Positions 1 to 64,000 of a stretch of 64,000 nt of DNA are shown one piece after another. Origin of the DNA: an uncultured Flavobacteriaceae bacterium (GTDB lineage: Bacteria > Bacteroidota > Bacteroidia > Flavobacteriales > Flavobacteriaceae); contig CANKZQ010000002.1 of the NCBI GenBank assembly GCA_947488345.1, forward strand, positions 558,001 to 622,000, given 5' to 3'. Numbering within the stretch: position 1 is the stretch's first letter; each line of letters starts with the position of its first letter. The notes below the pieces were generated by a model. That model saw only the letters and a program-made list of their open reading frames with translations. It searched no databases and was not told where the DNA came from. A program made the position numbers and the translations under genes.

Positions 1-411
1 AGAGTCTTTTAAACGATTTTTTCTAGGAACCAATTTTTTGTCTCCCCACTTAAACTTCAATTGAAAATGGTAATTATCATATATTTCCTTCGTCACCAAA
101 CATCCATAATATTCGCCAGTAACTTTAATGACTTGTTCATTATCCTTCATAAACGTTGAAAAAACATCATAACCCGGTTGATTCAAACCAATTGGAGCTA
201 TTTTATTTCCTAAAGAGTCGAGCGGATGACTTCCATCATAGCCTACTTGGTGTTTAAAACTTAAATAGGTATCCCATTTTGAGAGATCTTTATCAACCAA
301 ATTGGTCCATTCAATTGTATCTTCTTCCTCTCGATTTTCGACTTTATCACATGAAAAACAAAGTATACAAATGCAAATAGACATCAATAATTTCTTAAAC
401 GATATATTCAT
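1..411 (-). CDS. DUF1080 (3-keto-disaccharide hydrolase-like) lipoprotein, 3' end cut off by the window
   Basis: An open frame of 137 codons runs from ATG at 411 to the window edge without a stop, so the C-terminus lies outside. It begins with a lipoprotein signal (hydrophobic stretch ending CFSC at about residues 18-21), followed by WTNLVDKDLSKWDTYLS, the usual start of the DUF1080 concanavalin/LamG-like fold. Later residues (YHFQLKFKWGD) also fit that family. DUF1080 proteins are secreted or periplasmic sugar-active proteins, some of which hydrolyse 3-keto-disaccharides. It is the last visible gene of the minus-strand sugar operon that starts with the GntR regulator at 6852, 135 bases behind the kelch/DUF5060 gene. 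The family is clear; the substrate is inferred only from context. Confidence 0.8.
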   Translation of the reverse strand, partial: MNISFKKLLMSICICILCFSCDKVENREEEDTIEWTNLVDKDLSKWDTYLSFKHQVGYDGSHPLDSLGNKIAPIGLNQPGYDVFSTFMKDNEQVIKVTGEYYGCLVTKEIYDNYHFQLKFKWGDKKLVPRKNRLKDS

Positions 412-546
412 TTGCATTTTTAATTTAAAAGAATCGAACTTCGATAGTTCAAGATGTACGCAGTCTTTCATGTTTTTGTTTTGTTTATTGATCATTTTCG
501 TTTATTTGATTTATTCAATCTTGTGTTGAAATGTTTTCAACATTTC

Positions 547-3354
547 TTATTCTTTGATTTTTCGCACAAGACATACCCAGTCTTTTTTATCTGCATGTAT
601 CTGTCGAACTGGTGCATTACCGAGTACTCTAATCGCACCGCCTTTAATTTTCTCTAATGATCCTTTTTGTAACGCACCTCCGTTTAACGGATCATACCAC
701 TCAATACTAAAATCACCCGATATATTTGATAAATCTAGCGTATGTTGTCCTGCTTTAGGAAAGTACAAAGCGTACGTTTGACCTTTTTTTTGCAAACAAT
801 ATGCATTCTTAGTATTGGTCAATTTATTCGCTGACTCCATTTCCCAAAAGGGCAAATATTCCTTAAAAAAAGTAATAGCATGATTCGTTAATTCCCATAA
901 CCGATCTCTCTGTCGCCAATCTTCTGAAGTTAAATCATTATGTGGATATCTGGCCCCAAAATACCATTCTATTCCTGCTCCTCCCGACAATAATGTTCCC
1001 CAGAGAACATAACTACGCAATGTATCATGATCTGGATCTAGACTATCAGGTAATGCCGCTGTATGCCACATACCAATCTCATCCATTGTAATCAACCAAT
1101 CATGTCCGGCTTTCTTCGCCCTCTTTTTCCATGTGTCAACCACACCAGCGGCTAATTCCCGTTTATCTTGCTGAAGCGATAATCCATCGATATATTTAAA
1201 TCCTACAATCGAATCTAGTACGGTACTTCTTAAAGGATCATAAGCATGTGTATGTAATAGTACTGGGTGTTTATACGGATCATGATTTTTTATAAATTTA
1301 GCCATTGCTTTTCGTTGACGATCATTTTGACCAATAGGAGACCACGATGCTGGGCCATTTTCTTCACCGAGATTCCAGGTTAATGCCAAATGATGACCAA
1401 AACGAGCTATGAGCTCTCTTAGATATAATTGTCGCGTCTTACCTGTATCACCGTTATCGAGCATCGTCTCATTTTCTGTTTCCTGCAAGACCATATGAAG
1501 TAATATTCCTTTTGACTGCATATGTTCAAAAACTAGTTCCCATTGTGCTAGTTTGCTTACATCGAATCGCATCACATCTTTAGGGTTAGCATAGGGCCAA
1601 ACATCTTTACCGTCTCCTAAAATGTTCATTGTCAAGAAATAAGAAGAATTCATACCTTTACTTGCTAGATAATTGTATGCCCCTATTAACGATTTTCCTT
1701 TCCCGTTTTTCCAGGTAGGATCTCCTTGTTTCCAATCTTTTAAATGAGGTTCAAAAGAATGTATCACATCAGTAACACTGGCTTCTCCTTCTTCATTTTG
1801 TCCCTGCATCCGATATGTATCATCAAAATCTGTATATGCCAGCAAATTCTCAGGGCTATTTGCCCCTCCTTTTATCCAATAGTTATCAGCATCTTGAAAT
1901 TTATAATAACCTTTATATGCTTTTAATCTACCGTTGGCTCTAAAATCGACCTTGTCTTTGTCAGAAGCACTAACCACAAATTGACCAGTTGAATTGCCAA
2001 TTTCAATTGTTTTTCCTTTTGAAAGATCATTTTCTAGTGCAATACTGTCACCCTGATATAATGTGGCGGTATATGTCCATTCTCCAATAGTATCAGGAGA
2101 GAATCTAACCTTCCAAATATTTCCTTCACGAGCTCCTGTTTCAGAAGCATTACCATCGGCAGCATAAAAGCCACGAACACTATACTCCTTTTTTTTATGT
2201 TTAAAAACAACATGTAAAGCATAATTTAAAAACGGATTATCCTCCGCCAATTCTGATGTGTTAGGACCTTCAAATAGTAATGAAATGGTATGCCACTTTT
2301 TGTAGACAGGAGTCACATCGGTAACCTCATCATTTCTATTTTTTGTGCGTTTCGGTAATTTTAACCGTTCAATAGTAGTAAGCTCTGGACCACCTCCTCT
2401 ATTACCACTTCCAGATGCTATATAGACATAATCGTTGATAACAGCGAACCCTGAACCATGTCTTCCTTCTTTAAATGAAGGCCAAGAACTCCATGTTTTT
2501 GTTTTACTATTGTAAGATTCAACTTCGCTATGCGCTATTTCTTGCGAACTACTTTCGCCTCCACCAATAATAATTTCATCTTTCCAAGCAAATGCGGCAT
2601 TCCCCGCTCGTTGGGTTGGAATAGCTAAATTGTTAGTAACCATTTCCCACTGATTGGTCGAAAAATTATAAACGTTTCCGTGGCTACTGGTCAACGCCAT
2701 ATCTTGATTTGTTCTTTTAGAAGTTCTCCGACCTGCAAAAGCGTATAATTTATCATTGACAATTGCTGCGTTAAAGTGATCTCTAGCATCGGGAGCATCC
2801 TCTAAAACTTTCCATTTACCTGTTTTAGGGTCATACTCATCAAACCAAGGTATATAACCATCAATGTGACCATTGGTAATACCTCCAATTACGTATATCT
2901 TATTATTGTAAACAGCAACTCCGGCACCACCTCTTCTGCGATCTTCGGGTATCTCATCTCCATATTCGTATACGTCCTTTTTGGGGTAATAAATAATGAT
3001 TCTATCCAGAGGCTTTTCATTTGGCCATTTTCCAGTCATTGCCCCCACTAAATAAACGGCATCATCTATTGCTACAGGTTGAAAGTGATGTAATTCTACA
3101 GGTGTTGGCGATTTAGCCGTCCATGTATTTGTTTTTGTATCGAATTCGTCAGTGGCATTAATTCGGCGACCGCCAATGAGCAAAATTTTATCCTCAAATG
3201 CTATCAATCCTGCTTCATGCCTGGCTGTAGGCTCACCTTTGGCAATAATGGTTTCCCATTGCCAATCCTTGTCATTTTGTTGATTACAACTCGAAAGTAA
3301 AATCAAACATATTAAGCTTGTAAGTGAATTCTTTAAATAAAATAGACGTTTCAT
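547..3354 (-). CDS. Kelch-repeat + DUF5060 + glycoside-hydrolase-like TIM-barrel lipoprotein
   Basis: A 935-residue lipoprotein (lipobox ending LLSSC, Cys23). Residues about 35-335 form kelch-type beta-propeller blades (repeated IYVIGG/VYLVGA-like strands with double glycines). Residues about 348-455 match DUF5060, a beta-sandwich found before clan-A-like glycosidase barrels. A TIM barrel follows to about residue 830; the motifs WNLGEEN near 665 and MDEIG near 757 supply two candidate catalytic glutamates. The last 85 residues match the putative collagen-binding domain that ends many DUF4038/DUF5060 proteins. Probably exposed on the cell surface or in the periplasm, acting on a polysaccharide or glycoside. 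It lies between the TIM-barrel isomerase and the DUF1080 gene in the GntR-led operon. Substrate unknown. Confidence 0.8.
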   Translation of the reverse strand: MKRLFYLKNSLTSLICLILLSSCNQQNDKDWQWETIIAKGEPTARHEAGLIAFEDKILLIGGRRINATDEFDTKTNTWTAKSPTPVELHHFQPVAIDDAVYLVGAMTGKWPNEKPLDRIIIYYPKKDVYEYGDEIPEDRRRGGAGVAVYNNKIYVIGGITNGHIDGYIPWFDEYDPKTGKWKVLEDAPDARDHFNAAIVNDKLYAFAGRRTSKRTNQDMALTSSHGNVYNFSTNQWEMVTNNLAIPTQRAGNAAFAWKDEIIIGGGESSSQEIAHSEVESYNSKTKTWSSWPSFKEGRHGSGFAVINDYVYIASGSGNRGGGPELTTIERLKLPKRTKNRNDEVTDVTPVYKKWHTISLLFEGPNTSELAEDNPFLNYALHVVFKHKKKEYSVRGFYAADGNASETGAREGNIWKVRFSPDTIGEWTYTATLYQGDSIALENDLSKGKTIEIGNSTGQFVVSASDKDKVDFRANGRLKAYKGYYKFQDADNYWIKGGANSPENLLAYTDFDDTYRMQGQNEEGEASVTDVIHSFEPHLKDWKQGDPTWKNGKGKSLIGAYNYLASKGMNSSYFLTMNILGDGKDVWPYANPKDVMRFDVSKLAQWELVFEHMQSKGILLHMVLQETENETMLDNGDTGKTRQLYLRELIARFGHHLALTWNLGEENGPASWSPIGQNDRQRKAMAKFIKNHDPYKHPVLLHTHAYDPLRSTVLDSIVGFKYIDGLSLQQDKRELAAGVVDTWKKRAKKAGHDWLITMDEIGMWHTAALPDSLDPDHDTLRSYVLWGTLLSGGAGIEWYFGARYPHNDLTSEDWRQRDRLWELTNHAITFFKEYLPFWEMESANKLTNTKNAYCLQKKGQTYALYFPKAGQHTLDLSNISGDFSIEWYDPLNGGALQKGSLEKIKGGAIRVLGNAPVRQIHADKKDWVCLVRKIKE

Positions 3355-3380
3355 AAATGTAAATATTTTAGTAGGCCTTA

Positions 3381-4340
3381 TTAAAGCCTGTAAATTTCTT
3401 TTCGTACTAATGTCATTAAGTCCATGTGTCTCTCTTCTTGCATCAAGCGTCTATATTTATCGCGATCTAACTTCTCTACAATATTCCAAATCGCTTTATT
3501 CATTTCTGCATGTTCGGTAAAAAAGCTAACCATATCGAAAATTCTTGGTGATGCATCGGCTGTGAAATACTTATCATACCCAAATTCTTTTGCATAAAAG
3601 AAAAACTCTACGGTATGCAGAAAGTTTCGAGAACCACCAATTAAATCCCAATCAAATTGCCAATCATTATCATTTGTATGCAAATAGTAATCAACGTTGG
3701 AATGTTCGCACATTGCCAATACTTCTGCTGGGTTTTCTTTTGCCAATAATGAATGTCCAAAATCAATCGTTACTCCGGTGGCTGCATTGGCCACCTCTTT
3801 TAAGAAAACAATGGTCTTGGCACAGCTATCTAAAAAGCAGTTTACTCTTGTTTCATTTATTTTATACTCAACAAACAAGGGTATTTCTGGCTTATAATCA
3901 GCGGCTTCAGCAAAAGCATCAATCATATGCTTCCATCCTTTTTCATAGTCAACTTGAAACAAATTATCATATCCATCTGATAAAGGGCAGCACGTTACCA
4001 AAGGAGCTCCAACGGCCAAAGCATAATCTTTAGCATCTTTAATTAACTGTACTGCTTCATGACGCAAGTTTTCTTTAGGTCGAGACAAGGCTCCTGGCAC
4101 CCATTTCGTCTCCTTTTTAATATTTGCATTTACCGCGGCAAATTCTAAACCCATTTCTTTCATCATCTTTTTAGTGTGTCTCGGATCTTCCGTTTCGTAT
4201 GGGTACACGATTTCAATACCAGTTACTCCATCTATTTTTTGAACAATTTCGAGGCGCTCTTTCAAGCCTGTTGGTTTCTGATACTCTGAAAATCTATCTT
4301 GTGTCTTGCTTAAAAATGCTGTAATTATACTTTGTTTCAT
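3381..4340 (-). CDS. Sugar phosphate isomerase/epimerase-family TIM barrel (xylose-isomerase-like)
   Basis: A 319-residue cytoplasmic protein without a signal peptide. Its barrel pattern fits the AP-endonuclease-2/xylose-isomerase-like fold: VEYKINETR near residue 157, TIDFGHS near 193, HTNDNDW near 222 and an acidic residue in the last strand give the usual Glu/Asp/His metal-site arrangement. Members isomerise or epimerise sugars and inositols, and some act on 3-keto sugars. It follows the lyxose-isomerase-like cupin by 30 bases and precedes the surface glycosidase-like gene, so it probably works on the monosaccharide released and imported by this locus. The exact reaction cannot be read from sequence. 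Confidence 0.8.
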   Translation of the reverse strand: MKQSIITAFLSKTQDRFSEYQKPTGLKERLEIVQKIDGVTGIEIVYPYETEDPRHTKKMMKEMGLEFAAVNANIKKETKWVPGALSRPKENLRHEAVQLIKDAKDYALAVGAPLVTCCPLSDGYDNLFQVDYEKGWKHMIDAFAEAADYKPEIPLFVEYKINETRVNCFLDSCAKTIVFLKEVANAATGVTIDFGHSLLAKENPAEVLAMCEHSNVDYYLHTNDNDWQFDWDLIGGSRNFLHTVEFFFYAKEFGYDKYFTADASPRIFDMVSFFTEHAEMNKAIWNIVEKLDRDKYRRLMQEERHMDLMTLVRKEIYRL

Positions 4341-4370
4341 TTGTATATTTTTTTATTTTTTACAGATGCA

Positions 4371-4931
4371 TTAATACTCGTCATTTGGTGTTTGCTCAAT
4401 CACTGTTTCTCTAACAATATCTGGATCCGTAAATTGATCTAGCAGATCTGTTACTGTAGTTGAAAAGGAATACATAACGGCTCCCTTTTCACCTGCTTGG
4501 AACCAATGTTTTGTTCCTGCAGGGAGCACCAATTGATCACCTGGTTGCATTATCACTTCATTTCTCATTGTATAGCAACTTTCTTTTCCTTCGACGATAA
4601 AACCTTGTTTCATAGTATCTTCTCCGGGAATATAGAAATACAAGTCTCCGCTAATTGCTCTAATCACTTCTTCTTTCCCTGCATCTTCTCCAACGGTAGG
4701 ATGCCAATGTTCTGGCTCCGTTTGATATGGCAAGAGCACCAAAATCTTTCCCGCAATTCTATCTGTTTGGAACATTGTAAGTATTTGTACTCCTTCTTCT
4801 TTAATGTTACTTAAACCAAAATCTGCTGCCGTTATTCTTTCTTTATCCTGAGGAGTTAAAAATAACCCAGCGGCCTCAATCATTTCAATTGATTTACGAC
4901 AGACTTCATTAAATTCGTCAAATTTTATCAT
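4371..4931 (-). CDS. D-lyxose ketol-isomerase-like cupin
   Basis: A 186-residue single-domain cupin. EHWHP places His75 and His77, Glu88 follows at cupin spacing with Gly95 six residues on, and His142 lies in AGTKHWF; these are the expected metal ligands. Length and motif order resemble D-lyxose (and D-mannose) isomerases of the DUF1498 type, which interconvert D-lyxose and D-xylulose or mannose and fructose. It sits between the MFS transporter (22 bases upstream) and the TIM-barrel isomerase, in keeping with a sugar isomerisation step inside the cell. A generic sugar-binding cupin cannot be excluded. Confidence 0.72.
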   Translation of the reverse strand: MIKFDEFNEVCRKSIEMIEAAGLFLTPQDKERITAADFGLSNIKEEGVQILTMFQTDRIAGKILVLLPYQTEPEHWHPTVGEDAGKEEVIRAISGDLYFYIPGEDTMKQGFIVEGKESCYTMRNEVIMQPGDQLVLPAGTKHWFQAGEKGAVMYSFSTTVTDLLDQFTDPDIVRETVIEQTPNDEY

Positions 4932-4952
4932 TCTCTATGTTGTGAATATATA

Positions 4953-6224
4953 TTAGTTTAAGTCTAATGCTCTTTCTGGTTTAATAGATAGCCAAATAGG
5001 AATTGCGATTAAATTCAATAACGCAGCTAAAAAGAAAAACGGCGTATGAGAACCTGCAAAGGCCATCATATATGGAAACGCCAACGCGGTGAAAAAAGAC
5101 CCTAAATTACCCGCCATATTCATGGTTCCACTTACTGTTCCCGAATGTTCTTTTCCTACATCCAAACACGTCGACCAAGAAGGACTCAACGTCATGTCGG
5201 CTCCAAAAACCGCTAGCGATATAAAAATCACTGCTCCACCAACTTCCTCCATATAAACACTAGCGATAATACCTACAGTCGCAAGCGTAAATCCCATAAT
5301 TGCCGGTATTTTTCTTGATAAACCCCATTTCCCTTCTTTGTAGATAGTATCCACCAAATATCCTGAAACCCAATTTCCTAAGGCTCCAAAAATAAAGGGA
5401 GCGGAAGAATAAAAACCGGCTTCTACTATATTTAGATTATATTTTGCTTTTAGATATGGAAATAACCAAGTAAGACAGAAAAAAAAGGTAAAATTACTAC
5501 AGAAATACTGTACCATTAATAACCACATGTTTCTTGACTTAAACATTTTCTTAAAAGAAAAAGGTACTTTAACTTCGTTCTCTTTTCGTTGTTCTACGCC
5601 ATCCTGTATGACCTTCAACTCTTCATTTGATAATGACGTATGCTTTGCAGGATTATCTCTATACCACCAAAACCAAACTAATGCCCACAAAATTCCTATT
5701 CCGCCAAGTATTACAAAGCTCATTCTCCAACCAGTTAGATCAATTAACCAAGCCACCATTGGCAATGCTATTGCTGCTCCTATTCTTCCCCCTGAAAAAT
5801 TAATCCCATGAACTAAACCTCTTTCATTTATTGGTATCCATTTAAAAATAGCTCGCGCCATTCCAGGAAAAGCCCCAGCTTCTCCAGCACCAAAAAGAAA
5901 ACGTACTATGAGCAAAGCAAAGAAATTATATACAGCTCCTGTTAAGGCCGTGAAAACTGACCATATACTTACCACTATTGTTAATACTTTTCTAGCTCCA
6001 TGTTTATCAGCTAAATAACCCGAAGGTGTTTGAAAAAGCGCATATCCCAATGCAAAGATGGAGAGCACCCATCCCATCTGTTTATCCGAAAGAACCAAGT
6101 CATTCGCAACTGGATCTTTAGCAACAGAAATAAGAATACGGTCAAATAGAACAATCATCGATAAAATGAAGGTTCCGGTAACCATGCGGTATCGAACGGG
6201 AAAAAAAATTCCTCTATTCTTCAT
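4953..6224 (-). CDS. MFS transporter, anion:cation symporter (hexuronate/glucarate-like) family
   Basis: A 423-residue inner-membrane protein with twelve predicted hydrophobic segments. The loop after the second segment carries the MFS motif A in the form GYLADKHGARK. The N-terminus with DRILISVAKDP resembles the ACS family, whose members import hexuronates, glucarate and other organic anions with protons or sodium. The start at 6224 overlaps the end of the GntR gene by 11 bases, so the two are translationally coupled. The neighbours suggest uptake of a uronate or other sugar acid produced by the surface enzymes. Confidence 0.85.
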   Translation of the reverse strand: MKNRGIFFPVRYRMVTGTFILSMIVLFDRILISVAKDPVANDLVLSDKQMGWVLSIFALGYALFQTPSGYLADKHGARKVLTIVVSIWSVFTALTGAVYNFFALLIVRFLFGAGEAGAFPGMARAIFKWIPINERGLVHGINFSGGRIGAAIALPMVAWLIDLTGWRMSFVILGGIGILWALVWFWWYRDNPAKHTSLSNEELKVIQDGVEQRKENEVKVPFSFKKMFKSRNMWLLMVQYFCSNFTFFFCLTWLFPYLKAKYNLNIVEAGFYSSAPFIFGALGNWVSGYLVDTIYKEGKWGLSRKIPAIMGFTLATVGIIASVYMEEVGGAVIFISLAVFGADMTLSPSWSTCLDVGKEHSGTVSGTMNMAGNLGSFFTALAFPYMMAFAGSHTPFFFLAALLNLIAIPIWLSIKPERALDLN

Positions 6225-6852
6225 CCATTTTTTTTAGTATTAATTGCTTGGTTATATCCAAGTGTGATATAATTAAAGATTCCGCTAAATCAACATCTCT
6301 TTTTTCTAGCGCATCGATAATTTTCATATGCTCAATAAGTGTTTCTTTTGAGGGTCGTAATAAGCCAAGTGTATCAATACAAACTAGTAAATTACTCTGT
6401 TGAAAAATTCGGTGGAGAAATGAATTTCCGCTATTGCGAATCATATAATCATGAAATTCAGCATCGGCTTTTTGGTATTCGAAATCATTTATCTCTCCTT
6501 CTAAAAAAGGTTTAAATAAATCTCTCAATATATTCATATCTTTATTGGAAGCTTGATCAACAAATAATCTAACAGCGGTGCGTTCTAATGCGATTCTACA
6601 ATCGTAAATTTCAACAATTTCACGATTACTAAATTCTTTTACAATTACTCCTTTTCGCGGAACGGATACTATTAACCCTTCTCCTTCTAGCATTTGCAAT
6701 GCAGAACGCAGGGGTGTTCTACTAATACCTAAATCTTCTGCAAGTTTATCCTGAACTATTTTTTGCCCAGGTATTAGTTTCTTTGATATTATCATTTTCC
6801 TTACTTCTCTGTATGCCTGTACGCTCAATTCGTTATTAAATATCTTAGCCAT
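6214..6852 (-). CDS. GntR-family (FadR/FCD subfamily) transcriptional regulator
   Basis: A 212-residue regulator. The N-terminal winged helix (about residues 8-75) has the GntR recognition signature DLGISRTPLRSALQMLEGEGL. The C-terminal part (about 80-205) is an all-helical FCD ligand-binding domain with Asp/His positions (DAEFHDY, EHMKII, SHLD) that typically hold a metal and a carboxylate effector. It is the first gene of a minus-strand operon running to the window edge. Palindromic CGTATACG-type sites lie 21-54 bases upstream of its start and again in front of the separate operon at 10843, so it probably represses itself and both operons until a sugar acid is present. Confidence 0.88.
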   Translation of the reverse strand: MAKIFNNELSVQAYREVRKMIISKKLIPGQKIVQDKLAEDLGISRTPLRSALQMLEGEGLIVSVPRKGVIVKEFSNREIVEIYDCRIALERTAVRLFVDQASNKDMNILRDLFKPFLEGEINDFEYQKADAEFHDYMIRNSGNSFLHRIFQQSNLLVCIDTLGLLRPSKETLIEHMKIIDALEKRDVDLAESLIISHLDITKQLILKKMDEE

Positions 6853-6872
6853 AATGATTATATAATAGTGTG

Positions 6873-6906
6873 TTTCGTATATAATTAATGTATACCGTAT
6901 ACGAAA
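6873..6906. promoter_or_regulatory. Candidate GntR operator upstream of the GntR-led operon
   Basis: TTTCGTATA at 6873-6881 and its inverse TATACGAAA at 6898-6906 face each other; the right half contains the palindrome CCGTATACGA (6895-6904). The same decamer occurs twice in front of the 10843 operon. The site starts 21 bases upstream of the GntR start codon, a normal position for autoregulation. The centres of the two half-elements are about 21 bp apart, near two helical turns. Binding by the GntR protein is inferred. Confidence 0.65.
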
Positions 6907-7048
6907 ATATATAAATTTATCCTCTTAATCAAATAAATCTTGAATTAGCACTTTTAGTTCCATAAATAATTGACCTATCGGGTACTGTGATTACTATTAT
7001 TACTTCATGACTATATATAAATCAAAAAAGTCATAGTTTTCGCGTCAT

Positions 7049-8005
7049 TCATTCCAGTTTCTTCAATTTCGCTACTCTCCAATTGATAACTTCCGTAACA
7101 TAAATATGTCCATCCAATCCCACGGCTACACCATGTATCGCTCGAAAATTCCCCGCCGACTGTCCCGGTGCTCCATAAGTACCTAAAACCTTTCCTTCAA
7201 GATCAAGTTTATATAAGACCTCGTTGGTACCATCTGTCATGTATATACTTTTATCGTCTGCTAACGAAAGTCCCCAGGGTTTACCCAAATGCGTCCAGGA
7301 TTTAATGAAATTTCCCTCAGAACTGAATACTTGAATTCGCTTATTATTTCGGTCCGCTACATACACCCTTTCCTTATGGTCAATTATAATGTTATGGGGG
7401 TTGTTAAACTGTCCTTCAGCATCGCCCAATTCTCCCCAAGCTTTGATAAAATTTCCATTTTTGTCAAATTTCACAACTCTTGAATTGCCATAGCCATCAG
7501 CAACATAAATGTTACCATTGCTACCAAAAGCAATATCTGCAGGTTTAAAGAATAAAGCCATTTTCCGTTCTTTATCGAAGAGACCCGAGATCTTTTTTTG
7601 TCCCAGTACAAGTTTTATCTGACCTTTTGGACTGATCTTTAAAACCTGATGTAACTCAAGATCCGTTACCCATATATTATCTTGTGCGTCCACTCTTACT
7701 CCGTGTGGATTAACAAGAATACCTGGAATCAATTCCCGTACGTATTGTCCGTTTACATCATATTCTACCAGTTTCTTAGGGCCTGAATTCGTTATAAAAA
7801 CGTGATTCTTAGAATTCACTGCTACTCCAGTAGGAGTAGAAATTGGGGAATTGGCCGGAACAGAAATAAAATCTAGATCCGGTTTTAATTTTAAATTTTG
7901 ACCTATAATACTATTATGCGCATAAATCAAAACTACAATAGTCAATACACTTTTAAACCAATTCATTGAAGGTGCCTGTTTGTTATACTTATATCTTATT
8001 TTCAT
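7049..8005 (-). CDS. Secreted NHL-repeat beta-propeller protein
   Basis: A 318-residue protein with an N-terminal membrane/signal segment (about residues 16-36), then at least five NHL-type blades with motifs such as PHGVRVDAQDNIWVTD, YVADGYGNSRVVKFD and YVADRNNKRIQVFS. NHL propellers are exported scaffold or lactonase-like domains. The start overlaps the stop of the PQQ dehydrogenase gene by 4 bases (ATGA), showing translational coupling. A role beside the dehydrogenase is likely, for example handling a lactone product or serving as a structural partner; neither is shown by the sequence. Confidence 0.78.
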   Translation of the reverse strand: MKIRYKYNKQAPSMNWFKSVLTIVVLIYAHNSIIGQNLKLKPDLDFISVPANSPISTPTGVAVNSKNHVFITNSGPKKLVEYDVNGQYVRELIPGILVNPHGVRVDAQDNIWVTDLELHQVLKISPKGQIKLVLGQKKISGLFDKERKMALFFKPADIAFGSNGNIYVADGYGNSRVVKFDKNGNFIKAWGELGDAEGQFNNPHNIIIDHKERVYVADRNNKRIQVFSSEGNFIKSWTHLGKPWGLSLADDKSIYMTDGTNEVLYKLDLEGKVLGTYGAPGQSAGNFRAIHGVAVGLDGHIYVTEVINWRVAKLKKLE

Positions 8006-9723
8006 TTACGTTGGGCTTTTACTTCTTCGGGTGTCACAGCCCCAAAATCATTACCAAAGTTGCTTCGTATATACGTCAGCACATCAGCGATGTCTTGGTC
8101 ATTTAAAAAGTCATGGGGAGCCATGATATTTCTATATTCTTCACCATCTACTTTTTTACCCTTCATACCATTTAAAATGACACCAATTAATTTATTCTTT
8201 TCACCCCCTACCCAATCGGTATCTACTAAAGATGGATTCATTCCTTGTACACCTTTACCGTCAGCTTGATGACATGCAAGACAGTAGGTAGTATATATTT
8301 TTTTTCCATTAGAATCATTCTGTATATGTTCTTCAATGGGTTGGTTATTGGTATTTACATTTTGAGCCTGCGGTTGTTCTACTGTGACTAAATTTTTGGT
8401 CTGCGTTGAATTTTCTCCATAATACATAACTTTCCATATCTTACCCGTTGTGGAAGAGGATACATAAAGGGCTCCATCGGGTCCTTGTGCTAGCCCCATA
8501 GGTCTTTGCTTTGCATCTGCAGGATTCATCACTTTATCGATTCCTGCAAAATCATCTGCAAAGACCTCCCAATTACCTATTGGCTTGCCGTTTTTAAAAG
8601 GCACAAAAACTACAAAAAAACCTGCTTGGGGTAAGGGTGCTCTGTTCCAAGAGCCATGAAATGCAATAAAAGCTCCATTTTTATATTTTTCAGGAAATAA
8701 ATCACCTGTGTAAAAAAGTAAGTCATTTGGAGCCATATGACCTCCAAAAGTAAGTATTGGATCCTTAATTTCAGCACATCGTCCTATAGCTTTAGCATCC
8801 CCACCATATTCTGGTGATAGAAGTTTTTTGTCTTGAAATTGGTCATAATAACAATATGGCCATCCGAAATCGTCATCTTGGTCTATCTCAAGAAATTCTT
8901 CTGCAGGTAGTTGTTCATTATCTGCATCGGTATAATACTCTGGCCAAAGTTGATTTAACTGATCTCTACCATGTTGCATCGCAAACAGTTTATTCACTTT
9001 AAAATTCCAATCGAGGCCAACTGCATTTCTAATTCCCGAAGCATAACGATATCCATCCTTTCCATGAACCTGACCTGGCTTCTGTGCATCGAATCGCCAT
9101 ATTCCTGCCTGTAGTTTTCTTTGAGGGCAAGGATCTATTCCTTTAGAACCTGGACTTCTTGCAATCTCTTGGCAAGCATTTGATGGTGATCCTACTGTCA
9201 CATATATGTTGTTTTCGGCATCAAAGGTAAAAGGTTTAGACCAGTGATCTGTCTGTTCTGGGAAACCAGAAATTATAAGTTCTCTTGTACTACTGTCAGG
9301 AATTAACTGAGAAGGCTTTAACTTGTATCTAAAGACTTCTTGTGTAGATGCCGCATATAAATAATCATTGTGAACGTCTATTCCAGTTCCAATGTAGTTT
9401 CCAAACATTTCTGTCTTGTCAGATACACCGTCATTGTCAGTATCTCGCAGTACTACGATGCCCATAGAATCTTTAAGTTTTTGTAACTTAACATACACAT
9501 CTCCATTATCTCGAACAACTAAATGCCTGGCTGATTTGCCTATTCCTTCATGAAATACCGTGGCTCCAAAACTTTTAGGTAATAGAATTCCACCGTTGTT
9601 TGAGCTTGGGTTTGGGAGTGATGGTTGGTTATTCGGTACTACTTTCTTTTTCTGATCACCCGAACAGGCGGTCAATAGCGCAAAAATTAGACAAATAAGG
9701 AGTAGAAAAATATTGTTTTTCAT
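8002..9723 (-). CDS. PQQ-dependent sugar dehydrogenase-like propeller fused to cytochrome c
   Basis: A 573-residue lipoprotein (ALLTACSG, lipobox Cys about residue 20). Residues about 45-435 resemble the soluble glucose/sorbosone dehydrogenase propeller, which oxidises aldoses or related alcohols with PQQ. The C-terminal part (about 470-565) is a class I cytochrome c with CLACH near residue 481 and a downstream Met (NIMAPHDF) as the probable axial ligand. The fusion would pass electrons from the sugar directly to haem in the periplasm. It is the middle gene of a three-gene operon (transporter, dehydrogenase, NHL protein), 13 bases behind the transporter. The PQQ assignment is by family; the substrate is unknown. 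Confidence 0.82.
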   Translation of the reverse strand: MKNNIFLLLICLIFALLTACSGDQKKKVVPNNQPSLPNPSSNNGGILLPKSFGATVFHEGIGKSARHLVVRDNGDVYVKLQKLKDSMGIVVLRDTDNDGVSDKTEMFGNYIGTGIDVHNDYLYAASTQEVFRYKLKPSQLIPDSSTRELIISGFPEQTDHWSKPFTFDAENNIYVTVGSPSNACQEIARSPGSKGIDPCPQRKLQAGIWRFDAQKPGQVHGKDGYRYASGIRNAVGLDWNFKVNKLFAMQHGRDQLNQLWPEYYTDADNEQLPAEEFLEIDQDDDFGWPYCYYDQFQDKKLLSPEYGGDAKAIGRCAEIKDPILTFGGHMAPNDLLFYTGDLFPEKYKNGAFIAFHGSWNRAPLPQAGFFVVFVPFKNGKPIGNWEVFADDFAGIDKVMNPADAKQRPMGLAQGPDGALYVSSSTTGKIWKVMYYGENSTQTKNLVTVEQPQAQNVNTNNQPIEEHIQNDSNGKKIYTTYCLACHQADGKGVQGMNPSLVDTDWVGGEKNKLIGVILNGMKGKKVDGEEYRNIMAPHDFLNDQDIADVLTYIRSNFGNDFGAVTPEEVKAQRK

Positions 9724-9736
9724 TTTGAATTGGTAC

Positions 9737-10843
9737 TTATAGAGTTTCGTTTATAGTAGTTTCGGTGTCTTCCTCAATCGGCTTTCCTCTCCACCATGTG
9801 GCTAACGACGAGCCCGTAATGTTCATTAGTGGGCCAAAAACAGCTGGTGCGAGACCCATGGTTGCTACTCTTCCCATTTCTAGAGCAATTCCGGATGCAA
9901 GACCAGCATTCTGCATACCAACTTCAAATGCTATTGTTCTAGATGATTTTTGATCCATACCAGAGAGTCGGCAAATGTTATATCCAAGTACATACCCCAC
10001 AGAATTGTGAATCAAAACTACACCTATAAGCGTTAATCCAATGGTCAATAAAGACTCACGCCCAGCCGCAGTAATTACAGTAATGATAATAGCAATTCCC
10101 GCCATTGATATGATCGGCATTACTTTGTCTAACCAAGGAAATTTTCCATGGAAAAACTTATTAAAAATTAATCCTGCAATTATTGGTAGAATAACAATCT
10201 TAAGTATGCTAAGCAGCATACTAACAAAATCTATAGGTACCAACTGATTGGCCAACAATTTCATCAGCAAAGGCGTTAATAATGGTGAAAGTAATGTTGC
10301 TACGGCGGTTAGGGTTAAGGAAAGTGCGAGATTGGCTTTTGATATATAAGACATCACATTTGAAGCCAAACCACTAGGAGAACAACCTACTAAAATAATA
10401 CCAGCGGCAATTTCTGGTGGCAACCCCGAAAGATATGCCAGACCAAACCCAACTATGGGCATTATTGTAAATTGGCAAAGGATTCCTATAATAACACCCT
10501 TAGGCATTTTTATTATACCCACAAAATCATTAACACTCATAGAAGAGCCCATTCCGAACATAATGATCATTAAAAGAGGTACTATGAGTCCCTTTAGGTT
10601 AAATCCGCCTATTTCTATAAATAGCGATGGATAATACATTGCTGCAGAAACTGCGGCAAATATTAGCACTGTGAAAGAAAACCCTTTTAGAAAATGGTGA
10701 GAGCGAATGGCAAATGCTATGACTAAAAAGAGCGTGACTATTATTAGTCCAATATTCGCAGAGTATCCTAGGGCAAACATGGCTAGAGCTGTAATTCCTA
10801 AAACAGCACTGAGGGCGTATGCAACTTTATAAATGATATTCAT
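9737..10843 (-). CDS. Bile acid:sodium symporter (BASS) family transporter
   Basis: A 368-residue protein with about ten hydrophobic segments. It carries conserved BASS features: a GCSPSGLASNVMSY turn near the middle and FEVGMQNAGLASGIAL near the C-terminal third, which in the family bind sodium and substrate. Members move bile acids, pyruvate, pantothenate and other organic anions with sodium. It is the first gene of the operon with the PQQ dehydrogenase and lies 15 bases behind a perfect inverted repeat that also resembles the sites near the GntR gene. It probably imports or exports a sugar-acid-like anion. Confidence 0.85.
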   Translation of the reverse strand: MNIIYKVAYALSAVLGITALAMFALGYSANIGLIIVTLFLVIAFAIRSHHFLKGFSFTVLIFAAVSAAMYYPSLFIEIGGFNLKGLIVPLLMIIMFGMGSSMSVNDFVGIIKMPKGVIIGILCQFTIMPIVGFGLAYLSGLPPEIAAGIILVGCSPSGLASNVMSYISKANLALSLTLTAVATLLSPLLTPLLMKLLANQLVPIDFVSMLLSILKIVILPIIAGLIFNKFFHGKFPWLDKVMPIISMAGIAIIITVITAAGRESLLTIGLTLIGVVLIHNSVGYVLGYNICRLSGMDQKSSRTIAFEVGMQNAGLASGIALEMGRVATMGLAPAVFGPLMNITGSSLATWWRGKPIEEDTETTINETL

Positions 10844-10858
10844 TATCTATATTGATTA

Positions 10859-10899
10859 TTTCGTATACGGTATTCTTTTTATGAATACCGTATACGAAA
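10859..10899. promoter_or_regulatory. Perfect 17-bp inverted repeat, candidate GntR operator
   Basis: TTTCGTATACGGTATTC (10859-10875) is repeated exactly in inverse at 10883-10899 with a 7-base A/T spacer. Each arm contains its own TCGTATACGG palindrome, giving two sites with centres 27 bp apart. The element ends 15 bases before the transporter start at 10843, so bound protein would cover the promoter or leader. The motif is shared with 6873-6906. Confidence 0.75.
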
Positions 10900-11379
10900 G
10901 TAGCTAAAATTATTAGTTTCTCAAAAAGAATACATTAAAAACGGCATTGACATACCAATTGACACGTTTAATTCTCTTAAATCTTTCTTCTAATGTATCT
11001 GTTGAAATTTGAATGATACTCATATCTACATCAACTTTTACAAACAATAGTAAAACAAAAGGTCAACGAATAGTATTAATAATAGACATTTGTTGTCATA
11101 TGATATCATTTATATTAAAGGGATGAAGCTTACATAATATGTATCCTTTAAGCTATCCTGGTAACGCCTAAGTTGACTCGCTGACAGTGGAGTTAAACGC
11201 TAAGCCAGTAACTCCTTCTACCCTGCACTACAAATCATGTTAAACATTATAAATATCATTTAATAGGTGTTTTATGTAAGTATTATATTTGTGTTCGACT
11301 CTTTAAATAGCTTTATAGAATCAACTCAATACATGTATTGAACATTCATAAAGTTTAGATCAGCATACGATAAAAAGGC
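10900..11379. other. Intergenic region between divergent transcription units
   Basis: No convincing gene lies in these 480 bases between the minus-strand transporter operon and the plus-strand AraC gene. At 11150-11240 the sequence is less A/T-rich than its surroundings. It contains a 7-bp stem GGAGTTA (11189-11195) / TAACTCC (11209-11215) and further pairing possibilities (CTGG/CCAG). This could be a small structured RNA or leader; no known riboswitch class was recognised. Confidence 0.4.
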
Positions 11380-12222
11380 ATGATATTAAAGCGACAAACA
11401 TTTAAGTACGACGATAAAATCCTTATCGAAAAGATAAAAATGAGTACTCCTTTTAGGTATGAAGCTATTTTTGAAAATAGTGGATGTTTCATTTATTTTA
11501 AAGATAGAGCACCTAAATTAATGTCTGCAGAGCAAAACGTTCAAGTAAATAGCCAAGAGGCCGTATTGTTAAAATGTGGCAATCATTTTTTAGAGATACT
11601 GAAACGTACAGAAGAAGAGGAAGTTGAAGCAATAATTGTACATCTATTTCCTGAAGTGCTAAAAAAGCTATATTCAAATGAGATTCCCAAATTAATAGAG
11701 AATCAAACATGTAATTTGAGAAGTGAAGTTGTTGTATCAAAAGAAGTGATCTCAAGATTTATTGACTCGTTGGAATTCTACTTTCAAAATCCTGTTTTAA
11801 TAAATAATGACTTACTCGAGTTAAAAATAAAAGAGCTGATTTTATTGTTAATACAATCAAAGAACGTATGCTCTATTCAAGAATTAATTTCAGATCTATA
11901 CTCGGCAAAAAATGTTCAAATCAAAAAGATCATAGAACTACATTCTTATTCAAATTTAAGTTTAGAGGAGTTGGCCAAGTTATGTAATTTGAGTTTATCT
12001 TCTTTCAAACGAGAATTCAAAAAGGTCTTTAATAACACTCCTAATAATTATATCTCTAATCAAAAGCTTAAAAGAGCAAAAGAATTGCTACGAATAACCG
12101 ATATGCCCATAAGCGAAATAGCTTATGGTGTAGGATTCAATGATCCTCTTTACTTCACGCGTATTTTTAAAAAGAAAATTGGTTCTTCTCCGACCCAATA
12201 TCGCGAGAGCGAAACCACCTGA
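11380..12222 (+). CDS. AraC-family transcriptional regulator
   Basis: A 280-residue protein. The C-terminal 95 residues contain both AraC helix-turn-helix units: LSLEELAKLCNLSLSSFKRE, and then MPISEIAYGVGFNDPLYFTR with the family ending FKKKIGSSPTQYRE. The N-terminal half is a cupin-like sensor typical of Bacteroidetes regulators that lack close relatives of known ligands. It stands alone, 132 bases upstream of the flavoprotein gene at 12355, and is the natural candidate to control the plus-strand redox cluster. Confidence 0.88.
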   Translation: MILKRQTFKYDDKILIEKIKMSTPFRYEAIFENSGCFIYFKDRAPKLMSAEQNVQVNSQEAVLLKCGNHFLEILKRTEEEEVEAIIVHLFPEVLKKLYSNEIPKLIENQTCNLRSEVVVSKEVISRFIDSLEFYFQNPVLINNDLLELKIKELILLLIQSKNVCSIQELISDLYSAKNVQIKKIIELHSYSNLSLEELAKLCNLSLSSFKREFKKVFNNTPNNYISNQKLKRAKELLRITDMPISEIAYGVGFNDPLYFTRIFKKKIGSSPTQYRESETT

Positions 12223-12267
12223 CCCAATTATCCATAAATACGGACTTTTACTCCATTAGTTAGACCT

Positions 12268-12285
12268 ACGGTCGTGGTATTTTTG
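12268..12285 (+). promoter_or_regulatory. Candidate Bacteroidetes promoter with small operator-like palindrome
   Basis: TATTTTTG at 12278-12285 fits the Bacteroidetes -7 element TAnnTTTG, 70 bases before the flavoprotein start. Just upstream GACC-TAC-GGTC forms a short inverted repeat, where a repressor could block polymerase. The assignment rests on motif fit only. Confidence 0.4.
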
Positions 12286-12354
12286 TACTAGAAATATCTC
12301 GTATGTCAAATAGCATATTTTAATAATCAATAGATGTGCTAAAAAAAAACAATA

Positions 12355-12888
12355 ATGGAAAAAACATTGGTAATAGTGACTCATCCTAAACTAGGGAGTT
12401 CTAAAATTAACAAACGCTGGATTGAAGAACTTAAAAAACATCCAAATAATATCATTATTCACGATTTACACGCTGTGTATCCTAGTTTAGAGATTGATGT
12501 TAAAGAAGAACAACGTTTATTAGAAACGGCGGATAAAGTAATCTTACAATTTCCGTTTTACTGGTTTAATTGTCCTCCATTTTTAAAGAAATGGATTGAT
12601 GATGTCTTAACTCATGGTTGGGCATTTGGTAAAAATAGCGGATACAAACTCGCTGGTAAAAAGTTTGCACTGGCCGTGACCGCTGGTATTCTGGAAGAGG
12701 ATTACAGCCCTACTGGAAAGTATGATTATACCCTTGAAGAGCTAACCAGACCTTTCGAAACAACATTTAAGTATATAAAAGCAGATTATAAACCACTTTA
12801 CGCATTTTATGGAGAAGAACATAATCCAACACAGGAAGACATCGATAGAAACGCTAAAAATTATATAGACTTTATAGAAAATCTATAG
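12355..12888 (+). CDS. NAD(P)H-dependent oxidoreductase, flavodoxin-like (quinone reductase/KefF type)
   Basis: A 177-residue cytoplasmic flavoprotein. TLVIVTHPKLGSSKINK is the FMN/FAD phosphate loop, QFPFYWFNCPPFLKKWID and the following GWAFG are typical of the NQO/YwrO/KefF branch, and AVTAGILEEDYSP fits the third nucleotide-binding loop. Such enzymes reduce quinones and electrophiles by two electrons. It heads a plus-strand cluster with three NTF2-fold proteins and a zinc dehydrogenase, suggesting detoxification of a reactive compound. Confidence 0.85.
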   Translation: MEKTLVIVTHPKLGSSKINKRWIEELKKHPNNIIIHDLHAVYPSLEIDVKEEQRLLETADKVILQFPFYWFNCPPFLKKWIDDVLTHGWAFGKNSGYKLAGKKFALAVTAGILEEDYSPTGKYDYTLEELTRPFETTFKYIKADYKPLYAFYGEEHNPTQEDIDRNAKNYIDFIENL

Positions 12889-12933
12889 AATTAAAAATAA
12901 TTAAAGAAGAGCATATATTTAAAAACAGAAACA

Positions 12934-13434
12934 ATGAAAAAAGTAATTTTAATCGCACTTACGGGTTTATTTTTAATCTCTTGTGCAAAAAATGAAAAAG
13001 CAGCTCCAACAGCTGCAGAAATTGCCGTGCTTCAAAAACAAGAAGTAACGAGTTTAATGGAGGCCAGTCGAAATTGGGGAAAAGCAGCTAGTCCTGAAGA
13101 TTTTTTTAGTTTCATAGGCGAAGATGCCTTAATGCTGGCACCAGACAAAGGTGTTATTAAAGGTCATGAAGATATTGGTAAAGTACTACAAGAATTTCAA
13201 TCGTTACCTGGATTCAAAATCACCTGGGAACCTCAAGAAGCTTTTGTATCTAAAAGTGGAGATTTAGGCTATTCAAGAGAAAGGATTTTAGTGAATTTTG
13301 ATGGTGAAGACGGAAAACAAGTGAATCTATTTGAAAAAGGAGTAACTATTTGGAAAAAGAATAAAAAAGGTAAGTGGAAAATGGCTATTGACATTTGGAA
13401 TATCGACCCAACAATCACTTCAATTTATAAATAA
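12934..13434 (+). CDS. SnoaL/DUF4440-like (NTF2-fold) lipoprotein
   Basis: A 166-residue lipoprotein (LFLISCAKNE, Cys17). After the signal comes an NTF2-fold domain: a helix with SRNWGKAASPEDFFSFIGEDA, then strands ending GKWKMAIDIWN. DUF4440/SnoaL relatives bind or isomerise small hydrophobic molecules, but the pocket residues give no substrate. It is closely similar to the minus-strand gene at 19939 (shared pattern SFIGED, MAPD, GHE, LPGFxxTWEP, GDxGY, KMAxDIWN), so the two clusters carry paralogues. It is 45 bases behind the flavoprotein gene. Confidence 0.82.
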   Translation: MKKVILIALTGLFLISCAKNEKAAPTAAEIAVLQKQEVTSLMEASRNWGKAASPEDFFSFIGEDALMLAPDKGVIKGHEDIGKVLQEFQSLPGFKITWEPQEAFVSKSGDLGYSRERILVNFDGEDGKQVNLFEKGVTIWKKNKKGKWKMAIDIWNIDPTITSIYK

Positions 13435-13460
13435 AATAATAACAAATAAACATAAATAAA

Positions 13461-13865
13461 ATGACAACAATAACAAAAGAAACAGTACAAGATGAAATTC
13501 AAAATTTTAACGAATATAAGGAAGTAGAAAAAGCACTTCAACCTTATATAGAAAGTGCACGCACAGGTGATGGCAAACTAAGTAGATCTGCATTTTTTGA
13601 TCATGCACATATTGTCGGTTCTATAGAAGGCAATTACTATAATATGGATGCCGATACTTTTGGCGATGTAGTTGGTCAAGGTGGACCTTCAGAAAATGTG
13701 AAAAGTCGCATAACTTGGATTGATATTTCGGGCCCAGCAGCAGCGGCAAAAGTTGATTTTATAGATTGGAATGGTATGCGTTTTACTGACTTCTTTGTAC
13801 TCTACAAAAAAGATGGACAGTGGAAAATTAGTGGAAAAGTCTATGATTCACACTCAAAAAACTAA
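13461..13865 (+). CDS. NTF2-like (putative lumazine-binding family) protein, cytoplasmic
   Basis: A 134-residue protein without a signal peptide. The pattern LQPYIESARTGDGKLSRSAFFDHA, followed by a conserved WIDISGPAAAAKVDFIDWNG and a final KKDGQWKISGKVYDSH, fits the putative lumazine-binding branch of the NTF2 superfamily, common in Bacteroidetes. It is one of three NTF2-fold genes in a row, 26 bases behind the lipoprotein. Its enzymatic role is unknown; a small-molecule binding or isomerase function is the family expectation. Confidence 0.8.
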   Translation: MTTITKETVQDEIQNFNEYKEVEKALQPYIESARTGDGKLSRSAFFDHAHIVGSIEGNYYNMDADTFGDVVGQGGPSENVKSRITWIDISGPAAAAKVDFIDWNGMRFTDFFVLYKKDGQWKISGKVYDSHSKN

Positions 13866-14021
13866 TAGTAATTACAATACAGGTAATATTATGGTGAACG
13901 AGGAAAGGTTTTGAAATCTTACTGAATGTAACATTCAAAACCGAACCTTGTTTGTTTTAATCATTTATTTAAATAATTACTAGTACAAGAAATAAAAACA
14001 TAACGCATAAATTAAAATAAC

Positions 14022-14441
14022 ATGAAAAAAATATATCTATTCGTTTTATTGGCAACTATCGTATCTACAACGTTACAAGCGCAACAAACGGATTTACAGC
14101 GTGTAGAAACAACGTTGAATTATTACCTCAAAGGACTCGTAAATGACGATGCTAAGACCCTAACGAAAGCGTTTCATTCTACGGCAACAATGAAATGGGT
14201 TGGAAAAAAATACGTGGAAGTAAACGCTATAGAAGGATTAACTAAAGATATGAATGGTACTCCTCATAAAAACGTAAAAACAAGAATTGTTTCTATTGAT
14301 ATTGCCGGTAATGCAGCAAGTGCACAACTAGAGATTCAATTTCCATCATTTACATATATCGATTTTATGCATGTATTAAAAATAGATGGACAATGGAAAA
14401 TTGTGAGCAAAATATTTTACACCAGACAAGACACTAAATAA
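14022..14441 (+). CDS. Secreted NTF2-like (lumazine-binding family) protein
   Basis: A 139-residue protein with a cleavable signal peptide ending in TTLQAQQ. The mature part starts TDLQRVETTLNYYLKGLVNDDAKTL and continues with FHSTATMKW and a final GQWKIVSKIF, the NTF2-fold lumazine-binding pattern. It is a near duplicate of the minus-strand gene at 18295 (shared LNYYL.GLVN.DAKTLTKAFH.TATMKW). It directly precedes the zinc dehydrogenase (20-base gap). Substrate unknown. Confidence 0.82.
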   Translation: MKKIYLFVLLATIVSTTLQAQQTDLQRVETTLNYYLKGLVNDDAKTLTKAFHSTATMKWVGKKYVEVNAIEGLTKDMNGTPHKNVKTRIVSIDIAGNAASAQLEIQFPSFTYIDFMHVLKIDGQWKIVSKIFYTRQDTK

Positions 14442-14461
14442 GAAAAGCTAAAACATATATT

Positions 14462-15466
14462 ATGAAAGTAAACGCATATGCCGTACACGAACCAAAAGGA
14501 AAATTACAACCATATTCATATGAATTAGGTCAAATAGGTCCCGAAGATGTGGATATAAAAGTTAACTATTGTGGAGTATGCCATTCAGATTTAAGTATGA
14601 TGAACAATGAATGGGGTATGACTGAATATCCACTCGTACCAGGTCACGAAGTTGTGGGTGAAATTATTGCGATAGGAAGTGCCGTTAAAAACTTAAAGGT
14701 CGGACAAACAGTTGGTATGGGATGGTTTTCGGAATCCTGTATGAGTTGCTCACATTGCATGGGTGGTGATCACAATATGTGTGATAACGCAGAGGGAACT
14801 ATTGTAGGTAGACATGGGGGATTCGCTGATCACGTACGCGGACATTGGTCATGGGCCATTCCAATTCCCGAAACTATGGATCCGAGTAAAGCTGGACCCT
14901 TGTTTTGTGGTGGCGCTACGGTGTTTAATCCAATTGTAATTGCTGGAGTGCAACCCACTGATTCTGTTGGTGTAATTGGTATTGGTGGCCTAGGTCATTT
15001 AGCACTTAAGTTTTTAAAAGCTTGGGGTTGTGAGGTCATTGCATTTTCTTCGAATCCTGATAAAAAAGAAGAAATTCTTGCCATGGGAGCGACGAAAGTA
15101 ATCAATTCACGAGATCCGAAGGCATTCGAATCAGTTAAGGGAAAGCTCAAACTCATCTTAAATACTACCAATGTAAGTTTAGATTGGGATGCCTATTTAT
15201 CGGCACTAACTAAAAAAGGGAAACTTCACACTGTGGGAGCTGTATTAGAGCCAATGGAAATTCCAGCTTTTAGTTTAATCGCTGGAGACAAATCTGTGGG
15301 AGGTAGTACCGTAGGTAGCCCCGAATTAACTAAAAAAATGCTCAATTTTTGTGCAAGACATGAAATTTATCCAATAGTAGAACAATTTCCAATGGAAAGC
15401 GTAAATCAAGCGATACAACATCTTAAAGATGGTAAGGCGCGCTTTAGAATTGTATTAAAAAACTAA
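14462..15466 (+). CDS. Zinc-dependent alcohol dehydrogenase (cinnamyl-alcohol/YahK-type)
   Basis: A 334-residue medium-chain dehydrogenase. Catalytic zinc ligands are in GVCHSD (Cys40) and PGHE (His62, Glu63); structural zinc cysteines are Cys93, Cys96, Cys99 and Cys107. A Rossmann motif GIGGLG binds the nicotinamide cofactor at about residues 177-182. The family reduces aldehydes, usually with NADPH. It is the last gene of the plus-strand redox cluster and is followed by a large composite hairpin at 15472-15540. A second, more distant zinc dehydrogenase occupies the facing cluster at 20608. Confidence 0.88.
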   Translation: MKVNAYAVHEPKGKLQPYSYELGQIGPEDVDIKVNYCGVCHSDLSMMNNEWGMTEYPLVPGHEVVGEIIAIGSAVKNLKVGQTVGMGWFSESCMSCSHCMGGDHNMCDNAEGTIVGRHGGFADHVRGHWSWAIPIPETMDPSKAGPLFCGGATVFNPIVIAGVQPTDSVGVIGIGGLGHLALKFLKAWGCEVIAFSSNPDKKEEILAMGATKVINSRDPKAFESVKGKLKLILNTTNVSLDWDAYLSALTKKGKLHTVGAVLEPMEIPAFSLIAGDKSVGGSTVGSPELTKKMLNFCARHEIYPIVEQFPMESVNQAIQHLKDGKARFRIVLKN

Positions 15467-15471
15467 ATAGA

Positions 15472-15540
15472 CACAAGAATTTCATCTATACGAGAAAAGG
15501 TAATATCTAATTGCCTTTGCAATAGCATGAAATTTTTGTG
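15472..15540 (+). terminator. Composite hairpin downstream of the zinc dehydrogenase
   Basis: Outer arms 15472-15485 and 15527-15540 pair at 13 of 14 positions (CACAAGAATTTCAT against ATGAAATTTTTGTG). An inner stem AAAGGTAAT (15496-15504) / ATTGCCTTT (15510-15518) closes a 5-base loop. It begins 5 bases after the dehydrogenase stop and lies between convergent genes, so termination or mRNA protection is the simplest reading. Confidence 0.6.
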
Positions 15541-15640
15541 CCTTTCAATTTAATGCATCATTTGAAAAGGATAATATAGCATGCGAAAAAAACTTGATCA
15601 TTAGAAAGGAGTACAATTGATTTAATCAATTTTCACTCAC

Positions 15641-16216
15641 TTAGGTGCGTGAGCGGATTCTACTTATTGATTCTGGAGAAATTCCCAAATAGGAAGCTAA
15701 AACATATTGTGGTACTCTATTTGCAATTTGAGGATATTTATTCACGTAATCCCAATATTTCTCTTCTGAAGTTTGACTAATATTAGAAATCGTTCTTTTA
15801 TAAGAATAGGACATAGACCTTTCTGTAAATAATCTAAAGTATTGACATAAAGAATGTATTCTACTGCACAGGTCTTCAACATCATCATATTTCATCTGTA
15901 AAATTACAGAGTCCTCAAGGGCTTCAGCATAATATTCTGCAGGGGTCCTATTTAAATAACTGTAAAAGTCTGTAAAAAACCAATCTTCGATTGCAATGAT
16001 CACAGTATGTTCTTTTCCTAAGTCATCTAAATAAAAAACTCTGACCGAACCTTCAACAATATAGTTGCGATATTCAGATACAAACCCGGGCTGAATAATA
16101 AATTGTCTTTTCTTGATTCTCGTCGTTTTTAATATTGAAGTGAATTGTTCTATTTCATCATCCGATAGCTCAACATAGCGAGCTATATGATCCAAGATTC
16201 CTTTGTATTTATCCAT
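15641..16216 (-). CDS. Crp/Fnr-family transcriptional regulator
   Basis: A 191-residue protein with an N-terminal cyclic-nucleotide-binding-like beta-roll (about residues 25-115, IQPGFVSEYRNYIVEGSVRVFY) and a C-terminal winged helix whose recognition part is YVLASYLGISPESISRIRS. It lacks an N-terminal cysteine cluster, so it is not a classical iron-sulphur Fnr. It sits between the two facing redox clusters. Paired FNR-like boxes upstream of the ZIP gene and of the peroxiredoxin could be its targets, but other Crp/Fnr proteins of the cell are equally possible. Confidence 0.86.
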   Translation of the reverse strand: MDKYKGILDHIARYVELSDDEIEQFTSILKTTRIKKRQFIIQPGFVSEYRNYIVEGSVRVFYLDDLGKEHTVIIAIEDWFFTDFYSYLNRTPAEYYAEALEDSVILQMKYDDVEDLCSRIHSLCQYFRLFTERSMSYSYKRTISNISQTSEEKYWDYVNKYPQIANRVPQYVLASYLGISPESISRIRSRT

Positions 16217-16544
16217 CGATTTATTTTTCTTTTGACTATGTCTGATAACCTCTTTTATTACTATTCAGAACGTTCGAGAAATAAAGATAACAAAAAGGGA
16301 AGAACCCACAGAAATTTCGATAGAATTATTCAAGTAGCTTATAATCCAATAAAAATTTTCACATTTTCGTATGTATAATTCTTCTTGATACTCATCCAAT
16401 AATGCGAACTTTCTACTACTATTTTTGTGAAGTTGTTGCTACAAAAATCTGGTATTTTTAGTAGAATTTTTCATGTTCGACTTCTATTGTTTTTATACAA
16501 TAAAGTTGACGTTATTTATTTACAACTTATTATTTACAAGTGTT
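16217..16544. other. Intergenic region upstream of the Crp/Fnr gene
   Basis: About 330 bases between the Crp/Fnr start and the end of the ZIP gene. It presumably holds the promoter of the regulator. No conserved gene or strong palindrome was recognised, and a 63-codon frame on the plus strand shows no family features. Confidence 0.4.
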
Positions 16545-17219
16545 TTAGATGAAGTGAGCAATCGAAACACCCAAGCAAATTACTACCAATTTAGATAAAT
16601 TAAATTTATGCCCCTCACCTGTCTCAAATAGAATGGTTGTCGCAATGTGTAGAAAGATACCGATAACAATAGCATTTACAATATCAGTATATTCTGTAGC
16701 CAAAATAGTATTATTAGAGATGTAAGTACCCAGAGGAGTCATTACTGCAAACACAACCAAGAAACCAATTATTTTAGCTTTACTATAGTTAGATTGAAAT
16801 AAAAATGTAGTGATTAACGCTGCAATTGGTATTTTATGAATTAAGATACCATAAACCATGTCATTATGCTCATGTATTGGGAATCCTTCTAAAAAGCTGT
16901 GGATACAAAGGCTTATAAATAGTACCCATGGAAATTTTTCATCTTTTTCATGTGTGTTGTCATGGCCATGTTCAACGCCTTTAGAGAAAAATTCTAAGAT
17001 AATTTGTAATAGAACACCTAACATTATAAATAGACCCGTTTCCTTTGGATCTAAATGATGATATACCTCTGGTAATAAATCAAAAAGCGCTAGTGCTAAT
17101 AGAAATGCACCGCTAAATGATAACAAAAGTTTTGTGCCTATTGTTTTTTGTTTTTTTGTAATAAATGCAATAATTACACCAATAAAAATGGCAATAACTG
17201 GAAGTAAATAGGAATTCAT
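16545..17219 (-). CDS. ZIP-family divalent metal transporter
   Basis: A 224-residue membrane protein with about seven hydrophobic segments. Segment four contains HSFLEGFPI and segment five HKIPIAALITTFLF, matching the metal-binding HSxxEG and HKxPEg pattern of ZIP transporters (here the second motif has Ile where Glu is common). A histidine-rich loop (VEHGHDNTHEKDEK, residues about 82-95) fits metal gathering. ZIP proteins import zinc, iron or manganese. The gene is alone, with paired FNR-like boxes about 180-215 bases upstream, suggesting redox-linked metal uptake. Confidence 0.85.
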   Translation of the reverse strand: MNSYLLPVIAIFIGVIIAFITKKQKTIGTKLLLSFSGAFLLALALFDLLPEVYHHLDPKETGLFIMLGVLLQIILEFFSKGVEHGHDNTHEKDEKFPWVLFISLCIHSFLEGFPIHEHNDMVYGILIHKIPIAALITTFLFQSNYSKAKIIGFLVVFAVMTPLGTYISNNTILATEYTDIVNAIVIGIFLHIATTILFETGEGHKFNLSKLVVICLGVSIAHFI

Positions 17220-17395
17220 ATCAATATTATTTTAATTTCAAAGGCAATCCTTTGGGTGATTCTTTTTAAAAAATATGGGGTTAGTTTTATAGTACGTATA
17301 GCCTTTTGAAACATACACCAGATTTATCAATTATTAACAGTACAAATTTGGCTCGTACTTACAGAAAATACTATGATCTGTGCTAAGAAAAATGC

Positions 17396-17432
17396 TTGAC
17401 CTTTATCATAAATAAATCTTGATTTAGATCAA
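17396..17432. promoter_or_regulatory. Paired FNR-like boxes upstream of the ZIP gene
   Basis: TTGATTTAGATCAA at 17419-17432 is a perfect TTGAT-N4-ATCAA box, extended to AAATCTTGAT/ATCAAGATTT. TTGACCTTTATCAT at 17396-17409 is a two-mismatch copy. Their centres are 23 bp apart, exactly as in the pair at 23519-23555, and the flanks are also alike (TAAGAAA just upstream in both). This is the main content of the 360-base gap before the ZIP gene. A Crp/Fnr-type activator is the expected binder. Confidence 0.7.
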
Positions 17433-17577
17433 GATTTATGATACATAGGACATTTGGCATGCTGGTATAATCATCTTAAGATATTAGTACTAATACTCAC
17501 TCGTAGTTATATAAAGGTGAATTCAAAAGTATCCACAATTGAACCCACCTTCGTTTTAGCATTGAAGAACTAACAAA

Positions 17578-18207
17578 CTAGATTTGTTCAAAAATGGCTT
17601 CTAGAGGCTTTCTTATTTTTTTTGCATTTTGTGTATCATCTTCTTCACTTCTATATCCAATTGCCAAGACAACACTCGCATTAAGACCTTTCTCTTTTAA
17701 GCCTAAAATTTCACTGTAAGATTCAGGGTCAAAACCTTCCATAGGTGTACTATCTAATTCTAGTTCAGCACAAGCGTTTAAAGCATTAGACAATGCGATA
17801 TAGGTTTGTTTCGCCGTCCAAGTCTGTTTTTCTTCTGCCGATTTTTCTTTCATTTTCATCTTCATAAAGTCACTTGTGCCTTTTAAACTGGCAACCTCTA
17901 CATCTTGTGATAGTGCCTTTAAATTTATATACGTCTCGACGTCGTTATCTGTAACATCATTATATCCGCAAAAAACAAGGAGGTGGGACGCATCTGTTAT
18001 TTGGGATTGACCCCAAGATGCTGGCTTCAACTTTTCTCTTATAATCTGATCTTCAATGATAAGAACCTTGAATAATTGTAGTCCATAAGATGTAGCCGAT
18101 AGTTGAATTGCTTCTTTAACTAATTCTAAATCTTCAGAACTAACTTTCTTTGAAGTGTCATATTTTTTTGTGGCGTATCTCCACTTTAAATTTTTAATTA
18201 ATTGCAT
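17578..18207 (-). CDS. NAD(P)H-dependent nitroreductase (NfsB-like)
   Basis: A 209-residue cytoplasmic flavoprotein of the nitroreductase family. It begins LIKNLKWRYATKKYD, the FMN-contacting start of NfsB-like enzymes. SATSYGLQLFKVLIIED and the terminal ALNACAELELDSTPMEGFDP followed by VVLAIGYRSEEDD are standard. It reduces nitro compounds, quinones or enones. It is the last gene of the minus-strand redox cluster that starts at 23265, 87 bases behind the NTF2-like gene. Confidence 0.88.
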   Translation of the reverse strand: MQLIKNLKWRYATKKYDTSKKVSSEDLELVKEAIQLSATSYGLQLFKVLIIEDQIIREKLKPASWGQSQITDASHLLVFCGYNDVTDNDVETYINLKALSQDVEVASLKGTSDFMKMKMKEKSAEEKQTWTAKQTYIALSNALNACAELELDSTPMEGFDPESYSEILGLKEKGLNASVVLAIGYRSEEDDTQNAKKIRKPLEAIFEQI

Positions 18208-18294
18208 TATTTTCTTTTTTTTAATTTTTACTGAAATCTTTTTATACTTATGACTAATTGTTTGTCTTAGGTTGCTTCACTTTTTGAACAAATT

Positions 18295-18723
18295 TTATTC
18301 GGAGTCTTGCCTGGTACGAAATATTTTACTGACAATCTTCCACTTCCCTTCTACTTTTAAAAGATGCATAAAATCGATGTATGTAAATGTTGGAAATTGG
18401 ATTTCTAGTTGGGCACTTGCGGCATTTCCAGCTATATTAACTGAAACGACTCTCGTTTTTATCTTTTCTTCGTGAGGTGATCCATCCATTCCTTCAGTTA
18501 ATCCTTTGATGGCATTAACTTCTTTATACTCTTTACCAATCCATTTCATAGTCGCAGTAGGGTGAAAAGCTTTTGTTAGGGTTTTAGCATCATTGTTTAC
18601 AAGACCTGTTAGATAATAATTTAATGTTGTTTCAATACGCTCTAAATTTGTATGTTGCGCTGCGCCTTCTGTTGTGAATGTCATGGTAATTACTGTTAGT
18701 ACTATTAATACGATTTTTTTCAT
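18295..18723 (-). CDS. Secreted NTF2-like (lumazine-binding family) protein, paralogue of 14022
   Basis: A 142-residue protein with a signal peptide ending near TEGAAQ. The mature domain begins HTNLERIETTLNYYLTGLVNNDAKTL and shares most positions with the plus-strand gene at 14022, including FHPTATMKWIGKEY and the final EGKWKIVSKIFRTRQDS. The fold is NTF2-like; no catalytic role is assigned. Its presence in both facing clusters points to a duplicated functional unit. Confidence 0.82.
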   Translation of the reverse strand: MKKIVLIVLTVITMTFTTEGAAQHTNLERIETTLNYYLTGLVNNDAKTLTKAFHPTATMKWIGKEYKEVNAIKGLTEGMDGSPHEEKIKTRVVSVNIAGNAASAQLEIQFPTFTYIDFMHLLKVEGKWKIVSKIFRTRQDSE

Positions 18724-18758
18724 GTGTTTTAATTTAAATTAGCTCTTATGGCTCAGGA

Positions 18759-19805
18759 TTAAATACCCTCTCCTTTTGTTAATCGTGCTTTATATTTTAT
18801 GAACCTAGTTTTAAAATGCTCAGGAGTATCAGCTCCAGTTTTTTCTAAAGCTTTCAACGCTTTCTTATAATCTTTTTTAGCAGAATAGGCTCTAGCCAAT
18901 CCGTAATGACTTGGAAAAGCACCATCATTATGTTTGACATTGGCTTTCATGATTTCTATTGCTTTATCTATTCGTCCATTCATTATAAACCCTAAACCTA
19001 ATCGATAAAGTTCTTCAGAACTTCCGAATGGAATAGCTTTTTGGAGCATGTTATTTGCTTCAGCATTTTTTCCTTGTTTTTCCAAAATTCTTGACTTCAT
19101 AGAGAGATTACTAAATGTTTCTTTGCTGAAAAAGTTACCTTTGATTGAGGCATTAATCCAATCTAGGGCTTGATCTAATTGACCTATACTAAAAGCATAA
19201 TTCGCTGCGCTATCCCAAGTAGACTGTTGAAATCCTTTGGGATTCCTCAAATCATTGCGAATTCCTGTCATTACAATATCATCTACCGCTACATCAATTT
19301 TAAAAGGTATTTCTTTGGTACCCCATTGTAAAGAAGCAGTGGCGCTCGTCGGTTCAACTGTATTAAAACTATATGTCAACATTTCGATAGAAGAATCTTT
19401 CTCTATTGAAATAACTTTGAAACGAAGCACATCTTCTTTTGGGTCATAAAAGTAAGATCCCCAAGAAGTAGTATTGGAAGACAAAATAATGGTCACTTCT
19501 CCGTTTTCTTCTGGTGCCATAAACAACGCATATTTTCCAGCTGGAACTTTATTACCCTGTATACTTACCTCATGTGTAAAATTAACTGTGGTATTATAAT
19601 CTGATCCGGCTCTCCAAGGCGCAGCTTTCGCTGTTCCAAAACCTAAGTAATTAAATCCGTAAGGAACTACATGGCCCCAGATTTTTCTGCCTTTAACATA
19701 AGGTCTGTTATAATGAATCGTAACATCGGTAATCCCTATGCGCTGACTTATCTCAGCTTCAGGACTCTTTGTGGGTAATGTAATTTGTGCTTTTAAGTTT
19801 GACAT
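18759..19805 (-). CDS. DUF2911 + TPR-repeat protein whose signal peptide is out of frame
   Basis: A 348-residue frame. Residues about 5-170 are DUF2911 (ITLPTKSPEAEISQRIG, IWGHVVPYG, PAGKYALFMAPEE, WGSYFYDP); residues about 190-345 are TPR helices. Family members normally start with a cleaved signal, and here only MSNLKAQ remains. Upstream, ATG at 19863 opens MKKPFISFLTLTIFLIFF, which stops at the end of a run of nine A (T on the coding strand, 19809-19817). Removing one base would join it to NMSNLKAQ and recreate a normal signal peptide. So the gene is either frameshifted, phase-variable, or affected by a sequencing error. It lies in the minus-strand redox cluster between two NTF2-fold genes. 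Confidence 0.82.
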   Translation of the reverse strand: MSNLKAQITLPTKSPEAEISQRIGITDVTIHYNRPYVKGRKIWGHVVPYGFNYLGFGTAKAAPWRAGSDYNTTVNFTHEVSIQGNKVPAGKYALFMAPEENGEVTIILSSNTTSWGSYFYDPKEDVLRFKVISIEKDSSIEMLTYSFNTVEPTSATASLQWGTKEIPFKIDVAVDDIVMTGIRNDLRNPKGFQQSTWDSAANYAFSIGQLDQALDWINASIKGNFFSKETFSNLSMKSRILEKQGKNAEANNMLQKAIPFGSSEELYRLGLGFIMNGRIDKAIEIMKANVKHNDGAFPSHYGLARAYSAKKDYKKALKALEKTGADTPEHFKTRFIKYKARLTKGEGI

Positions 19806-19863
19806 GTTAAAAAAAAATTAGAAAAATGGTTAAGGTTAAAAAAGAAATAAAAGGTTTTTTCAT
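19806..19863 (-). pseudogene. Out-of-frame signal peptide of the DUF2911-TPR gene
   Basis: ATG at 19861-19863 starts an 18-codon frame with a typical signal sequence that ends in TAA inside the homopolymer at 19809-19817. The remaining gene continues one base out of register. With eight instead of nine A residues the reading frame would be continuous, giving a cleavage site near LKAQ/IT. Confidence 0.65.
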
Positions 19864-19938
19864 AATTCTTGAATTGTTTAGTTCAGCCTTTTAAAGTGCG
19901 TTTGAGACAGCTCATTCATGAACTACCTTTTATTAAAG

Positions 19939-20427
19939 TTATTTATCAATAGATGTAAGGCTTGGATCTGCATTCCAAATGTCTACCGCCATTTTCCATC
20001 CTCCGTTTTTATCTTTTTTCCAAATAGAAACAACTTTTTGAAATTGGTTTATAATATCCCCCTTTCCATCATTAAATTTTACCAGCATTTTATCTATTGT
20101 GTACCCTACATCTCCGCTTTCAGATACAAATACTTCATGTGGTTCCCAAGTAACGTTAAAACCAGGGAGTGCTTGAAATTGTGCTAATACGTTTCTAATT
20201 TTCTCATGACCTTTAAGAAGTGGTTGGTCTGGAGCCATCATGATACCATCTTCACCTATAAAACTAAAATAGGATTCGGTAGAAAATGATGCAGACCACT
20301 TACGGCTAGTTTCTATTAAACTAGCTTCGTCTTGTTCTTTTTGTTCTGTTGTTCTTTTCAATGTTTGCTCGTTTGCACAGGAGACGAATATAAATGCCGC
20401 CAGTACCATTAAATATAATTTTCTCAT
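19939..20427 (-). CDS. SnoaL/DUF4440-like (NTF2-fold) lipoprotein, paralogue of 12934
   Basis: A 162-residue lipoprotein (FIFVSCANEQ, Cys17). The NTF2-fold domain has SFIGEDGIMMAPDQPLLKGHE, LPGFNVTWEPHEVFV and GGWKMAVDIWNADPSLTSI, matching the plus-strand gene at 12934 almost block for block. It is likely periplasmic and small-molecule binding. It lies 180 bases downstream of the zinc dehydrogenase, beyond a terminator-like hairpin, so it may have its own promoter. Confidence 0.82.
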   Translation of the reverse strand: MRKLYLMVLAAFIFVSCANEQTLKRTTEQKEQDEASLIETSRKWSASFSTESYFSFIGEDGIMMAPDQPLLKGHEKIRNVLAQFQALPGFNVTWEPHEVFVSESGDVGYTIDKMLVKFNDGKGDIINQFQKVVSIWKKDKNGGWKMAVDIWNADPSLTSIDK

Positions 20428-20535
20428 GTCTTTATATTGTTGCTTTTAATTTTTGAGATTCTGCATGGTTCGATACTAAAAAGAAGAATTAGTGTCGTTT
20501 CCAACGCGTCTTTTTTCTGGATAAGAAATGCGTCA

Positions 20536-20560
20536 AAAAAGGTTGAATTAAAACCTTTTT
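20536..20560 (-). terminator. Hairpin terminator after the zinc dehydrogenase
   Basis: AAAAAGGTT (20536-20544) pairs with AACCTTTTT (20552-20560) across a 7-base loop, giving a T-run on either strand. It lies 48 bases downstream of the minus-strand dehydrogenase stop. Confidence 0.6.
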
Positions 20561-20607
20561 CGACACATTAATTTTTGAATCTAATTTACCTTAGATCGCA
20601 AAAAGTA

Positions 20608-21687
20608 TTATGGACGTAATGCCACTTTGAGTGTTCCTGATGAACGATCACGCATCAGATCATAGCCTTTCTCGGCTTCTGATAACGGTAAAATATCAGT
20701 AAAAATCTTACTTGGATCAATCACACCTCTTTCTACTATTGGAAGCAATTTTTTCATATATGCAGCTACGTTTACAACACCGGTATGAATAGTGATATTT
20801 CTAAATAGGGCTGATGAATAAGGTTGCTCAACCGGTTCATATAAATGACCGAAACCTAGAACGCTTATCGATGCGCCAGCCTGTGTCATTTCCATACCTT
20901 GTGCTATCGCTGTTTTGTTACCAACAGAATCGATGATAGAGTTTGCGCCTCGACCTTCTGTAAGTGATTTTACAAATGCTACAGGGTCTTCATTTTTTGA
21001 ATTTACTACGTGAGTTGCTCCAATAGTTTTTGCAAGTTCTAGCCTACTATCATGACGTCCTACAAGAATAATTGTAGAGGGTCCAAATAAGGTAGCGGCC
21101 ATTACGGCACTTAGACCTACAGCACCATCACCAATAACAACAACGGTTTCTCCTGTTTTAATGTTCGCGTTCAACGCACCGTGATATCCAGTTGCAAAGT
21201 TATCTCCCAACGGAAGTACTTTCGTATCATGCTCATCACCTGTTAAACCTTCTGGAAGTTTAAATAATGATGTATTACCATAAGGAACGCGAATGAATTC
21301 TGCCTGTCCTCCTTGTATATCATCACCCCCATGCTGGGCAAAAAGTGGCGTTCCAAATAAACCACCATGATCACATGCAGAAGGTAAATCACGTTTACAA
21401 TAATAACAATCTCCGTCTACGAACATGGCCGAAGCTATAACGCGATCTCCAACTTTTAAGGTATGAATATCTTTACCTACTTGGTCTACTATTCCCACAA
21501 ATTCATGGCCGATTCGCATGCCTTCAAATAAACCCATTTCAGGTCCGTTTTGAGTAAATTCTAAATCTGCTCCGCAAACACCGGCAAGTGTAATACGTAC
21601 AATGACATCGTCATCTTTTAATAATTGCGGTTTTGGAATATCTACAACCTCAATTTTTGCTCTTTCTTTATATACTACTGCTTTCAT
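20608..21687 (-). CDS. Zinc-dependent alcohol dehydrogenase (threonine-dehydrogenase-like branch)
   Basis: A 359-residue medium-chain dehydrogenase. Catalytic zinc ligands are Cys38 (GVCGAD), His61 and Glu62 (GHEF). The structural zinc lobe shows Cys94, Cys97 and Cys105, with Asp91 where the first of four cysteines is usual. A Rossmann GDGAVG motif follows at about residue 186. It oxidises an alcohol or reduces an aldehyde with NAD(P). It sits between the DUF6503-like gene and the NTF2 lipoprotein in the minus-strand redox cluster. Confidence 0.87.
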   Translation of the reverse strand: MKAVVYKERAKIEVVDIPKPQLLKDDDVIVRITLAGVCGADLEFTQNGPEMGLFEGMRIGHEFVGIVDQVGKDIHTLKVGDRVIASAMFVDGDCYYCKRDLPSACDHGGLFGTPLFAQHGGDDIQGGQAEFIRVPYGNTSLFKLPEGLTGDEHDTKVLPLGDNFATGYHGALNANIKTGETVVVIGDGAVGLSAVMAATLFGPSTIILVGRHDSRLELAKTIGATHVVNSKNEDPVAFVKSLTEGRGANSIIDSVGNKTAIAQGMEMTQAGASISVLGFGHLYEPVEQPYSSALFRNITIHTGVVNVAAYMKKLLPIVERGVIDPSKIFTDILPLSEAEKGYDLMRDRSSGTLKVALRP

Positions 21688-21761
21688 AATTAATTGTTTA
21701 CTGTTTTACTTTATTTTTAATTTGATTTTAATGTGTTTCCTATTGTTTAGGGTTTATATAA

Positions 21762-22547
21762 TTAGTTCTTGATATTTTCTAAGGTGTAACCATTATTGAA
21801 ATTTACATTCGTTGTATACTGTTCTGTCCAGGGTCCTTTTTTCTTGTTCCCATTCCAATCAGCTGGTGCGTACTTGCGATAAGTAGATACATAGACTCCA
21901 TCAATTTTCTCATAGTTCACCTTCATTATACTAGGTTCTGTAACACCAAATCCGGTGGCACTATACAAGAATTGATCAATTCGATGTGTCGTTGGATTTA
22001 TGTACAGTATGTACTTATCTTGACTAGATTCTCCAATGTTTTCTCCAAACGTCATCTCAACGATCTTATAAGCCGTTCCATCTACGGTCCTTGTGGGTAA
22101 CATTTTATGATGTACACCTGGGTCTAATAATTTGAACATCATAGTGAACCAGTAATAATTTGTTTTTCTGAGAATATGACCGAAGAATGCTGGTTGTTGT
22201 GCTGTAATAACTTTTCCATCCATTATTGAAGTGGTTTTGGATCCATTAAAGAACTGTACATATTTTTTCCCGGGCATTTGGGGTAAAGCATAAACCTCTC
22301 TTTTGGTATATTCAGCAAAGGAGACCTCCCCATTAAAAATGTACCGTTCTTTAGATATATCTTCTATTTTATTGTCTTTCACCATAAAGGTGTAATCATA
22401 CGATACATCCTTTAATTTGTTCAGTGCATCTTTGCCACCATTCGCATCGATTACTTTGCTTATAAGTTGTCTTGCTTCTTGTGCTTTCAAAGTGCTTATT
22501 GATACGACCAACACAAATGGAAGGATTTTTAGGATTAAATTTTTCAT
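21762..22547 (-). CDS. Secreted outer-membrane-lipoprotein-sorting-like protein (DUF6503-type)
   Basis: A 261-residue protein with a signal peptide ending STLKAQE. The mature part begins with ARQLISKVIDANGGKDALNKLKD, the start of LolA/LolB-like beta-structures widespread in Bacteroidetes (DUF6503-type). It is probably periplasmic and binds a hydrophobic ligand. It lies 37 bases behind the peroxiredoxin, so it is co-transcribed; no catalytic motif is visible. The family number is tentative. Confidence 0.65.
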   Translation of the reverse strand: MKNLILKILPFVLVVSISTLKAQEARQLISKVIDANGGKDALNKLKDVSYDYTFMVKDNKIEDISKERYIFNGEVSFAEYTKREVYALPQMPGKKYVQFFNGSKTTSIMDGKVITAQQPAFFGHILRKTNYYWFTMMFKLLDPGVHHKMLPTRTVDGTAYKIVEMTFGENIGESSQDKYILYINPTTHRIDQFLYSATGFGVTEPSIMKVNYEKIDGVYVSTYRKYAPADWNGNKKKGPWTEQYTTNVNFNNGYTLENIKN

Positions 22548-22584
22548 GATAGATGTTTTACGTTTTTGTTGTTTTACTTCGTTT

Positions 22585-23265
22585 TTAGAATGATTTATTT
22601 TTATTTAATGCATTTATAATTTCGGATGATTCCACACGATTTCTATAGTCGCCTCCGGCAGTTTCCGCAAAGGAAATAATACCGTTTCTTTCGATAATAA
22701 AAGTTGCAGGTATTGGGATTTCGCTCGCTTCATCACAATAGTAACTGTCGTAATCATTCCCTAATTCGGTCATTTTAGTTAAAGACCTTTCGGGTATTTT
22801 ATGAATCGTTGTGAATTCCTTGGAGACAATATTTCCATTGTCACTCAAGATTTCGAATTGTAATTTATTTTTCTCTTTTATGTTTAAAGATTCATCTGGT
22901 GTTTGTGGTGAAATCGCTAATATGGTGGCTCCCGCTTTCTCTATTTCGGGAAGCACAGTTTGATACTGACTGAGTATTAAATTGCAGTACGAACACCAGG
23001 TACCTCTATAAAAGGTAAGCACAACTTTTTTTGTTTTCAATACCTCATAAAGGGCAACAGGTTGATGATTGGTATTCAATAAGATGAAATTCGGAGCTGT
23101 GTCTCCAACCTTACCTTTTAAAATAGTCAGATGCTCTTTGCTAAGTCTTTCTGCATCTGAATTAAAAGCTCCAAGTGCATTTTGACAGAAAGTTTCTGAT
23201 AACCGTTTTTCTAATTTTTCTACGCCCTCTTTATAGGAAGGGATTGCTGTTTTTTTCATCATCAC
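22585..23265 (-). CDS. Peroxiredoxin-like (AhpC/TSA) protein
   Basis: A 226-residue cytoplasmic protein with a helical N-terminal extension (about 50 residues) and a thioredoxin-fold AhpC/TSA domain. TFYRGTWCSYCNL places cysteines at 91 and 94, a CxxC arrangement like the peroxiredoxin-like subgroup rather than the single Cys of classical Prx. It reduces peroxides or disulfides. It is the first gene of the minus-strand redox cluster. Paired FNR-like boxes lie about 255-290 bases upstream. The first three codons are all ATG, so the exact start is uncertain by two residues. Confidence 0.85.
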   Translation of the reverse strand: MMMKKTAIPSYKEGVEKLEKRLSETFCQNALGAFNSDAERLSKEHLTILKGKVGDTAPNFILLNTNHQPVALYEVLKTKKVVLTFYRGTWCSYCNLILSQYQTVLPEIEKAGATILAISPQTPDESLNIKEKNKLQFEILSDNGNIVSKEFTTIHKIPERSLTKMTELGNDYDSYYCDEASEIPIPATFIIERNGIISFAETAGGDYRNRVESSEIINALNKNKSF

Positions 23266-23518
23266 TCATTTAAAATTAGAAGTAGCGTATATCCTTCATC
23301 AAAGAAGGTTTTATATTTCAGGTTTTAGGAACATGACCAATACTTTTTATTTGAACTAAGTATTGCACTTTGGTAAAGTGTAAACTGTTTCTAATAGTAA
23401 TTTCAAAAAATTACTTCTTTTTAAGCTTCATATAATTATGAGCTTCTTCTAATTAATTGACATGACAAAGTTGCGCCATATGTAAAGAGAATTATATGAC
23501 CTATGTTAAGAAATGTGA

Positions 23519-23555
23519 TTGATATTTATCAAGGAGTAAAATTGATATAGATCAA
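23519..23555. promoter_or_regulatory. Tandem perfect FNR-like boxes upstream of the peroxiredoxin operon
   Basis: TTGATATTTATCAA (23519-23532) and TTGATATAGATCAA (23542-23555) are both perfect TTGAT-N4-ATCAA palindromes with centres 23 bp apart. The second is extended to AAAATTGAT/ATCAATTTT. The same spacing and similar flanks occur at 17396-17432. The boxes lie 254 bases before the peroxiredoxin start in an otherwise gene-free 600-base stretch (23266-23870) that also holds repeat copy A. Confidence 0.75.
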
Positions 23556-23662
23556 TTTTTATGTATAAAATAGGAGCTGATTCAACTCAATTCTTCAATA
23601 GACATCGATAAATGTAGTATTTATGTGGATAATAAAACACGTTTTGAAGTTACTCAATAGTA

Positions 23663-23830
23663 ATTTGAAACTTAATAAAATAAGAAAAACATCAAGTCAT
23701 AATATTTGATGGCTTTTGTTGCTAATTGATCGCATTTTCAGCGGAGAAAGAGGGATCAGAACCATGATTTCAATTATCTGATTATCAAGTTTTAAAAATC
23801 AACTTCTATCCTACTCACCGAATTACGCAC
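23663..23830. repeat. Att-like repeat, copy A
   Basis: Elements in order: a weak hairpin CATCAA (23690-23695) / TTGATG (23706-23711) followed by GCTTTTGTTGCTA; the core GCGGAGAAAGAGGGATCAGA ending in AC (23741-23762), which resembles the reverse complement of a serine-type tRNA 3' end; an A/T-rich stretch; and the tail CTACTCACCGAATTACGCAC (to 23830). Core start to tail end is 90 bases. Three further copies (29.3, 46.9, 60.7 kb) have the same order and orientation. Confidence 0.8.
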
Positions 23831-23870
23831 TTTTTATTTGTATTATTTTTTTCGACTTTTCAACTTATAT

Positions 23871-24338
23871 TTAGCACAAATGTAAAATCGAAGCTTCGTC
23901 TTCCAATAAAGGTCCGATGACTTCGACCTTTCTTTCCCCCTTTTCCATTAATTCTCTAACAGGCATTTCAAACACCCAATTAGGATTGTCTCGACCAACA
24001 ATCTCATAATATCTTGTTTTACTCAGTCCATACACAAGCTTTCCGATACCACTCCAATAAATAGCAGAGGTGCACATGGGGCACGGTTCATCACTTGTAT
24101 AGATAGTACAATCATTTAGAAATGAATAGTCAAACATTTTACATGCTTCTCTTATTAGATTCACTTCGGCATGTGCAAGGCAATCAATATCCGTATTAAT
24201 AGTGTTTTTTCCCCTTAAAATGACTTCTCCCGATTTATCTACAAGGATACACCCATATGGTAAATCTCCATTTTTCTTTGATTCTTTTGCAACTTTAATC
24301 GCCATTCTTATATTTTTCTTCTCATTTTCTAAATCCAT
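23871..24338 (-). CDS. Nucleoside/guanine deaminase-family protein
   Basis: A 155-residue zinc deaminase. The zinc site is complete: His56-Ala57-Glu58 (CLAHAEVN) and PCPMC with Cys86 and Cys89. DLPYGCILVDKSGEVI and the terminal YWSGIGKLVYGLSKTRYYEI fit the guanine/cytosine deaminase-like branch rather than tRNA adenosine deaminase. It removes ammonia from a purine or pyrimidine in the cytoplasm. It stands alone next to repeat copy A at the left edge of the accessory region. Confidence 0.82.
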   Translation of the reverse strand: MDLENEKKNIRMAIKVAKESKKNGDLPYGCILVDKSGEVILRGKNTINTDIDCLAHAEVNLIREACKMFDYSFLNDCTIYTSDEPCPMCTSAIYWSGIGKLVYGLSKTRYYEIVGRDNPNWVFEMPVRELMEKGERKVEVIGPLLEDEASILHLC

Positions 24339-24479
24339 TGCTTTTCATTTTTTATTTAATTTGAGTCTTATCTTCTTCTGTTCTTAGATTTCCCATATTA
24401 TGGTATTCTTTGGGTCAAAAGCTGGTCAGGTCACCGAGTACGATTCAAACCGACACCTATTTGTAATACTTTATTTCCT

Positions 24480-25373
24480 TCATGGTCTTTTTAATTCTGA
24501 TTCTATATTAACCCATTTGACTTTCCAGTTCTTCTCTTCATAGTCTCCAGTTGTGAAGAACAAGAACTTATTATCAGGTGTTATATAAGGATTACCATGG
24601 CCATTATGATTAATCGTATCATTAAGTTTTTTGGTATTAATCCAATCCCCTTTTCCATCTGAATAACTAATCATTAAATCAAGTTGGTTTCCAATAGCAG
24701 CGAATACAATATAATCTTCTTTTGGTGAAATAAAAGGGGTGCAAGTATTGATATCCAGGGTTGGTGAGAATTTGATTCTTTCTGCATTTAGATATTTACC
24801 TTTTGCCCGTTTTGAACTATAGATATCCATTTCGCTGTAGTCTAAATTACTGGAATGGAAATACAGTGTTCCCGAATTTGTTACTGAAGGATGAGACACT
24901 AGTTTGTCTCTCAAGTTTGGAATATCTACAAAAATTGGTTCATTCCAGATTCCATTAACTTTATCAGACTTCCAGATATGCCAAGTTTCCTTAACGCTCT
25001 CTATATTGGTTGGTCTTGTTGAGCTGAAATAGAGTGTATTGCCATCCGGAGAAAAACTCATCCCATGTTCATTATAGCTAGTATTGAAAAATGCTCTTAC
25101 GGGTTTAGACCAATTTTTCTTTTTCATCTTGATTACATATACATCAAAATTTTGAAAATTTTTATCCGAAATTGTATAATAGTATTCTTCTAAATCTGGA
25201 TTAAATACTCCCTTATGTATTAGTTTATGCTCAGGAATTATCTCTGTTTTAAATCCAATTGGAATGTTTATAGGTACATCATTAACATGAAATTCTAATT
25301 TAGAATTCCTTGTTTCACTCTTGCAGCTCAAAAAACCAATTATAAGTATTAATATAACTTTAAGTTTAATCAT
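24480..25373 (-). CDS. PD40/WD40-like beta-propeller lipoprotein
   Basis: A 297-residue lipoprotein (IIGFLSCKSE, Cys17). It carries several TolB-type PD40 blades: SFSPDGNTLYFSSTRP, SVTNSGTLYFHSS, FISPKEDYIVFAA and YITPDNKFLFFTTGD. Such propellers in Bacteroidetes are periplasmic scaffolds or part of OmpA-linked complexes, but no OmpA domain is present here. It is divergent from the AraC gene at 25524 across a 150-base gap that may be a shared control region. Ligand unknown. Confidence 0.8.
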   Translation of the reverse strand: MIKLKVILILIIGFLSCKSETRNSKLEFHVNDVPINIPIGFKTEIIPEHKLIHKGVFNPDLEEYYYTISDKNFQNFDVYVIKMKKKNWSKPVRAFFNTSYNEHGMSFSPDGNTLYFSSTRPTNIESVKETWHIWKSDKVNGIWNEPIFVDIPNLRDKLVSHPSVTNSGTLYFHSSNLDYSEMDIYSSKRAKGKYLNAERIKFSPTLDINTCTPFISPKEDYIVFAAIGNQLDLMISYSDGKGDWINTKKLNDTINHNGHGNPYITPDNKFLFFTTGDYEEKNWKVKWVNIESELKRP

Positions 25374-25523
25374 TTTTAATTTTTAATTTACAATGCTCAA
25401 AATATTATAACAAGTACATAATAATGTTATTCCGACAAAAAGTGCAAAAACTGGTTACTTCAGTTCAAAAATAAGCCCAAAGGTCAAGGTTTACTTGTAT
25501 AATTCGGCTATGGATTAATAAGA

Positions 25524-26504
25524 TTGTCTACCACGTTTGATTCTAACGGTTTTTCGAGGCATATAAATACAGCCAAATTATACAAGAACTTAAAAATCAA
25601 TACCCCTATTTTTGTTAGAGAAATTTTAATCAAATTGAATAACGGAAATAAAGGACATACATCGGCACTTTACATATGGAATGGGCTTTGTGTATTTTGG
25701 GGAACTTCGTTTCACACGAATCCTCATAAACATAATACGTTACAGTTGGTGTTTGATATTGAAAAAGAATTTTTATTGAAAGATGAAAATACTAAGTGGA
25801 GAGCTTATTCAGCTGCAATTATCGATGCTGACCACAATCATCAATTAGATAGTAATGGGAGTATTCAATTGTTTTTATACCTAGATAAAGATAGTAGATA
25901 TGCAAAATTATTAAAGAGTAAGTATCTGCAAAAACAATCAATTAATAGTATTGCTCAAGTAAGGATAGGAAGATTGAATGATAGTTTTTTTAAACAACTT
26001 CTTGTACAAAACAATTGTGATGAAATGTTTTTAGGTTGTATTTCAATTCTTAAAAAATTAATCAATTTCTCAAAACTTGAGCAATTAGATAAAAGGGTGG
26101 AGAAAGCCATTGACTTTATAACTAAATCACCAATAAAAAATTTCAAAGTCAAGGACATTTCACTTGAAGTAGGTCTGTCCGAAAGTAGACTGAGACATTT
26201 ATTTAAAGAACAAGTTGGTCAATCAATACAGAATTTTGTTATGTGGATGAGGGTAATTGATTCATTAAATGATGTATTAAAAGGCAAGAAATTAATGAAC
26301 ACTGCTTATGATTATGGATTTTCCGACGCATCGCATATGACTAAATCATTTATTGAAATAATTGGTGTTCCTCCGAGTAAGATTAAAACGTATGAAAAGG
26401 AAACTAAAATTATCACTTGCCATAACGTCAACCATTTTGCACTCAGTACTGAAATTATAAATGATTGGGAAAATGATGAAGTCATCAAAAAAATTAAAAT
26501 ATAA
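25524..26504 (+). CDS. AraC-family transcriptional regulator (TTG start)
   Basis: A 326-residue frame. Residues about 190-290 contain the AraC DNA-binding pair: FKVKDISLEVGLSESRLRHL, then KLMNTAYDYGFSDASHMTKS and the closing IGVPPSKIK. The N-terminal half has a cupin-like region with HTNPHKHNTLQLVFDIEK. The first in-frame ATG lies near residue 165, far inside, so a TTG at 25524 is the most plausible start. It may control the divergent PD40 lipoprotein or the downstream NTF2/DUF1801 genes, which follow within a few bases. Confidence 0.82.
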   Translation: MSTTFDSNGFSRHINTAKLYKNLKINTPIFVREILIKLNNGNKGHTSALYIWNGLCVFWGTSFHTNPHKHNTLQLVFDIEKEFLLKDENTKWRAYSAAIIDADHNHQLDSNGSIQLFLYLDKDSRYAKLLKSKYLQKQSINSIAQVRIGRLNDSFFKQLLVQNNCDEMFLGCISILKKLINFSKLEQLDKRVEKAIDFITKSPIKNFKVKDISLEVGLSESRLRHLFKEQVGQSIQNFVMWMRVIDSLNDVLKGKKLMNTAYDYGFSDASHMTKSFIEIIGVPPSKIKTYEKETKIITCHNVNHFALSTEIINDWENDEVIKKIKI

Positions 26505-26508
26505 AATT

Positions 26509-27009
26509 ATGAACATAAAAAGTGTTTTAAATCTTCTTATTGTTATCTGTTCAATTGTAATTTTCTCATGTAATCAGAACAATAACGAACTTACAAAACA
26601 AGAAATTGATAAAATCGAAGAAGAAGTTTTATTGTCTTATGAGTCATTTGAAAACAGTCTATCGCATGGAGATTTAGAAACAATTTCTAACTATTATTCT
26701 GATGACTCCAGATTCTATTGGGTAGAAAATGGTGCTATTACATATCCCACTGGAGCATCTGCCAGAGAGGCTATAAAGAGTTTTTATCCCTCATTGAAAA
26801 AATTAACTTTTACTTCTCTTGATAAAAAAGTAACTCCGATAAGCAGTTCTTCAGCAATGTTGTTTGTTGAGTATGAGCAAGTTTTAATTTTTCCTTCAGA
26901 CCAGAAAATTGAAATAAATGGTGCGATGACCATTTATATGGAAAAGAAAGAATCGAGTTGGGAATTCATCATTGGTCATTCTTCGGGAAAACCTGAAAAT
27001 CAAGAATAA
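26509..27009 (+). CDS. NTF2-like (SnoaL/DUF4440) lipoprotein
   Basis: The ATG at 26509 gives a 166-residue lipoprotein (MNIKSVLNLLIVICSIVIFS then Cys). This start is preferred to the ATG at 26461 because it opens directly into a signal peptide and avoids overlap with the AraC gene. The mature part has an NTF2-fold pattern (YYSDDSRFYWVENG, SFYPSLKKLTF, MTIYMEKKESSWEFIIGHSS). It sits 4 bases behind the AraC stop and ends directly at the DUF1801 start, so the three are probably co-transcribed. Confidence 0.78.
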   Translation: MNIKSVLNLLIVICSIVIFSCNQNNNELTKQEIDKIEEEVLLSYESFENSLSHGDLETISNYYSDDSRFYWVENGAITYPTGASAREAIKSFYPSLKKLTFTSLDKKVTPISSSSAMLFVEYEQVLIFPSDQKIEINGAMTIYMEKKESSWEFIIGHSSGKPENQE

Positions 27010-27465
27010 ATGAAAGCTAATCCTCAATTAAAAACATTCTTATCTCCTTATAGCCAAGAAGTACAAAAACTGGTTATAGATTTAAGAACCTTTGTGACCG
27101 AAGCAATTCCCGAAGCTAATGAATTGATTTGGGACAATTATAATGCATTAGCAATTGCCTACTCAAAATCAGAAAAACTCAAAGATGCTTTTTGCCACAT
27201 TGCAGTTTACTCTAAGCATGCAAATTTTGGATTCAACAGAGGGACAGAATTAAAGAAGTCAACTTTAGAATTAAGTGGTAAAGGAAAATTAATTCGATAC
27301 GTGACAGTAAAGGATATAAAATCCTTTCCAATAGAGGAACTTAAGAAGTTGTTATGGGAAGCTATGAGTATTTCTGAGAAAAACAATCCTGACTTAATTG
27401 ACAAAAAAGATGAAGGAAAAAGTATAGTTATGTCAATATCGAATAAAAAAAGGCGCCCTAATTAA
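27010..27465 (+). CDS. DUF1801 domain protein
   Basis: A 151-residue cytoplasmic protein. The pattern SPYSQEVQKLVIDLRTFVTEAIPEANELIWDNY (given here in parts: SPYSQEVQKLVIDLR, and EAIPEANELIW), with AVYSKHANFGFNRGTEL and a final lysine-rich tail, identifies the YdhG/DUF1801 fold, related to iron-chaperone-like proteins. Its ATG immediately follows the stop of the previous gene. No biochemical function is established for this family in Bacteroidetes. Confidence 0.8.
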   Translation: MKANPQLKTFLSPYSQEVQKLVIDLRTFVTEAIPEANELIWDNYNALAIAYSKSEKLKDAFCHIAVYSKHANFGFNRGTELKKSTLELSGKGKLIRYVTVKDIKSFPIEELKKLLWEAMSISEKNNPDLIDKKDEGKSIVMSISNKKRRPN

Positions 27466-27498
27466 TCACTTGAAATAAAGAGATGATATAAAACTATT

Positions 27499-27897
27499 AT
27501 GAAATCGATTAAACTCATTGTAGCGATAATATTTCTAGGTTGTTCTACCATATTGGTTGCCCAAACCTATGTTTCTCCACAACAAAAAATGACTACCAAT
27601 GGGTTCACAGATAGAGTTGAAACAAAACTTATCAAAAAAGTCGTCATAGATGGGAATAACTTTTCGGCAGAATTACCCGATGGAGGCATATTAAGTGGTT
27701 TTATTGAGCTATTTAGGACGGTAGAAAGAGAGGGTGAAAAACGACTAGTATATAAAATAGCTGCCGGAGGTATATTGAGTATTAATGATGACATAGCAGA
27801 TGATAAATGGGATTGTATCGTATTAAACCTATTGAGTACACCTATTAAAAAAGTCTATACATTTTGGTTAATAGAAGGGCATAAAGGAGATGATTAG
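27499..27897 (+). CDS. Hypothetical secreted protein
   Basis: A 132-residue protein with a clear signal peptide (MKSIKLIVAIIFLGCSTILV, cleavage after AQ). The mature part is a short predicted beta-structure (KKVVIDGNNFSAELPDGGIL, ending IKKVYTFWLIEGHKGDD) without a recognised motif. It lies 33 bases behind the DUF1801 gene on the same strand. Confidence 0.6.
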   Translation: MKSIKLIVAIIFLGCSTILVAQTYVSPQQKMTTNGFTDRVETKLIKKVVIDGNNFSAELPDGGILSGFIELFRTVEREGEKRLVYKIAAGGILSINDDIADDKWDCIVLNLLSTPIKKVYTFWLIEGHKGDD

Positions 27898-27937
27898 AAA
27901 ATCAATGTAAGTTATCATTTGAAAACAAACCTGTAAA

Positions 27938-28246
27938 ATGAAAAAAATAAAAGCTGGGGGAACAAAAGATTCATCAACATATATTCGCTTATCAAATTTA
28001 TCTTGGACGAGTAGTAAAACAGATTTAATAGAATTAATTTATGCACTACAAAGTAACGGCTCAGTCAATAGTGGGACTGCAGAAATTAAAGAAATGGCCT
28101 CAGGATGCGAACAGATTTTTAATTTAGATTTAGGTAATTATTATCACACATTTGAAGAGATTCGTTCAAGAAAATCAAATAGAACTAAATTTTTAGATCA
28201 CCTTAAAGAATCTCTTGAAAAGCGCATCATTGATTCTGATGAATAG
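27938..28246 (+). CDS. RteC C-terminal domain, stand-alone (conjugative-element relic or small regulator)
   Basis: A 102-residue protein whose pattern LSWTSSKTDLIELIYALQSN, followed by GTAEIKEMA, EQIFNLDLGNYYHTFEEIR and SNRTKFLDHLKESLEKRI, matches the C-terminal part of RteC, the protein that triggers excision of CTnDOT-type conjugative transposons. The N-terminal two thirds of RteC are missing and no partner RteA/RteB or integrase is visible. An ATG and a normal gap precede it, so it may be an expressed fragment. It marks the block between repeat copies A and B as derived from a mobile element. Confidence 0.75.
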   Translation: MKKIKAGGTKDSSTYIRLSNLSWTSSKTDLIELIYALQSNGSVNSGTAEIKEMASGCEQIFNLDLGNYYHTFEEIRSRKSNRTKFLDHLKESLEKRIIDSDE

Positions 28247-28288
28247 ACCAATAATATTTCTAAATCATGCAATCAAAACTCAGTAATT

Positions 28289-28807
28289 ATGATGAACAAA
28301 TCCATCGAAATAGAAACTAGCAGATTAAGGTTACGACAATGGAAAGAAAGTGATTTCAAAATCTATTCTGAATATTATTCCGACAAAGATTTAGCTAAAT
28401 ATGTAGGTGGGAAATTGGATAAGGAAATGGCATGGAGAAAAATGACTTCACTAATAGGCCATTGGTATTTAAAAGGTTTCGGCTATTGGGCCGTTGAAGA
28501 GAAAAATACACAAAAATTTGTTGGTTGTGTTGGCCTATGGAAGTCCGAGCCTTGGCCGGAAATTGAATTAGGGTATTGGATACTTCCCAAGATGTATGGT
28601 AATGGATATGCAACTGAGGCTGGTACAGCTTCAAAAATATTTGCATTTGACAGCCTAAAACTAAGTAGCTTGGTAAGCTATATCGACCCAAGTAATGAAC
28701 CTTCAAAACGTACTGCCCTTAAAATTGGTGCTACATATGACAGCATGATAAACCTATTAAATTTTGGCACTCATTGTGTTTATCGCTATTATAGGGATAA
28801 GACCTAA
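28289..28807 (+). CDS. GNAT N-acetyltransferase (RimJ/RimL-like)
   Basis: A 172-residue acetyltransferase. ETSRLRLRQWKESDF is the usual N-terminal strand, ELGYWILPKMYGNGYATEAG is the acetyl-CoA-binding loop (Q/RxxGxG/A variant), and IDPSNEPSKRTALKIGA is typical of the RimJ/RimL branch. It acetylates the amino group of a protein or small molecule. It is the last gene before the structured non-coding stretch at 28.8-29.7 kb. Confidence 0.86.
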   Translation: MMNKSIEIETSRLRLRQWKESDFKIYSEYYSDKDLAKYVGGKLDKEMAWRKMTSLIGHWYLKGFGYWAVEEKNTQKFVGCVGLWKSEPWPEIELGYWILPKMYGNGYATEAGTASKIFAFDSLKLSSLVSYIDPSNEPSKRTALKIGATYDSMINLLNFGTHCVYRYYRDKT

Positions 28808-29104
28808 TTAGAGGTGATGCCTAGAGGATATTTAAAATTAACTCACTTATCAATAGTTTTAGATTATCAGACTACTTTATTAAAGTAAGGTATAAAAAAA
28901 GGCTTCAAAAATTATTTTGCTAAGAAGGAATTGAATGAAGTTAAATTCAATTCGTATTACATAAGTTCAGTAACCACTTAAATTTACTGAACAAATCCTT
29001 TTTTCTAATAACTGTTGGTTTCATTTGTAACTAAAAAAAATGAAAAAACCTACAAATAGTGTCATTTGTAGGCTTTTGTTGCTATTTGATGGCGGACCGA
29101 AGTA

Positions 29105-29128
29105 AAAAAGGTAAAGACTTACCTTTTT
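29105..29128. terminator. Bidirectional hairpin terminator
   Basis: AAAAAGGTAA (29105-29114) pairs with TTACCTTTTT (29119-29128) over the loop AGAC. The A/T ends give a T-run on either strand. On the minus strand it directly follows the three-way-junction sequence. Confidence 0.65.
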
Positions 29129-29130
29129 GC

Positions 29131-29179
29131 GTAGGAGCCAGGTGATGCGACTGGGATTACCTATGGTCATCCCTCCTAC
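29131..29179. ncRNA. Candidate three-way-junction RNA
   Basis: A closing stem GTAGGAG (29131-29137) / CTCCTAC (29173-29179) encloses a hairpin CCAG (29138-29141) / CTGG (29151-29154) and a second stem GATTACC (29155-29161) / GGTCATC (29165-29171) with one mismatch. On the minus strand it is followed after two bases by a terminator, the layout of a small RNA or attenuator. No known family was recognised, and the transcribed strand is unknown. Confidence 0.4.
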
Positions 29180-29200
29180 CGTGTACTGCAAATGAAAAAG

Positions 29201-29218
29201 CAACCCTTTGGAGGGTTG
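29201..29218. terminator. Short hairpin
   Basis: CAACCCT (29201-29207) pairs with AGGGTTG (29212-29218) over the loop TTGG. On the minus strand it is followed by CTTTTT, so it could terminate leftward transcription. Confidence 0.5.
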
Positions 29219-29231
29219 ACATATTAAAATC

Positions 29232-29266
29232 AAAAATCCCACTCAAGTAAACTTGGTGGGATTTTT
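29232..29266. terminator. Strong bidirectional hairpin terminator
   Basis: AAAAATCCCAC plus CAAG (29232-29247, one bulged T at 29243) pairs with CTTG plus GTGGGATTTTT (29252-29266) over the loop TAAA, giving a 15-bp stem with T-runs on both strands. Confidence 0.75.
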
Positions 29267-29664
29267 TCAGTTAATCTGCGCATTTGCGCTTGATCAGCGG
29301 AGAAAGAGGGATCAGAACCTTGATTGTATCTATTTAACTATCAGATATTTAAAATTTATCTTCTACCCTACTCACCGAATTACTCACCTAACCAAAAATG
29401 ATAATTTTTGGTTTTACAATTATCGAGATGAAATGATAGAAGTTATCTTAATATTATAAAAAAAAATTATTTTTATAGAACATTGGATACGCACCAAAAG
29501 TCAGGCGGACGTTTAATTTCGATTTGGCAAATTGTATCATTCAAACTATCAACTATTAAATTAACGCTTAAATAAGTTCTCTAAGTACTCCTTTCGAGAT
29601 GCTATTTTCGAACCCGTTGAACTTATAATTAACGGTAATTGAATTAAAACACATAACCAACAAG

Positions 29665-30108
29665 TTAAAAAGGCCCTGCATAAACTTTCTTATCTAAAAT
29701 GGAATTCAAAATTAGTGAAGTAGTTAATTCGCCGTAAACTGCTAGTCTAGCGTTTAAATTTTCTAAATGCTTAGGATCTCTTACGTAACCTTTCATTAGC
29801 ATGCAATCATGACCTGTAAGTTTATGGCATTCACAAATTTCGGGAACACTACCAATAAATTTTTCGAATCGCTCTACTTGTCCAAATCTTATTTTTATTG
29901 AAATATACACTCCTAGAGGATAACCTATCCTATCCATATTTAAATCAGAGGAGTATTTTTCAATTACACCTGCATCTTCCATTTTTTGTATGCGTTCAGC
30001 AACTGTGGGTGAAGATAGCCCTACCTCTATTGCCAAGTCTTTTAGAGCAACTCTTGAATTTTCTTGGAGCATTTTCAAAATTTTCCAATTTATATCGTCA
30101 ATTTTCAT
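29665..30108 (-). CDS. Lrp/AsnC-family transcriptional regulator
   Basis: A 147-residue protein. It has an N-terminal helix-turn-helix (INWKILKMLQENSRVALKDL, then EVGLSSPTVAERIQKME) and a C-terminal RAM/ligand domain (CHKLTGHDCMLMKGYVRDPKHLENL), as in Lrp/AsnC regulators that sense amino acids. It is divergent from the DinB gene at 30225 with a 116-base gap and could control that operon. Confidence 0.88.
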   Translation of the reverse strand: MKIDDINWKILKMLQENSRVALKDLAIEVGLSSPTVAERIQKMEDAGVIEKYSSDLNMDRIGYPLGVYISIKIRFGQVERFEKFIGSVPEICECHKLTGHDCMLMKGYVRDPKHLENLNARLAVYGELTTSLILNSILDKKVYAGPF

Positions 30109-30224
30109 AAGTAATATTTTTTATTTAAAAAGCAATGCAAAAATAGGTTATTTATTATTATAACCTAATAAAATAACGTCAATTAAGAAAAATACATTTT
30201 AACTTTGAATAAAAATTAATCTAA

Positions 30225-30743
30225 ATGACAATAAAAGAATTAGTGCCAACAGAGTTTGACCCTTACTACGGAAGATATATAAATAAACTTTACCAAGATA
30301 TTAGCCTTAGGGATAGTTTTATTAAGGGTAAAGAGAAAGTTATTAGTTTTTTCAAGGACCTACCTGAAACAAAATACAACTTTAGATATGCAACTGGGAA
30401 ATGGACTTGCAAAGAAATCTTGCAGCACCTTATAGATACCGAACGAATATTTCAGTATCGTTGTTTTCGTATCGCTCGTCAAGACAAAACAGAGTTAGCT
30501 GGTTTCGACCAAAACATCTATGTTGAACCATCAACAGCAAATACTAAAACAATGGATGAACTTATTCAAGAATTTGTAGTTGTACGCGATAGTTCTATAT
30601 CGCTTGTAAACAGTTTAAGTGATGAAGACCTAAAAAATGTGGGCAATGCCAATGGCGGAAATATGTCTGCAAGAGCTGCTGCCTTTACAATTACTGGTCA
30701 TGAAATATGGCATATGGAAATCATAATAAAAAGATATCTCTAA
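30225..30743 (+). CDS. DinB-family (DfsB-like) protein
   Basis: A 172-residue protein with the four-helix DinB pattern. The usual metal histidines lie in WTCKEILQHLIDTERIFQYR and near the C-terminus in TGHEIWHMEII. FSQDIYVEP-like residues (AGFDQNIYVEPST) are typical of the Bacteroidetes branch. Related enzymes transfer low-molecular-weight thiols or are of unknown function. It heads a four-gene overlapping operon with DUF1272, an unknown protein and an NTF2-like protein. Confidence 0.85.
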   Translation: MTIKELVPTEFDPYYGRYINKLYQDISLRDSFIKGKEKVISFFKDLPETKYNFRYATGKWTCKEILQHLIDTERIFQYRCFRIARQDKTELAGFDQNIYVEPSTANTKTMDELIQEFVVVRDSSISLVNSLSDEDLKNVGNANGGNMSARAAAFTITGHEIWHMEIIIKRYL

Positions 30744-31033
30744 TGCTCGAAATTAGAACTGTTTGCGAGCATTGCGGTAAATCATTACCCAATAATAGTA
30801 AAGAAGCGATGATATGTAGTTTTGAATGCACGTATTGTAAAACTTGTGCACAAGAACTTTTTGAGAATGTATGCCCTAGTTGTGGAGGGAATTTTCAACC
30901 AAGACCAATTAGACCTAAAGAAATGCTTGTTAAATATCCGTCTTCAATTAAAAAGATTCTGGGTCGCAAAGAGCAAAAACAAATTAATACGATGAAATTA
31001 AAGTACGTTAAACTAAAACCTGAAGAAAGATGA
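30743..31033 (+). CDS. DUF1272 zinc-ribbon-like protein
   Basis: The ATG at 30743 gives 96 residues beginning MLEIRTVCEHCGKSLP. It overlaps the DinB stop by one base (TAATG), which is why this start is preferred to the upstream ATG at 30707. Cysteine pairs CEHC, CTYCKTC and CPSC look like two zinc sites, and the whole is characteristic of DUF1272. Function unknown. Confidence 0.85.
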   Translation: MLEIRTVCEHCGKSLPNNSKEAMICSFECTYCKTCAQELFENVCPSCGGNFQPRPIRPKEMLVKYPSSIKKILGRKEQKQINTMKLKYVKLKPEER

Positions 31034-31506
31034 ATGCAGTATTTGAAACTTATAAATCAAGAACCATTGCTTTTGACACATGTTTAGATATCAACGAGTG
31101 GGGAGTGAAAATCTATACCATTACCAACAAGGATAAGTTTGATAGTAAATATATTTTAATGAATGTAAAAAAGCATCTTCCAGTATGGCTGAAGCAAATA
31201 GAAAACTCTACACTTCCAATCTATAAGCAGGCATTTCTTATAGTTCATGAAGCCAGAGAAGGTGTTTGGATTTTACTTAATTGGTGGACGGGTGGCGAAA
31301 TGATAGAAACTAAGGTGTTTTTTTCAAGTTTTGACTCTTCCGAAATTATAACAGACTCACCCTACAATACCAACTCTTTGCTTTGTGTTTGGGAGTTAGA
31401 AGTTTTTGCTCACGAAAGAGCTTCTTGGATTAAGCATGTTTTGTTAAATGCCAATACGCCTGATTATTTGGGATATATAAATGACACAAGAATAAAGCAG
31501 TTATGA
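31030..31506 (+). CDS. Hypothetical cytoplasmic protein
   Basis: A 158-residue protein with no signal peptide or membrane segment. It has a recognisable alpha/beta composition (VWILLNWWTGGEM, WELEVFAHERASWIKHVL) but no family was recognised. Its start overlaps the DUF1272 stop (ATGA) and its stop overlaps the next start (ATGA), so it is translated as part of the DinB operon. Confidence 0.65.
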   Translation: MNAVFETYKSRTIAFDTCLDINEWGVKIYTITNKDKFDSKYILMNVKKHLPVWLKQIENSTLPIYKQAFLIVHEAREGVWILLNWWTGGEMIETKVFFSSFDSSEIITDSPYNTNSLLCVWELEVFAHERASWIKHVLLNANTPDYLGYINDTRIKQL

Positions 31507-31850
31507 CAGAACAAATTTTGCTCGCTTTCGCCGAAGCATGGTCTTCCAAAAATCCAGATGCTATAATGGCATTCTTTGCAGGTAATTGTAGATATGCACC
31601 CTCGATATGCATTGGTGAAAAGAGTGTGTTTGAAGGTGAAATTGAAGTGAGGAACGCTGTTAAGATGCTTATAGAATTTGATAATAGTATCTCATCTAGT
31701 GTCAAGAATGTCTATGTGAATGACGACTTTGGATTTTGGGAATGGGAATATATCACGCAGGATGATGAAAAAATTATGGGTTGTGATGCTTTTAAATTTA
31801 GAGGCAATAAAATCATAGAAAAAAATGCATTTCGAAAAATAAATCTATGA
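31503..31850 (+). CDS. SnoaL-like (NTF2-fold) protein
   Basis: A 115-residue protein with the SnoaL pattern AEAWSSKNPDAIMAFFAGNCRYAPSI (in parts: AEAWSSKNPDAIMAFF and CRYAP) and a terminal CDAFKFRGNKIIEKNAFRK. There is no signal peptide. SnoaL relatives act on small hydrophobic molecules; here the substrate is unknown. It is the last gene of the DinB operon, with a 4-base overlap upstream. Confidence 0.78.
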   Translation: MTEQILLAFAEAWSSKNPDAIMAFFAGNCRYAPSICIGEKSVFEGEIEVRNAVKMLIEFDNSISSSVKNVYVNDDFGFWEWEYITQDDEKIMGCDAFKFRGNKIIEKNAFRKINL

Positions 31851-31869
31851 TACAAGGTAATGTGAATTA

Positions 31870-34506
31870 ATGATGACTAGAATAAAATATATAGCTCTGC
31901 TCATAGGCATTTTCATAATACCAAGAAATGCAATAGCTCAAGATTCTATACCCAAAAGAATTTACAAAACCAATTTCATTGGAGATATTCTTGCGCCTAA
32001 AATTGATGGTGTTATTAATGATAAAGCATGGGGCTTAGTCGATTGGAGTGGTAATTATGTTCAGTGGAGTCCTAATGAAAATACAGAGCCTTCATATCAA
32101 ACAAAGTTGAAAATTTTATATGATAACAAGAATATATATGTGGCGTTTAGATGTTATGATGAAGAACCTGACAAAATTGTAAATAGATTGTCTAGAAGAG
32201 ATGGGTTTGATGGTGATTGGGTTGAAATAAATTTAGGGAGTTTAGGAGACAAAAGAACTGCATATTCCTTCACAATCTCAGTATCCGGAGTTAAAGGAGA
32301 AGAATTTATTACAAATGATGGCGCAAATTGGGACAATACTTGGAACCCTATATGGTATGCGAAAACAAAAATTGATAATGAGGGATGGACAGCAGAAATC
32401 CGGATTCCTCTGAGTCAAGTAAAGTTTGGTAAAGATAAAGACCAAACATGGGGCGTTCAATCTACGAGACGTTTTTTTAGAAAAGAAGAACGTTCTGTGT
32501 GGCAAAGAAGCCCACAAAATGCACCAGGTTGGGTAAGCAGTTTTGGCGAACTCAAAGGGCTGAAAAATTTAGTCCCGCAAAAACAATTAGAAATACAACC
32601 ATATTTTGTTGCTAAACTTAATACGTATCAGGCTGAACCTAATAATCCCTTTAGAGATGGAAGTGATTTTAGTTTTGATGGTGGTGTAGATGGTAAATTG
32701 GGGGTCACTAATGATTTGACCCTCGATTTTACCGTCAATCCAGATTTTGGCCAAGTAGAGGCTGACCCATCTGCAATTGCATTAGATGGATTTCAAATTT
32801 TCTTTCCTGAGCAGCGACCATTTTTTATCGAAAATAAAAACATCTTCGACTATAAATATTCAACGTCGTTTTCAGGAACAACTTTTGGATTTAACAATTT
32901 GTTCTATTCAAGAAGGATTGCTAGAGCACCGCAAGGAAATGTTAACCTAGAAGTAAATGAATATGCGGATATGCCAAATATTACAACAATGCTCGGAGCA
33001 GCTAAGTTTAGCGGAAAAACCAAAGATGGATGGAGTATTGGAGTACTAGAGAGTGTGACAGCAAAAGAAACTGCCGATATTACTGATGGTAGTGATAATA
33101 GAAAACAAACAGTAGAACCTCTTACAAATTATTTTGTTGGTAGAATTCAAAAAGATTTTAATAACAATAATACATTTATTGGAGGAATCTTTACTGCTGT
33201 AAATAGAGATTTACCTGAAAATCTAGAATTTCTTCATAAATCGGCATATACAGCTGGCTTAGATATAACACATCAATGGAAAAATAGGAAATACTACTTT
33301 AAAGGTAATTTTGTTTATAGTAATGTTAACGGAACTGAGGAAGCTATATCTAATACGCAACAAACAATCACTCGTCTGTTCCAAAGAGTTGATGCAGATT
33401 ATTTAGAAGTTGACCCAACAAAGACATCTTTGACTGGTACTGGAGGTAATTTACAAATAGGTAAAGCTTCTGGAAATTGGAGGTTTGAAACGGGTGTATT
33501 ATGGCACTCACCAGAATTAGAATTGAACGATATAGGATTTCAACTAAAAGCAGATGATTATAGACACTACGCATGGGCGCAATATAGAACTACCAAACCA
33601 AGAAAATCCATCCGTGCTTTCACCGTTAATTATTTTCATAATACGTCCTTTGATTATGGAAATAATTTAAACGAAATTACTTTTGGTTCTAATGGGTGGG
33701 TCAATCTAAATATTAATTGGTTTATTAATGGTGGATTTAGTTATAAGCCAATAAATTTTTCAAATTTTGCTTTACGTGGTGGGCCAAGACTTAAATTGGC
33801 AAATAATTTGTTTCATCGGTTCGGAGTCATTTCTGATGGTAGAAAAAAACTACGTTTAAGTGCTAACTATTCTGCAAATTATGGAAGTCAAAAAGCCTAT
33901 AAATTTCATCAAATTGGAGGTCAACTAACTTATCAACCCACAAATGCATTACAAGTATCTTTACTTCCCTCTTTTAGTACAAATGAAGACAAATTACAAT
34001 ATGTAACAACCACAAATTACAATAATAATTCCAGATATGTTAATGCCACGATTAATCAACAAACATTAACTTTTCCATTAAGAGTTGATTACATTCTAAA
34101 ACCTAATCTAAGCATTCAGTATTGGGGGCAACCATTTATTTCACGAGGTAGGTATAAAGATTTTAAATATATCAATAATCCCATTGCTTCAAAATTCGAA
34201 AATAGATTTACGAGCTATAGCGAAAATGCTATAGCCTTAAATAATGGAATCTATTCTGTAGATGAAAACCTAGATGGTGCAGAAGATTATAGTTTTAGTA
34301 ATCCTAATTTCTCTTTCGTTCAGTGGCGTTCAAATTTGGTACTACGATGGGAATATATACCTGGTTCTGAGCTCTATTTAGTTTGGTCACAAGATTTATC
34401 AACATTTGGAGATTTTAATGAAAACTTAAGAGAAGGACTAGTCAACAATATAACTAAACCTCAAAATATCTTTCTAATAAAAGCTACCTACAGGTTTATA
34501 AAATGA
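31870..34506 (+). CDS. DUF5916 outer-membrane protein with CBM9-like N-terminal domain
   Basis: An 878-residue protein with a signal peptide ending AIAQD. Residues about 35-230 form a carbohydrate-binding family 9-like domain (IDGVINDKAWGLVDWSG, NKNIYVAFRCYDEEPDKI, NEGWTAEIRIPLSQVKFG). The rest matches DUF5916, with DFTVNPDFGQVEADPSAI and FFPEQRPFFIENKNIFDY, and many amphipathic strands ending in ATYRFIK, as in a beta-barrel. It is likely surface-exposed. The first two codons are both ATG. It follows the DinB operon by 19 bases. The biological role is not known. Confidence 0.82.
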   Translation: MMTRIKYIALLIGIFIIPRNAIAQDSIPKRIYKTNFIGDILAPKIDGVINDKAWGLVDWSGNYVQWSPNENTEPSYQTKLKILYDNKNIYVAFRCYDEEPDKIVNRLSRRDGFDGDWVEINLGSLGDKRTAYSFTISVSGVKGEEFITNDGANWDNTWNPIWYAKTKIDNEGWTAEIRIPLSQVKFGKDKDQTWGVQSTRRFFRKEERSVWQRSPQNAPGWVSSFGELKGLKNLVPQKQLEIQPYFVAKLNTYQAEPNNPFRDGSDFSFDGGVDGKLGVTNDLTLDFTVNPDFGQVEADPSAIALDGFQIFFPEQRPFFIENKNIFDYKYSTSFSGTTFGFNNLFYSRRIARAPQGNVNLEVNEYADMPNITTMLGAAKFSGKTKDGWSIGVLESVTAKETADITDGSDNRKQTVEPLTNYFVGRIQKDFNNNNTFIGGIFTAVNRDLPENLEFLHKSAYTAGLDITHQWKNRKYYFKGNFVYSNVNGTEEAISNTQQTITRLFQRVDADYLEVDPTKTSLTGTGGNLQIGKASGNWRFETGVLWHSPELELNDIGFQLKADDYRHYAWAQYRTTKPRKSIRAFTVNYFHNTSFDYGNNLNEITFGSNGWVNLNINWFINGGFSYKPINFSNFALRGGPRLKLANNLFHRFGVISDGRKKLRLSANYSANYGSQKAYKFHQIGGQLTYQPTNALQVSLLPSFSTNEDKLQYVTTTNYNNNSRYVNATINQQTLTFPLRVDYILKPNLSIQYWGQPFISRGRYKDFKYINNPIASKFENRFTSYSENAIALNNGIYSVDENLDGAEDYSFSNPNFSFVQWRSNLVLRWEYIPGSELYLVWSQDLSTFGDFNENLREGLVNNITKPQNIFLIKATYRFIK

Positions 34507-34515
34507 AAATGTGAT

Positions 34516-35088
34516 ATGAATAAACAACCGCAAATCAAAAAGTATCAAGGTCTCGAAACATACTCTGAGACATCAAAGATTATTATAGCAATGATTTCAT
34601 TTTTTCTTGTCATTTCTTGTACAACTAATAATCAAGATTCTAATTGGTCCATAGCGTTTAAAAATGATAAAGATGGTAATGTCATACATGGTAGCAAAAA
34701 TGAACTTATTAATGCTATACGAAATGGAGCCGATATTAGAATTGGTTGGGGGAGCAAAGGAAAAAAACATCAAATAGAACATTTAAGTGACCCAATTTGG
34801 ATTGCTATTCTTGATGAAAAAGAGATAATGATTCACTTGCATCCACAAGTGCTTTCTTCAATTAATTGGGACAAATACACTGTTAATTATGCAGATTCAA
34901 CTTTGCTAAGAAAAGAATGGAGGGTGGTCCTAACTACTAAAGGTGAGTTTGATGCCGTGTGGTATGATAGAAAGGAACAACTGGTTTCAAAGCGAATACC
35001 ACAAAATCATGTTATCACATGGTTCGTAAGAGGTGTAAATGGGAAAAAACGAAATTCTCTTCCTTTTTTTAATCAAAGAAAATTTTAA
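34516..35088 (+). CDS. Lipoprotein with an N-terminal extension, paralogue of 42186
   Basis: A 190-residue frame. The first 25 residues are polar, after which MISFFLVISC looks like a lipoprotein signal, so the true start may be further in, near 34591. The mature part NDKDGNVIHGSKNELINAIR, RIGWGSKGK and ISSINWDKY-type strands resemble those of the gene at 42186 (KDGNAVNG.IENLI, IRVGWTLK), showing a small family of exported proteins present twice in this cluster. Function unknown. Confidence 0.68.
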   Translation: MNKQPQIKKYQGLETYSETSKIIIAMISFFLVISCTTNNQDSNWSIAFKNDKDGNVIHGSKNELINAIRNGADIRIGWGSKGKKHQIEHLSDPIWIAILDEKEIMIHLHPQVLSSINWDKYTVNYADSTLLRKEWRVVLTTKGEFDAVWYDRKEQLVSKRIPQNHVITWFVRGVNGKKRNSLPFFNQRKF

Positions 35089-35090
35089 AT

Positions 35091-35555
35091 ATGGAATCGG
35101 AAAAAGTCAAAATTCGATTTGCTCAAGTAACTGATGTGGCTTCAATTATAGAGCTATGTAAAGCACATGCTATTTATGAAAAAGCGGAGTATTCTAAGAA
35201 AGGAAAAGCTAATCAGATTTCAAAAGATATATTTTCTAGCAATCCCAAACTATATTGTTTGGTAGTAGAAAATAATATAGAGATAATTGCTTACGCTACT
35301 TACATGAAGCAATATGCTACCTGGGATGCGGCAGAATACATTTATATGGATTGCTTGTACGTAAAAGAAAAGCATCGAAGTAAAGGAATAGGAGAAGAAT
35401 TAATTAATCGTATAAAACAAGAAGGAGCAAATCTTGGATGCAATATTGTACAGTGGCAAACGCCAAATTTTAATAAGCGTGCAATAAAGTTTTACACACG
35501 AATTGGTGCGAACTGTAAAAGTAAGGAACGTTTTTTTTTAAATATCAGTAAATGA
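35091..35555 (+). CDS. GNAT N-acetyltransferase
   Basis: A 154-residue acetyltransferase. IRFAQVTDVASIIELCKAHA is the N-terminal strand-helix. LYVKEKHRSKGIGEELINRI carries the acetyl-CoA loop (RSKGIG), and WQTPNFNKRAIKFYTRIGA is the typical last helix. It lacks a signal peptide. It fits the diamine/aminoglycoside-like GNAT branch; substrate unknown. It lies two bases behind the previous gene and overlaps the next by four. Confidence 0.86.
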   Translation: MESEKVKIRFAQVTDVASIIELCKAHAIYEKAEYSKKGKANQISKDIFSSNPKLYCLVVENNIEIIAYATYMKQYATWDAAEYIYMDCLYVKEKHRSKGIGEELINRIKQEGANLGCNIVQWQTPNFNKRAIKFYTRIGANCKSKERFFLNISK

Positions 35556-36085
35556 GCAAGAGTGACGCTATATATTTCTCTTTGATTTTTTTTATCTCTT
35601 GTAGGTCTTACACGGAAGCCTATGTAGATAGTCCGAAATCTGTTCTTAAAAACAATATGTTAGAGTTAAATGGTCAGTTCTCAAATGTCGATACCCATTC
35701 GATAAAGAGTCTTTACAATATTCTGTTTTGCTCATCTTGGAAGAATGACCCAAAATGTGAAAATTTTGAATCTAGTATTATAACTTTTGAAGTTCTCTCA
35801 AAAAACAGAGTTCAAGTTCAATATATCGAAAAGAATAAAATAATTGATTCTAAAATTCTCAGAGGAAAATATAAGAATGGATACTTTTCTGTAAGACGAA
35901 AGATTAATTCTAGAGGAATTCCATTTATATATTACAAGTCTGAAGAAGTAAAAATTATTGCCGGAATTACAAAGGCTAACGATTTAATATTAAAGATTAG
36001 GGGCTCTAAAGGAGGAGGATTTTTAATTTTTAACAATGGTGTTCCAATTCGCGAAAATTATGCGTTTAAAAAATTGAATCTTTAA
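35552..36085 (+). CDS. Hypothetical lipoprotein
   Basis: A 177-residue protein. MSKSDAIYFSLIFFISCRSY is a short lipoprotein signal (Cys17). The mature region is mostly beta-strand (ITFEVLSKNRVQVQYIEKN, GYFSVRRK) with a glycine-rich SKGGGFLIFNNG near the end. No family was recognised. The ATGA overlap with the GNAT stop indicates coupled translation. Confidence 0.6.
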   Translation: MSKSDAIYFSLIFFISCRSYTEAYVDSPKSVLKNNMLELNGQFSNVDTHSIKSLYNILFCSSWKNDPKCENFESSIITFEVLSKNRVQVQYIEKNKIIDSKILRGKYKNGYFSVRRKINSRGIPFIYYKSEEVKIIAGITKANDLILKIRGSKGGGFLIFNNGVPIRENYAFKKLNL

Positions 36086-36096
36086 AAATATCTGAC

Positions 36097-38673
36097 ATGA
36101 AAAATTACATAATAATCATATTATTTATCGGCCTCTTATCCTGCAATGCAGATTATAAAATAGAAAGTGATTTTTCTAGTGACCCCATTGATGTCGAGCA
36201 CCAAGTAATCAATCTAAAATTTGACTGGAATAAAAATCAAGTTTTTGGCACTACTGATATCTCACTTAAAACATTAAAGAAAACCAATAACATATCTCTA
36301 GATGTAGGAATGCTCAAAGTTAACAATGTAATGCTTAAAGGTAATACTGACTTGACATTTACAATCGATAAAGTGGCTAAAAATAATGAGTTAAATATTT
36401 TGTTAGACCGAACTTATAAAAAAAATGAACAGATAACTTTAATAATCGATTATCGAACCAATTGGATAAATCATTCTGACCCTAATAATATATGGGGAAG
36501 TTTCGGAAAAGGTATCCGTTTTTTTGACTCAAGCTTCACCGAAAAAGATAGGCGCAAACAAGCTTGGGCTTTTGGAGAACCAGAATCGAGCAAATATTGG
36601 TTTCCACATAATAATGATATTAGAGATTTACGAACTACGGAGTTCGTTTGTACCGTTAAAAAGCCATTAATGGTAATTTCTAATGGTATTTTGAAAGAAA
36701 TACAAGATAACGGTGATAGCACGCGCACTTATCATTGGGAAACTTCTAATCCATATGCCAATCATTTAACATCGTTTGCTGTGGGAGAATACAAAAATTA
36801 TAAACAACAATTTGAGGATGTTGAGATTAACAATTATGGTTATCCTGATGAATTTATGGGCACTAAGGAAAGCGTATTGAGTTTACCAGAAATGATGAAG
36901 TATTATTCAAGCTATACTGGTAAAAAGTATCCATATGACAAATATTCTCAAATTTTCGTTCAAGATTTTGGTGGGTGGAAAGGCAATATGATGTCTTCTA
37001 TGATTACAGAGAACATGATTGATGACAAAACTACTCATGAAGATTTTCTTTATCTCTGGGATGTTGCAGAAGGAGAAGCGCTTGCTTTTCAGTGGTTTGG
37101 AAATTATATCAAACCTTCTAGTTGGAATGATGTCTGGCTGACCAAAGCATTTTGCCGACATCTTTCAGGTTTATATAATCAACATAAAAATGGAAATGAA
37201 GAATATCAAATATATCAGCATAACCCAGATTTAAACACCTATTTATCCGATTGGAATTCAGGAAAACCAACGGTTATTGTTCCTGATAGCATAACGAATA
37301 ATGAAACTTTTGTGAATAGTAACGCACCATACACAAAAGGTGCGTTGGTACTTAATATGCTTAGAAACGAGTTGGGGAATGAAAAATGGCAAAAACTAAT
37401 TAAAAGCTATGTTTCAAGTTTTGGAGATAAACATGTCTCAACTAAGGACTTTATTAAAAAAGTGAACAAAGTAAATGGGACTTCTTTAAACTGGTTTTTT
37501 GAGCAATGGGTATACGCTGTTGGGCATCCAAAGTTCAAAATAGAAAAAGCATTTAATAAACAAGCTAATAAATTAGAGCTTATTGTTACGCAAAATCAAA
37601 AAGTAGATTCTCTAGTTTATAACAAGAAGATACCATTTTTCAGAGGAAAGATTTATGTAGAAATAGACGGTGAGATTATTGAAAAGTATTTAGATGCGAA
37701 GAAAGAAAACATACTTGAATTTTCACTTGACACCGAACCAAAACTAATAAACTTTGATTATCAAGATGTTTGGATAAAAGAAAGTGAGTTTGAAAAATCA
37801 AACCAAGAGTTAATTTTAGAATTAACTCAAACAAATGATATACTTCACAGAGTAAGTTCGATGTCAAGGCTTACACAAATTGCAAAAGAGTCAACAACTG
37901 CGAACGGTTTTAGAGATAAAACAATTACTCAATTATTTACTATCGCTGAGAGTGATATGTATTGGAGAAATAAGTTGTTCGCAATTTGGCAACTGCACAA
38001 TATATTCACAACAATATCTGAAGATGGTATTGCCAGATTAAACAATGAGCAAGAAACAAGACTTATTCAAATAATAAACACCAATACATCTTGGGTAAAA
38101 GCCAATGCAATTAATTTCTTAGGAGATACTAGAGATAAGAAACATGTTCAAATTTATCTAGATGGACTCAAAGATTATAGTGACCGAGTAACATTTATGT
38201 CGGCTATTGCATTAGGAAAATCTCAAGATGATAAGGCGTTTACAGCACTAAAAGAATTACCCAAAAAACCGTCTTGGAAAAATCAAAGTTTAATTAGTGC
38301 TATGTATGGTTTTAAAGAATTGAAAGACACAAAGAGTTATGATATCGTCTTGAAAACATTAACCGATTCTAAAAATCCACATTGGAATTTAGCAACACCC
38401 GTTTGGGACCACCGTTTAGCTGCTGCTCATGCTTTAGTGGCATTGAATAAAGTAGACGAAGCATATGATGTTATACTTACACAATTCAATGATGCTATGG
38501 CTAATGGTAACATTAACGATATTTTCTACAATGCGTTGCAGATATCTATTCTCGGAGATTCTAGAGGAGAAAAAGTATTTACAATTCTTAAAGAAAAATT
38601 TAAGGAAGATATTGACGCTACGGAAGCTATTAAGCAATTAGAAGTCCAATTTAATAATTCAACAAAAAATTAA
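36097..38673 (+). CDS. M1-aminopeptidase-like protein with all zinc-site residues replaced (probable pseudoenzyme)
   Basis: An 858-residue lipoprotein (LSCNAD, Cys17). Residues about 20-200 are the M1 N-terminal saddle, 215-480 the thermolysin-like domain, and about 570-855 a HEAT-like helical repeat. At the place of HELAHQWFG the sequence is EALAFQWFG (residues 327-335), so both zinc histidines and the catalytic Glu are replaced. The third zinc ligand, the Glu of WLNEGF, is Lys350 in WLTKAF. The GAMEN peptide-binding motif is also lost (GNMMSS). The frame is intact, so this is a maintained non-peptidase homologue, perhaps a binding protein, rather than a decayed gene. It lies in the long plus-strand gene run. 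Confidence 0.85.
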   Translation: MKNYIIIILFIGLLSCNADYKIESDFSSDPIDVEHQVINLKFDWNKNQVFGTTDISLKTLKKTNNISLDVGMLKVNNVMLKGNTDLTFTIDKVAKNNELNILLDRTYKKNEQITLIIDYRTNWINHSDPNNIWGSFGKGIRFFDSSFTEKDRRKQAWAFGEPESSKYWFPHNNDIRDLRTTEFVCTVKKPLMVISNGILKEIQDNGDSTRTYHWETSNPYANHLTSFAVGEYKNYKQQFEDVEINNYGYPDEFMGTKESVLSLPEMMKYYSSYTGKKYPYDKYSQIFVQDFGGWKGNMMSSMITENMIDDKTTHEDFLYLWDVAEGEALAFQWFGNYIKPSSWNDVWLTKAFCRHLSGLYNQHKNGNEEYQIYQHNPDLNTYLSDWNSGKPTVIVPDSITNNETFVNSNAPYTKGALVLNMLRNELGNEKWQKLIKSYVSSFGDKHVSTKDFIKKVNKVNGTSLNWFFEQWVYAVGHPKFKIEKAFNKQANKLELIVTQNQKVDSLVYNKKIPFFRGKIYVEIDGEIIEKYLDAKKENILEFSLDTEPKLINFDYQDVWIKESEFEKSNQELILELTQTNDILHRVSSMSRLTQIAKESTTANGFRDKTITQLFTIAESDMYWRNKLFAIWQLHNIFTTISEDGIARLNNEQETRLIQIINTNTSWVKANAINFLGDTRDKKHVQIYLDGLKDYSDRVTFMSAIALGKSQDDKAFTALKELPKKPSWKNQSLISAMYGFKELKDTKSYDIVLKTLTDSKNPHWNLATPVWDHRLAAAHALVALNKVDEAYDVILTQFNDAMANGNINDIFYNALQISILGDSRGEKVFTILKEKFKEDIDATEAIKQLEVQFNNSTKN

Positions 38674-38678
38674 TAATT

Positions 38679-39107
38679 ATGAAGAAACAGATTTTATTAT
38701 TAGCAACTACTTTTTTTTGCGCTCATTTAATTATTGCTCAGAGTACTAACAAGACTGAGATTGAAAAAATCACGAGTACATTAATTGATTATATAGAAGG
38801 TTCAACAAATGGGCAGCCCAAAAGGTTGAAAGCAGCATTTCATCCAAATCTTAACCTTTATTATATCAAAGAGGGAGAATTAAAAATATGGAGTGGTAAA
38901 GAGTATATTAATGATACTGAAGAAGGAAAACCCACTGGAGAAACCGGAAAAATAATTAACATCGATTATGAAAATGATATAGCCGTTGCTAAAGTTCAAA
39001 TATCTCATCCTAAGAATACACCCTATATCGATTACTTTATGCTAACAAGAATAAAAGGTAAATGGACAATAATCCACAAAATGTTTACAAAACGAATTGA
39101 CGGTTAA
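38679..39107 (+). CDS. Secreted NTF2-like (lumazine-binding family) protein
   Basis: A 142-residue protein with a signal peptide ending IIAQST. The mature part (IEKITSTLIDYIEGSTNGQPKRLKAAFHPNLNLYYI, in parts: IEKITSTLIDYIEGSTNGQP and AAFHPNLNLYYI), then NDIAVAKVQISHP and KGKWTIIHKMF, fits the same lumazine-binding NTF2 branch as 14022 and 18295. It follows the M1-like gene by five bases. Function unknown. Confidence 0.82.
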   Translation: MKKQILLLATTFFCAHLIIAQSTNKTEIEKITSTLIDYIEGSTNGQPKRLKAAFHPNLNLYYIKEGELKIWSGKEYINDTEEGKPTGETGKIINIDYENDIAVAKVQISHPKNTPYIDYFMLTRIKGKWTIIHKMFTKRIDG

Positions 39108-39197
39108 AAGAATTATTTAAGAATAGCTCACAATGATAATATTTTCTGAACATATCAATCTAGGATAAAATTTATTCATAACTAATGAAAACAAGGA

Positions 39198-40604
39198 ATG
39201 AAAAATAAACTACTTATAGTCTCTATATCAGTAATATTAACAACAATCTTTTCTAATTGTACACCAAAAGTGTTTCAAGGAGACTTGCTATTGCAAAATA
39301 TTAACATCATTAATATTGAGTCTGGTAAGATAGATTTATCAATGGATGTGTTAATTAGTGCTGATACAATTTCAAATATTTATAAAAACGGTATTAAAAA
39401 CAATTATTCTGTGAAATCAGTAATTGAGGGGAAAGGGAAATTTCTTATCCCTGGTTTATGGGACATGCATGTGCATTCATGGGACTTTCATGAGCATTAT
39501 GCACCCTTACTTCTTGCAAATGGAATTGTTGGTGTTAGGGAAATGAATGGTAATCTTCAAAGAATTAATGAGCTAAAAAAAAACTTAGAGGAAAAGAAAT
39601 ATAATGGTCCAATTATTATTAGTTCGGGACCAATTATTGATGGGCATCCACCAAGTCAAAAATCTTTCGTAGTAGCTTCTACACCTGAAGAAGGCAGAAG
39701 TATAGTTAGAGAACAAAAAAGTCAAGGGGCTGATTTTATTAAAGTCTATTTTGGCTTAGAAGAAAGTGTATATCTAGCTATTGCTGATGAATGTAAAAAA
39801 CTGGGTCTAACAATGGCTGGGCATTTACCGAACAAAGTTTCTTTAGAGCTTTCTGTTGAAGTTGGCCATCAAACCTACGACCACTTATATAATGTATTAG
39901 CTAGAATCTCTGACAGCAAGGGCTTAGAGGAAATGGAGTCTAGTAGAAAGGGTGCATATACAGGCGATAATTTTGTTAATAGGGTAAGTTATACTGCAAA
40001 AACGTATAATCCTTCTAAAGTGGATACTTTGTATAATGTTTTGACTAGTAACGGTCAGCGATATATTTGTCCAACTTTTACTATGTCGGAAGGCAAAATT
40101 AGATTACGCGATACAGCTTATATAGGTGACTATCGCAAAAACTACCTTCCTTGGGTTGAACCTAAAGACAGAAGTGAATATTTCACAAAAAACGAATTTG
40201 AATACAAAAGAAACCTCGAAATATGGTATTTGGAGGCTCTAAAATTGGTAAAGCCACTTTCTGATAAAGGTGTTAAATTTTTGGCAGGTACAGACTATCC
40301 TATGTGGTTTTGTTATCCCGGCTTTAGTTTGCACGAAGAGTTAGAGATTTTAGTCGAAAAAGCTGGGCTGTCCGAGTTAGAGGCCTTACAAACTGCCACT
40401 ATTAATCCTGCTGAATTTTTGAGGTTATCAGATAAATATGGAACCATCAAAAGTGGTAAAAATGCCAGCTTATTGATTTTGAATAAAAACCCATTAGATA
40501 ATATTAAAAATACCCATAGTATAGAGGGTTTGATTTTAGAAGGAGAATATTTTAACCGCCAAAAACTCGATTCATTTCTAGAATCTAGAAAAAGAAAGGA
40601 ATAA
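39198..40604 (+). CDS. Amidohydrolase-family lipoprotein (imidazolonepropionase-like)
   Basis: A 468-residue exported lipoprotein (IFSNCTPK, Cys21). The metal site fits the amidohydrolase superfamily: HVH in LWDMHVHSWD, a lysine in DFIKVYFG (possible carboxylated bridge), His in TMAGHLPN, His in QTYDHLYN, and Asp in LAGTDYPM. ALQTATINPAEFL and GKNASLLILNKNPL are the usual C-terminal motifs. It hydrolyses an amide or ester in the periplasm; substrate unknown. It stands in the same run, 90 bases behind the NTF2-like gene. Confidence 0.86.
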   Translation: MKNKLLIVSISVILTTIFSNCTPKVFQGDLLLQNINIINIESGKIDLSMDVLISADTISNIYKNGIKNNYSVKSVIEGKGKFLIPGLWDMHVHSWDFHEHYAPLLLANGIVGVREMNGNLQRINELKKNLEEKKYNGPIIISSGPIIDGHPPSQKSFVVASTPEEGRSIVREQKSQGADFIKVYFGLEESVYLAIADECKKLGLTMAGHLPNKVSLELSVEVGHQTYDHLYNVLARISDSKGLEEMESSRKGAYTGDNFVNRVSYTAKTYNPSKVDTLYNVLTSNGQRYICPTFTMSEGKIRLRDTAYIGDYRKNYLPWVEPKDRSEYFTKNEFEYKRNLEIWYLEALKLVKPLSDKGVKFLAGTDYPMWFCYPGFSLHEELEILVEKAGLSELEALQTATINPAEFLRLSDKYGTIKSGKNASLLILNKNPLDNIKNTHSIEGLILEGEYFNRQKLDSFLESRKRKE

Positions 40605-40775
40605 ACATAGAAGTAAATTATACTAAATTCTTAACAAAACTAACAAGTTCAATAATGGTTTTGATTTATTATAAATGTATAGATTCTTTAAGCCTTTTAA
40701 ATTAACACTAGTTAACAGTAGTTAACTAAAAAACAGTCATATGGACGTTAATTTTAAAAAAACAAAATAATAATT

Positions 40776-41402
40776 ATGATAACAAAAAAACTAGTTTGGA
40801 TACCAATATTATTCATTGCCATTACAGTTAGCGCTCAATCAAAATTAGACGCTGAGCTTGTGAAAAAATTAGAAGAAATTCAGAGAAGTGACCAAGAAAA
40901 CAGAGAAAAATTAATAGATATTTTAGAGAAAGAAGGTAAGGATTCTAAAAAATTCAAAGAACTAAATAAAAAAATTAAGGTTATCGATTCCTCAAATATG
41001 GTACAAGTTGCAAAAATACTTGACGAGCGAGGTTGGTTAGGTGAGGATGTAGTGGGACAACAAGGTAATGTTACACTGTTTTTAGTAGTGCAACATGCCA
41101 ATTTAGAAACCCAGAAAAAATATCTTCCTATGTTAAGAGATGCTGTAGAAAAAGGAAATGCTAAGCCAAGTTTTTTAGCAATGTTAGAAGATAGAGTTGC
41201 TATGTTAGATGGTAAAAAACAAATATATGGAAGTCAAATACAGACCAATGAAAAGACTGGAGCTTTATATGTTCATCCTATCGCAGACCCAGATAATGTT
41301 GATGAAAGACGCGCGAAAGTAGGCCTGGGTAAACTATCAGATTATTTGGCAATGTTCGGCTTAAAATGGGATTTAGAGGAACATAAAAAACTGAAGTTAT
41401 GA
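40776..41402 (+). CDS. Secreted DUF6624-like protein
   Basis: A 208-residue protein with a signal peptide ending TVSAQS. The mature part starts with a charged helix (about residues 20-75) and then shows LDERGWLGEDVVGQQGNVTL, LVVQHANLETQKKYLP and VGLGKLSDYLAMFG, the pattern of DUF6624 proteins. Its stop overlaps the GLPGLI start by four bases. No function is known for the family. Confidence 0.72.
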   Translation: MITKKLVWIPILFIAITVSAQSKLDAELVKKLEEIQRSDQENREKLIDILEKEGKDSKKFKELNKKIKVIDSSNMVQVAKILDERGWLGEDVVGQQGNVTLFLVVQHANLETQKKYLPMLRDAVEKGNAKPSFLAMLEDRVAMLDGKKQIYGSQIQTNEKTGALYVHPIADPDNVDERRAKVGLGKLSDYLAMFGLKWDLEEHKKLKL

Positions 41403-42181
41403 AAAAGTACTTATTAATACTGATTATTTCTATAATGCATTTTGGAAGTAGTTTTTCTCAAAACAAAAATGTCGAAAATGGTGCTATTGTATATAAAGTA
41501 ACCCCAAAAATGACAAATAATAGGATTTATGAAAAAACTTCTGATACGGCCGTAATAAGTCAATACATAAGAGAATACGAATCTAAACTCACTAAATATT
41601 TTAGACTGGTTTTTAATAAAGATAAATCTTATTACGAAGCTTCAAAAACGAATAATAATGGAGAACAGAACATAATTGCTCATGACGGAAGTATTAATGC
41701 TGATGTTAAATATACTGGAAGTACCCAAAATGAAAGATATACAGATTTAAACCAATCTTTAAGCTATTTATATCGAGATGGCTACGAAATAAAATATTCT
41801 CTTGACACCTTAAAAACAAAATGGGATTTTTTAGAAGATGAAAAAGAAATTCTGGGGTATACCTGTAAAAAAGCAAGTATAACTAGAGAGGTAAAAAAAA
41901 TTAAGACTATTTACGGAAAAGAAACTAAGCCCACTAAAGAGAAGAGAACAACAACAATTTGGTATACAAAAGAAATTCCTGTAGCACACGGTCCAGCAAA
42001 ATATAGTGGATTCCCTGGTGTCGTTTTAGAAGTTGAAAACAATAAAATTCGGATATCAGCGGAGAGTGTAAATCTCAATATCGAAGATTTTCCAGAAATT
42101 GAAAAACCAGATTCAGAAAAAGCTATTGATAGTAAAGAATATTTCGAAATAATTAAACAAAAATATGGACTTAAAAATTAA
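41399..42181 (+). CDS. GLPGLI-family secreted protein
   Basis: A 260-residue protein with a signal peptide ending SSFSQNK. IWYTKEIPVAHGPAKYSGFP followed by GVVLEVE is the diagnostic GLPGLI-type segment (here SGFPGVVLE). The YTCKKASI motif upstream also fits. GLPGLI proteins are exported Bacteroidetes-specific proteins often linked to TonB systems or to secreted peptidases, of unknown role. Overlaps the previous gene by four bases (ATGA). Confidence 0.82.
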   Translation: MKKYLLILIISIMHFGSSFSQNKNVENGAIVYKVTPKMTNNRIYEKTSDTAVISQYIREYESKLTKYFRLVFNKDKSYYEASKTNNNGEQNIIAHDGSINADVKYTGSTQNERYTDLNQSLSYLYRDGYEIKYSLDTLKTKWDFLEDEKEILGYTCKKASITREVKKIKTIYGKETKPTKEKRTTTIWYTKEIPVAHGPAKYSGFPGVVLEVENNKIRISAESVNLNIEDFPEIEKPDSEKAIDSKEYFEIIKQKYGLKN

Positions 42182-42185
42182 AACA

Positions 42186-42710
42186 ATGAAAAGAATTATC
42201 ACCCTATTATTTATAGTAACAACTTTAGCCTTAAGCGCGCAAACGACAAGTAATGCATATGATATTATTTATTCTGCCGACAAAGACGGAAATGCCGTTA
42301 ACGGAAAAATAGAAAATTTAATTGAACATGTCAAATCCGGAAACCCTATAAGAGTTGGCTGGACACTAAAATTCCCTCATCCTGTTACTGGCAAACCTAC
42401 AGAAATGCTGCATTGGGCCGATGCTGGGTTTATCACGATTTTAGACGGTCATGTTTTTGCTCAAATTAAACCTATTTACGAACAAGGACCTGGTTTTGAA
42501 ACACCACCAAGTGTTTATTTAACACAAAATAAACCAAACGGGTGGGTTGCTATTATTGGTACTACAGGTATGGTACGCCAAAAATTTGACGTAGAAAGTC
42601 TAAGACAATCTTTAAAAGAAAGTGGAATGTCTAATGAAGAAATTGAAAAGATTTTAAAACAACAAGAAACTATGAATGTTCCTACTATGTGGGCAGTCAT
42701 GACTAAATAA
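42186..42710 (+). CDS. Secreted hypothetical protein, paralogue of 34516
   Basis: The ATG at 42186 opens MKRIITLLFIVTTLALSAQT, a clean signal peptide, and is preferred to the ATG at 42165 inside the GLPGLI end. The mature protein (SADKDGNAVNGKIENLIEHV, IRVGWTLKFPHP, WADAGFITILDGHVFAQIKP) resembles the exported gene at 34516 and may be a ligand- or surface-binding family. It ends with a charged helix. Function unknown. Confidence 0.7.
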   Translation: MKRIITLLFIVTTLALSAQTTSNAYDIIYSADKDGNAVNGKIENLIEHVKSGNPIRVGWTLKFPHPVTGKPTEMLHWADAGFITILDGHVFAQIKPIYEQGPGFETPPSVYLTQNKPNGWVAIIGTTGMVRQKFDVESLRQSLKESGMSNEEIEKILKQQETMNVPTMWAVMTK

Positions 42711-42720
42711 TATTTATAAA

Positions 42721-43359
42721 ATGAATAAAAACCTTAAAACTGAGTTAATCGCCATAAATATAATTCTGATTCCTTTTTTGTATCTAGCTTATATCTGGAA
42801 AGAGCTTCCAGAAAAAGTGTCAATTCACTTTAATCTTGATGGTGAAATCGATAGATATTCAAATAAGATTGAATTAATTCTAGTTCCAATTCTCTTACCT
42901 CTCTTATTTTACGTGGCATTTAAGGTAATTTCTATTACTGGTATTAAGAGAAATGTTAATAATAACCAATTCAAACTCATACTAATAAGTTTTATGACTG
43001 TATTAGCATTGTTTATTTTATATACATCAAAAATGCAAGCTGACTATAATTTCAATCATATACTTCTATTTATTGGTGTTTTTTATATGATTTTAGGTTA
43101 TTATTTTAAGACAATAACACCTAACTATTTTATTGGTATAAGAACACCTTGGACTCTTAAAAATGAATTGGTATGGGATGCGACTCATAAATTTGGAAGT
43201 ACAGTATGGGTTATTGGAGGAATTATTATTCTTTTAATGAGTTTGATGATTGAACAAGCAATGCTCTTTAAACTATTAGTGATTGTAACTTTAACAATAT
43301 CCATTTTACCCATAGTATATTCATATTTTAAATTTAGGAGCCTTGTAAAGTTAACATAA
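42721..43359 (+). CDS. SdpI/DUF1648-family membrane protein
   Basis: A 212-residue protein with about six hydrophobic segments. The start LAYIWKELPEKVSIHFNLDG is the DUF1648 signature (PxxvpxHfn.dG), and GIRTPWTLKNELVWDATHKF matches SdpI/YhgE-like proteins. In Bacillus, SdpI is the immunity protein against the SdpC toxin; in other species the role is unclear. No SdpC-like toxin is seen nearby. It lies ten bases behind the previous gene. Confidence 0.85.
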   Translation: MNKNLKTELIAINIILIPFLYLAYIWKELPEKVSIHFNLDGEIDRYSNKIELILVPILLPLLFYVAFKVISITGIKRNVNNNQFKLILISFMTVLALFILYTSKMQADYNFNHILLFIGVFYMILGYYFKTITPNYFIGIRTPWTLKNELVWDATHKFGSTVWVIGGIIILLMSLMIEQAMLFKLLVIVTLTISILPIVYSYFKFRSLVKLT

Positions 43360-43384
43360 CATTCATTTTTAACATTTTAGTTTT

Positions 43385-44575
43385 ATGAAAGAAATAGTTT
43401 CTAAGATAATCATCATAAATAAGGTTAGATTATTTTTTGCTCTACTCATTTTTACTACACACATGGGTGCCCAAGTATCTGAAATTCCTATTGAGGTTTT
43501 GGATGGAACAATCTATATCGATGTTAATATAAATGAAAGTAAAATCAAAAAACGCTTCATTTTTGATACAGGAGCCACCACGGATTTGATAGATTCTATT
43601 TCTGCTATTAAACTTGGACTAAAGTCAAATCACTCTCAAAGTGTACTTGGCGCTGCTGGTGCGAAAAAATATAGAATTGCATTAAATCAAAAAATCAAAT
43701 TAAGTGATAGCATTGAAATAACGGATAACCACCTTGTAATTGCGGATTTAACTAAGTTGAAAAGCAGAAAAGACTTTGATGGAATTATTGGCTATAGTTT
43801 AATTAAAAAATATATAGTAGAAATTGATTATGACAATAACAAAATGAAATTGTACAATAAAGAGGATGAACTTGATACTAAGGGGTATCAAGAAATAATG
43901 TTAGGCTCTGGGTTGCCAATTCCACAATTTGAGATTAGTTTTAAAACAGAAAGCGGTGAAACTTTTAAAGGAATAATACTATTTGATACTGGTGCTGGCT
44001 TAGAACTTTTAGTAAACTCTTCGTTTGTTGAACGACATAATTTAAGTTCTAAATTTAAAGAGAAGTTAACACATGAAATAAACAGTTTATCTTCTGAATC
44101 TAAAATAGAGAGAGTAGTAATACAATCAATGAATATTGAAGGTTTTAAATTGGGAGAAATGCCAATTGGTCTTTCTAATAGTAAATCAGGAATCATTGCT
44201 TCTTCTGGATTACTGGGTGTGCTTGGAGCAAAAGTAATTAGCAGATTTAATTTTATACTAGACTATAATTCTTCAAAAATTTATTTAAAACCAAATAAAT
44301 TTTTTCATCAAAATTTTGATTTCCCTCTAACTGGCTTTAAAATCCAAAATCGAGATGGATATATAACTGTTAAGCACATTGACAAAAATTGTCCGTCTTA
44401 TATTAAGGGTCTGAGAAAAGGAGATAGGATACTTTCAATAAATGATAATGACTCTAATGATATAGGAGTTTATAAAAAAATGCTCAGCACAGAGGGTCTA
44501 GATATTAATATGACTTTTTTGAATAATCAGAGTATAATCAGAAAAATTCATCTAAAGTTGAAAAGATTACTCTAA
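43385..44575 (+). CDS. Double retropepsin-like aspartic protease with C-terminal PDZ domain
   Basis: A 396-residue protein with a signal-like N-terminus ending HMGAQV. It has two retropepsin-like halves, each with an Asp-Thr-Gly active-site triplet (DTG at 61-63 in FIFDTGAT, and at 201-203 in ILFDTGAG). Residues about 305-390 are a PDZ domain (YIKGLRKGDRILSINDND). Two DTG motifs in one chain would let it form the active site without a dimer. It is probably periplasmic. It belongs to the PF13650 type; substrate unknown. Confidence 0.82.
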   Translation: MKEIVSKIIIINKVRLFFALLIFTTHMGAQVSEIPIEVLDGTIYIDVNINESKIKKRFIFDTGATTDLIDSISAIKLGLKSNHSQSVLGAAGAKKYRIALNQKIKLSDSIEITDNHLVIADLTKLKSRKDFDGIIGYSLIKKYIVEIDYDNNKMKLYNKEDELDTKGYQEIMLGSGLPIPQFEISFKTESGETFKGIILFDTGAGLELLVNSSFVERHNLSSKFKEKLTHEINSLSSESKIERVVIQSMNIEGFKLGEMPIGLSNSKSGIIASSGLLGVLGAKVISRFNFILDYNSSKIYLKPNKFFHQNFDFPLTGFKIQNRDGYITVKHIDKNCPSYIKGLRKGDRILSINDNDSNDIGVYKKMLSTEGLDINMTFLNNQSIIRKIHLKLKRLL

Positions 44576-44812
44576 AAAAGAATCAAATTTTTTCTAAATC
44601 TAGATATTAAATATTTTAAAATCTAACTAATCAATATTATTTAATTCTAATAAGATTGAATCTTAAAGGGCGCTGTTGGTAGGGCCAAAAATGTATTTAT
44701 TAATTAAGCATGATGCGTCTCAAATCGTATTTAAGACCCATTACACACCTTATGAGACTTTACTTTGCAGAGAAAAAATCAATTTTGAAGTCTTAACATT
44801 AATATAAAAATT

Positions 44813-46588
44813 ATGAAATCTACATTAACTATTATCTTGTCTTTGGTTCTATCAATTACATGCTTTGCTCAAAAAGAAGTAACGTTTAAAATTACTGATG
44901 TTCCAGTCAAAGATTTAAAATATATTGGTCTAAGAGGCGATACAGCGCCTTTAAGTTGGGAAAAAACAATTTTTCTTGACAGAAATGGAAATGATTATAC
45001 AAAATCTTTAAATTTCAGTAAAGATTTAAGTAAGATAGAATATAAGTTTGTTCTAGATAAAGGCAAAGAAGATATTGAGTGGGAGAGTATTCCTAACCGT
45101 AGCGAAGTAATTAATGAAGAGAAGCATTTATTTACTAGTAAATGGAATATTGAAAAGTTTATTGACCCTAGTACCTTACCAAAATTGTCTGTAAAAGAAT
45201 TAATGGAAGATTATGAAATTATTAGTAATGCAGTTCTTAAAGTACATCCTGGTTTGTATCGTTATAATGATAAGGAATCAGTTTTAAAAAATTTAGAGAT
45301 TCTAAAAAATAGTTTTCAAAAGCCGCTCACATATGCAGAAACTTTTTTGGTCATGTCTAAATTTATCGCAACTATTGAATGCGACCATACCCTCGTTTCT
45401 GCTTATAATCAAGAAGGAATAATAACTTCACTAATTCATCGTCAAAGTGATAAAGTTCCTTTTGCGTTCAAATGGATAAATGGCAAAATGATTATAACTC
45501 ATAATGCTTCCGAATCTAATCTTATAAAAAAAGGTACTGAAATTTTATCACTCAACAATATTCCAGCTTCTCAAATTCTTGAAACATTAATTCCATATAT
45601 AACGGCGGACGGAGCAACTTTGCAAAATAAAGTATTTAAAGCTCAAGTAGATGGTTATTCATTTAGATACAACGCCTTCGATGTACTCTATCCACTTTTA
45701 TTTCCGATTAAAGAAAATCAAATTTCTTTAAAGATTAGGAATCCCAATGAAAGTACTAGCATCGATTTAAAAGTTAAAACTATTAAGAGGAGTGATAGAA
45801 GCACTAAATTAATGAAGAAGTATTCTGACTTTCCAAAAACACCAGAAGATTTATGGGAATATAAAATTTTAGAGAATAATATAGGTTATTTAAAGATAGG
45901 AAGCTTTGCTACGGATGATTTCAAAGGAGATTGGAAGCTAATGTTAAAAGAAGCTTTCAAGGATATGAAAAAGAAAAAGGTTCAGAATTTAGTATTAGAT
46001 ATAAGAGAAAATCAAGGAGGACTAGATGATGCTTCATATGAACTAGAAAAATATATATATCAAAACGCTTTTGTCAATGACGGCCTACAGAGTCAATCTC
46101 GTTTTTTAGAATTTCCTGAAGAAGTTAAACCTTTCATTCAAACATGGGATTATTGGTTTTATAATCTTAAAGATGATGAACACTCTCAAAATGGAATTTA
46201 CTATACCTTCCCTCAAGGTTCGGTTAAAAAGGCTATAAAGCCAACAAAAAATACATTTAAAGGTAAAATCTATATGCTTACTAGTCCAAATAATGTGTCA
46301 GGTGCTTTTTATTTGGCAAGATTATTTAAGAAAAGTGATAGCGGTATGTTAATAGGACAAGAAACTGGTGGTAATCAAAATGGTATTAACGGTGGTGCAA
46401 TATTATTTTTTAAACCACCCAACTCTCGCATTAACATTAATTTACCTGTATTGGGAACATTTGCAAAAAACGAAATGCCTAATAAAGGGATTGTTCCGGA
46501 TGTTAAAATCGAAAACACTATATCAGATTTAATAGACGGTTCTGATTCTGTATTAAATAAAGCAATCGAAATAATTAACAAAAAGTGA
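44813..46588 (+). CDS. S41-family (tail-specific) peptidase
   Basis: A 591-residue protein with a signal peptide ending TCFAQK. The C-terminal half carries the S41 core: GYLKIGSFATDDF, LVLDIRENQGG, and YMLTSPNNVSGAFYLARLFK with the likely catalytic serine, then IGQETGGNQNGI and GIVPDV. The N-terminal 130 residues are an extra beta-rich region. Such peptidases cleave exported proteins in the periplasm. It closes the plus-strand run and is followed by the bidirectional terminator and repeat copy C. Confidence 0.84.
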   Translation: MKSTLTIILSLVLSITCFAQKEVTFKITDVPVKDLKYIGLRGDTAPLSWEKTIFLDRNGNDYTKSLNFSKDLSKIEYKFVLDKGKEDIEWESIPNRSEVINEEKHLFTSKWNIEKFIDPSTLPKLSVKELMEDYEIISNAVLKVHPGLYRYNDKESVLKNLEILKNSFQKPLTYAETFLVMSKFIATIECDHTLVSAYNQEGIITSLIHRQSDKVPFAFKWINGKMIITHNASESNLIKKGTEILSLNNIPASQILETLIPYITADGATLQNKVFKAQVDGYSFRYNAFDVLYPLLFPIKENQISLKIRNPNESTSIDLKVKTIKRSDRSTKLMKKYSDFPKTPEDLWEYKILENNIGYLKIGSFATDDFKGDWKLMLKEAFKDMKKKKVQNLVLDIRENQGGLDDASYELEKYIYQNAFVNDGLQSQSRFLEFPEEVKPFIQTWDYWFYNLKDDEHSQNGIYYTFPQGSVKKAIKPTKNTFKGKIYMLTSPNNVSGAFYLARLFKKSDSGMLIGQETGGNQNGINGGAILFFKPPNSRININLPVLGTFAKNEMPNKGIVPDVKIENTISDLIDGSDSVLNKAIEIINKK

Positions 46589-46989
46589 ATAAATCACATA
46601 CGGATTTGAAACTAATACCTTTTATAAATTTCAATAAACCATTGCTATGGCAAATAGTAAGAAATTAAGATTAAGTCTGTTTCTTTGTAAACGTTCTTTT
46701 GTTATCAGTGTCTTATATGTAATTGGGTGCCCATAAAAAAAAATAAAAGGTAACCGAATAGGCCACCTTTTTATTGATATTATTTGTGTATAAATGAAAC
46801 TAAATAAAATGAAAAACCCACCAAATCATTTTATTTGATGGGTTTTGTGCCGTTTTGGCGGAGAAAGAGGGATTCGAACATTGCTTATATCTATTTAATT
46901 ATCAATCATTTAAAAATTATATTCTACCCTACTCACCGAATTACGCACCGAATTAGAATTCAACTCTCAGAGTAACTATATTTAATCTT
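46589..46989. other. Intergenic region with repeat copy C
   Basis: Between the convergent S41 and CusB-like genes there is no gene. It contains a small hairpin AAAGGT/ACCTTT near 46747-46771 and then repeat copy C, described separately. The segment 46751-46816 is also shared with copy D. Confidence 0.6.
46751..46949. repeat. Att-like repeat, copy C (best-preserved tRNA 3' end)
   Basis: An upstream segment shared with copy D (46751-46816) is followed by the hairpin AACCCACCAAAT (46815-46826) / ATTTGATGGGTT (46833-46844). The core TGGCGGAGAAAGAGGGATTC plus GAAC is at 46856-46879. Read on the minus strand, this is the GTTCGAATC T-loop, an acceptor strand TTTCTCC, a discriminator G and an encoded CCA, a serine-type tRNA 3' end. 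The tail ending CTACTCACCGAATTACGCAC closes at 46949. Only this copy retains TTCGAA; the others have ATCAGAA-type changes. Confidence 0.82.
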
Positions 46990-48762
46990 TTAATCGAATA
47001 TCTTCTTGACACTACCACAGCTTAGCATTGCATCGCCAAAATAAGGGTTCAATACTTTTTCTTCTTTACTTAACCAATATGCCCCTTTATTATTATCTGC
47101 CATTGGGCAGAATTGACTATACGCCTTCTCTCCTATTCCAAATAGTTGAACTGTATTTGTTAAATGGGCGGAGAGCTCCTTAAAATGATTTCTTTGTTTG
47201 TTAATATCTGATGAATCTGAAATTGACGTCGCAGAGTCCTTAATTTCTTTCTCTAAAGCCATCCAATGTTTGTGCGTAGTAATATCAGTTAGTAATTTCA
47301 TATTAACCTCACCTAAATTTTTGAGTACTGAATTTGCGTTTACAACAACTTCCTTCGTATTGTCTTTTACTAATGCATCTTTTAAATTAATATACGCATC
47401 ATATACCTGTTTTAATTGTTTTTGAAAACTAGCAGATACTTGAATTCTTTTATTCATATCCAAATGGTCAACAGAATTATTTGAATTGATTGTTCCCATT
47501 CCATTATGCCCTTCATGACCTGTTGTTGTTTTTCCTCCTTCTTTACTCATCATAGACTTTTTACCTTGCAATTGCGCAGCGGCATCTATTGTAAACGTAC
47601 CATTAGTAACAACTTCATCTCCATTATTCAATCCCTCTAAAACTTGATAATTCTCACCTACCCGACTTCCTAATGTTACTTCTTGCATTTCAAAAATTGG
47701 TTCATTTGGATCTGTTTTTAAATATACCACTGAACGCTTTCCTGTCCATAAAACCGCAGAGGATGGAATAGTTAATTGCACTTTATCTTGTTGTATAGTT
47801 CCTTCTACTTCCCCTTCTACAAACATACCTGGTTTAAACAAATCGTCTTTATTATTTAGGACAACCCTTAATGAGATTGTTCGTGTTCTTGAATTTAAAA
47901 CAGGATCTATAAAAGATACTTTTGCGTTGAATTCTCTGTTTGCATATGCGTTAGCAGTTACTGAAATATCTTGCCCTTTTTTGAACAATTTAATTTGATT
48001 TTCATACACATCAAAATTTGCCCAAACTGTCTTTAGATTAGCAATTTTTAATATTGCTTGTCCTTGTTTTATGGATTCCCCTTGTTCAACTAATTTTTCT
48101 GAAACCGTACCCGAAACTGTTGCATATACTGGGAAATTTTCTTTGACTTTACCTGATGTCTCTATTTGATTGATCTGATTTTCAGAAAGCTTCCATAATT
48201 TCAACTTATTACGAACGGCTTTGTACAACGCTGGTTGCGTTTCTTTTAAAGAAGCTGCAGTAATAAGTTCTTGCTGTGCTGCAAATAATTCTGGCGAATA
48301 AATTGTAGCTAATAATTGCCCTTTACGTACTTTTTCTCCCGTAGAACTAACATTTAACCGGTCTATTCTACCTGAGAAATAGCTCACTTGTATAGCATTT
48401 GCTTCTTCATTTTCAACGATTTTACCAGAGAGTTTTATTGAATTACCATTTGCCTTACCATCACCAACAAGAGATGTTTGAATGTTTGCCAAAGCCATAG
48501 CGTTTTTCGTTAATTTAAATTGATCAGCTGCCAATCCTTCTGCTCCGGCTTCACCAGGGATTAAATCCATCCCACAAATAGGACAACTACCCGCCTCAGG
48601 TTGCATTACTTGTGGATGCATGGAACATGTCCACGTTTGATTTATTTCAGATGCTTCATTGTGATTATGTTCTGTTTCTTTATTAGAGGAGCCTCCAAAA
48701 AGTAACCATCCCAATAATAGCCCAACAACTAATATTCCAATATAAATTGTATACTTTTTCAT
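46990..48762 (-). CDS. cusB: CusB-like RND efflux adaptor with heavy-metal-binding domain
   Basis: A 590-residue periplasmic adaptor anchored by a single N-terminal membrane segment. Residues about 48-70 hold the metal-binding motif WTCSMHPQVMQPEAGSCPIC with GMDL. The membrane-fusion core (about 90-400) contains YSPELFAAQQEL and IPSSAVLWTGKRSVVYLK. A DUF3347-like helical domain follows (about 440-560), ending FCPMADNNKGAYWLS and MLSCG with further metal ligands. It links the RND pump to the outer-membrane channel for copper or related ions. It is the last gene of the operon. Confidence 0.88.
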   Translation of the reverse strand: MKKYTIYIGILVVGLLLGWLLFGGSSNKETEHNHNEASEINQTWTCSMHPQVMQPEAGSCPICGMDLIPGEAGAEGLAADQFKLTKNAMALANIQTSLVGDGKANGNSIKLSGKIVENEEANAIQVSYFSGRIDRLNVSSTGEKVRKGQLLATIYSPELFAAQQELITAASLKETQPALYKAVRNKLKLWKLSENQINQIETSGKVKENFPVYATVSGTVSEKLVEQGESIKQGQAILKIANLKTVWANFDVYENQIKLFKKGQDISVTANAYANREFNAKVSFIDPVLNSRTRTISLRVVLNNKDDLFKPGMFVEGEVEGTIQQDKVQLTIPSSAVLWTGKRSVVYLKTDPNEPIFEMQEVTLGSRVGENYQVLEGLNNGDEVVTNGTFTIDAAAQLQGKKSMMSKEGGKTTTGHEGHNGMGTINSNNSVDHLDMNKRIQVSASFQKQLKQVYDAYINLKDALVKDNTKEVVVNANSVLKNLGEVNMKLLTDITTHKHWMALEKEIKDSATSISDSSDINKQRNHFKELSAHLTNTVQLFGIGEKAYSQFCPMADNNKGAYWLSKEEKVLNPYFGDAMLSCGSVKKIFD

Positions 48763-48772
48763 CCTATCTATT

Positions 48773-49363
48773 TTATTGATTTACTTTAAAAGGAAAGCTA
48801 ATAGTTACCTTTTCCCAAGCAAGAGAAATTGTGCCCTCTGTTTCATTAACTTTCTTAACTTTATATTCTAAATGTTCTGTAATATCTTCAGAAATATTGG
48901 GTGTTACTTTAAACCGCAGTACATCGTCTTTTTTATCATATTCATCTTTCCCGTGTTGATCCCAATTTTTATTAATCATTACAGTCCAATCTCCTTTTGA
49001 TGGAAGAGTGAAAATTCCATACTTACCTGCTGGTAATAAGTCATCATTAATCATTAAATCTTTATTAGTTTCTATCCAAGTTGCGTTATGGACTCCTGCT
49101 TGCCATACATTGTCATAACCAACTAATCCTCCAAAAACAATTCTTCCTCTAACTCCAGGTGATGAATAATCTATATGAATATGTGCATCGCCAATCATTG
49201 CCATAGCAGATGTATGTGGGCTTAATACTTTCTTTTTGGGCGCTTCATCTTTCTTTGGAGTTTCAACATGATTTTCATGTTCGTTTTTGTCTGCTTTTTT
49301 TGATTCGTTTTTACAGCTCAAAAGAGAAACTGTTACTATCAGTACTAAAAATAAATTCTTCAT
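48773..49363 (-). CDS. DUF2911 lipoprotein in the metal-efflux operon
   Basis: A 196-residue lipoprotein (SLLSCKNES, Cys17) with a lysine/histidine-rich linker (KADKNEHENHVETPKKDE). The rest is DUF2911 (VGYDNVWQAGVHNATWIETN, LPAGKYGIFTLPSKGDWTVM, WDQHGKDEYD). It is related to the DUF2911-TPR gene at 18759. It lies between the channel gene and the adaptor with 10-11-base gaps, so it is part of the efflux operon. It may be a periplasmic metal or cofactor binder; function unknown. Confidence 0.82.
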   Translation of the reverse strand: MKNLFLVLIVTVSLLSCKNESKKADKNEHENHVETPKKDEAPKKKVLSPHTSAMAMIGDAHIHIDYSSPGVRGRIVFGGLVGYDNVWQAGVHNATWIETNKDLMINDDLLPAGKYGIFTLPSKGDWTVMINKNWDQHGKDEYDKKDDVLRFKVTPNISEDITEHLEYKVKKVNETEGTISLAWEKVTISFPFKVNQ

Positions 49364-49374
49364 TTTATAAAAGT

Positions 49375-50592
49375 TTAATTCGTTAAATAATTAATAATAG
49401 TTGATTGAACATAATAGTTCTTGACTGATTCTATTTGATTCATTTGAAATTTCAATTGTAGTTCTTGAATATCCAACACATCATTAAAATCAATGGTGCC
49501 AGTTTCATAACTTCTAATTAATATGTCTTCTGCGTCCTTCGCTTGTTTTAAGTTTTTAGCTTGGGTGTCATAACTAATCTTTGAAGCAATTCTGTCATTG
49601 ATTGCCTTATCAAATAACGTTTCTAATTTGTTTAATCGCTCTCGTTTTTGAGATGTTATTTCCTGTTGTTTTAATTCGTTTTGCTTGGTTCGTGATTTAT
49701 ACTTTTTGTTAAAAATTGGAATGGATAACGAAACCATTGGCATTACGATATCTTTTCCGTTGTCAGAAAAACTCATATTTGGTCGTTCTGAAACAGCAAC
49801 ATAGTCCAAGCCAAAACCTACCATTGGACTGCTTTCTTTTTGATTCAATAATTCGGATTGCTCAACAGATTGATAGAGTTTGTCATATTTAATTAATTCA
49901 GGGTGCAGCTCTAACTTCTCAGTAGTTATCAAGTCACTTTCCAACGGAATTCGTAGCTCCTTAATAACATTAATCGCTATCCCTTTTTCTCGATTTAGGA
50001 GTTTGTTAAATGCTGTTTGCTCAGCCATATAATTTTGTTCTAATACTTGCTTTAATTGCTCCAATTCATTTTGTCTCATTTGTAATCGCAAAACATCTAC
50101 AGCTGATGCTTTTCCAACTTCAACAGATGTTAAAGCCAACGTTTCGTAGGTTTTAAGTAATTCAATATTTTCAACTAAGACTTCTTGTTTTGCTCTAATG
50201 GTATACAGTTTATAATATGATTGTGAAACCGAAGCAATCAATTTTCGTTTGGCAATAACGATGTCTTCATATTTTGCATCCGCCAAGGAACTTACATAAT
50301 TCTCACGCGCTGTAATAGAACCAAACCAAGGCAACATTTGTTTTGCAGATACTTTAAAACGTTGCGCTCCTGTTCGTGTTTCTGGTTCACTCACAAAGTA
50401 TCCCACACCAAATTCAGTATTAGGAAGTACATTGATCTCATTTACTTTTTCTGAAGCAATGGCATGCTGTAATTCAAATTTTTGAATTGCTGGATTATTC
50501 TCCAACGCTACATCAACCAACGATTCCAATTCTTGAGCATTCACAACATTGAAAACTAAAACGCTACTTATTATAAAAATTATATACTTCAT
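49375..50592 (-). CDS. cusC: TolC-family outer-membrane channel (CusC-like)
   Basis: A 405-residue protein with a signal peptide ending VVNAQE, followed by the helical TolC-type repeats of metal efflux channels (ENNPAIQKFELQHAIASEKV, SYETGTIDFNDVLDIQELQL). It is shorter than gamma-proteobacterial CusC, as usual in Bacteroidetes. It overlaps the RND pump stop by four bases and forms the outer-membrane exit of the pump. Confidence 0.87.
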   Translation of the reverse strand: MKYIIFIISSVLVFNVVNAQELESLVDVALENNPAIQKFELQHAIASEKVNEINVLPNTEFGVGYFVSEPETRTGAQRFKVSAKQMLPWFGSITARENYVSSLADAKYEDIVIAKRKLIASVSQSYYKLYTIRAKQEVLVENIELLKTYETLALTSVEVGKASAVDVLRLQMRQNELEQLKQVLEQNYMAEQTAFNKLLNREKGIAINVIKELRIPLESDLITTEKLELHPELIKYDKLYQSVEQSELLNQKESSPMVGFGLDYVAVSERPNMSFSDNGKDIVMPMVSLSIPIFNKKYKSRTKQNELKQQEITSQKRERLNKLETLFDKAINDRIASKISYDTQAKNLKQAKDAEDILIRSYETGTIDFNDVLDIQELQLKFQMNQIESVKNYYVQSTIINYLTN

Positions 50593-53500
50593 TTTTCTGC
50601 TTTTTTAAGTTGTAGTTCTTCTTTCCAACTGTATAATACGGGTACAACGAATAATGTGATCAACGCAATGAGCATTCCTCCAAAACTTGGGATTGCCATC
50701 GGAATCATAATATCGCTCCCTCGACCTGTAGATGTTAACACAGGTAATAATGCCAATATAGTTGTTGCTGTAGTCATCAAACATGGACGAATACGTTTTT
50801 CTCCAGCCTCGACAATAGATGCTCTTATGTCATTTTTATTTGTTGGCTTGTTTCTATCGAAAGTTTGAGTTAAATAAGTCGCCATAACAACGCCGTCATC
50901 TGTTGCAATTCCAAAAAGAGCAATAAAACCAACCCAAACTGCGACACTTAAATTGATAGGATGCATCTGGAACAAATCACGAAGATTTTCGCCAAAGAAA
51001 TTGAAATTTAAAAACCAATCCTGACCGTAGAGCCAAATCATTATAAAACCACCCGCAAAGGCAACCGCAATCCCTGTAAACACCATAAATGAGGTTGCCA
51101 CCGAACGGAATTGGAAATACAATATCAAAAAGATAATTGCTAAAGCTAATGGTACTACAACTGATAATGTTTCTTCTGCACGCAATTGATTCTCATAAGT
51201 TCCCGTAAATTGATAGTTAATTCCTTTTGGAACTACTAATTCCCCAGAATCTATCTTTTCTTTAATAAGCGCTTGTGCATTCTCAACAACATTCACTTCA
51301 GCAAAACCATCCAGTTTATCGAATAGTACATATCCTATTAAAAAGGTGTCTTCACTTTTGATGACTTGCGGACCCTGTTCATAACGAATGCTGGCCAATT
51401 CGCTTAAAGGTACAGGACTTCCTTTTTCTACAGGCACATATATTTGTTGCAAATCAGTTGGATTTCCTCTTAATTCCCTTGGATAGCGCACACGAATGCC
51501 ATAACGTTCACGACCTTCAACGGTTTGGGTTAATACCACGCCACCAACAGCAACTTTTAATACATCTTGTACATCTTGTATTGAAATTCCGTAGCGTGCT
51601 ATTTTTTCTCTGTCAATATCAATTAATAGATAGGGCTTACCAACAATACGATCTGCAAAAACAGCTTCAACTTTGACGCCTTCCACTTGTTTTAAAATTC
51701 TTTCCAATTGCACACCAAACGCTTCAATCTGTTTTAAGTCTTGACCTTTTACTTTGATACCCATAGGTGCTCGCATTCCTGTTTGAAGCATTACCAAACG
51801 TGTTTCAATAGGTTGTAGTTTAGGTGCAGAAGTCACACCAGGTAACTTGGTTACACGTACAATTTCTTTCCAAATATCATTGGGGGAATTAATCTCAGGT
51901 CGCCAATTGCGGTAGAATTCACCATTCTTATCTTCAATTAATTGAGACCTTTCAATGGCACCCATGGTGACATTCTGTGAATTATTTGGGTTTGCAATAA
52001 AACGTCCATCTTTCAATTCAAATAATCCATCATCATTTACTTTATAACGTTGTTGTTCTCCATCTGAATTGAGCATATATTCAGGTTTATACTGTATCAT
52101 ATTTTCATACATAGATAACGGAGCAGGGTCTAAAGCTGATTCTGTCCGTCCTGCTTTTCCGACCACCATTTTAATCTCAGGAATACTGGCTACTGCCATG
52201 TCTAATTGTTGCAAGACGCGTTTGTTTTCCTCACCCCCAGCATGTGGCATTGAAGTAGGCATTAATAAGAAAGAACCTTCGTTTAATGATGGCATAAATT
52301 CCTTTCCTGTATTTTTTAGAATCATAAATCCTAAAAGGACTATAAGCGTTGGAATACTTAAAAACAGCATCTTGTGAGCTAATGCCCATTGTAAAATACG
52401 TGTATAGTATTTTCTAAAGAGTATAAATACCCCTAATAGTCCAAAACATATCAGACTTACAAATAGGAGATTCCAAAAGATGGTTTTATCTACTCCTAAA
52501 GGTCTCCAATAAGTCGCTAAAAGGAACACGATTACTAAAACCGAAACAATAATATTTGCAAGCTTCGCTCTCTTCTCTGAAAGTTGAGCATTCAGCTTTA
52601 ATAAGGCAATAACTCCGAAGGTAATAAGTATTAATCCAAGCCAATAACCATATACAATAGCAATGATTCCTAATAGGATCAGCATACTATTTATAGCATA
52701 GTTTTTAATCTTGCTTATAGATTTCTTCTTAAATAAATAGGCAGCAAATGGCGGTATTAAAAATAGTGCTACTAGCAATGATGCTGTTAAAGCAAAGGTC
52801 TTTGTAAAAGCTAATGGTCTAAACAATTTCCCTTCTGCACCAATCATTGTAAACACAGGAATAAAACTTATAATCGTGGTAAGTACAGCTGTTAAAATAG
52901 CACCAGAGACTTCAGCCGTTGCGTTATAAACTACTGTATTTATTGGTGATTTACCTTCATTTTCATCCAAATGTCTAAGAATATTTTCCGAAAGTATGAC
53001 CCCAACATCTACCATGGTACCAATAGCAATTGCTATCCCAGATAATGCCACAATATTGGCATCGACATTAAAGATTTTCATGGCAATAAAAACCATTAAA
53101 ACGGCGATTGGTAATAACCCAGAAATGAGAATAGAAGCCCGAAGGTTAAACACCATAACGATTATAACTAAAATAGTTATTAGTATTTCTAAGGTTAAGG
53201 CTTCATTAAGTGTTCCTAAGGTCTCTTGAATGAGCTCGGTTCGGTCATAAAATGGCACAATGGTTACTTGCGATGTTCTACCATCGGGTAATACTTTTGT
53301 GGGTAAGCCTGCACTTAATTCAACTATTTTTTCTTTGACATTGTTAATGACTTCCATCGGATTTGCACCATATCTCGCCACTACAACAGCTCCTACCACT
53401 TCAGCACCTTCTTTATCAAGAATGCCACGACGTGTTGCAGGACCTAAAGATACCTTACCAATATCTTTAATTCTAAGGGCGGTGTAATCTTTAGAAGAAA

Positions 53501-54296
53501 CAACGGCATTTTCGATATCTGAAATTGACTTTACATATCCCAACCCACGAACTAAATATTCAGCTTGATTGATTTCTAATGTCTGTGCGCCAATATCTTT
53601 ATTACTTTCTTTGACTGCTTTTACAACTTGATGTAATCCAATATTGTATTGTCTCATCAATTCAGGGTTCACATCTACTTGGTATTCCTGTACATATCCC
53701 CCAATTGAAGCTACTTCAGAAACACCACTTGCTGATGACAAGGCATATTTTACGTAGTAATCCTGAATACTTCGTAATTCGTGTAAATCCCATCCGCCGG
53801 TAACGTTGCCATTTTCATCCCGACCTTCAAGTGTGTACCAAAATATTTGCCCCAAGCCAGTCGCATCAGGACCCAAAGCAGGATTTACATCATTTGGTAG
53901 TAAACCACTTGGTAAAGAATTTAGTTTTTCAAGGATTCGACTACGACTCCAATAAAACTCAATATCTTCTTCAAAGATGATATAGATACTTGAAAAACCA
54001 AACATAGAAGAGCTTCGGATAGTTTTCACTCCTGGAATTCCTAGCAAGGATGATGTTAGCGGATAGGTGATTTGATCTTCAATATCTTGTGGAGACCGGC
54101 CATCCCATTTTGTAAATACAATTTGTTGATTTTCTCCTATATCTGGAATTGCGTCAACGGCTACAGGATCACTAGGTAAAAAACCAGTATCCCAATTGAA
54201 TGGGGCATTAACAGTTCCCCATCCTATAAATAACACCAGCATTAATACTGCAACAAGTTTGTTTTCTATTAGAAATTTTATGCTTTTATTTAGCAT
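50589..54296 (-). CDS. cusA: CusA/CzcA-type heavy-metal RND efflux pump with enlarged middle membrane region
   Basis: A 1235-residue pump. The start TVNAPFNWDTGFLPSDPVAV, followed by DAIPDIGENQQIVFTKW, is typical of HME-RND pumps. Transmembrane residues GTMVDVGVILSEN and IATDDGVVMATYLTQTFD carry the acidic proton-path positions. The middle (residues about 510-660) is longer than in the 1,040-residue CzcA: several extra hydrophobic segments precede FILFRKYYTRILQWALAHKM. Similar enlarged forms occur in other Bacteroidetes. It expels copper, silver or other divalent ions. Start and order fit the operon HYC_CC_PP, pump, channel, DUF2911, adaptor. Confidence 0.9.
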   Translation of the reverse strand: MLNKSIKFLIENKLVAVLMLVLFIGWGTVNAPFNWDTGFLPSDPVAVDAIPDIGENQQIVFTKWDGRSPQDIEDQITYPLTSSLLGIPGVKTIRSSSMFGFSSIYIIFEEDIEFYWSRSRILEKLNSLPSGLLPNDVNPALGPDATGLGQIFWYTLEGRDENGNVTGGWDLHELRSIQDYYVKYALSSASGVSEVASIGGYVQEYQVDVNPELMRQYNIGLHQVVKAVKESNKDIGAQTLEINQAEYLVRGLGYVKSISDIENAVVSSKDYTALRIKDIGKVSLGPATRRGILDKEGAEVVGAVVVARYGANPMEVINNVKEKIVELSAGLPTKVLPDGRTSQVTIVPFYDRTELIQETLGTLNEALTLEILITILVIIVMVFNLRASILISGLLPIAVLMVFIAMKIFNVDANIVALSGIAIAIGTMVDVGVILSENILRHLDENEGKSPINTVVYNATAEVSGAILTAVLTTIISFIPVFTMIGAEGKLFRPLAFTKTFALTASLLVALFLIPPFAAYLFKKKSISKIKNYAINSMLILLGIIAIVYGYWLGLILITFGVIALLKLNAQLSEKRAKLANIIVSVLVIVFLLATYWRPLGVDKTIFWNLLFVSLICFGLLGVFILFRKYYTRILQWALAHKMLFLSIPTLIVLLGFMILKNTGKEFMPSLNEGSFLLMPTSMPHAGGEENKRVLQQLDMAVASIPEIKMVVGKAGRTESALDPAPLSMYENMIQYKPEYMLNSDGEQQRYKVNDDGLFELKDGRFIANPNNSQNVTMGAIERSQLIEDKNGEFYRNWRPEINSPNDIWKEIVRVTKLPGVTSAPKLQPIETRLVMLQTGMRAPMGIKVKGQDLKQIEAFGVQLERILKQVEGVKVEAVFADRIVGKPYLLIDIDREKIARYGISIQDVQDVLKVAVGGVVLTQTVEGRERYGIRVRYPRELRGNPTDLQQIYVPVEKGSPVPLSELASIRYEQGPQVIKSEDTFLIGYVLFDKLDGFAEVNVVENAQALIKEKIDSGELVVPKGINYQFTGTYENQLRAEETLSVVVPLALAIIFLILYFQFRSVATSFMVFTGIAVAFAGGFIMIWLYGQDWFLNFNFFGENLRDLFQMHPINLSVAVWVGFIALFGIATDDGVVMATYLTQTFDRNKPTNKNDIRASIVEAGEKRIRPCLMTTATTILALLPVLTSTGRGSDIMIPMAIPSFGGMLIALITLFVVPVLYSWKEELQLKKAEK

Positions 54297-54404
54297 TGGT
54301 ATTGATTATTAAACAGTTAGACATTGGTGTTCAGAAAACACCGAATACAAGAAATTATCCTAATGGATTATATCCACAGGATAATAAAGTCTATTGTTTA
54401 AAAA

Positions 54405-54821
54405 TCAAATTAAATAACTCTCGTCAAGTTTGAAAATTTGCCTGACAATAAGAGGAGGAGGGTATTCTGAGAACGATGTTGTATTCTCTTCTAATCCTTC
54501 AAAAAGATTGACGTATGTATATACAAATGAAGCGGCAAAAAATTGTTGATCTAGTGACAAGGTGTCGAATGTAATCTTTAACTCATCTTGTCCTTCAACT
54601 ACATCTATAACATCTTCACAACAGGATTTTTTCTTTTGATGCGCTTCGCATGATGTTTCTACCATCATTTTTTCCATTTCACATTTTTCAGCTTCAAAAA
54701 ATACCGAAGTATCTTTTAACTCATCCCCACAATAGTGTTGATGAATTGTAAAAGAAAATGTAGAAAAAAGCACGATGAGTGCCATTAAAAAAGATCCTAT
54801 TTTATGAATTATTTGTTTCAT
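54405..54821 (-). CDS. HYC_CC_PP-family protein
   Basis: A 138-residue exported protein. The signal peptide is followed by HQHYCGDEL, a CCED motif, and a late PPPLIVRQIF; these give the family its name. Cysteine and histidine clusters (CEMEKM, CEAHQKKKSCC) suggest metal binding. The family is nearly always found next to Bacteroidetes copper or heavy-metal efflux genes and here is the first gene of the operon, about 110 bases before the pump. Confidence 0.85.
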   Translation of the reverse strand: MKQIIHKIGSFLMALIVLFSTFSFTIHQHYCGDELKDTSVFFEAEKCEMEKMMVETSCEAHQKKKSCCEDVIDVVEGQDELKITFDTLSLDQQFFAASFVYTYVNLFEGLEENTTSFSEYPPPLIVRQIFKLDESYLI

Positions 54822-55010
54822 TTACAGAACAAAGTTACAAAAACCATCTATAACTGGCTTAAAATTTTGTTAAATCAAAATTATATTACAGTCCTATAAC
54901 GATTATTAAGCAATCATATTTTAAAAATCAGAAAATCAATGACTTTTGCTAAGCTATTGAACTTTTAAAGATTTTAATTTATACCTCCATTAGATTACTA
55001 AAGTATATTT

Positions 55011-55427
55011 TTAGCTACTGAAGACTTCATCATCATTTTTGAAATTTTTAAATTCAATTTCATAACCATTAGGATCCATTACGAAGAAGGATAAGTGCTC
55101 ACCTAACTTATTCTTTAAAAAAGTAGCTTCAGCGGTCACTTCCAAATTCATTCCAAACAATTTTGAGTATAATTTCCCCCACAACTCAACGTCTACAATG
55201 ACTCCAAAATGAAAAGAGGGCAATATCTCGTTTTCAAATCGATAGTTTTTATAGTCGAATTTAAAATTACCTGTTTTGGTAAATGTTACTTGGTTGCCAT
55301 GAAGGTTTATATCAATCCAGTTTTCTGAATATCGCCCAAGCGTTGCCCCTAAAGTATTAACATAGAACTTTTTTGTATCCTCAATATTAAGACAAGGTAA
55401 TGATAAGTGAAATGCAAATTTTTTCAT
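55011..55427 (-). CDS. VOC-family (glyoxalase/dioxygenase-like) protein
   Basis: A 138-residue protein with two beta-alpha-beta-beta-beta modules: FHLSLPCLNIEDTKKFYVNT at the start and HLSFFVMDPNGYEIEFKNF at the end, the VOC pattern with a metal-ligand His and Glu. There is no signal peptide. Members are dioxygenases, isomerases or resistance proteins. It stands alone between the efflux operon and the small acidic genes; substrate unknown. Confidence 0.84.
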   Translation of the reverse strand: MKKFAFHLSLPCLNIEDTKKFYVNTLGATLGRYSENWIDINLHGNQVTFTKTGNFKFDYKNYRFENEILPSFHFGVIVDVELWGKLYSKLFGMNLEVTAEATFLKNKLGEHLSFFVMDPNGYEIEFKNFKNDDEVFSS

Positions 55428-55475
55428 AATTCAGAAATATTAAGGGCAGCACTTTAGCGCGCTGCCCATTAGTTC

Positions 55476-55787
55476 TTATTCATTTAGCTTTAAGTCTACA
55501 ATAGTAAACAGTGTATATTCTTCATCATCCTCATCTAACTCAGTTTCTGTTGTGTAGGTAACTTCAAAATTTTTACCCTTGAATTTCGCATCCTTAAGGT
55601 CATATTTTTTACTTGCTACCGAATTGATTTGCTGAAATTCATAGAACTCTTCTTCTCCTTCAGCTGAGAAATAATAGATGTCATTTTCATAACCATCAAA
55701 AATTGCTGTAATAGTGGTTTTATCTTGATTGGCTTCAATACTAACGAATGATATAAATGTCAATAGTGTTATAAATAGTGCTTTCAT
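55476..55787 (-). CDS. Small secreted acidic protein, paralogue of 55971
   Basis: A 103-residue protein with a signal peptide (ending VSIEAN) and an acidic mature region (FDGYENDIYYFSAEGEEEFY, TETELDEDDEEYTLF). Its strand order GYY/FYxF, FEFxxxN, TYTTE matches the neighbour at 55971 (GYYTFKFEFDELIVFEQIN, FNVTYEELLDESDDDDF). It is probably a duplicated small regulatory or binding protein of unknown function. Confidence 0.68.
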   Translation of the reverse strand: MKALFITLLTFISFVSIEANQDKTTITAIFDGYENDIYYFSAEGEEEFYEFQQINSVASKKYDLKDAKFKGKNFEVTYTTETELDEDDEEYTLFTIVDLKLNE

Positions 55788-55970
55788 CTTTTTAAATTTT
55801 AAATATTAACAAATTTCTTTATTTCCGAAGCATACATCACCTCAAGTTCGGAGGCTTTTAGCGAATAACAATCGATATTACTCGCGCGTGATTAAATTAC
55901 AACATGACTCTCTCCATATAAAATTTACAAAGTTTGATTAAAATTATTCTCTAAACTGTCATTAGATTCA

Positions 55971-56273
55971 TTACGAACCCAGTAGTTCAAGGTTTCTTAT
56001 TCTAAAAATGATAAAATCATCATCGTCAGATTCATCTAAAAGTTCTTCATAGGTTACATTAAATTTGCTATCGATATATGTACTTCCTCGCAGATCGAAT
56101 TCTTCTAAAACAGTTTTATTTATTTGCTCAAAAACGATTAATTCGTCAAATTCAAATTTGAAAGTATAATACCCATCGTGATACTTTACAAATATTCCTT
56201 CCTCAATTTTTGTTTGAAATATATTATAGTCTGCCATAACTTCTAATTTTAACAGTTCATATTTATGAGTCAT
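55971..56273 (-). CDS. Small acidic protein, paralogue of 55476
   Basis: A 100-residue frame (or 88 residues from the second ATG at 56237, MADYNIFQTKIEEG). It has no signal peptide and a strongly acidic tail (ELLDESDDDDFIIF). Similar spacing of GYYTFKF, VFEQIN and FNVTYEE to the secreted neighbour suggests a duplicated domain with a different location. Function unknown. Confidence 0.62.
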   Translation of the reverse strand: MTHKYELLKLEVMADYNIFQTKIEEGIFVKYHDGYYTFKFEFDELIVFEQINKTVLEEFDLRGSTYIDSKFNVTYEELLDESDDDDFIIFRIRNLELLGS

Positions 56274-56298
56274 ATTACTATATGACTATTACTTGCAA

Positions 56299-56580
56299 TT
56301 AATCTTCTATTTCTTCTGTGTCTATATCCAAATCGTAATTTTCATCTAATTCGTGATCCTCCATAGCTGCAATCAGTTTTTTACTCACTTTTACCAGATA
56401 TATAGTATCATCGGTGCGTACTTCGACACACTCTATCATCTCATTGTATTGATTCTTAAATGAAATAATATCACTCGTATTATAACCGTCGGGATAACCC
56501 GTTACTAATAAATTTAATATGTCATCATTAAGTTTGTGGTAGTCTACAATGACCCTTCTAAAATTTTGATCTTTTTTCAT
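56299..56580 (-). CDS. Hypothetical acidic protein
   Basis: A 93-residue protein without signal or membrane segment. It starts MKKDQNFRRVIVDYHKLNDD and ends with a highly acidic tail (DHELDENYDLDIDTEEIED). No family was recognised. It begins one base after the DHS-like stop, so it is likely co-transcribed with the polyamine genes. Confidence 0.6.
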   Translation of the reverse strand: MKKDQNFRRVIVDYHKLNDDILNLLVTGYPDGYNTSDIISFKNQYNEMIECVEVRTDDTIYLVKVSKKLIAAMEDHELDENYDLDIDTEEIED

Positions 56581-56581
56581 C

Positions 56582-57565
56582 TTACATATGTAATAAATAG
56601 GCGAATATTAACGGTGCAACAATGGTTGCATCGGACTCTATAATAAATTTAGGAGTATCGATATCTAACTTACCCCATGTGATTTTTTCGTTAGGAACAG
56701 CACCAGAATAGGAGCCATAACTAGTCGTAGAATCACTTATTTGGCAGAAATAACTCCAAAATGGTGTTTCTGGTCTTTCCATATCTTGATACAACATGGG
56801 TACTACGCAAATTGGAAAATCTCCAGCAATGCCTCCTCCTATTTGGAAAAACCCAATTCCTTGCTTAGAATTTTCGGTATACCAATCAGCCAAAAAAGTC
56901 ATATACTCGATGCCTGATTTCATGGTACTGGCTTTTAATTCACCTTTTAAAACATAACTTGCGAAGATATTCCCCATGGTGCTATCTTCCCAGCCGGGTA
57001 CAACAATGGGTAGATTTTTCTCCGCAGCGGCATACATCCAGGAATCTTTGATGTCTATTTCATAATATTCTTCTAAAACACCAGACAGTAATAATTTGTA
57101 CATATACTCATGTGGGAAATAACGTTCACCAGCTTCTTCAGCATCTTTCCAAATTTTATAAATGTGTTTTTGTAAACGTCTAAAAGCCTCCTCTTCTGGT
57201 ATACATGTATCAGTAACTCTATTTAGTCCTTTTTCAAGTAGCTCCCATTCATCTGCTGGAGTCAAATCTCTATAGTTTGGTACGCGTTTATAATGTGAAT
57301 GGGCGACCAAATTCATAATATCTTCTTCCAAGTTTGCTCCAGTACAAGAAATAATATGCACTTTGTCTTGACGTATTACTTCGGCAAATATTTTACCTAA
57401 TTCAGCAGTGCTCATAGCTCCTGCCAACGAAACCAACATTTTAGAGCCATTTGCTAATTGCTGCTCGTATGCTTTTGCGGCGTCAACGACCGAAGCAGCA
57501 TTAAAATGCAAATAATGTTTTTCAATAAAATTGGAAACAGCTCCCTTTTTAATACTCTCCATCAT
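56582..57565 (-). CDS. Deoxyhypusine-synthase-like protein (polyamine operon), catalytic Lys absent
   Basis: A 327-residue protein of the deoxyhypusine synthase fold (MLVSLAGAMSTAELGKIFAE, HIISCTGANLEED, IPIVVPGWEDSTMGNIF-like, FQIGGGIAGDFPICVVPM, SDSTTSYGSYSGAVPNEKIT, and SDATIVAPLIFAYLL). In eukaryotic and archaeal enzymes a lysine stands just after the GGG motif (GGGxxKHH); here the sequence is GGGIAGDF, so the lysine that carries the covalent intermediate is not in place. Its role with arginine decarboxylase and agmatinase is probably in polyamine conversion (for example homospermidine-like chemistry). It overlaps the agmatinase by 17 bases. Confidence 0.8.
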   Translation of the reverse strand: MMESIKKGAVSNFIEKHYLHFNAASVVDAAKAYEQQLANGSKMLVSLAGAMSTAELGKIFAEVIRQDKVHIISCTGANLEEDIMNLVAHSHYKRVPNYRDLTPADEWELLEKGLNRVTDTCIPEEEAFRRLQKHIYKIWKDAEEAGERYFPHEYMYKLLLSGVLEEYYEIDIKDSWMYAAAEKNLPIVVPGWEDSTMGNIFASYVLKGELKASTMKSGIEYMTFLADWYTENSKQGIGFFQIGGGIAGDFPICVVPMLYQDMERPETPFWSYFCQISDSTTSYGSYSGAVPNEKITWGKLDIDTPKFIIESDATIVAPLIFAYLLHM

Positions 57566-58487
57566 CTTTAAATTTTGACAATTGATTAAAAGGACTCTCT
57601 ATAGTATCATCTTGATAATCATCTATTTTTTCATTAGAAGTAAACTTATAACTCAACATCTTATAATACAGTTTCGCTGCTAAAAAATCAGACGATTTTT
57701 CAGTAGGGTTTGGACATAACTCTACAATATCAAAACCCACCACATTCTTTTCTTCGAATACTTTCTTTAAAAAATCAAGTGTTTCATACCATAATAACCC
57801 ACCTGGTTCTGGCGTGCCTGTGGATGGCATTATTGACGGGTCAAGTGCATCTAAATCAAAGGTGATAAAAACAGTATCTGTCATCTGATCGATAGCATTC
57901 TCCATCCAATAGTCATCAGCAACCATATCGTGTGCATAAAACGTTTTATCATCTTCAGCAATAGTTTTCTCAATAGCATCCATGCTACGAATTCCAACTT
58001 GTACTAAGTTTGTTGTTTGACTGGCTTCATATGCGGCACAAGCATGATTACATGATGAACCTTCGTATTCTTTTCTTAAATCTGCATGCGCATCAATATG
58101 CAATACGGTAAGATTATTGAAGCATTCATTAAAGGCTCGAATTGTTCCTATTGAAACTGAATGCTCACCACCAAAAATGGTCACAAACTTGTTCTTTTTA
58201 ATGTATTTTTTTGTGACTTCATGAACAACATCTACCATGGCTTCTGGAGAGCTATTTTCAGTGACTGCATCTGCCAAATAAACACCTTCCTTATATACTT
58301 CTGATGCGGTTTCTATGTCATATAACTCCATGTTCTCAGAAGCCTCTAAAAAAGCTTCAGGACCTTTATCTGCACCTTTTTGCCATGTACTTGTACCATC
58401 ATAAGGAACAGGTATTAATACAATTTTTGCTCTATCAATACCGGCGTACTTTTCTTCTATACCTGCATAGGTTTTCTTTGTATTCAT
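57549..58487 (-). CDS. speB: Agmatinase (SpeB-like ureohydrolase)
   Basis: A 312-residue binuclear-manganese ureohydrolase. The metal motifs GGEHSVSIG, HIDAHADLR and TFDLDALDPSIMPSTGTPEPG are all intact. It splits agmatine to putrescine and urea. It lies 11 bases behind the arginine decarboxylase, so the two convert arginine to putrescine. Its last 17 bases overlap the deoxyhypusine-synthase-like gene, confirming an operon. Confidence 0.9.
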   Translation of the reverse strand: MNTKKTYAGIEEKYAGIDRAKIVLIPVPYDGTSTWQKGADKGPEAFLEASENMELYDIETASEVYKEGVYLADAVTENSSPEAMVDVVHEVTKKYIKKNKFVTIFGGEHSVSIGTIRAFNECFNNLTVLHIDAHADLRKEYEGSSCNHACAAYEASQTTNLVQVGIRSMDAIEKTIAEDDKTFYAHDMVADDYWMENAIDQMTDTVFITFDLDALDPSIMPSTGTPEPGGLLWYETLDFLKKVFEEKNVVGFDIVELCPNPTEKSSDFLAAKLYYKMLSYKFTSNEKIDDYQDDTIESPFNQLSKFKDDGEY

Positions 58488-58498
58488 TTTATTAACTA

Positions 58499-59944
58499 TT
58501 AATGTGTTGTCACTAATTCTTTTTTGTTCAGTTTGATGCTGTCTTTCTTTTGGCTGTATCCTAAAATTGATAGTAATTCTTCTGAACTTTGTTGTTCTGC
58601 GAACACTGAGGTTACTAAGTTTCCAAAATCATCCATATCTATAAGTATATGTTTAGGATTGGGAATTAAACAATGTTGTAAGCCTCCAAAACCACCAATA
58701 TTTTCTTGATAAGCACCTGTATTAAAAAAGCCTATATATAAGGGTTTGTCTTTATCATAATTGGGTAAATAAATAGCGTTTGAGTTCTGTTCAGAATTGT
58801 AATAATCATCACTGTCACAAGTCAATCCACCTAATAAAACACGTTCGTATGTATCATTCCAACGATTGATTGGTAACATGATGAATCTTTTATTGATTGC
58901 CCAAGTATCAGGTAATGTTGTGATAAATGAAGAATTGATCATATTCCATTTTTCGCGATCATTTTGTTGTTTTTGATACAATACTTCATATATAGCTCCA
59001 CCACTTTCACCAACTGTAAAACTGCCAAATTCAGTAAAAATATGAGGTACAGCAACATTAGCTTCGCGACATACGATGTTGATCTGGTTCACAATTTCAT
59101 CAATCATGTATTCATAATCGTAGTCAAAAGCCAAAGAAGTCTTGATTGGAAACCCTCCACCAATATTTAGGCTGTCGAGGGTTGGACATTCCCTTTTTAA
59201 TTGTGTATAGACTTTTAAGCATTTATGTAATTCATTCCAATAATAAGCATTGTCTTTGATGCCTGTATTGATAAAGAAATGAAGCATCTTCAATGTTACT
59301 TTGTTATTATTCTTAATTTGATTCTTGTAAAAGGGGACAATATTTTTATAGCCAATCCCTAATCGAGATGTGTAAAACTCAAATTTAGGCTCTTCTTCAG
59401 AAGCAATTCGAATTCCTATTTTAAAATTCCCTTCAATTTCGTTTGACAACAAATCAATCTCTTCATAATTATCAATAATAGGAATACAGTTATGATGCCC
59501 ATTATTAATCAAGCGAGCAATATTGGAAATGTATTCTGCTCGTTTAAATCCATTACAAATGATATAGGTATTGCCATTGATTTTGCCCTCAGATTTAAGA
59601 TTTTCCACAATATTAATATCGAATGTTGATGAAGTCTCTATATGGATTTCATTTTTCAGAGCCTCATCTATTACATGCTTAAAGTGAGAGCTTTTGGTAC
59701 AATAACAGTAATTGTATGACGCTTTGTAATGGTATTTTTCAATGGCTTTATTAAACCAATGTTTAGCTCGCTGAATATTTTCAGATATTTTTGGTAAATA
59801 GGTAAATTTTAACGGAGTTCCATAGGTTTCTACCAGTTTTGAAAGGTCGAGATCATGAAACTGTAGTTTATCCTCTTTAAGCGTAAACTCGGGTTGAGGA
59901 AAATCATATGTTTGATCGATAAGATCAATGTATTTTGTTTTCAT
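58499..59944 (-). CDS. speA: Arginine decarboxylase (alanine-racemase-fold, SpeA-like)
   Basis: A 481-residue PLP enzyme of the fold-III decarboxylase group. YNYCYCTKSSHF near residue 77 carries the PLP lysine, LKMLHFFINTG and LDSLNIGGGFPI the cofactor barrel, and LLGGLTCDSDDYYNSE the active-site Cys/Asp from the neighbouring subunit. It is shorter than E. coli SpeA (about 650) because the helical insert is missing, as usual in Flavobacteria. It makes agmatine from arginine, which the next gene cleaves. Confidence 0.86.
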   Translation of the reverse strand: MKTKYIDLIDQTYDFPQPEFTLKEDKLQFHDLDLSKLVETYGTPLKFTYLPKISENIQRAKHWFNKAIEKYHYKASYNYCYCTKSSHFKHVIDEALKNEIHIETSSTFDINIVENLKSEGKINGNTYIICNGFKRAEYISNIARLINNGHHNCIPIIDNYEEIDLLSNEIEGNFKIGIRIASEEEPKFEFYTSRLGIGYKNIVPFYKNQIKNNNKVTLKMLHFFINTGIKDNAYYWNELHKCLKVYTQLKRECPTLDSLNIGGGFPIKTSLAFDYDYEYMIDEIVNQINIVCREANVAVPHIFTEFGSFTVGESGGAIYEVLYQKQQNDREKWNMINSSFITTLPDTWAINKRFIMLPINRWNDTYERVLLGGLTCDSDDYYNSEQNSNAIYLPNYDKDKPLYIGFFNTGAYQENIGGFGGLQHCLIPNPKHILIDMDDFGNLVTSVFAEQQSSEELLSILGYSQKKDSIKLNKKELVTTH

Positions 59945-60047
59945 TATTGCTTGTTAAAATAAATAGACTAGAATAGTGTACTATTGAATAGTACTTTAAT
60001 AAATAATCGGGTATGTAAGCAATAAGATTTAAACTCGTAATTGCTTC

Positions 60048-60068
60048 TGCCTTGTGACGACAAGGGCA
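60048..60068. repeat. REP-like palindrome in the speA leader
   Basis: TGCCTTGT (60048-60055) and ACAAGGGCA (60060-60068) form a hairpin with one bulged G and a GACG loop. Together with the neighbouring AGAAGCAATTACGAG on the minus strand it resembles the GTCATTGCGAG...GAAGCAAT repeats common in Bacteroidetes genomes. It could also affect the leader of the arginine decarboxylase mRNA. Confidence 0.4.
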
Positions 60069-60597
60069 AAAGAAACGATAGTTTCAATGAAGTTCTTTGA
60101 AGAAGTTGGCTCTAAGATTCGGTTACTTATCCAATAAGCTGCTTTTTGATGTAACTTCTTAATTATCAAAAGCCCGAAACAACAAACACGTTTCAAAATG
60201 TTAAATTAAATACTCGTTAAAAGTATATTTAGACACTGCTAATGTAAACTATTTTTTAAAATAAAACTTTTTTTTAATATTTTTTTGACAAATATCGAAA
60301 ATGAAATATGTGACTAATTTTCTATCTAAAGTCAAATTCACCTTCGTATGTACTACTACCGATATTTTAGCAATAGACTTGGCCTTATTCATTTGAATAC
60401 ATAAATACTAATAATGAATGATAAATTTAGTTAACTATAAATTCTTACGTTCAATCTCTAACTATTCACAAAATTCTGTGGCATTTAAAGGTCACCAAGT
60501 ATTTCAACCTTTTTTGCCCATTTAAAAAGAGATATTTAATAATAAATCGTAGTGTGAGATTAAATACAATGTGTCAGTTGAAGAATTAAATAAGTGA

Positions 60598-60805
60598 GAC
60601 CGAATTGGTCACCTTTTACTAATAATATTTAGTTTCAAATGAAACTAAATAAAATGAAAAAGCCTACAAATAGTGTTATTTGTAGGCTTTTGTTGCTATT
60701 TGATAGCATTTTCAGCGGAGAAAGAGGGATCAGAACTTTACTTCTATATAACTGTATAACAATATTTTAAAAAATAACTTCTCTCTTACTCACCTAATAA
60801 GTCAC
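60598..60805. repeat. Att-like repeat, copy D
   Basis: The 64-base upstream segment (60598-60661) matches 46751-46816 near copy C. The hairpin GCCTACAAATA (60662-60672) / TATTTGTAGGC (60677-60687) has an 11-bp stem and a GTGT loop and is followed by TTTTGTTGCTATTTGATAGC. The core GCGGAGAAAGAGGGATCAGA plus AC is at 60715-60736, and the tail ends with CTTACTCACCTAATAAGTCA and C at 60805. Core start to tail end is 91 bases, the same as in the other copies. Confidence 0.82.
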
Positions 60806-60938
60806 TTTTTATTTATACCATTTATTGCAAATTATCTTATTAGAATTTTATAGTTCTTTACTAATATAATTATTGACTCTATTTAACCCTTCCATTTCAA
60901 ACTTATTTTTTTAAGTATTTTCTCTATTTGAATTAGAT

Positions 60939-61850
60939 TTAGTTTTGGAGCTTTTTCAAAATATTAGATAAGTCAGTATTGTTACCATTTACCCTTCGGA
61001 AATTATTATAATAATCATTAGTTATTTTATGAAATCTATCTGTTTGTTTAGCTTCCGACCAACCTTTTTTTAATGATTTTAATGCGTAATCATTCGTTTT
61101 ATGAAGATTTAAAAATAATTCTGTTATATTTTTTTTGTCCTTGCTAGATAGTTTCTTGTTTAATAAGACCGGACCTAAAGGAATCTCTTCCGAAATCCAT
61201 AATACCCTTGTCTGTTGTAAAGTAATTGAATCCTGAGCTATACGCTTAAAATACTCATTACTACCAATAGCACAGAGATCGACTTCTTTTATCAACAATT
61301 TATTCAGTGTTAAAGTATGGTCTCCTCCATACAATACCTTTTTAAATTCGCTTTCTGGAGTCTTAATCCCTAAAGAACTTAAAAATAATCTAGGCATCAA
61401 ATTACCCGAAGTTGAGCCTTCATTCACTAGCATTATTGAATAACTATCTACTTGACCTTTTAATGAATTAATATTTTTGATACTATCATTATTTGTGAGC
61501 AACACTGATTTATAATTATCAAGTGCATTTCTTCTGACTTTTAAAGCTGCAATAGGTTCCATGATACTATTATCTAAAGATAAATATCCTAAAGTATTAA
61601 TTAAACCGATATCCACCTTTTTAGATTTTATTCCATCAATGAAAGATGTAACATTTGGGTAGCTAATGATTTCGACTTTTCTTTTCAAAATCTTCTCTAA
61701 ATTATATGCCAGCGGCCTAAGGTTTTCTATACGGTTGTTCGAGGAATATGTATAAGTAGCAAGTTTTATTGATTTATGATTTTTTTCACAACCTATTGAC
61801 ATAAAACTGATAACATTTGCTAGTACAATTAAAATAATTTTTTTGCTCAT
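60939..61850 (-). CDS. PhnD-like periplasmic substrate-binding lipoprotein
   Basis: A 303-residue lipoprotein (FMSIGCEKNH, Cys21). The fold fits phosphate/phosphite/phosphonate-type binding proteins: LATYTYSSNNRIENLRPLAY, VDIGLINTLGYLSLD, LVNEGSTSGNLMPRLFLSSL and VLYGGDHTLTLNKLLIKEVD. No ATP-binding or permease genes are nearby, so it may act as an orphan binding or sensor protein instead of part of an ABC importer. Ligand unknown. Confidence 0.82.
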   Translation of the reverse strand: MSKKIILIVLANVISFMSIGCEKNHKSIKLATYTYSSNNRIENLRPLAYNLEKILKRKVEIISYPNVTSFIDGIKSKKVDIGLINTLGYLSLDNSIMEPIAALKVRRNALDNYKSVLLTNNDSIKNINSLKGQVDSYSIMLVNEGSTSGNLMPRLFLSSLGIKTPESEFKKVLYGGDHTLTLNKLLIKEVDLCAIGSNEYFKRIAQDSITLQQTRVLWISEEIPLGPVLLNKKLSSKDKKNITELFLNLHKTNDYALKSLKKGWSEAKQTDRFHKITNDYYNNFRRVNGNNTDLSNILKKLQN

Positions 61851-61883
61851 TTGTTAAATTTTTAATTAAAATTTGTACTGCAA

Positions 61884-62819
61884 TTAATGGTTAAACAAAT
61901 CACTCGATACCAGAGTCTTACGACCTTCATGATTCTTTAGAACATAATGCATTCGAGAAATTTGATCATTGGTAAAGATATTCATATCGATGTCCTGCGA
62001 AAAATTCATATAGTTTCCAATCATAGCAACTTCCCCTTTGCAACCCTTTAAGTTGTATGGCCAATAATCAGGACCATCAACAGCAGGTGTATCTTCACAA
62101 TAATCATTAAGCTTACAATCCTTTGAACCCCATAAGTGTAACAAGCCTAAGTAATGTCCCATTTCATGAGTTAACGTTCTACCAAATCTTGCATGACAAT
62201 CTATGCTTGATTCTCCAAAGTGCACAGTATTAATGAGAATTCCTTCTGTATCATTAATTCCTGGAATATTTAATAAATGACTACCTGGCAAATCAGTATA
62301 TGGTCCTGTTGAGCTACCTAATACTAAACAATCTGCCTCAGCAGGAAGTGGTGTTGTCCAAACATTAATGTAGTTGTTAGGGTTCCAATAATCATATTGA
62401 GCAAAATGATTTTGATTGTACCCTAATTCTAACACATTTACTAGAGTCATATCTATTCTGTTTATTCCATTTGTAATTTTCCCATGCATATCTCTTTTTG
62501 CCAATCTAAACTCTATTTTAGAGTCGCCTCCATTAGGGTCATTATTATAACCTCTTGTGCCTTCTTTTCTACGAAAATCCTCATTAAGTATCTCAATTTG
62601 TCGTTGAATACGTTTTTCAGAAAGATTCGCACCCTCTCCAATAGATTCTCCCTTATGCAGCACATGCACCACTACTGGAAGATAGAAAATTTCATTTATA
62701 GGATTTGGATCAGTTGGCACTAATCCTACTCTTTCTTCACTATTACAGGAAACAATGAATATTATTACTATTGGTAATATTATAAAATATATAATTTTTT
62801 TTTTCACTAATAAGGACAT
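61884..62819 (-). CDS. M43-family (pappalysin/cytophagalysin-like) zinc metalloprotease lipoprotein
   Basis: A 311-residue lipoprotein (IFIVSCNSEE, Cys25). The zinc site HEMGHYLGLLH near residue 215 is complete and is followed by the conserved cysteines of M43 (CKLNDYCEDTP) and the Met-turn region MIGNYMNFSQDIDMN. It has no T9SS sorting domain or extra modules, so it is the bare catalytic form, likely periplasmic or outer-membrane attached. It follows the PhnD-like gene by 33 bases on the upstream side and may be in the same operon. Confidence 0.87.
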   Translation of the reverse strand: MSLLVKKKIIYFIILPIVIIFIVSCNSEERVGLVPTDPNPINEIFYLPVVVHVLHKGESIGEGANLSEKRIQRQIEILNEDFRRKEGTRGYNNDPNGGDSKIEFRLAKRDMHGKITNGINRIDMTLVNVLELGYNQNHFAQYDYWNPNNYINVWTTPLPAEADCLVLGSSTGPYTDLPGSHLLNIPGINDTEGILINTVHFGESSIDCHARFGRTLTHEMGHYLGLLHLWGSKDCKLNDYCEDTPAVDGPDYWPYNLKGCKGEVAMIGNYMNFSQDIDMNIFTNDQISRMHYVLKNHEGRKTLVSSDLFNH

Positions 62820-63004
62820 ATTATTTAATTTTATTAAGGAATTTAGTCTACTCTTTATTCAATAACTGGCTTCCTTATAAAAATAAATAGGAAGCCTGTT
62901 ACTTTATGTGTTTTTAATAGAAAATTCTACTTTTTCTTTTAAATACTTTAGCAGTATTTCCCAGTAAAACTGATTTGTTTTAATCAAAAAAGTTAACCTA
63001 TATA

Positions 63005-63553
63005 TTAATTTAAGTTGATAGTAAACCCACAATCGAAAATGATAATATTATTATCAAATTGAGATAAATCTACTTCACCACTTACGGAAACCTTTCCCTG
63101 AACTCCTTCAAAATCGAAAGTTCCATCAAAGATGTTATCTTCTGTAGGTGTAAAGCTAGTTTCAAAATTTCCATTTGCCAGTGGCGTTTGCAACACCTCA
63201 TTTAATGAAGTAATGGTTCCTTTACCAGTAAAATTATATACCGTTATTACTTGTGATAAAAGCGAACCATCTTCAAATTCTTCTGTGCCTATGTCACAAT
63301 CTTCTAAAGTTCCTAAAACTTCTCCTGTTTCGGCATCAACCAAGTCCATTAAAAAGCAGAAAGCTTCTACTATTTCACCAGTTTTAGGGTTCACAATGTT
63401 TTTTACTTGCCCAACTGAAGTACCAACACCTTTCACATTTAATTGTGTAATCGGCGTAGGTTGATTATTGTTATAGTCATCATCATTATTGCAAGCAACG
63501 AATACAAATGAACTTAATACGATAGCGATAATTGTTTTACTAATGTTTTTCAT
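63005..63553 (-). CDS. Hypothetical lipoprotein with DDD-type N-terminus
   Basis: A 182-residue lipoprotein (FVFVACNNDDDYNNN, Cys21). The acidic run after the lipid-modified Cys is typical of surface-exported Bacteroidetes lipoproteins. The rest is beta-rich (VKGVGTSVGQVKNIVNPKTG, VDLSQFDNNIIIFDCGFTINL) with three cysteines. No family was recognised. Confidence 0.65.
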   Translation of the reverse strand: MKNISKTIIAIVLSSFVFVACNNDDDYNNNQPTPITQLNVKGVGTSVGQVKNIVNPKTGEIVEAFCFLMDLVDAETGEVLGTLEDCDIGTEEFEDGSLLSQVITVYNFTGKGTITSLNEVLQTPLANGNFETSFTPTEDNIFDGTFDFEGVQGKVSVSGEVDLSQFDNNIIIFDCGFTINLN

Positions 63554-63602
63554 GATTTTAAATTTAATGTTTATGAATTTTTAATTTTAATAGTTTTAAT
63601 TT

Positions 63603-63803
63603 TTATCCGAATAGATTTATAATGAGTCTTCCTAATACATACATCCCTGGAAAGAAGGTAAGGCAAGCAATTACGATTACTATTCTTTGCCATGTTGTAT
63701 AGTTAGTTTCTGATGCATTCTCATCACGAGCATCTATGGAGTATTTCCATACTTTACCTGCGCTATTCATTTCAGAATTTTTGAGTTTACCTAAAAGCTT
63801 CAT
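63603..63803 (-). CDS. Small membrane protein
   Basis: A 66-residue protein. Its first 40 residues are polar and its C-terminus is one hydrophobic segment (IVIVIACLTFFPGMYVLGRL). The start shares one base with the stop of the sterol-desaturase-like gene (TAATG), so it is translated with it and probably acts with that enzyme at the inner membrane. Function unknown. Confidence 0.68.
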   Translation of the reverse strand: MKLLGKLKNSEMNSAGKVWKYSIDARDENASETNYTTWQRIVIVIACLTFFPGMYVLGRLIINLFG

Positions 63804-64000
63804 TATTCTTTTGTTGTTATATCTTTAAACAGCAGCATCTCAGTTATTTTAGCTGACGCACCTTCATAATATCCCGTTTCATGCTCATAGCCTTTTGGAT
63901 TTTTAAAGGTCCCGAAAAGCATATCTATAAGCGGTAAATCAGTATAGTTGTACCCGTGTATCCCTCTAGCATGATGTATAGTATGACTTTCTGGTCGTTG
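63803..64000 (-). CDS. Sterol desaturase/fatty-acid-hydroxylase-family protein, C-terminal part (5' end outside the window)
   Basis: A frame of 65 codons plus stop enters from the right edge and ends with TAA at 63803-63805. RPESHTIHHARGIHGYNYTD contains the last histidine box (HTIHHARGIH) of the membrane di-iron hydroxylase family, and LPLIDMLFGTFKNPKGYEHE is its typical follow-up. The enzyme hydroxylates or desaturates a lipid in the membrane. It is the upstream gene of a pair with the small membrane protein. Confidence 0.82.
   Translation of the reverse strand, partial: QRPESHTIHHARGIHGYNYTDLPLIDMLFGTFKNPKGYEHETGYYEGASAKITEMLLFKDITTKE

Follow-up and report, generated by a model that had tools for sequence, protein, structure and literature searches.

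The 64-kb window analyzed here, that is, the whole of positions 558001-622000 of contig C2 in the 3.8-Mb, 27-contig genome of an uncultured Flavobacteriaceae bacterium (G000), most likely harbors CIME-like islands without an integrase that have accreted into an array, carry att sites of the tRNA-Ser type, would rely on integrases supplied in trans, and have probably been reshuffled by homologous recombination as well; we put the probability of this reading at roughly 0.85. The window was compared with 17 genomes of the genus and with a wider sample of 397 genomes of the family that does not include G015 and G016. The relatives discussed below are G012, which belongs to the same genus; G015; G016, which is a different species from G000, with core stretches of the two genomes about 80% identical; and G411, which is F. 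hungaricum.

Reading of the sequence reveals four copies of the putative att site, A to D, all in the same orientation, with cores that start at window positions 23741, 29297, 46858 and 60715. In each copy, a hairpin resembling a terminator is followed by the 3'-terminal part of a tRNA-Ser(TGA) and by a tail in which CTCACC-type units are directly repeated. The first-pass annotation had described four att-like repeats of one orientation with 90-92 bases from core to tail end; these repeats are present, the spans read off the sequence are 90, 92, 92 and 91 bases for A to D, and the repeats are att sites that originate from the tRNA-Ser 3' end. The single order of parts that it ascribed to all copies holds for the succession of hairpin, core and tail but breaks down in detail: the hairpin of copy B (29044-29077) lies about 220 bp from the core, and copy C has no GCTATTTGAT linker. 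An alignment of eight copies (A, C and D of G000, C and D of G016, a and b of G015, and the copy of the family genome G315; B was excluded) shows that a full copy contains, from left to right, arm repeats, the terminator-like hairpin, a linker, the core, some 75 bases, and arm repeats again. The left arm repeats are CACCGAATTGGTCACC in D of G016 and b of G015, with D of G000 differing by one base, and the right arm repeats are CTCACCGAATTACGCACC. In C and D, a second pair of CACC-type units, overlooked in the first-pass annotation, is located on the left side of the hairpin; no left arm is recognizable in A and B. In C and D, arm-type repeats flank the core on both sides, and the same arm-core-arm order is found in the attP sites of lambda-type integrases. 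A further copy in G000, at C2:545575-545678, is decayed. The features of the four copies are as follows (window positions; strand is given where one is assigned):

23685-23717: copy A hairpin, with no recognizable arm to its left
23741-23757, minus strand: copy A core, resembling the tRNA-Ser 3' end (att core)
23814-23830: copy A right-hand arm repeats, CTCACCGAATTACGCAC
29044-29077: copy B hairpin
29094-29296: tRNA-Ser 3' flank, detached from the tRNA; the same stretch abuts the intact tRNA-Ser in G015
29297-29313, minus strand: copy B core, the left end of the tract that is nearly identical in G016
29371-29388: copy B right-hand arm repeats, CTCACCGAATTACTCACC
46750-46767: copy C left-hand arm, GTAACCGAATAGGCCACC
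46812-46846: copy C terminator-like hairpin
46858-46874, minus strand: copy C core
46932-46949: copy C right-hand arm repeats, CTCACCGAATTACGCACC
60598-60618: copy D left-hand arm, one mismatch to CACCGAATTGGTCACCTTTTA
60658-60691: copy D terminator-like hairpin
60715-60731, minus strand: copy D core, where high identity with G016 and G015 ends on the right; the tails diverge beyond it
60789-60805: copy D right-hand arm repeats, CTCACCTAATAAGTCAC

A blastn search of the whole genome with copy C, a check suggested along with the first-pass annotation, placed A (E 7e-21), B (6e-26) and D (2e-15) far above the remaining matches. The 17-base core, with up to two mismatches, occurs 6 times in G000, all of them on one contig and in a span of 45 kb, compared with one occurrence of the backwards control; the core matches in G000, G015 and G016 are located at the tRNA-Ser locus. 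The core is the 3' end of the tRNA, and the intact tRNA-Ser(TGA) gene that carries it, at C2:626179-626264 on the minus strand, is found at one end of the array, approximately 7.4 kb past copy D, outside the window and on the side predicted by the orientation of the copies; the proposed descent of the core from a serine tRNA is thereby borne out. A partial copy, E, is present at C2:625946-626020, and its core ends about 160 bp short of the intact gene. Given that the occurrences of the core include the intact tRNA and copy E, the array ends at the tRNA.

The form of the core with the CAGAAC change is found exactly in 3 of the 17 genus genomes and, with one mismatch allowed, in 2 of the 397 family genomes (G000 and G315). 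An exact scan of assembled genome contigs yielded 7 stretches in 5 records, including CANMSH010000002.1 (G016), CANLUS010000002.1 (G015) and CALSPF010000002.1 (G315). Searches of viral, plasmid and phage collections with the att sequence gave no match, and no Rfam family reached its gathering score in the window. The G315 copy has both arms and adjoins genes that, from their sequence, encode NiFe hydrogenase; no tRNA-Ser was found in the surrounding 100 kb, and tRNA-Ser(TGA) is located on another contig of that genome. From the shared change in the T-loop, copies A, B and D had been thought to descend from one another; this is not supported, as CAGAAC is also present in another genus (L103) and in two further records (L098 and L099). 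The change is located on the core's tail side, and the tails of L098 and L099 are quite different, so that, together with the occurrence in another genus, CAGAAC seems to be a hallmark of the sites that the elements themselves carry.

The kinship of the copies with integrase-linked sites was analyzed using a profile of the left side and hairpin that was built from the eight aligned copies and trimmed before the core, so that it contains no tRNA sequence (cut-off E up to 0.01; 20 Markov sets as controls). The F. hungaricum integrase, used as a query, gave 35 matches in 13 of the 17 genus genomes, and 30 of these 35 were made into loci. The profile matched at 16 of the 30 tyrosine integrase loci, which correspond to 15 distinct places (L183 and L187 are one place), and in none of the 20 control sets; there was no match at 14 loci. 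Beyond the profile match, ARAGORN identified a gene in 12 of the 16 cases (tRNA-Pro in 8, tmRNA in 2, tRNA-Ser(TGA) in 1 and tRNA-Val in 1) and no tRNA or tmRNA in 4. A profile of the right tail only matched at 8 of the 30 loci, with no control match; the earlier suggestion that the tails are sites of the integrase-arm type is supported. The arm CACCGAATTnnnCACC is present exactly at 6 of the 30 loci (5 places) and with one mismatch at 4 of the 30; loci of this type include an integrase of G000 itself at tRNA-Pro (L169, arm CACCGAATCGTACACC), in which the Pfam domains Arm-DNA-bind_5, Phage_int_SAM_5 and Phage_integrase were detected (scanned as L024). With up to two mismatches, CACCGAATTGGTCACCTTTTA has 6 matches in the 17 genomes (0 for the backwards control): three in arrays, two adjoining integrase genes, and one adjoining a sequence similar to a tmRNA 3' end. 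The latter sequence resembles the tmRNA 3' ends of L158 and L160; ARAGORN is silent there, and the stretch is interrupted by N.

Two relatives combine an integrase with this type of site at tRNA-Ser itself, which answers the question, raised with the first-pass annotation, of whether tyrosine integrases in relatives border the same sequence, as do the 16 of 30 loci described above. In G012, a 425-aa integrase, a GTGTCAG...GTGACACC arm, the hairpin, the core and an intact tRNA-Ser(TGA) follow in that order, and the site aligns with copy D over the entire left side; an RteC-like gene follows inward of this series. The other end of the G012 element was absent from its 39.6-kb contig by either profile or core; five other stretches searched in the same manner contained only known matches in three cases and none in two. 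In F. hungaricum, the same order is seen at tRNA-Ser with a 437-aa integrase, although the letters of the arm differ (GCGCCACGAATGCGCCAC), and, at a distance of 76 kb, a second intact tRNA-Ser has a core with a right arm 150 bp from it. Judged by sequence alone, the copies in the window are att sites of Bacteroidota tyrosine integrases that use the tRNA-Ser(TGA) 3' end, and recombination by a cognate enzyme is predicted; the G012 integrase is a candidate for that role, and a small HTH gene that accompanies it may encode a directionality factor.

As the first-pass annotation had observed, the window encodes no integrase: a six-frame search with PF00589 detected 5 matches in the G000 genome and none on the array contig, so that a resident integrase on this contig can be rejected; the array contig of G015 likewise gave none. 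The array contig of G016 has three PF00589 matches, two of these less than 9 kb from the contig end and one 93 kb to the left of copy B, adjoining tRNA-Ser(GCT) and tRNA-Pro. Between the copies, PF00589 detected no integrase in any of the three arrays (G000, G015, G016), and inspection by eye of the six reading frames in the gaps beside the left arms revealed no integrase remnant. XerA or IntI-like recombinases of 385-391 aa were considered as movers of the blocks and set aside, given that they head integron-like arrays of their own. The blocks between the copies are the following:

23758-29296: block A-B, with a deaminase, an AraC-type regulator, a GNAT protein and an RteC relic; no integrase found
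27938-28246, plus strand: RteC C-terminal fragment of 102 aa within block A-B (PF09357, E 2.5e-35, profile positions 127-219 of 219)
29314-46857: block B-C, with an AsnC-type regulator, DinB, DUF5916, M1 and S41 peptidases, an amidohydrolase and others; no mobility gene by Pfam
46875-60714: block C-D, with RND-type efflux genes followed by deoxyhypusine synthase, arginase-family and decarboxylase-family genes; no mobility gene by Pfam

A Pfam scan of 39 proteins, encoded by 38 ORFs within A-D and by one ORF beyond D, detected no family of integrases, relaxases or conjugation proteins apart from the RteC fragment; 10 of the 39 match no Pfam family, and a mobility gene of an unfamiliar kind may be among them. 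The fragment, a mobile-element relic in block A-B, shares 59% identity with the RteC-like protein next to the G012 integrase. Deoxyhypusine synthase is encoded by a single copy in G000, G015 and G016, in each case within the array. In six further genus genomes, the gene is located elsewhere, more than 1 Mb from tRNA-Ser in G001 and on a contig other than that of the tRNA-Ser match in five; it is missing from 8 genus genomes, five of which are less than 90% complete.

Copy B retains a junction. The 203 bp to the left of its core have a single match in each of G000, G016 and G015, spanning 199-203 bases, and two partial matches at other places, in G016 and G014. In G015, this stretch is the 3' flank of the intact tRNA-Ser, whereas in G000 and G016 it passes via the core into the tail of an element, which makes copy B an attR-like junction; to judge from the sequence, B records an insertion right at the boundary between the tRNA and its flank. 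Positions 29057-60805 of G000 are 99.2% identical to G016, compared with 80.3% for the core stretch to the right of the tRNA and 83.2, 79.3 and 81.5% elsewhere (three shorter pieces of this comparison are at 88.4, 96.4 and 96.5%). Over the 23,704 bp that run from core B to 53.0 kb, the two genomes differ at 12 bases without a gap, as against 3 mismatches in the 216 bp to the left of core B (P 0.0002 at the rate of the block); the nearest differences that bracket the left end of the tract lie 3 bp to the left of core B and 2.3 kb to its right. The stretch from B to about 53 kb has been shared recently between the two species. The nearly identical tract ends near 53 kb within an RND pump gene, away from any att core, and the segment from 53.0 to 60.7 kb, with 219 mismatches, is a mosaic of the three genomes at 88-100% identity; the end inside a gene, together with this mosaic, argues that homologous recombination took part, apparently acting here alongside site-specific recombination. 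At copy D, high identity with G016 and G015 stops at the core, and the tails differ among the three genomes. The stretch in common with G015, 55011-60814, has its left limit away from any copy; a G015 block at 475.6-503.5 kb is found in G000 to the left of copy A; and the make-up of the array differs among G000, G015 and G016. The suggestion that the blocks are accreted islands is supported.

These observations bear differently on the alternatives. The copies could be old scars of a fossil array, dead for site-specific recombination, such that the recent exchange of blocks would be ordinary homologous recombination through shared flanks and repeats after DNA uptake. The stop of the nearly identical tract within a gene near 53 kb and the three-way mosaic beyond it fit this scenario, as do the homology provided on both sides by the 203-bp flank and the operon region and the decay both of the copy at C2:545575-545678 and of the left arms in A and B. 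However, the final difference before the nearly identical tract is only 3 bp to the left of core B, the high identity at D does not extend past the core, beyond which the three genomes have different tails, and both arms are kept in C and D, so we lean against a dead array while regarding it as a serious possibility. Another scenario, in which each module arrived as an autonomous ICE, IME or phage that later lost its integrase and does not move without one of its own, draws on the RteC relic in A-B and on the related elements of G012 and F. hungaricum, which bear an integrase at the same tRNA; loss after integration is also a step in the origin of CIMEs, according to the accessible part of one account (PMC5704250). 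Against it stands the tract from B to 53 kb, gap-free with 12 mismatches: this tract is alike in two species and an integrase was found in neither, so the shared form was already integrase-less. Nor was any remnant recognized beside the left arms in six frames, by eye, and we consider this scenario rather unlikely.

Still another reading, that a dispersed terminator or REP-like repeat resembles a tRNA end by chance, is suggested by the terminator-like hairpin in every copy from A to D, and the first-pass annotation had held that the att interpretation would fall if the element proved to be such a repeat at many unrelated places. In G000, the element is instead confined to a single locus, next to the very tRNA that it resembles, and its arms and profile recur at integrase-linked sites; we therefore reject this reading as practically untenable and retain the accretion array of integrase-less islands.

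Several known systems are comparable. In marine bacteria, tycheposons place cargo genes at tRNA ends and often bring their own recombinase. The elements of G012 and F. hungaricum are sited at the same tRNA-Ser and have their arm, hairpin and core arranged in the same order, but they encode an integrase, unlike the modules of the window. A close precedent is provided by the ICESt1-related elements of Streptococcus thermophilus, for which the available part of the account describes CIMEs and the tandem accretion of elements that have an att site in common (PMC5704250); the common traits are the tandem arrangement at one gene 3' end, the retention of att sites, the loss of integration and transfer genes, and chimeric junctions. 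As far as that account extends, the differences are that the sites in the window are those of Bacteroidota arm-binding tyrosine integrases at tRNA-Ser, that the cargo is metabolic, and that the three arrays yielded no integrase; cis-mobilization is a hypothesis for the window. The ssrA islands of Dehalococcoides, 15 of which have no integration module in the part of the report available (PMC3146451), similarly consist of many tandem islands with metabolic cargo behind one RNA gene, separated by direct repeats of its 3' end; they depend on a Ccr-type serine recombinase, whereas the integrases linked to the sites described here are tyrosine recombinases with arm repeats. The islands of Riemerella anatipestifer, from the same host family, have a resident tyrosine integrase according to the accessible portions of the respective reports (PMC6764341, PMC9745183), and the modules of the window do not. 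Within the part of the literature on Flavobacteriaceae and Bacteroidetes accretion arrays that was covered, no array resembling this one was found.

With respect to the definition of CIMEs, flanking att sites are represented by cores with right arms at all four copies and left arms at C and D, and by a left side in common with integrase-linked sites, and PF00589 and Pfam searches detected neither an integrase nor transfer genes. ICE or IME ancestry is no more than hinted at by the RteC relic, in block A-B only, and mobilization in cis would be a prediction, which is why we use the label "CIME-like". None of the modules has an integrase of its own, as an autonomous ICE, IME or prophage would. 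In the proposed mechanism, elements would recombine at the core and come to lie side by side, so that at each junction the right-arm end of an element meets the hairpin end of its neighbor; the modules would move when a visiting or resident element supplies an integrase in trans; the hairpin may keep a terminator behind the tRNA after every insertion; and homologous recombination would additionally reshuffle the blocks. A stronger version, that this is a standing docking array, comparable to an integron on the scale of islands, at which integrase-less metabolic modules are swapped between species at tRNA-Ser through borrowed integrases or resident ones with similar arms, is tentative and, in our estimate, rather improbable. 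One module holds the sole deoxyhypusine synthase gene found in G000, G015 and G016.

The array indicates that metabolic blocks can be stacked and shared without a recognizable mobility gene, and for want of such a gene, blocks of this kind would be overlooked by integrase-based island finders. The arm and hairpin profile offers a means to delimit integrase-less islands of Bacteroidota and to match them with possible integrases.

The window carries deoxyhypusine synthase as part of a small group of genes:

window:56582-59944, deoxyhypusine synthase gene with arginase-family and decarboxylase-family genes

In three genomes, this deoxyhypusine synthase is the sole copy and in each of them is located inside the array of blocks delimited by the att copies, along with the arginase-family and decarboxylase-family genes; a further six genomes in the genus encode the synthase at another location. 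To the left of att copy A, an inverted repeat lies between two opposite-strand ORFs:

window:14269-14441 and 18295-18467, inverted repeat (173 nt, 80%)

Several observations concern att-like sequences and tRNA gene ends beyond the window. At G000:C2:503690-503830, in the source genome, two blocks are joined that in G015 are about 28 kb apart; the att profile search detected no att copy at this join, which contains GGTTCGACTCCCATCATCT, a sequence resembling the 3' end of another tRNA. At two loci, tRNA-Ser is directly adjoined by units repeated in tandem, each about 100-130 bp long (GGATTACTCCCTCTGGTCGTGATCCC...):

L077 (G001:C1 2244.5-2245.8 kb), tandem units beside tRNA-Ser
L080 (G003:C12 221.6-222.3 kb), tandem units beside tRNA-Ser

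A comparable unit also comes after the partial att copy E of the source genome and after a remnant in G014. A genome of a different genus also has an att copy in which both arms are present (L103, G315:C2 near 626.9 kb); it adjoins NiFe hydrogenase-like genes, and the 100 kb of surrounding sequence that was inspected contains no tRNA-Ser. At L201 (G008:C255 near 18.8 kb), the arm motif, with 2 mismatches, occurs about 90 bp ahead of a sequence resembling the tmRNA 3' end; this stretch is interrupted by N, and ARAGORN called no gene in it.

The source genome also contains an integron-like array, at locus L136 (G000:C3:490001-508000):

L136 8100-9257, XerA/IntI-like recombinase (385 aa)
L136 9784-17456, 11 attC-like repeats

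The recombinase scores 194 bits, below the NCBIfam integron cut-off of 265, and 225 bits, just above the XerA cut-off of 220. The repeats, which measure about 120-125 nt from AAC to GTT, are interspersed with small ORFs on the same strand. For successive repeats, 5-8 of 9 letters pair between the 3' end of one and the 5' end of the one after it (10 of 10 pairs); the mean for other pairs is 2.9 of 9. Under the same strict pattern, attC-like repeats were detected at three loci of relatives (three at L137, two at L138 and four at L139). Integrons have been reported before in Bacteroidota (PMC8618304, PMC9668308).
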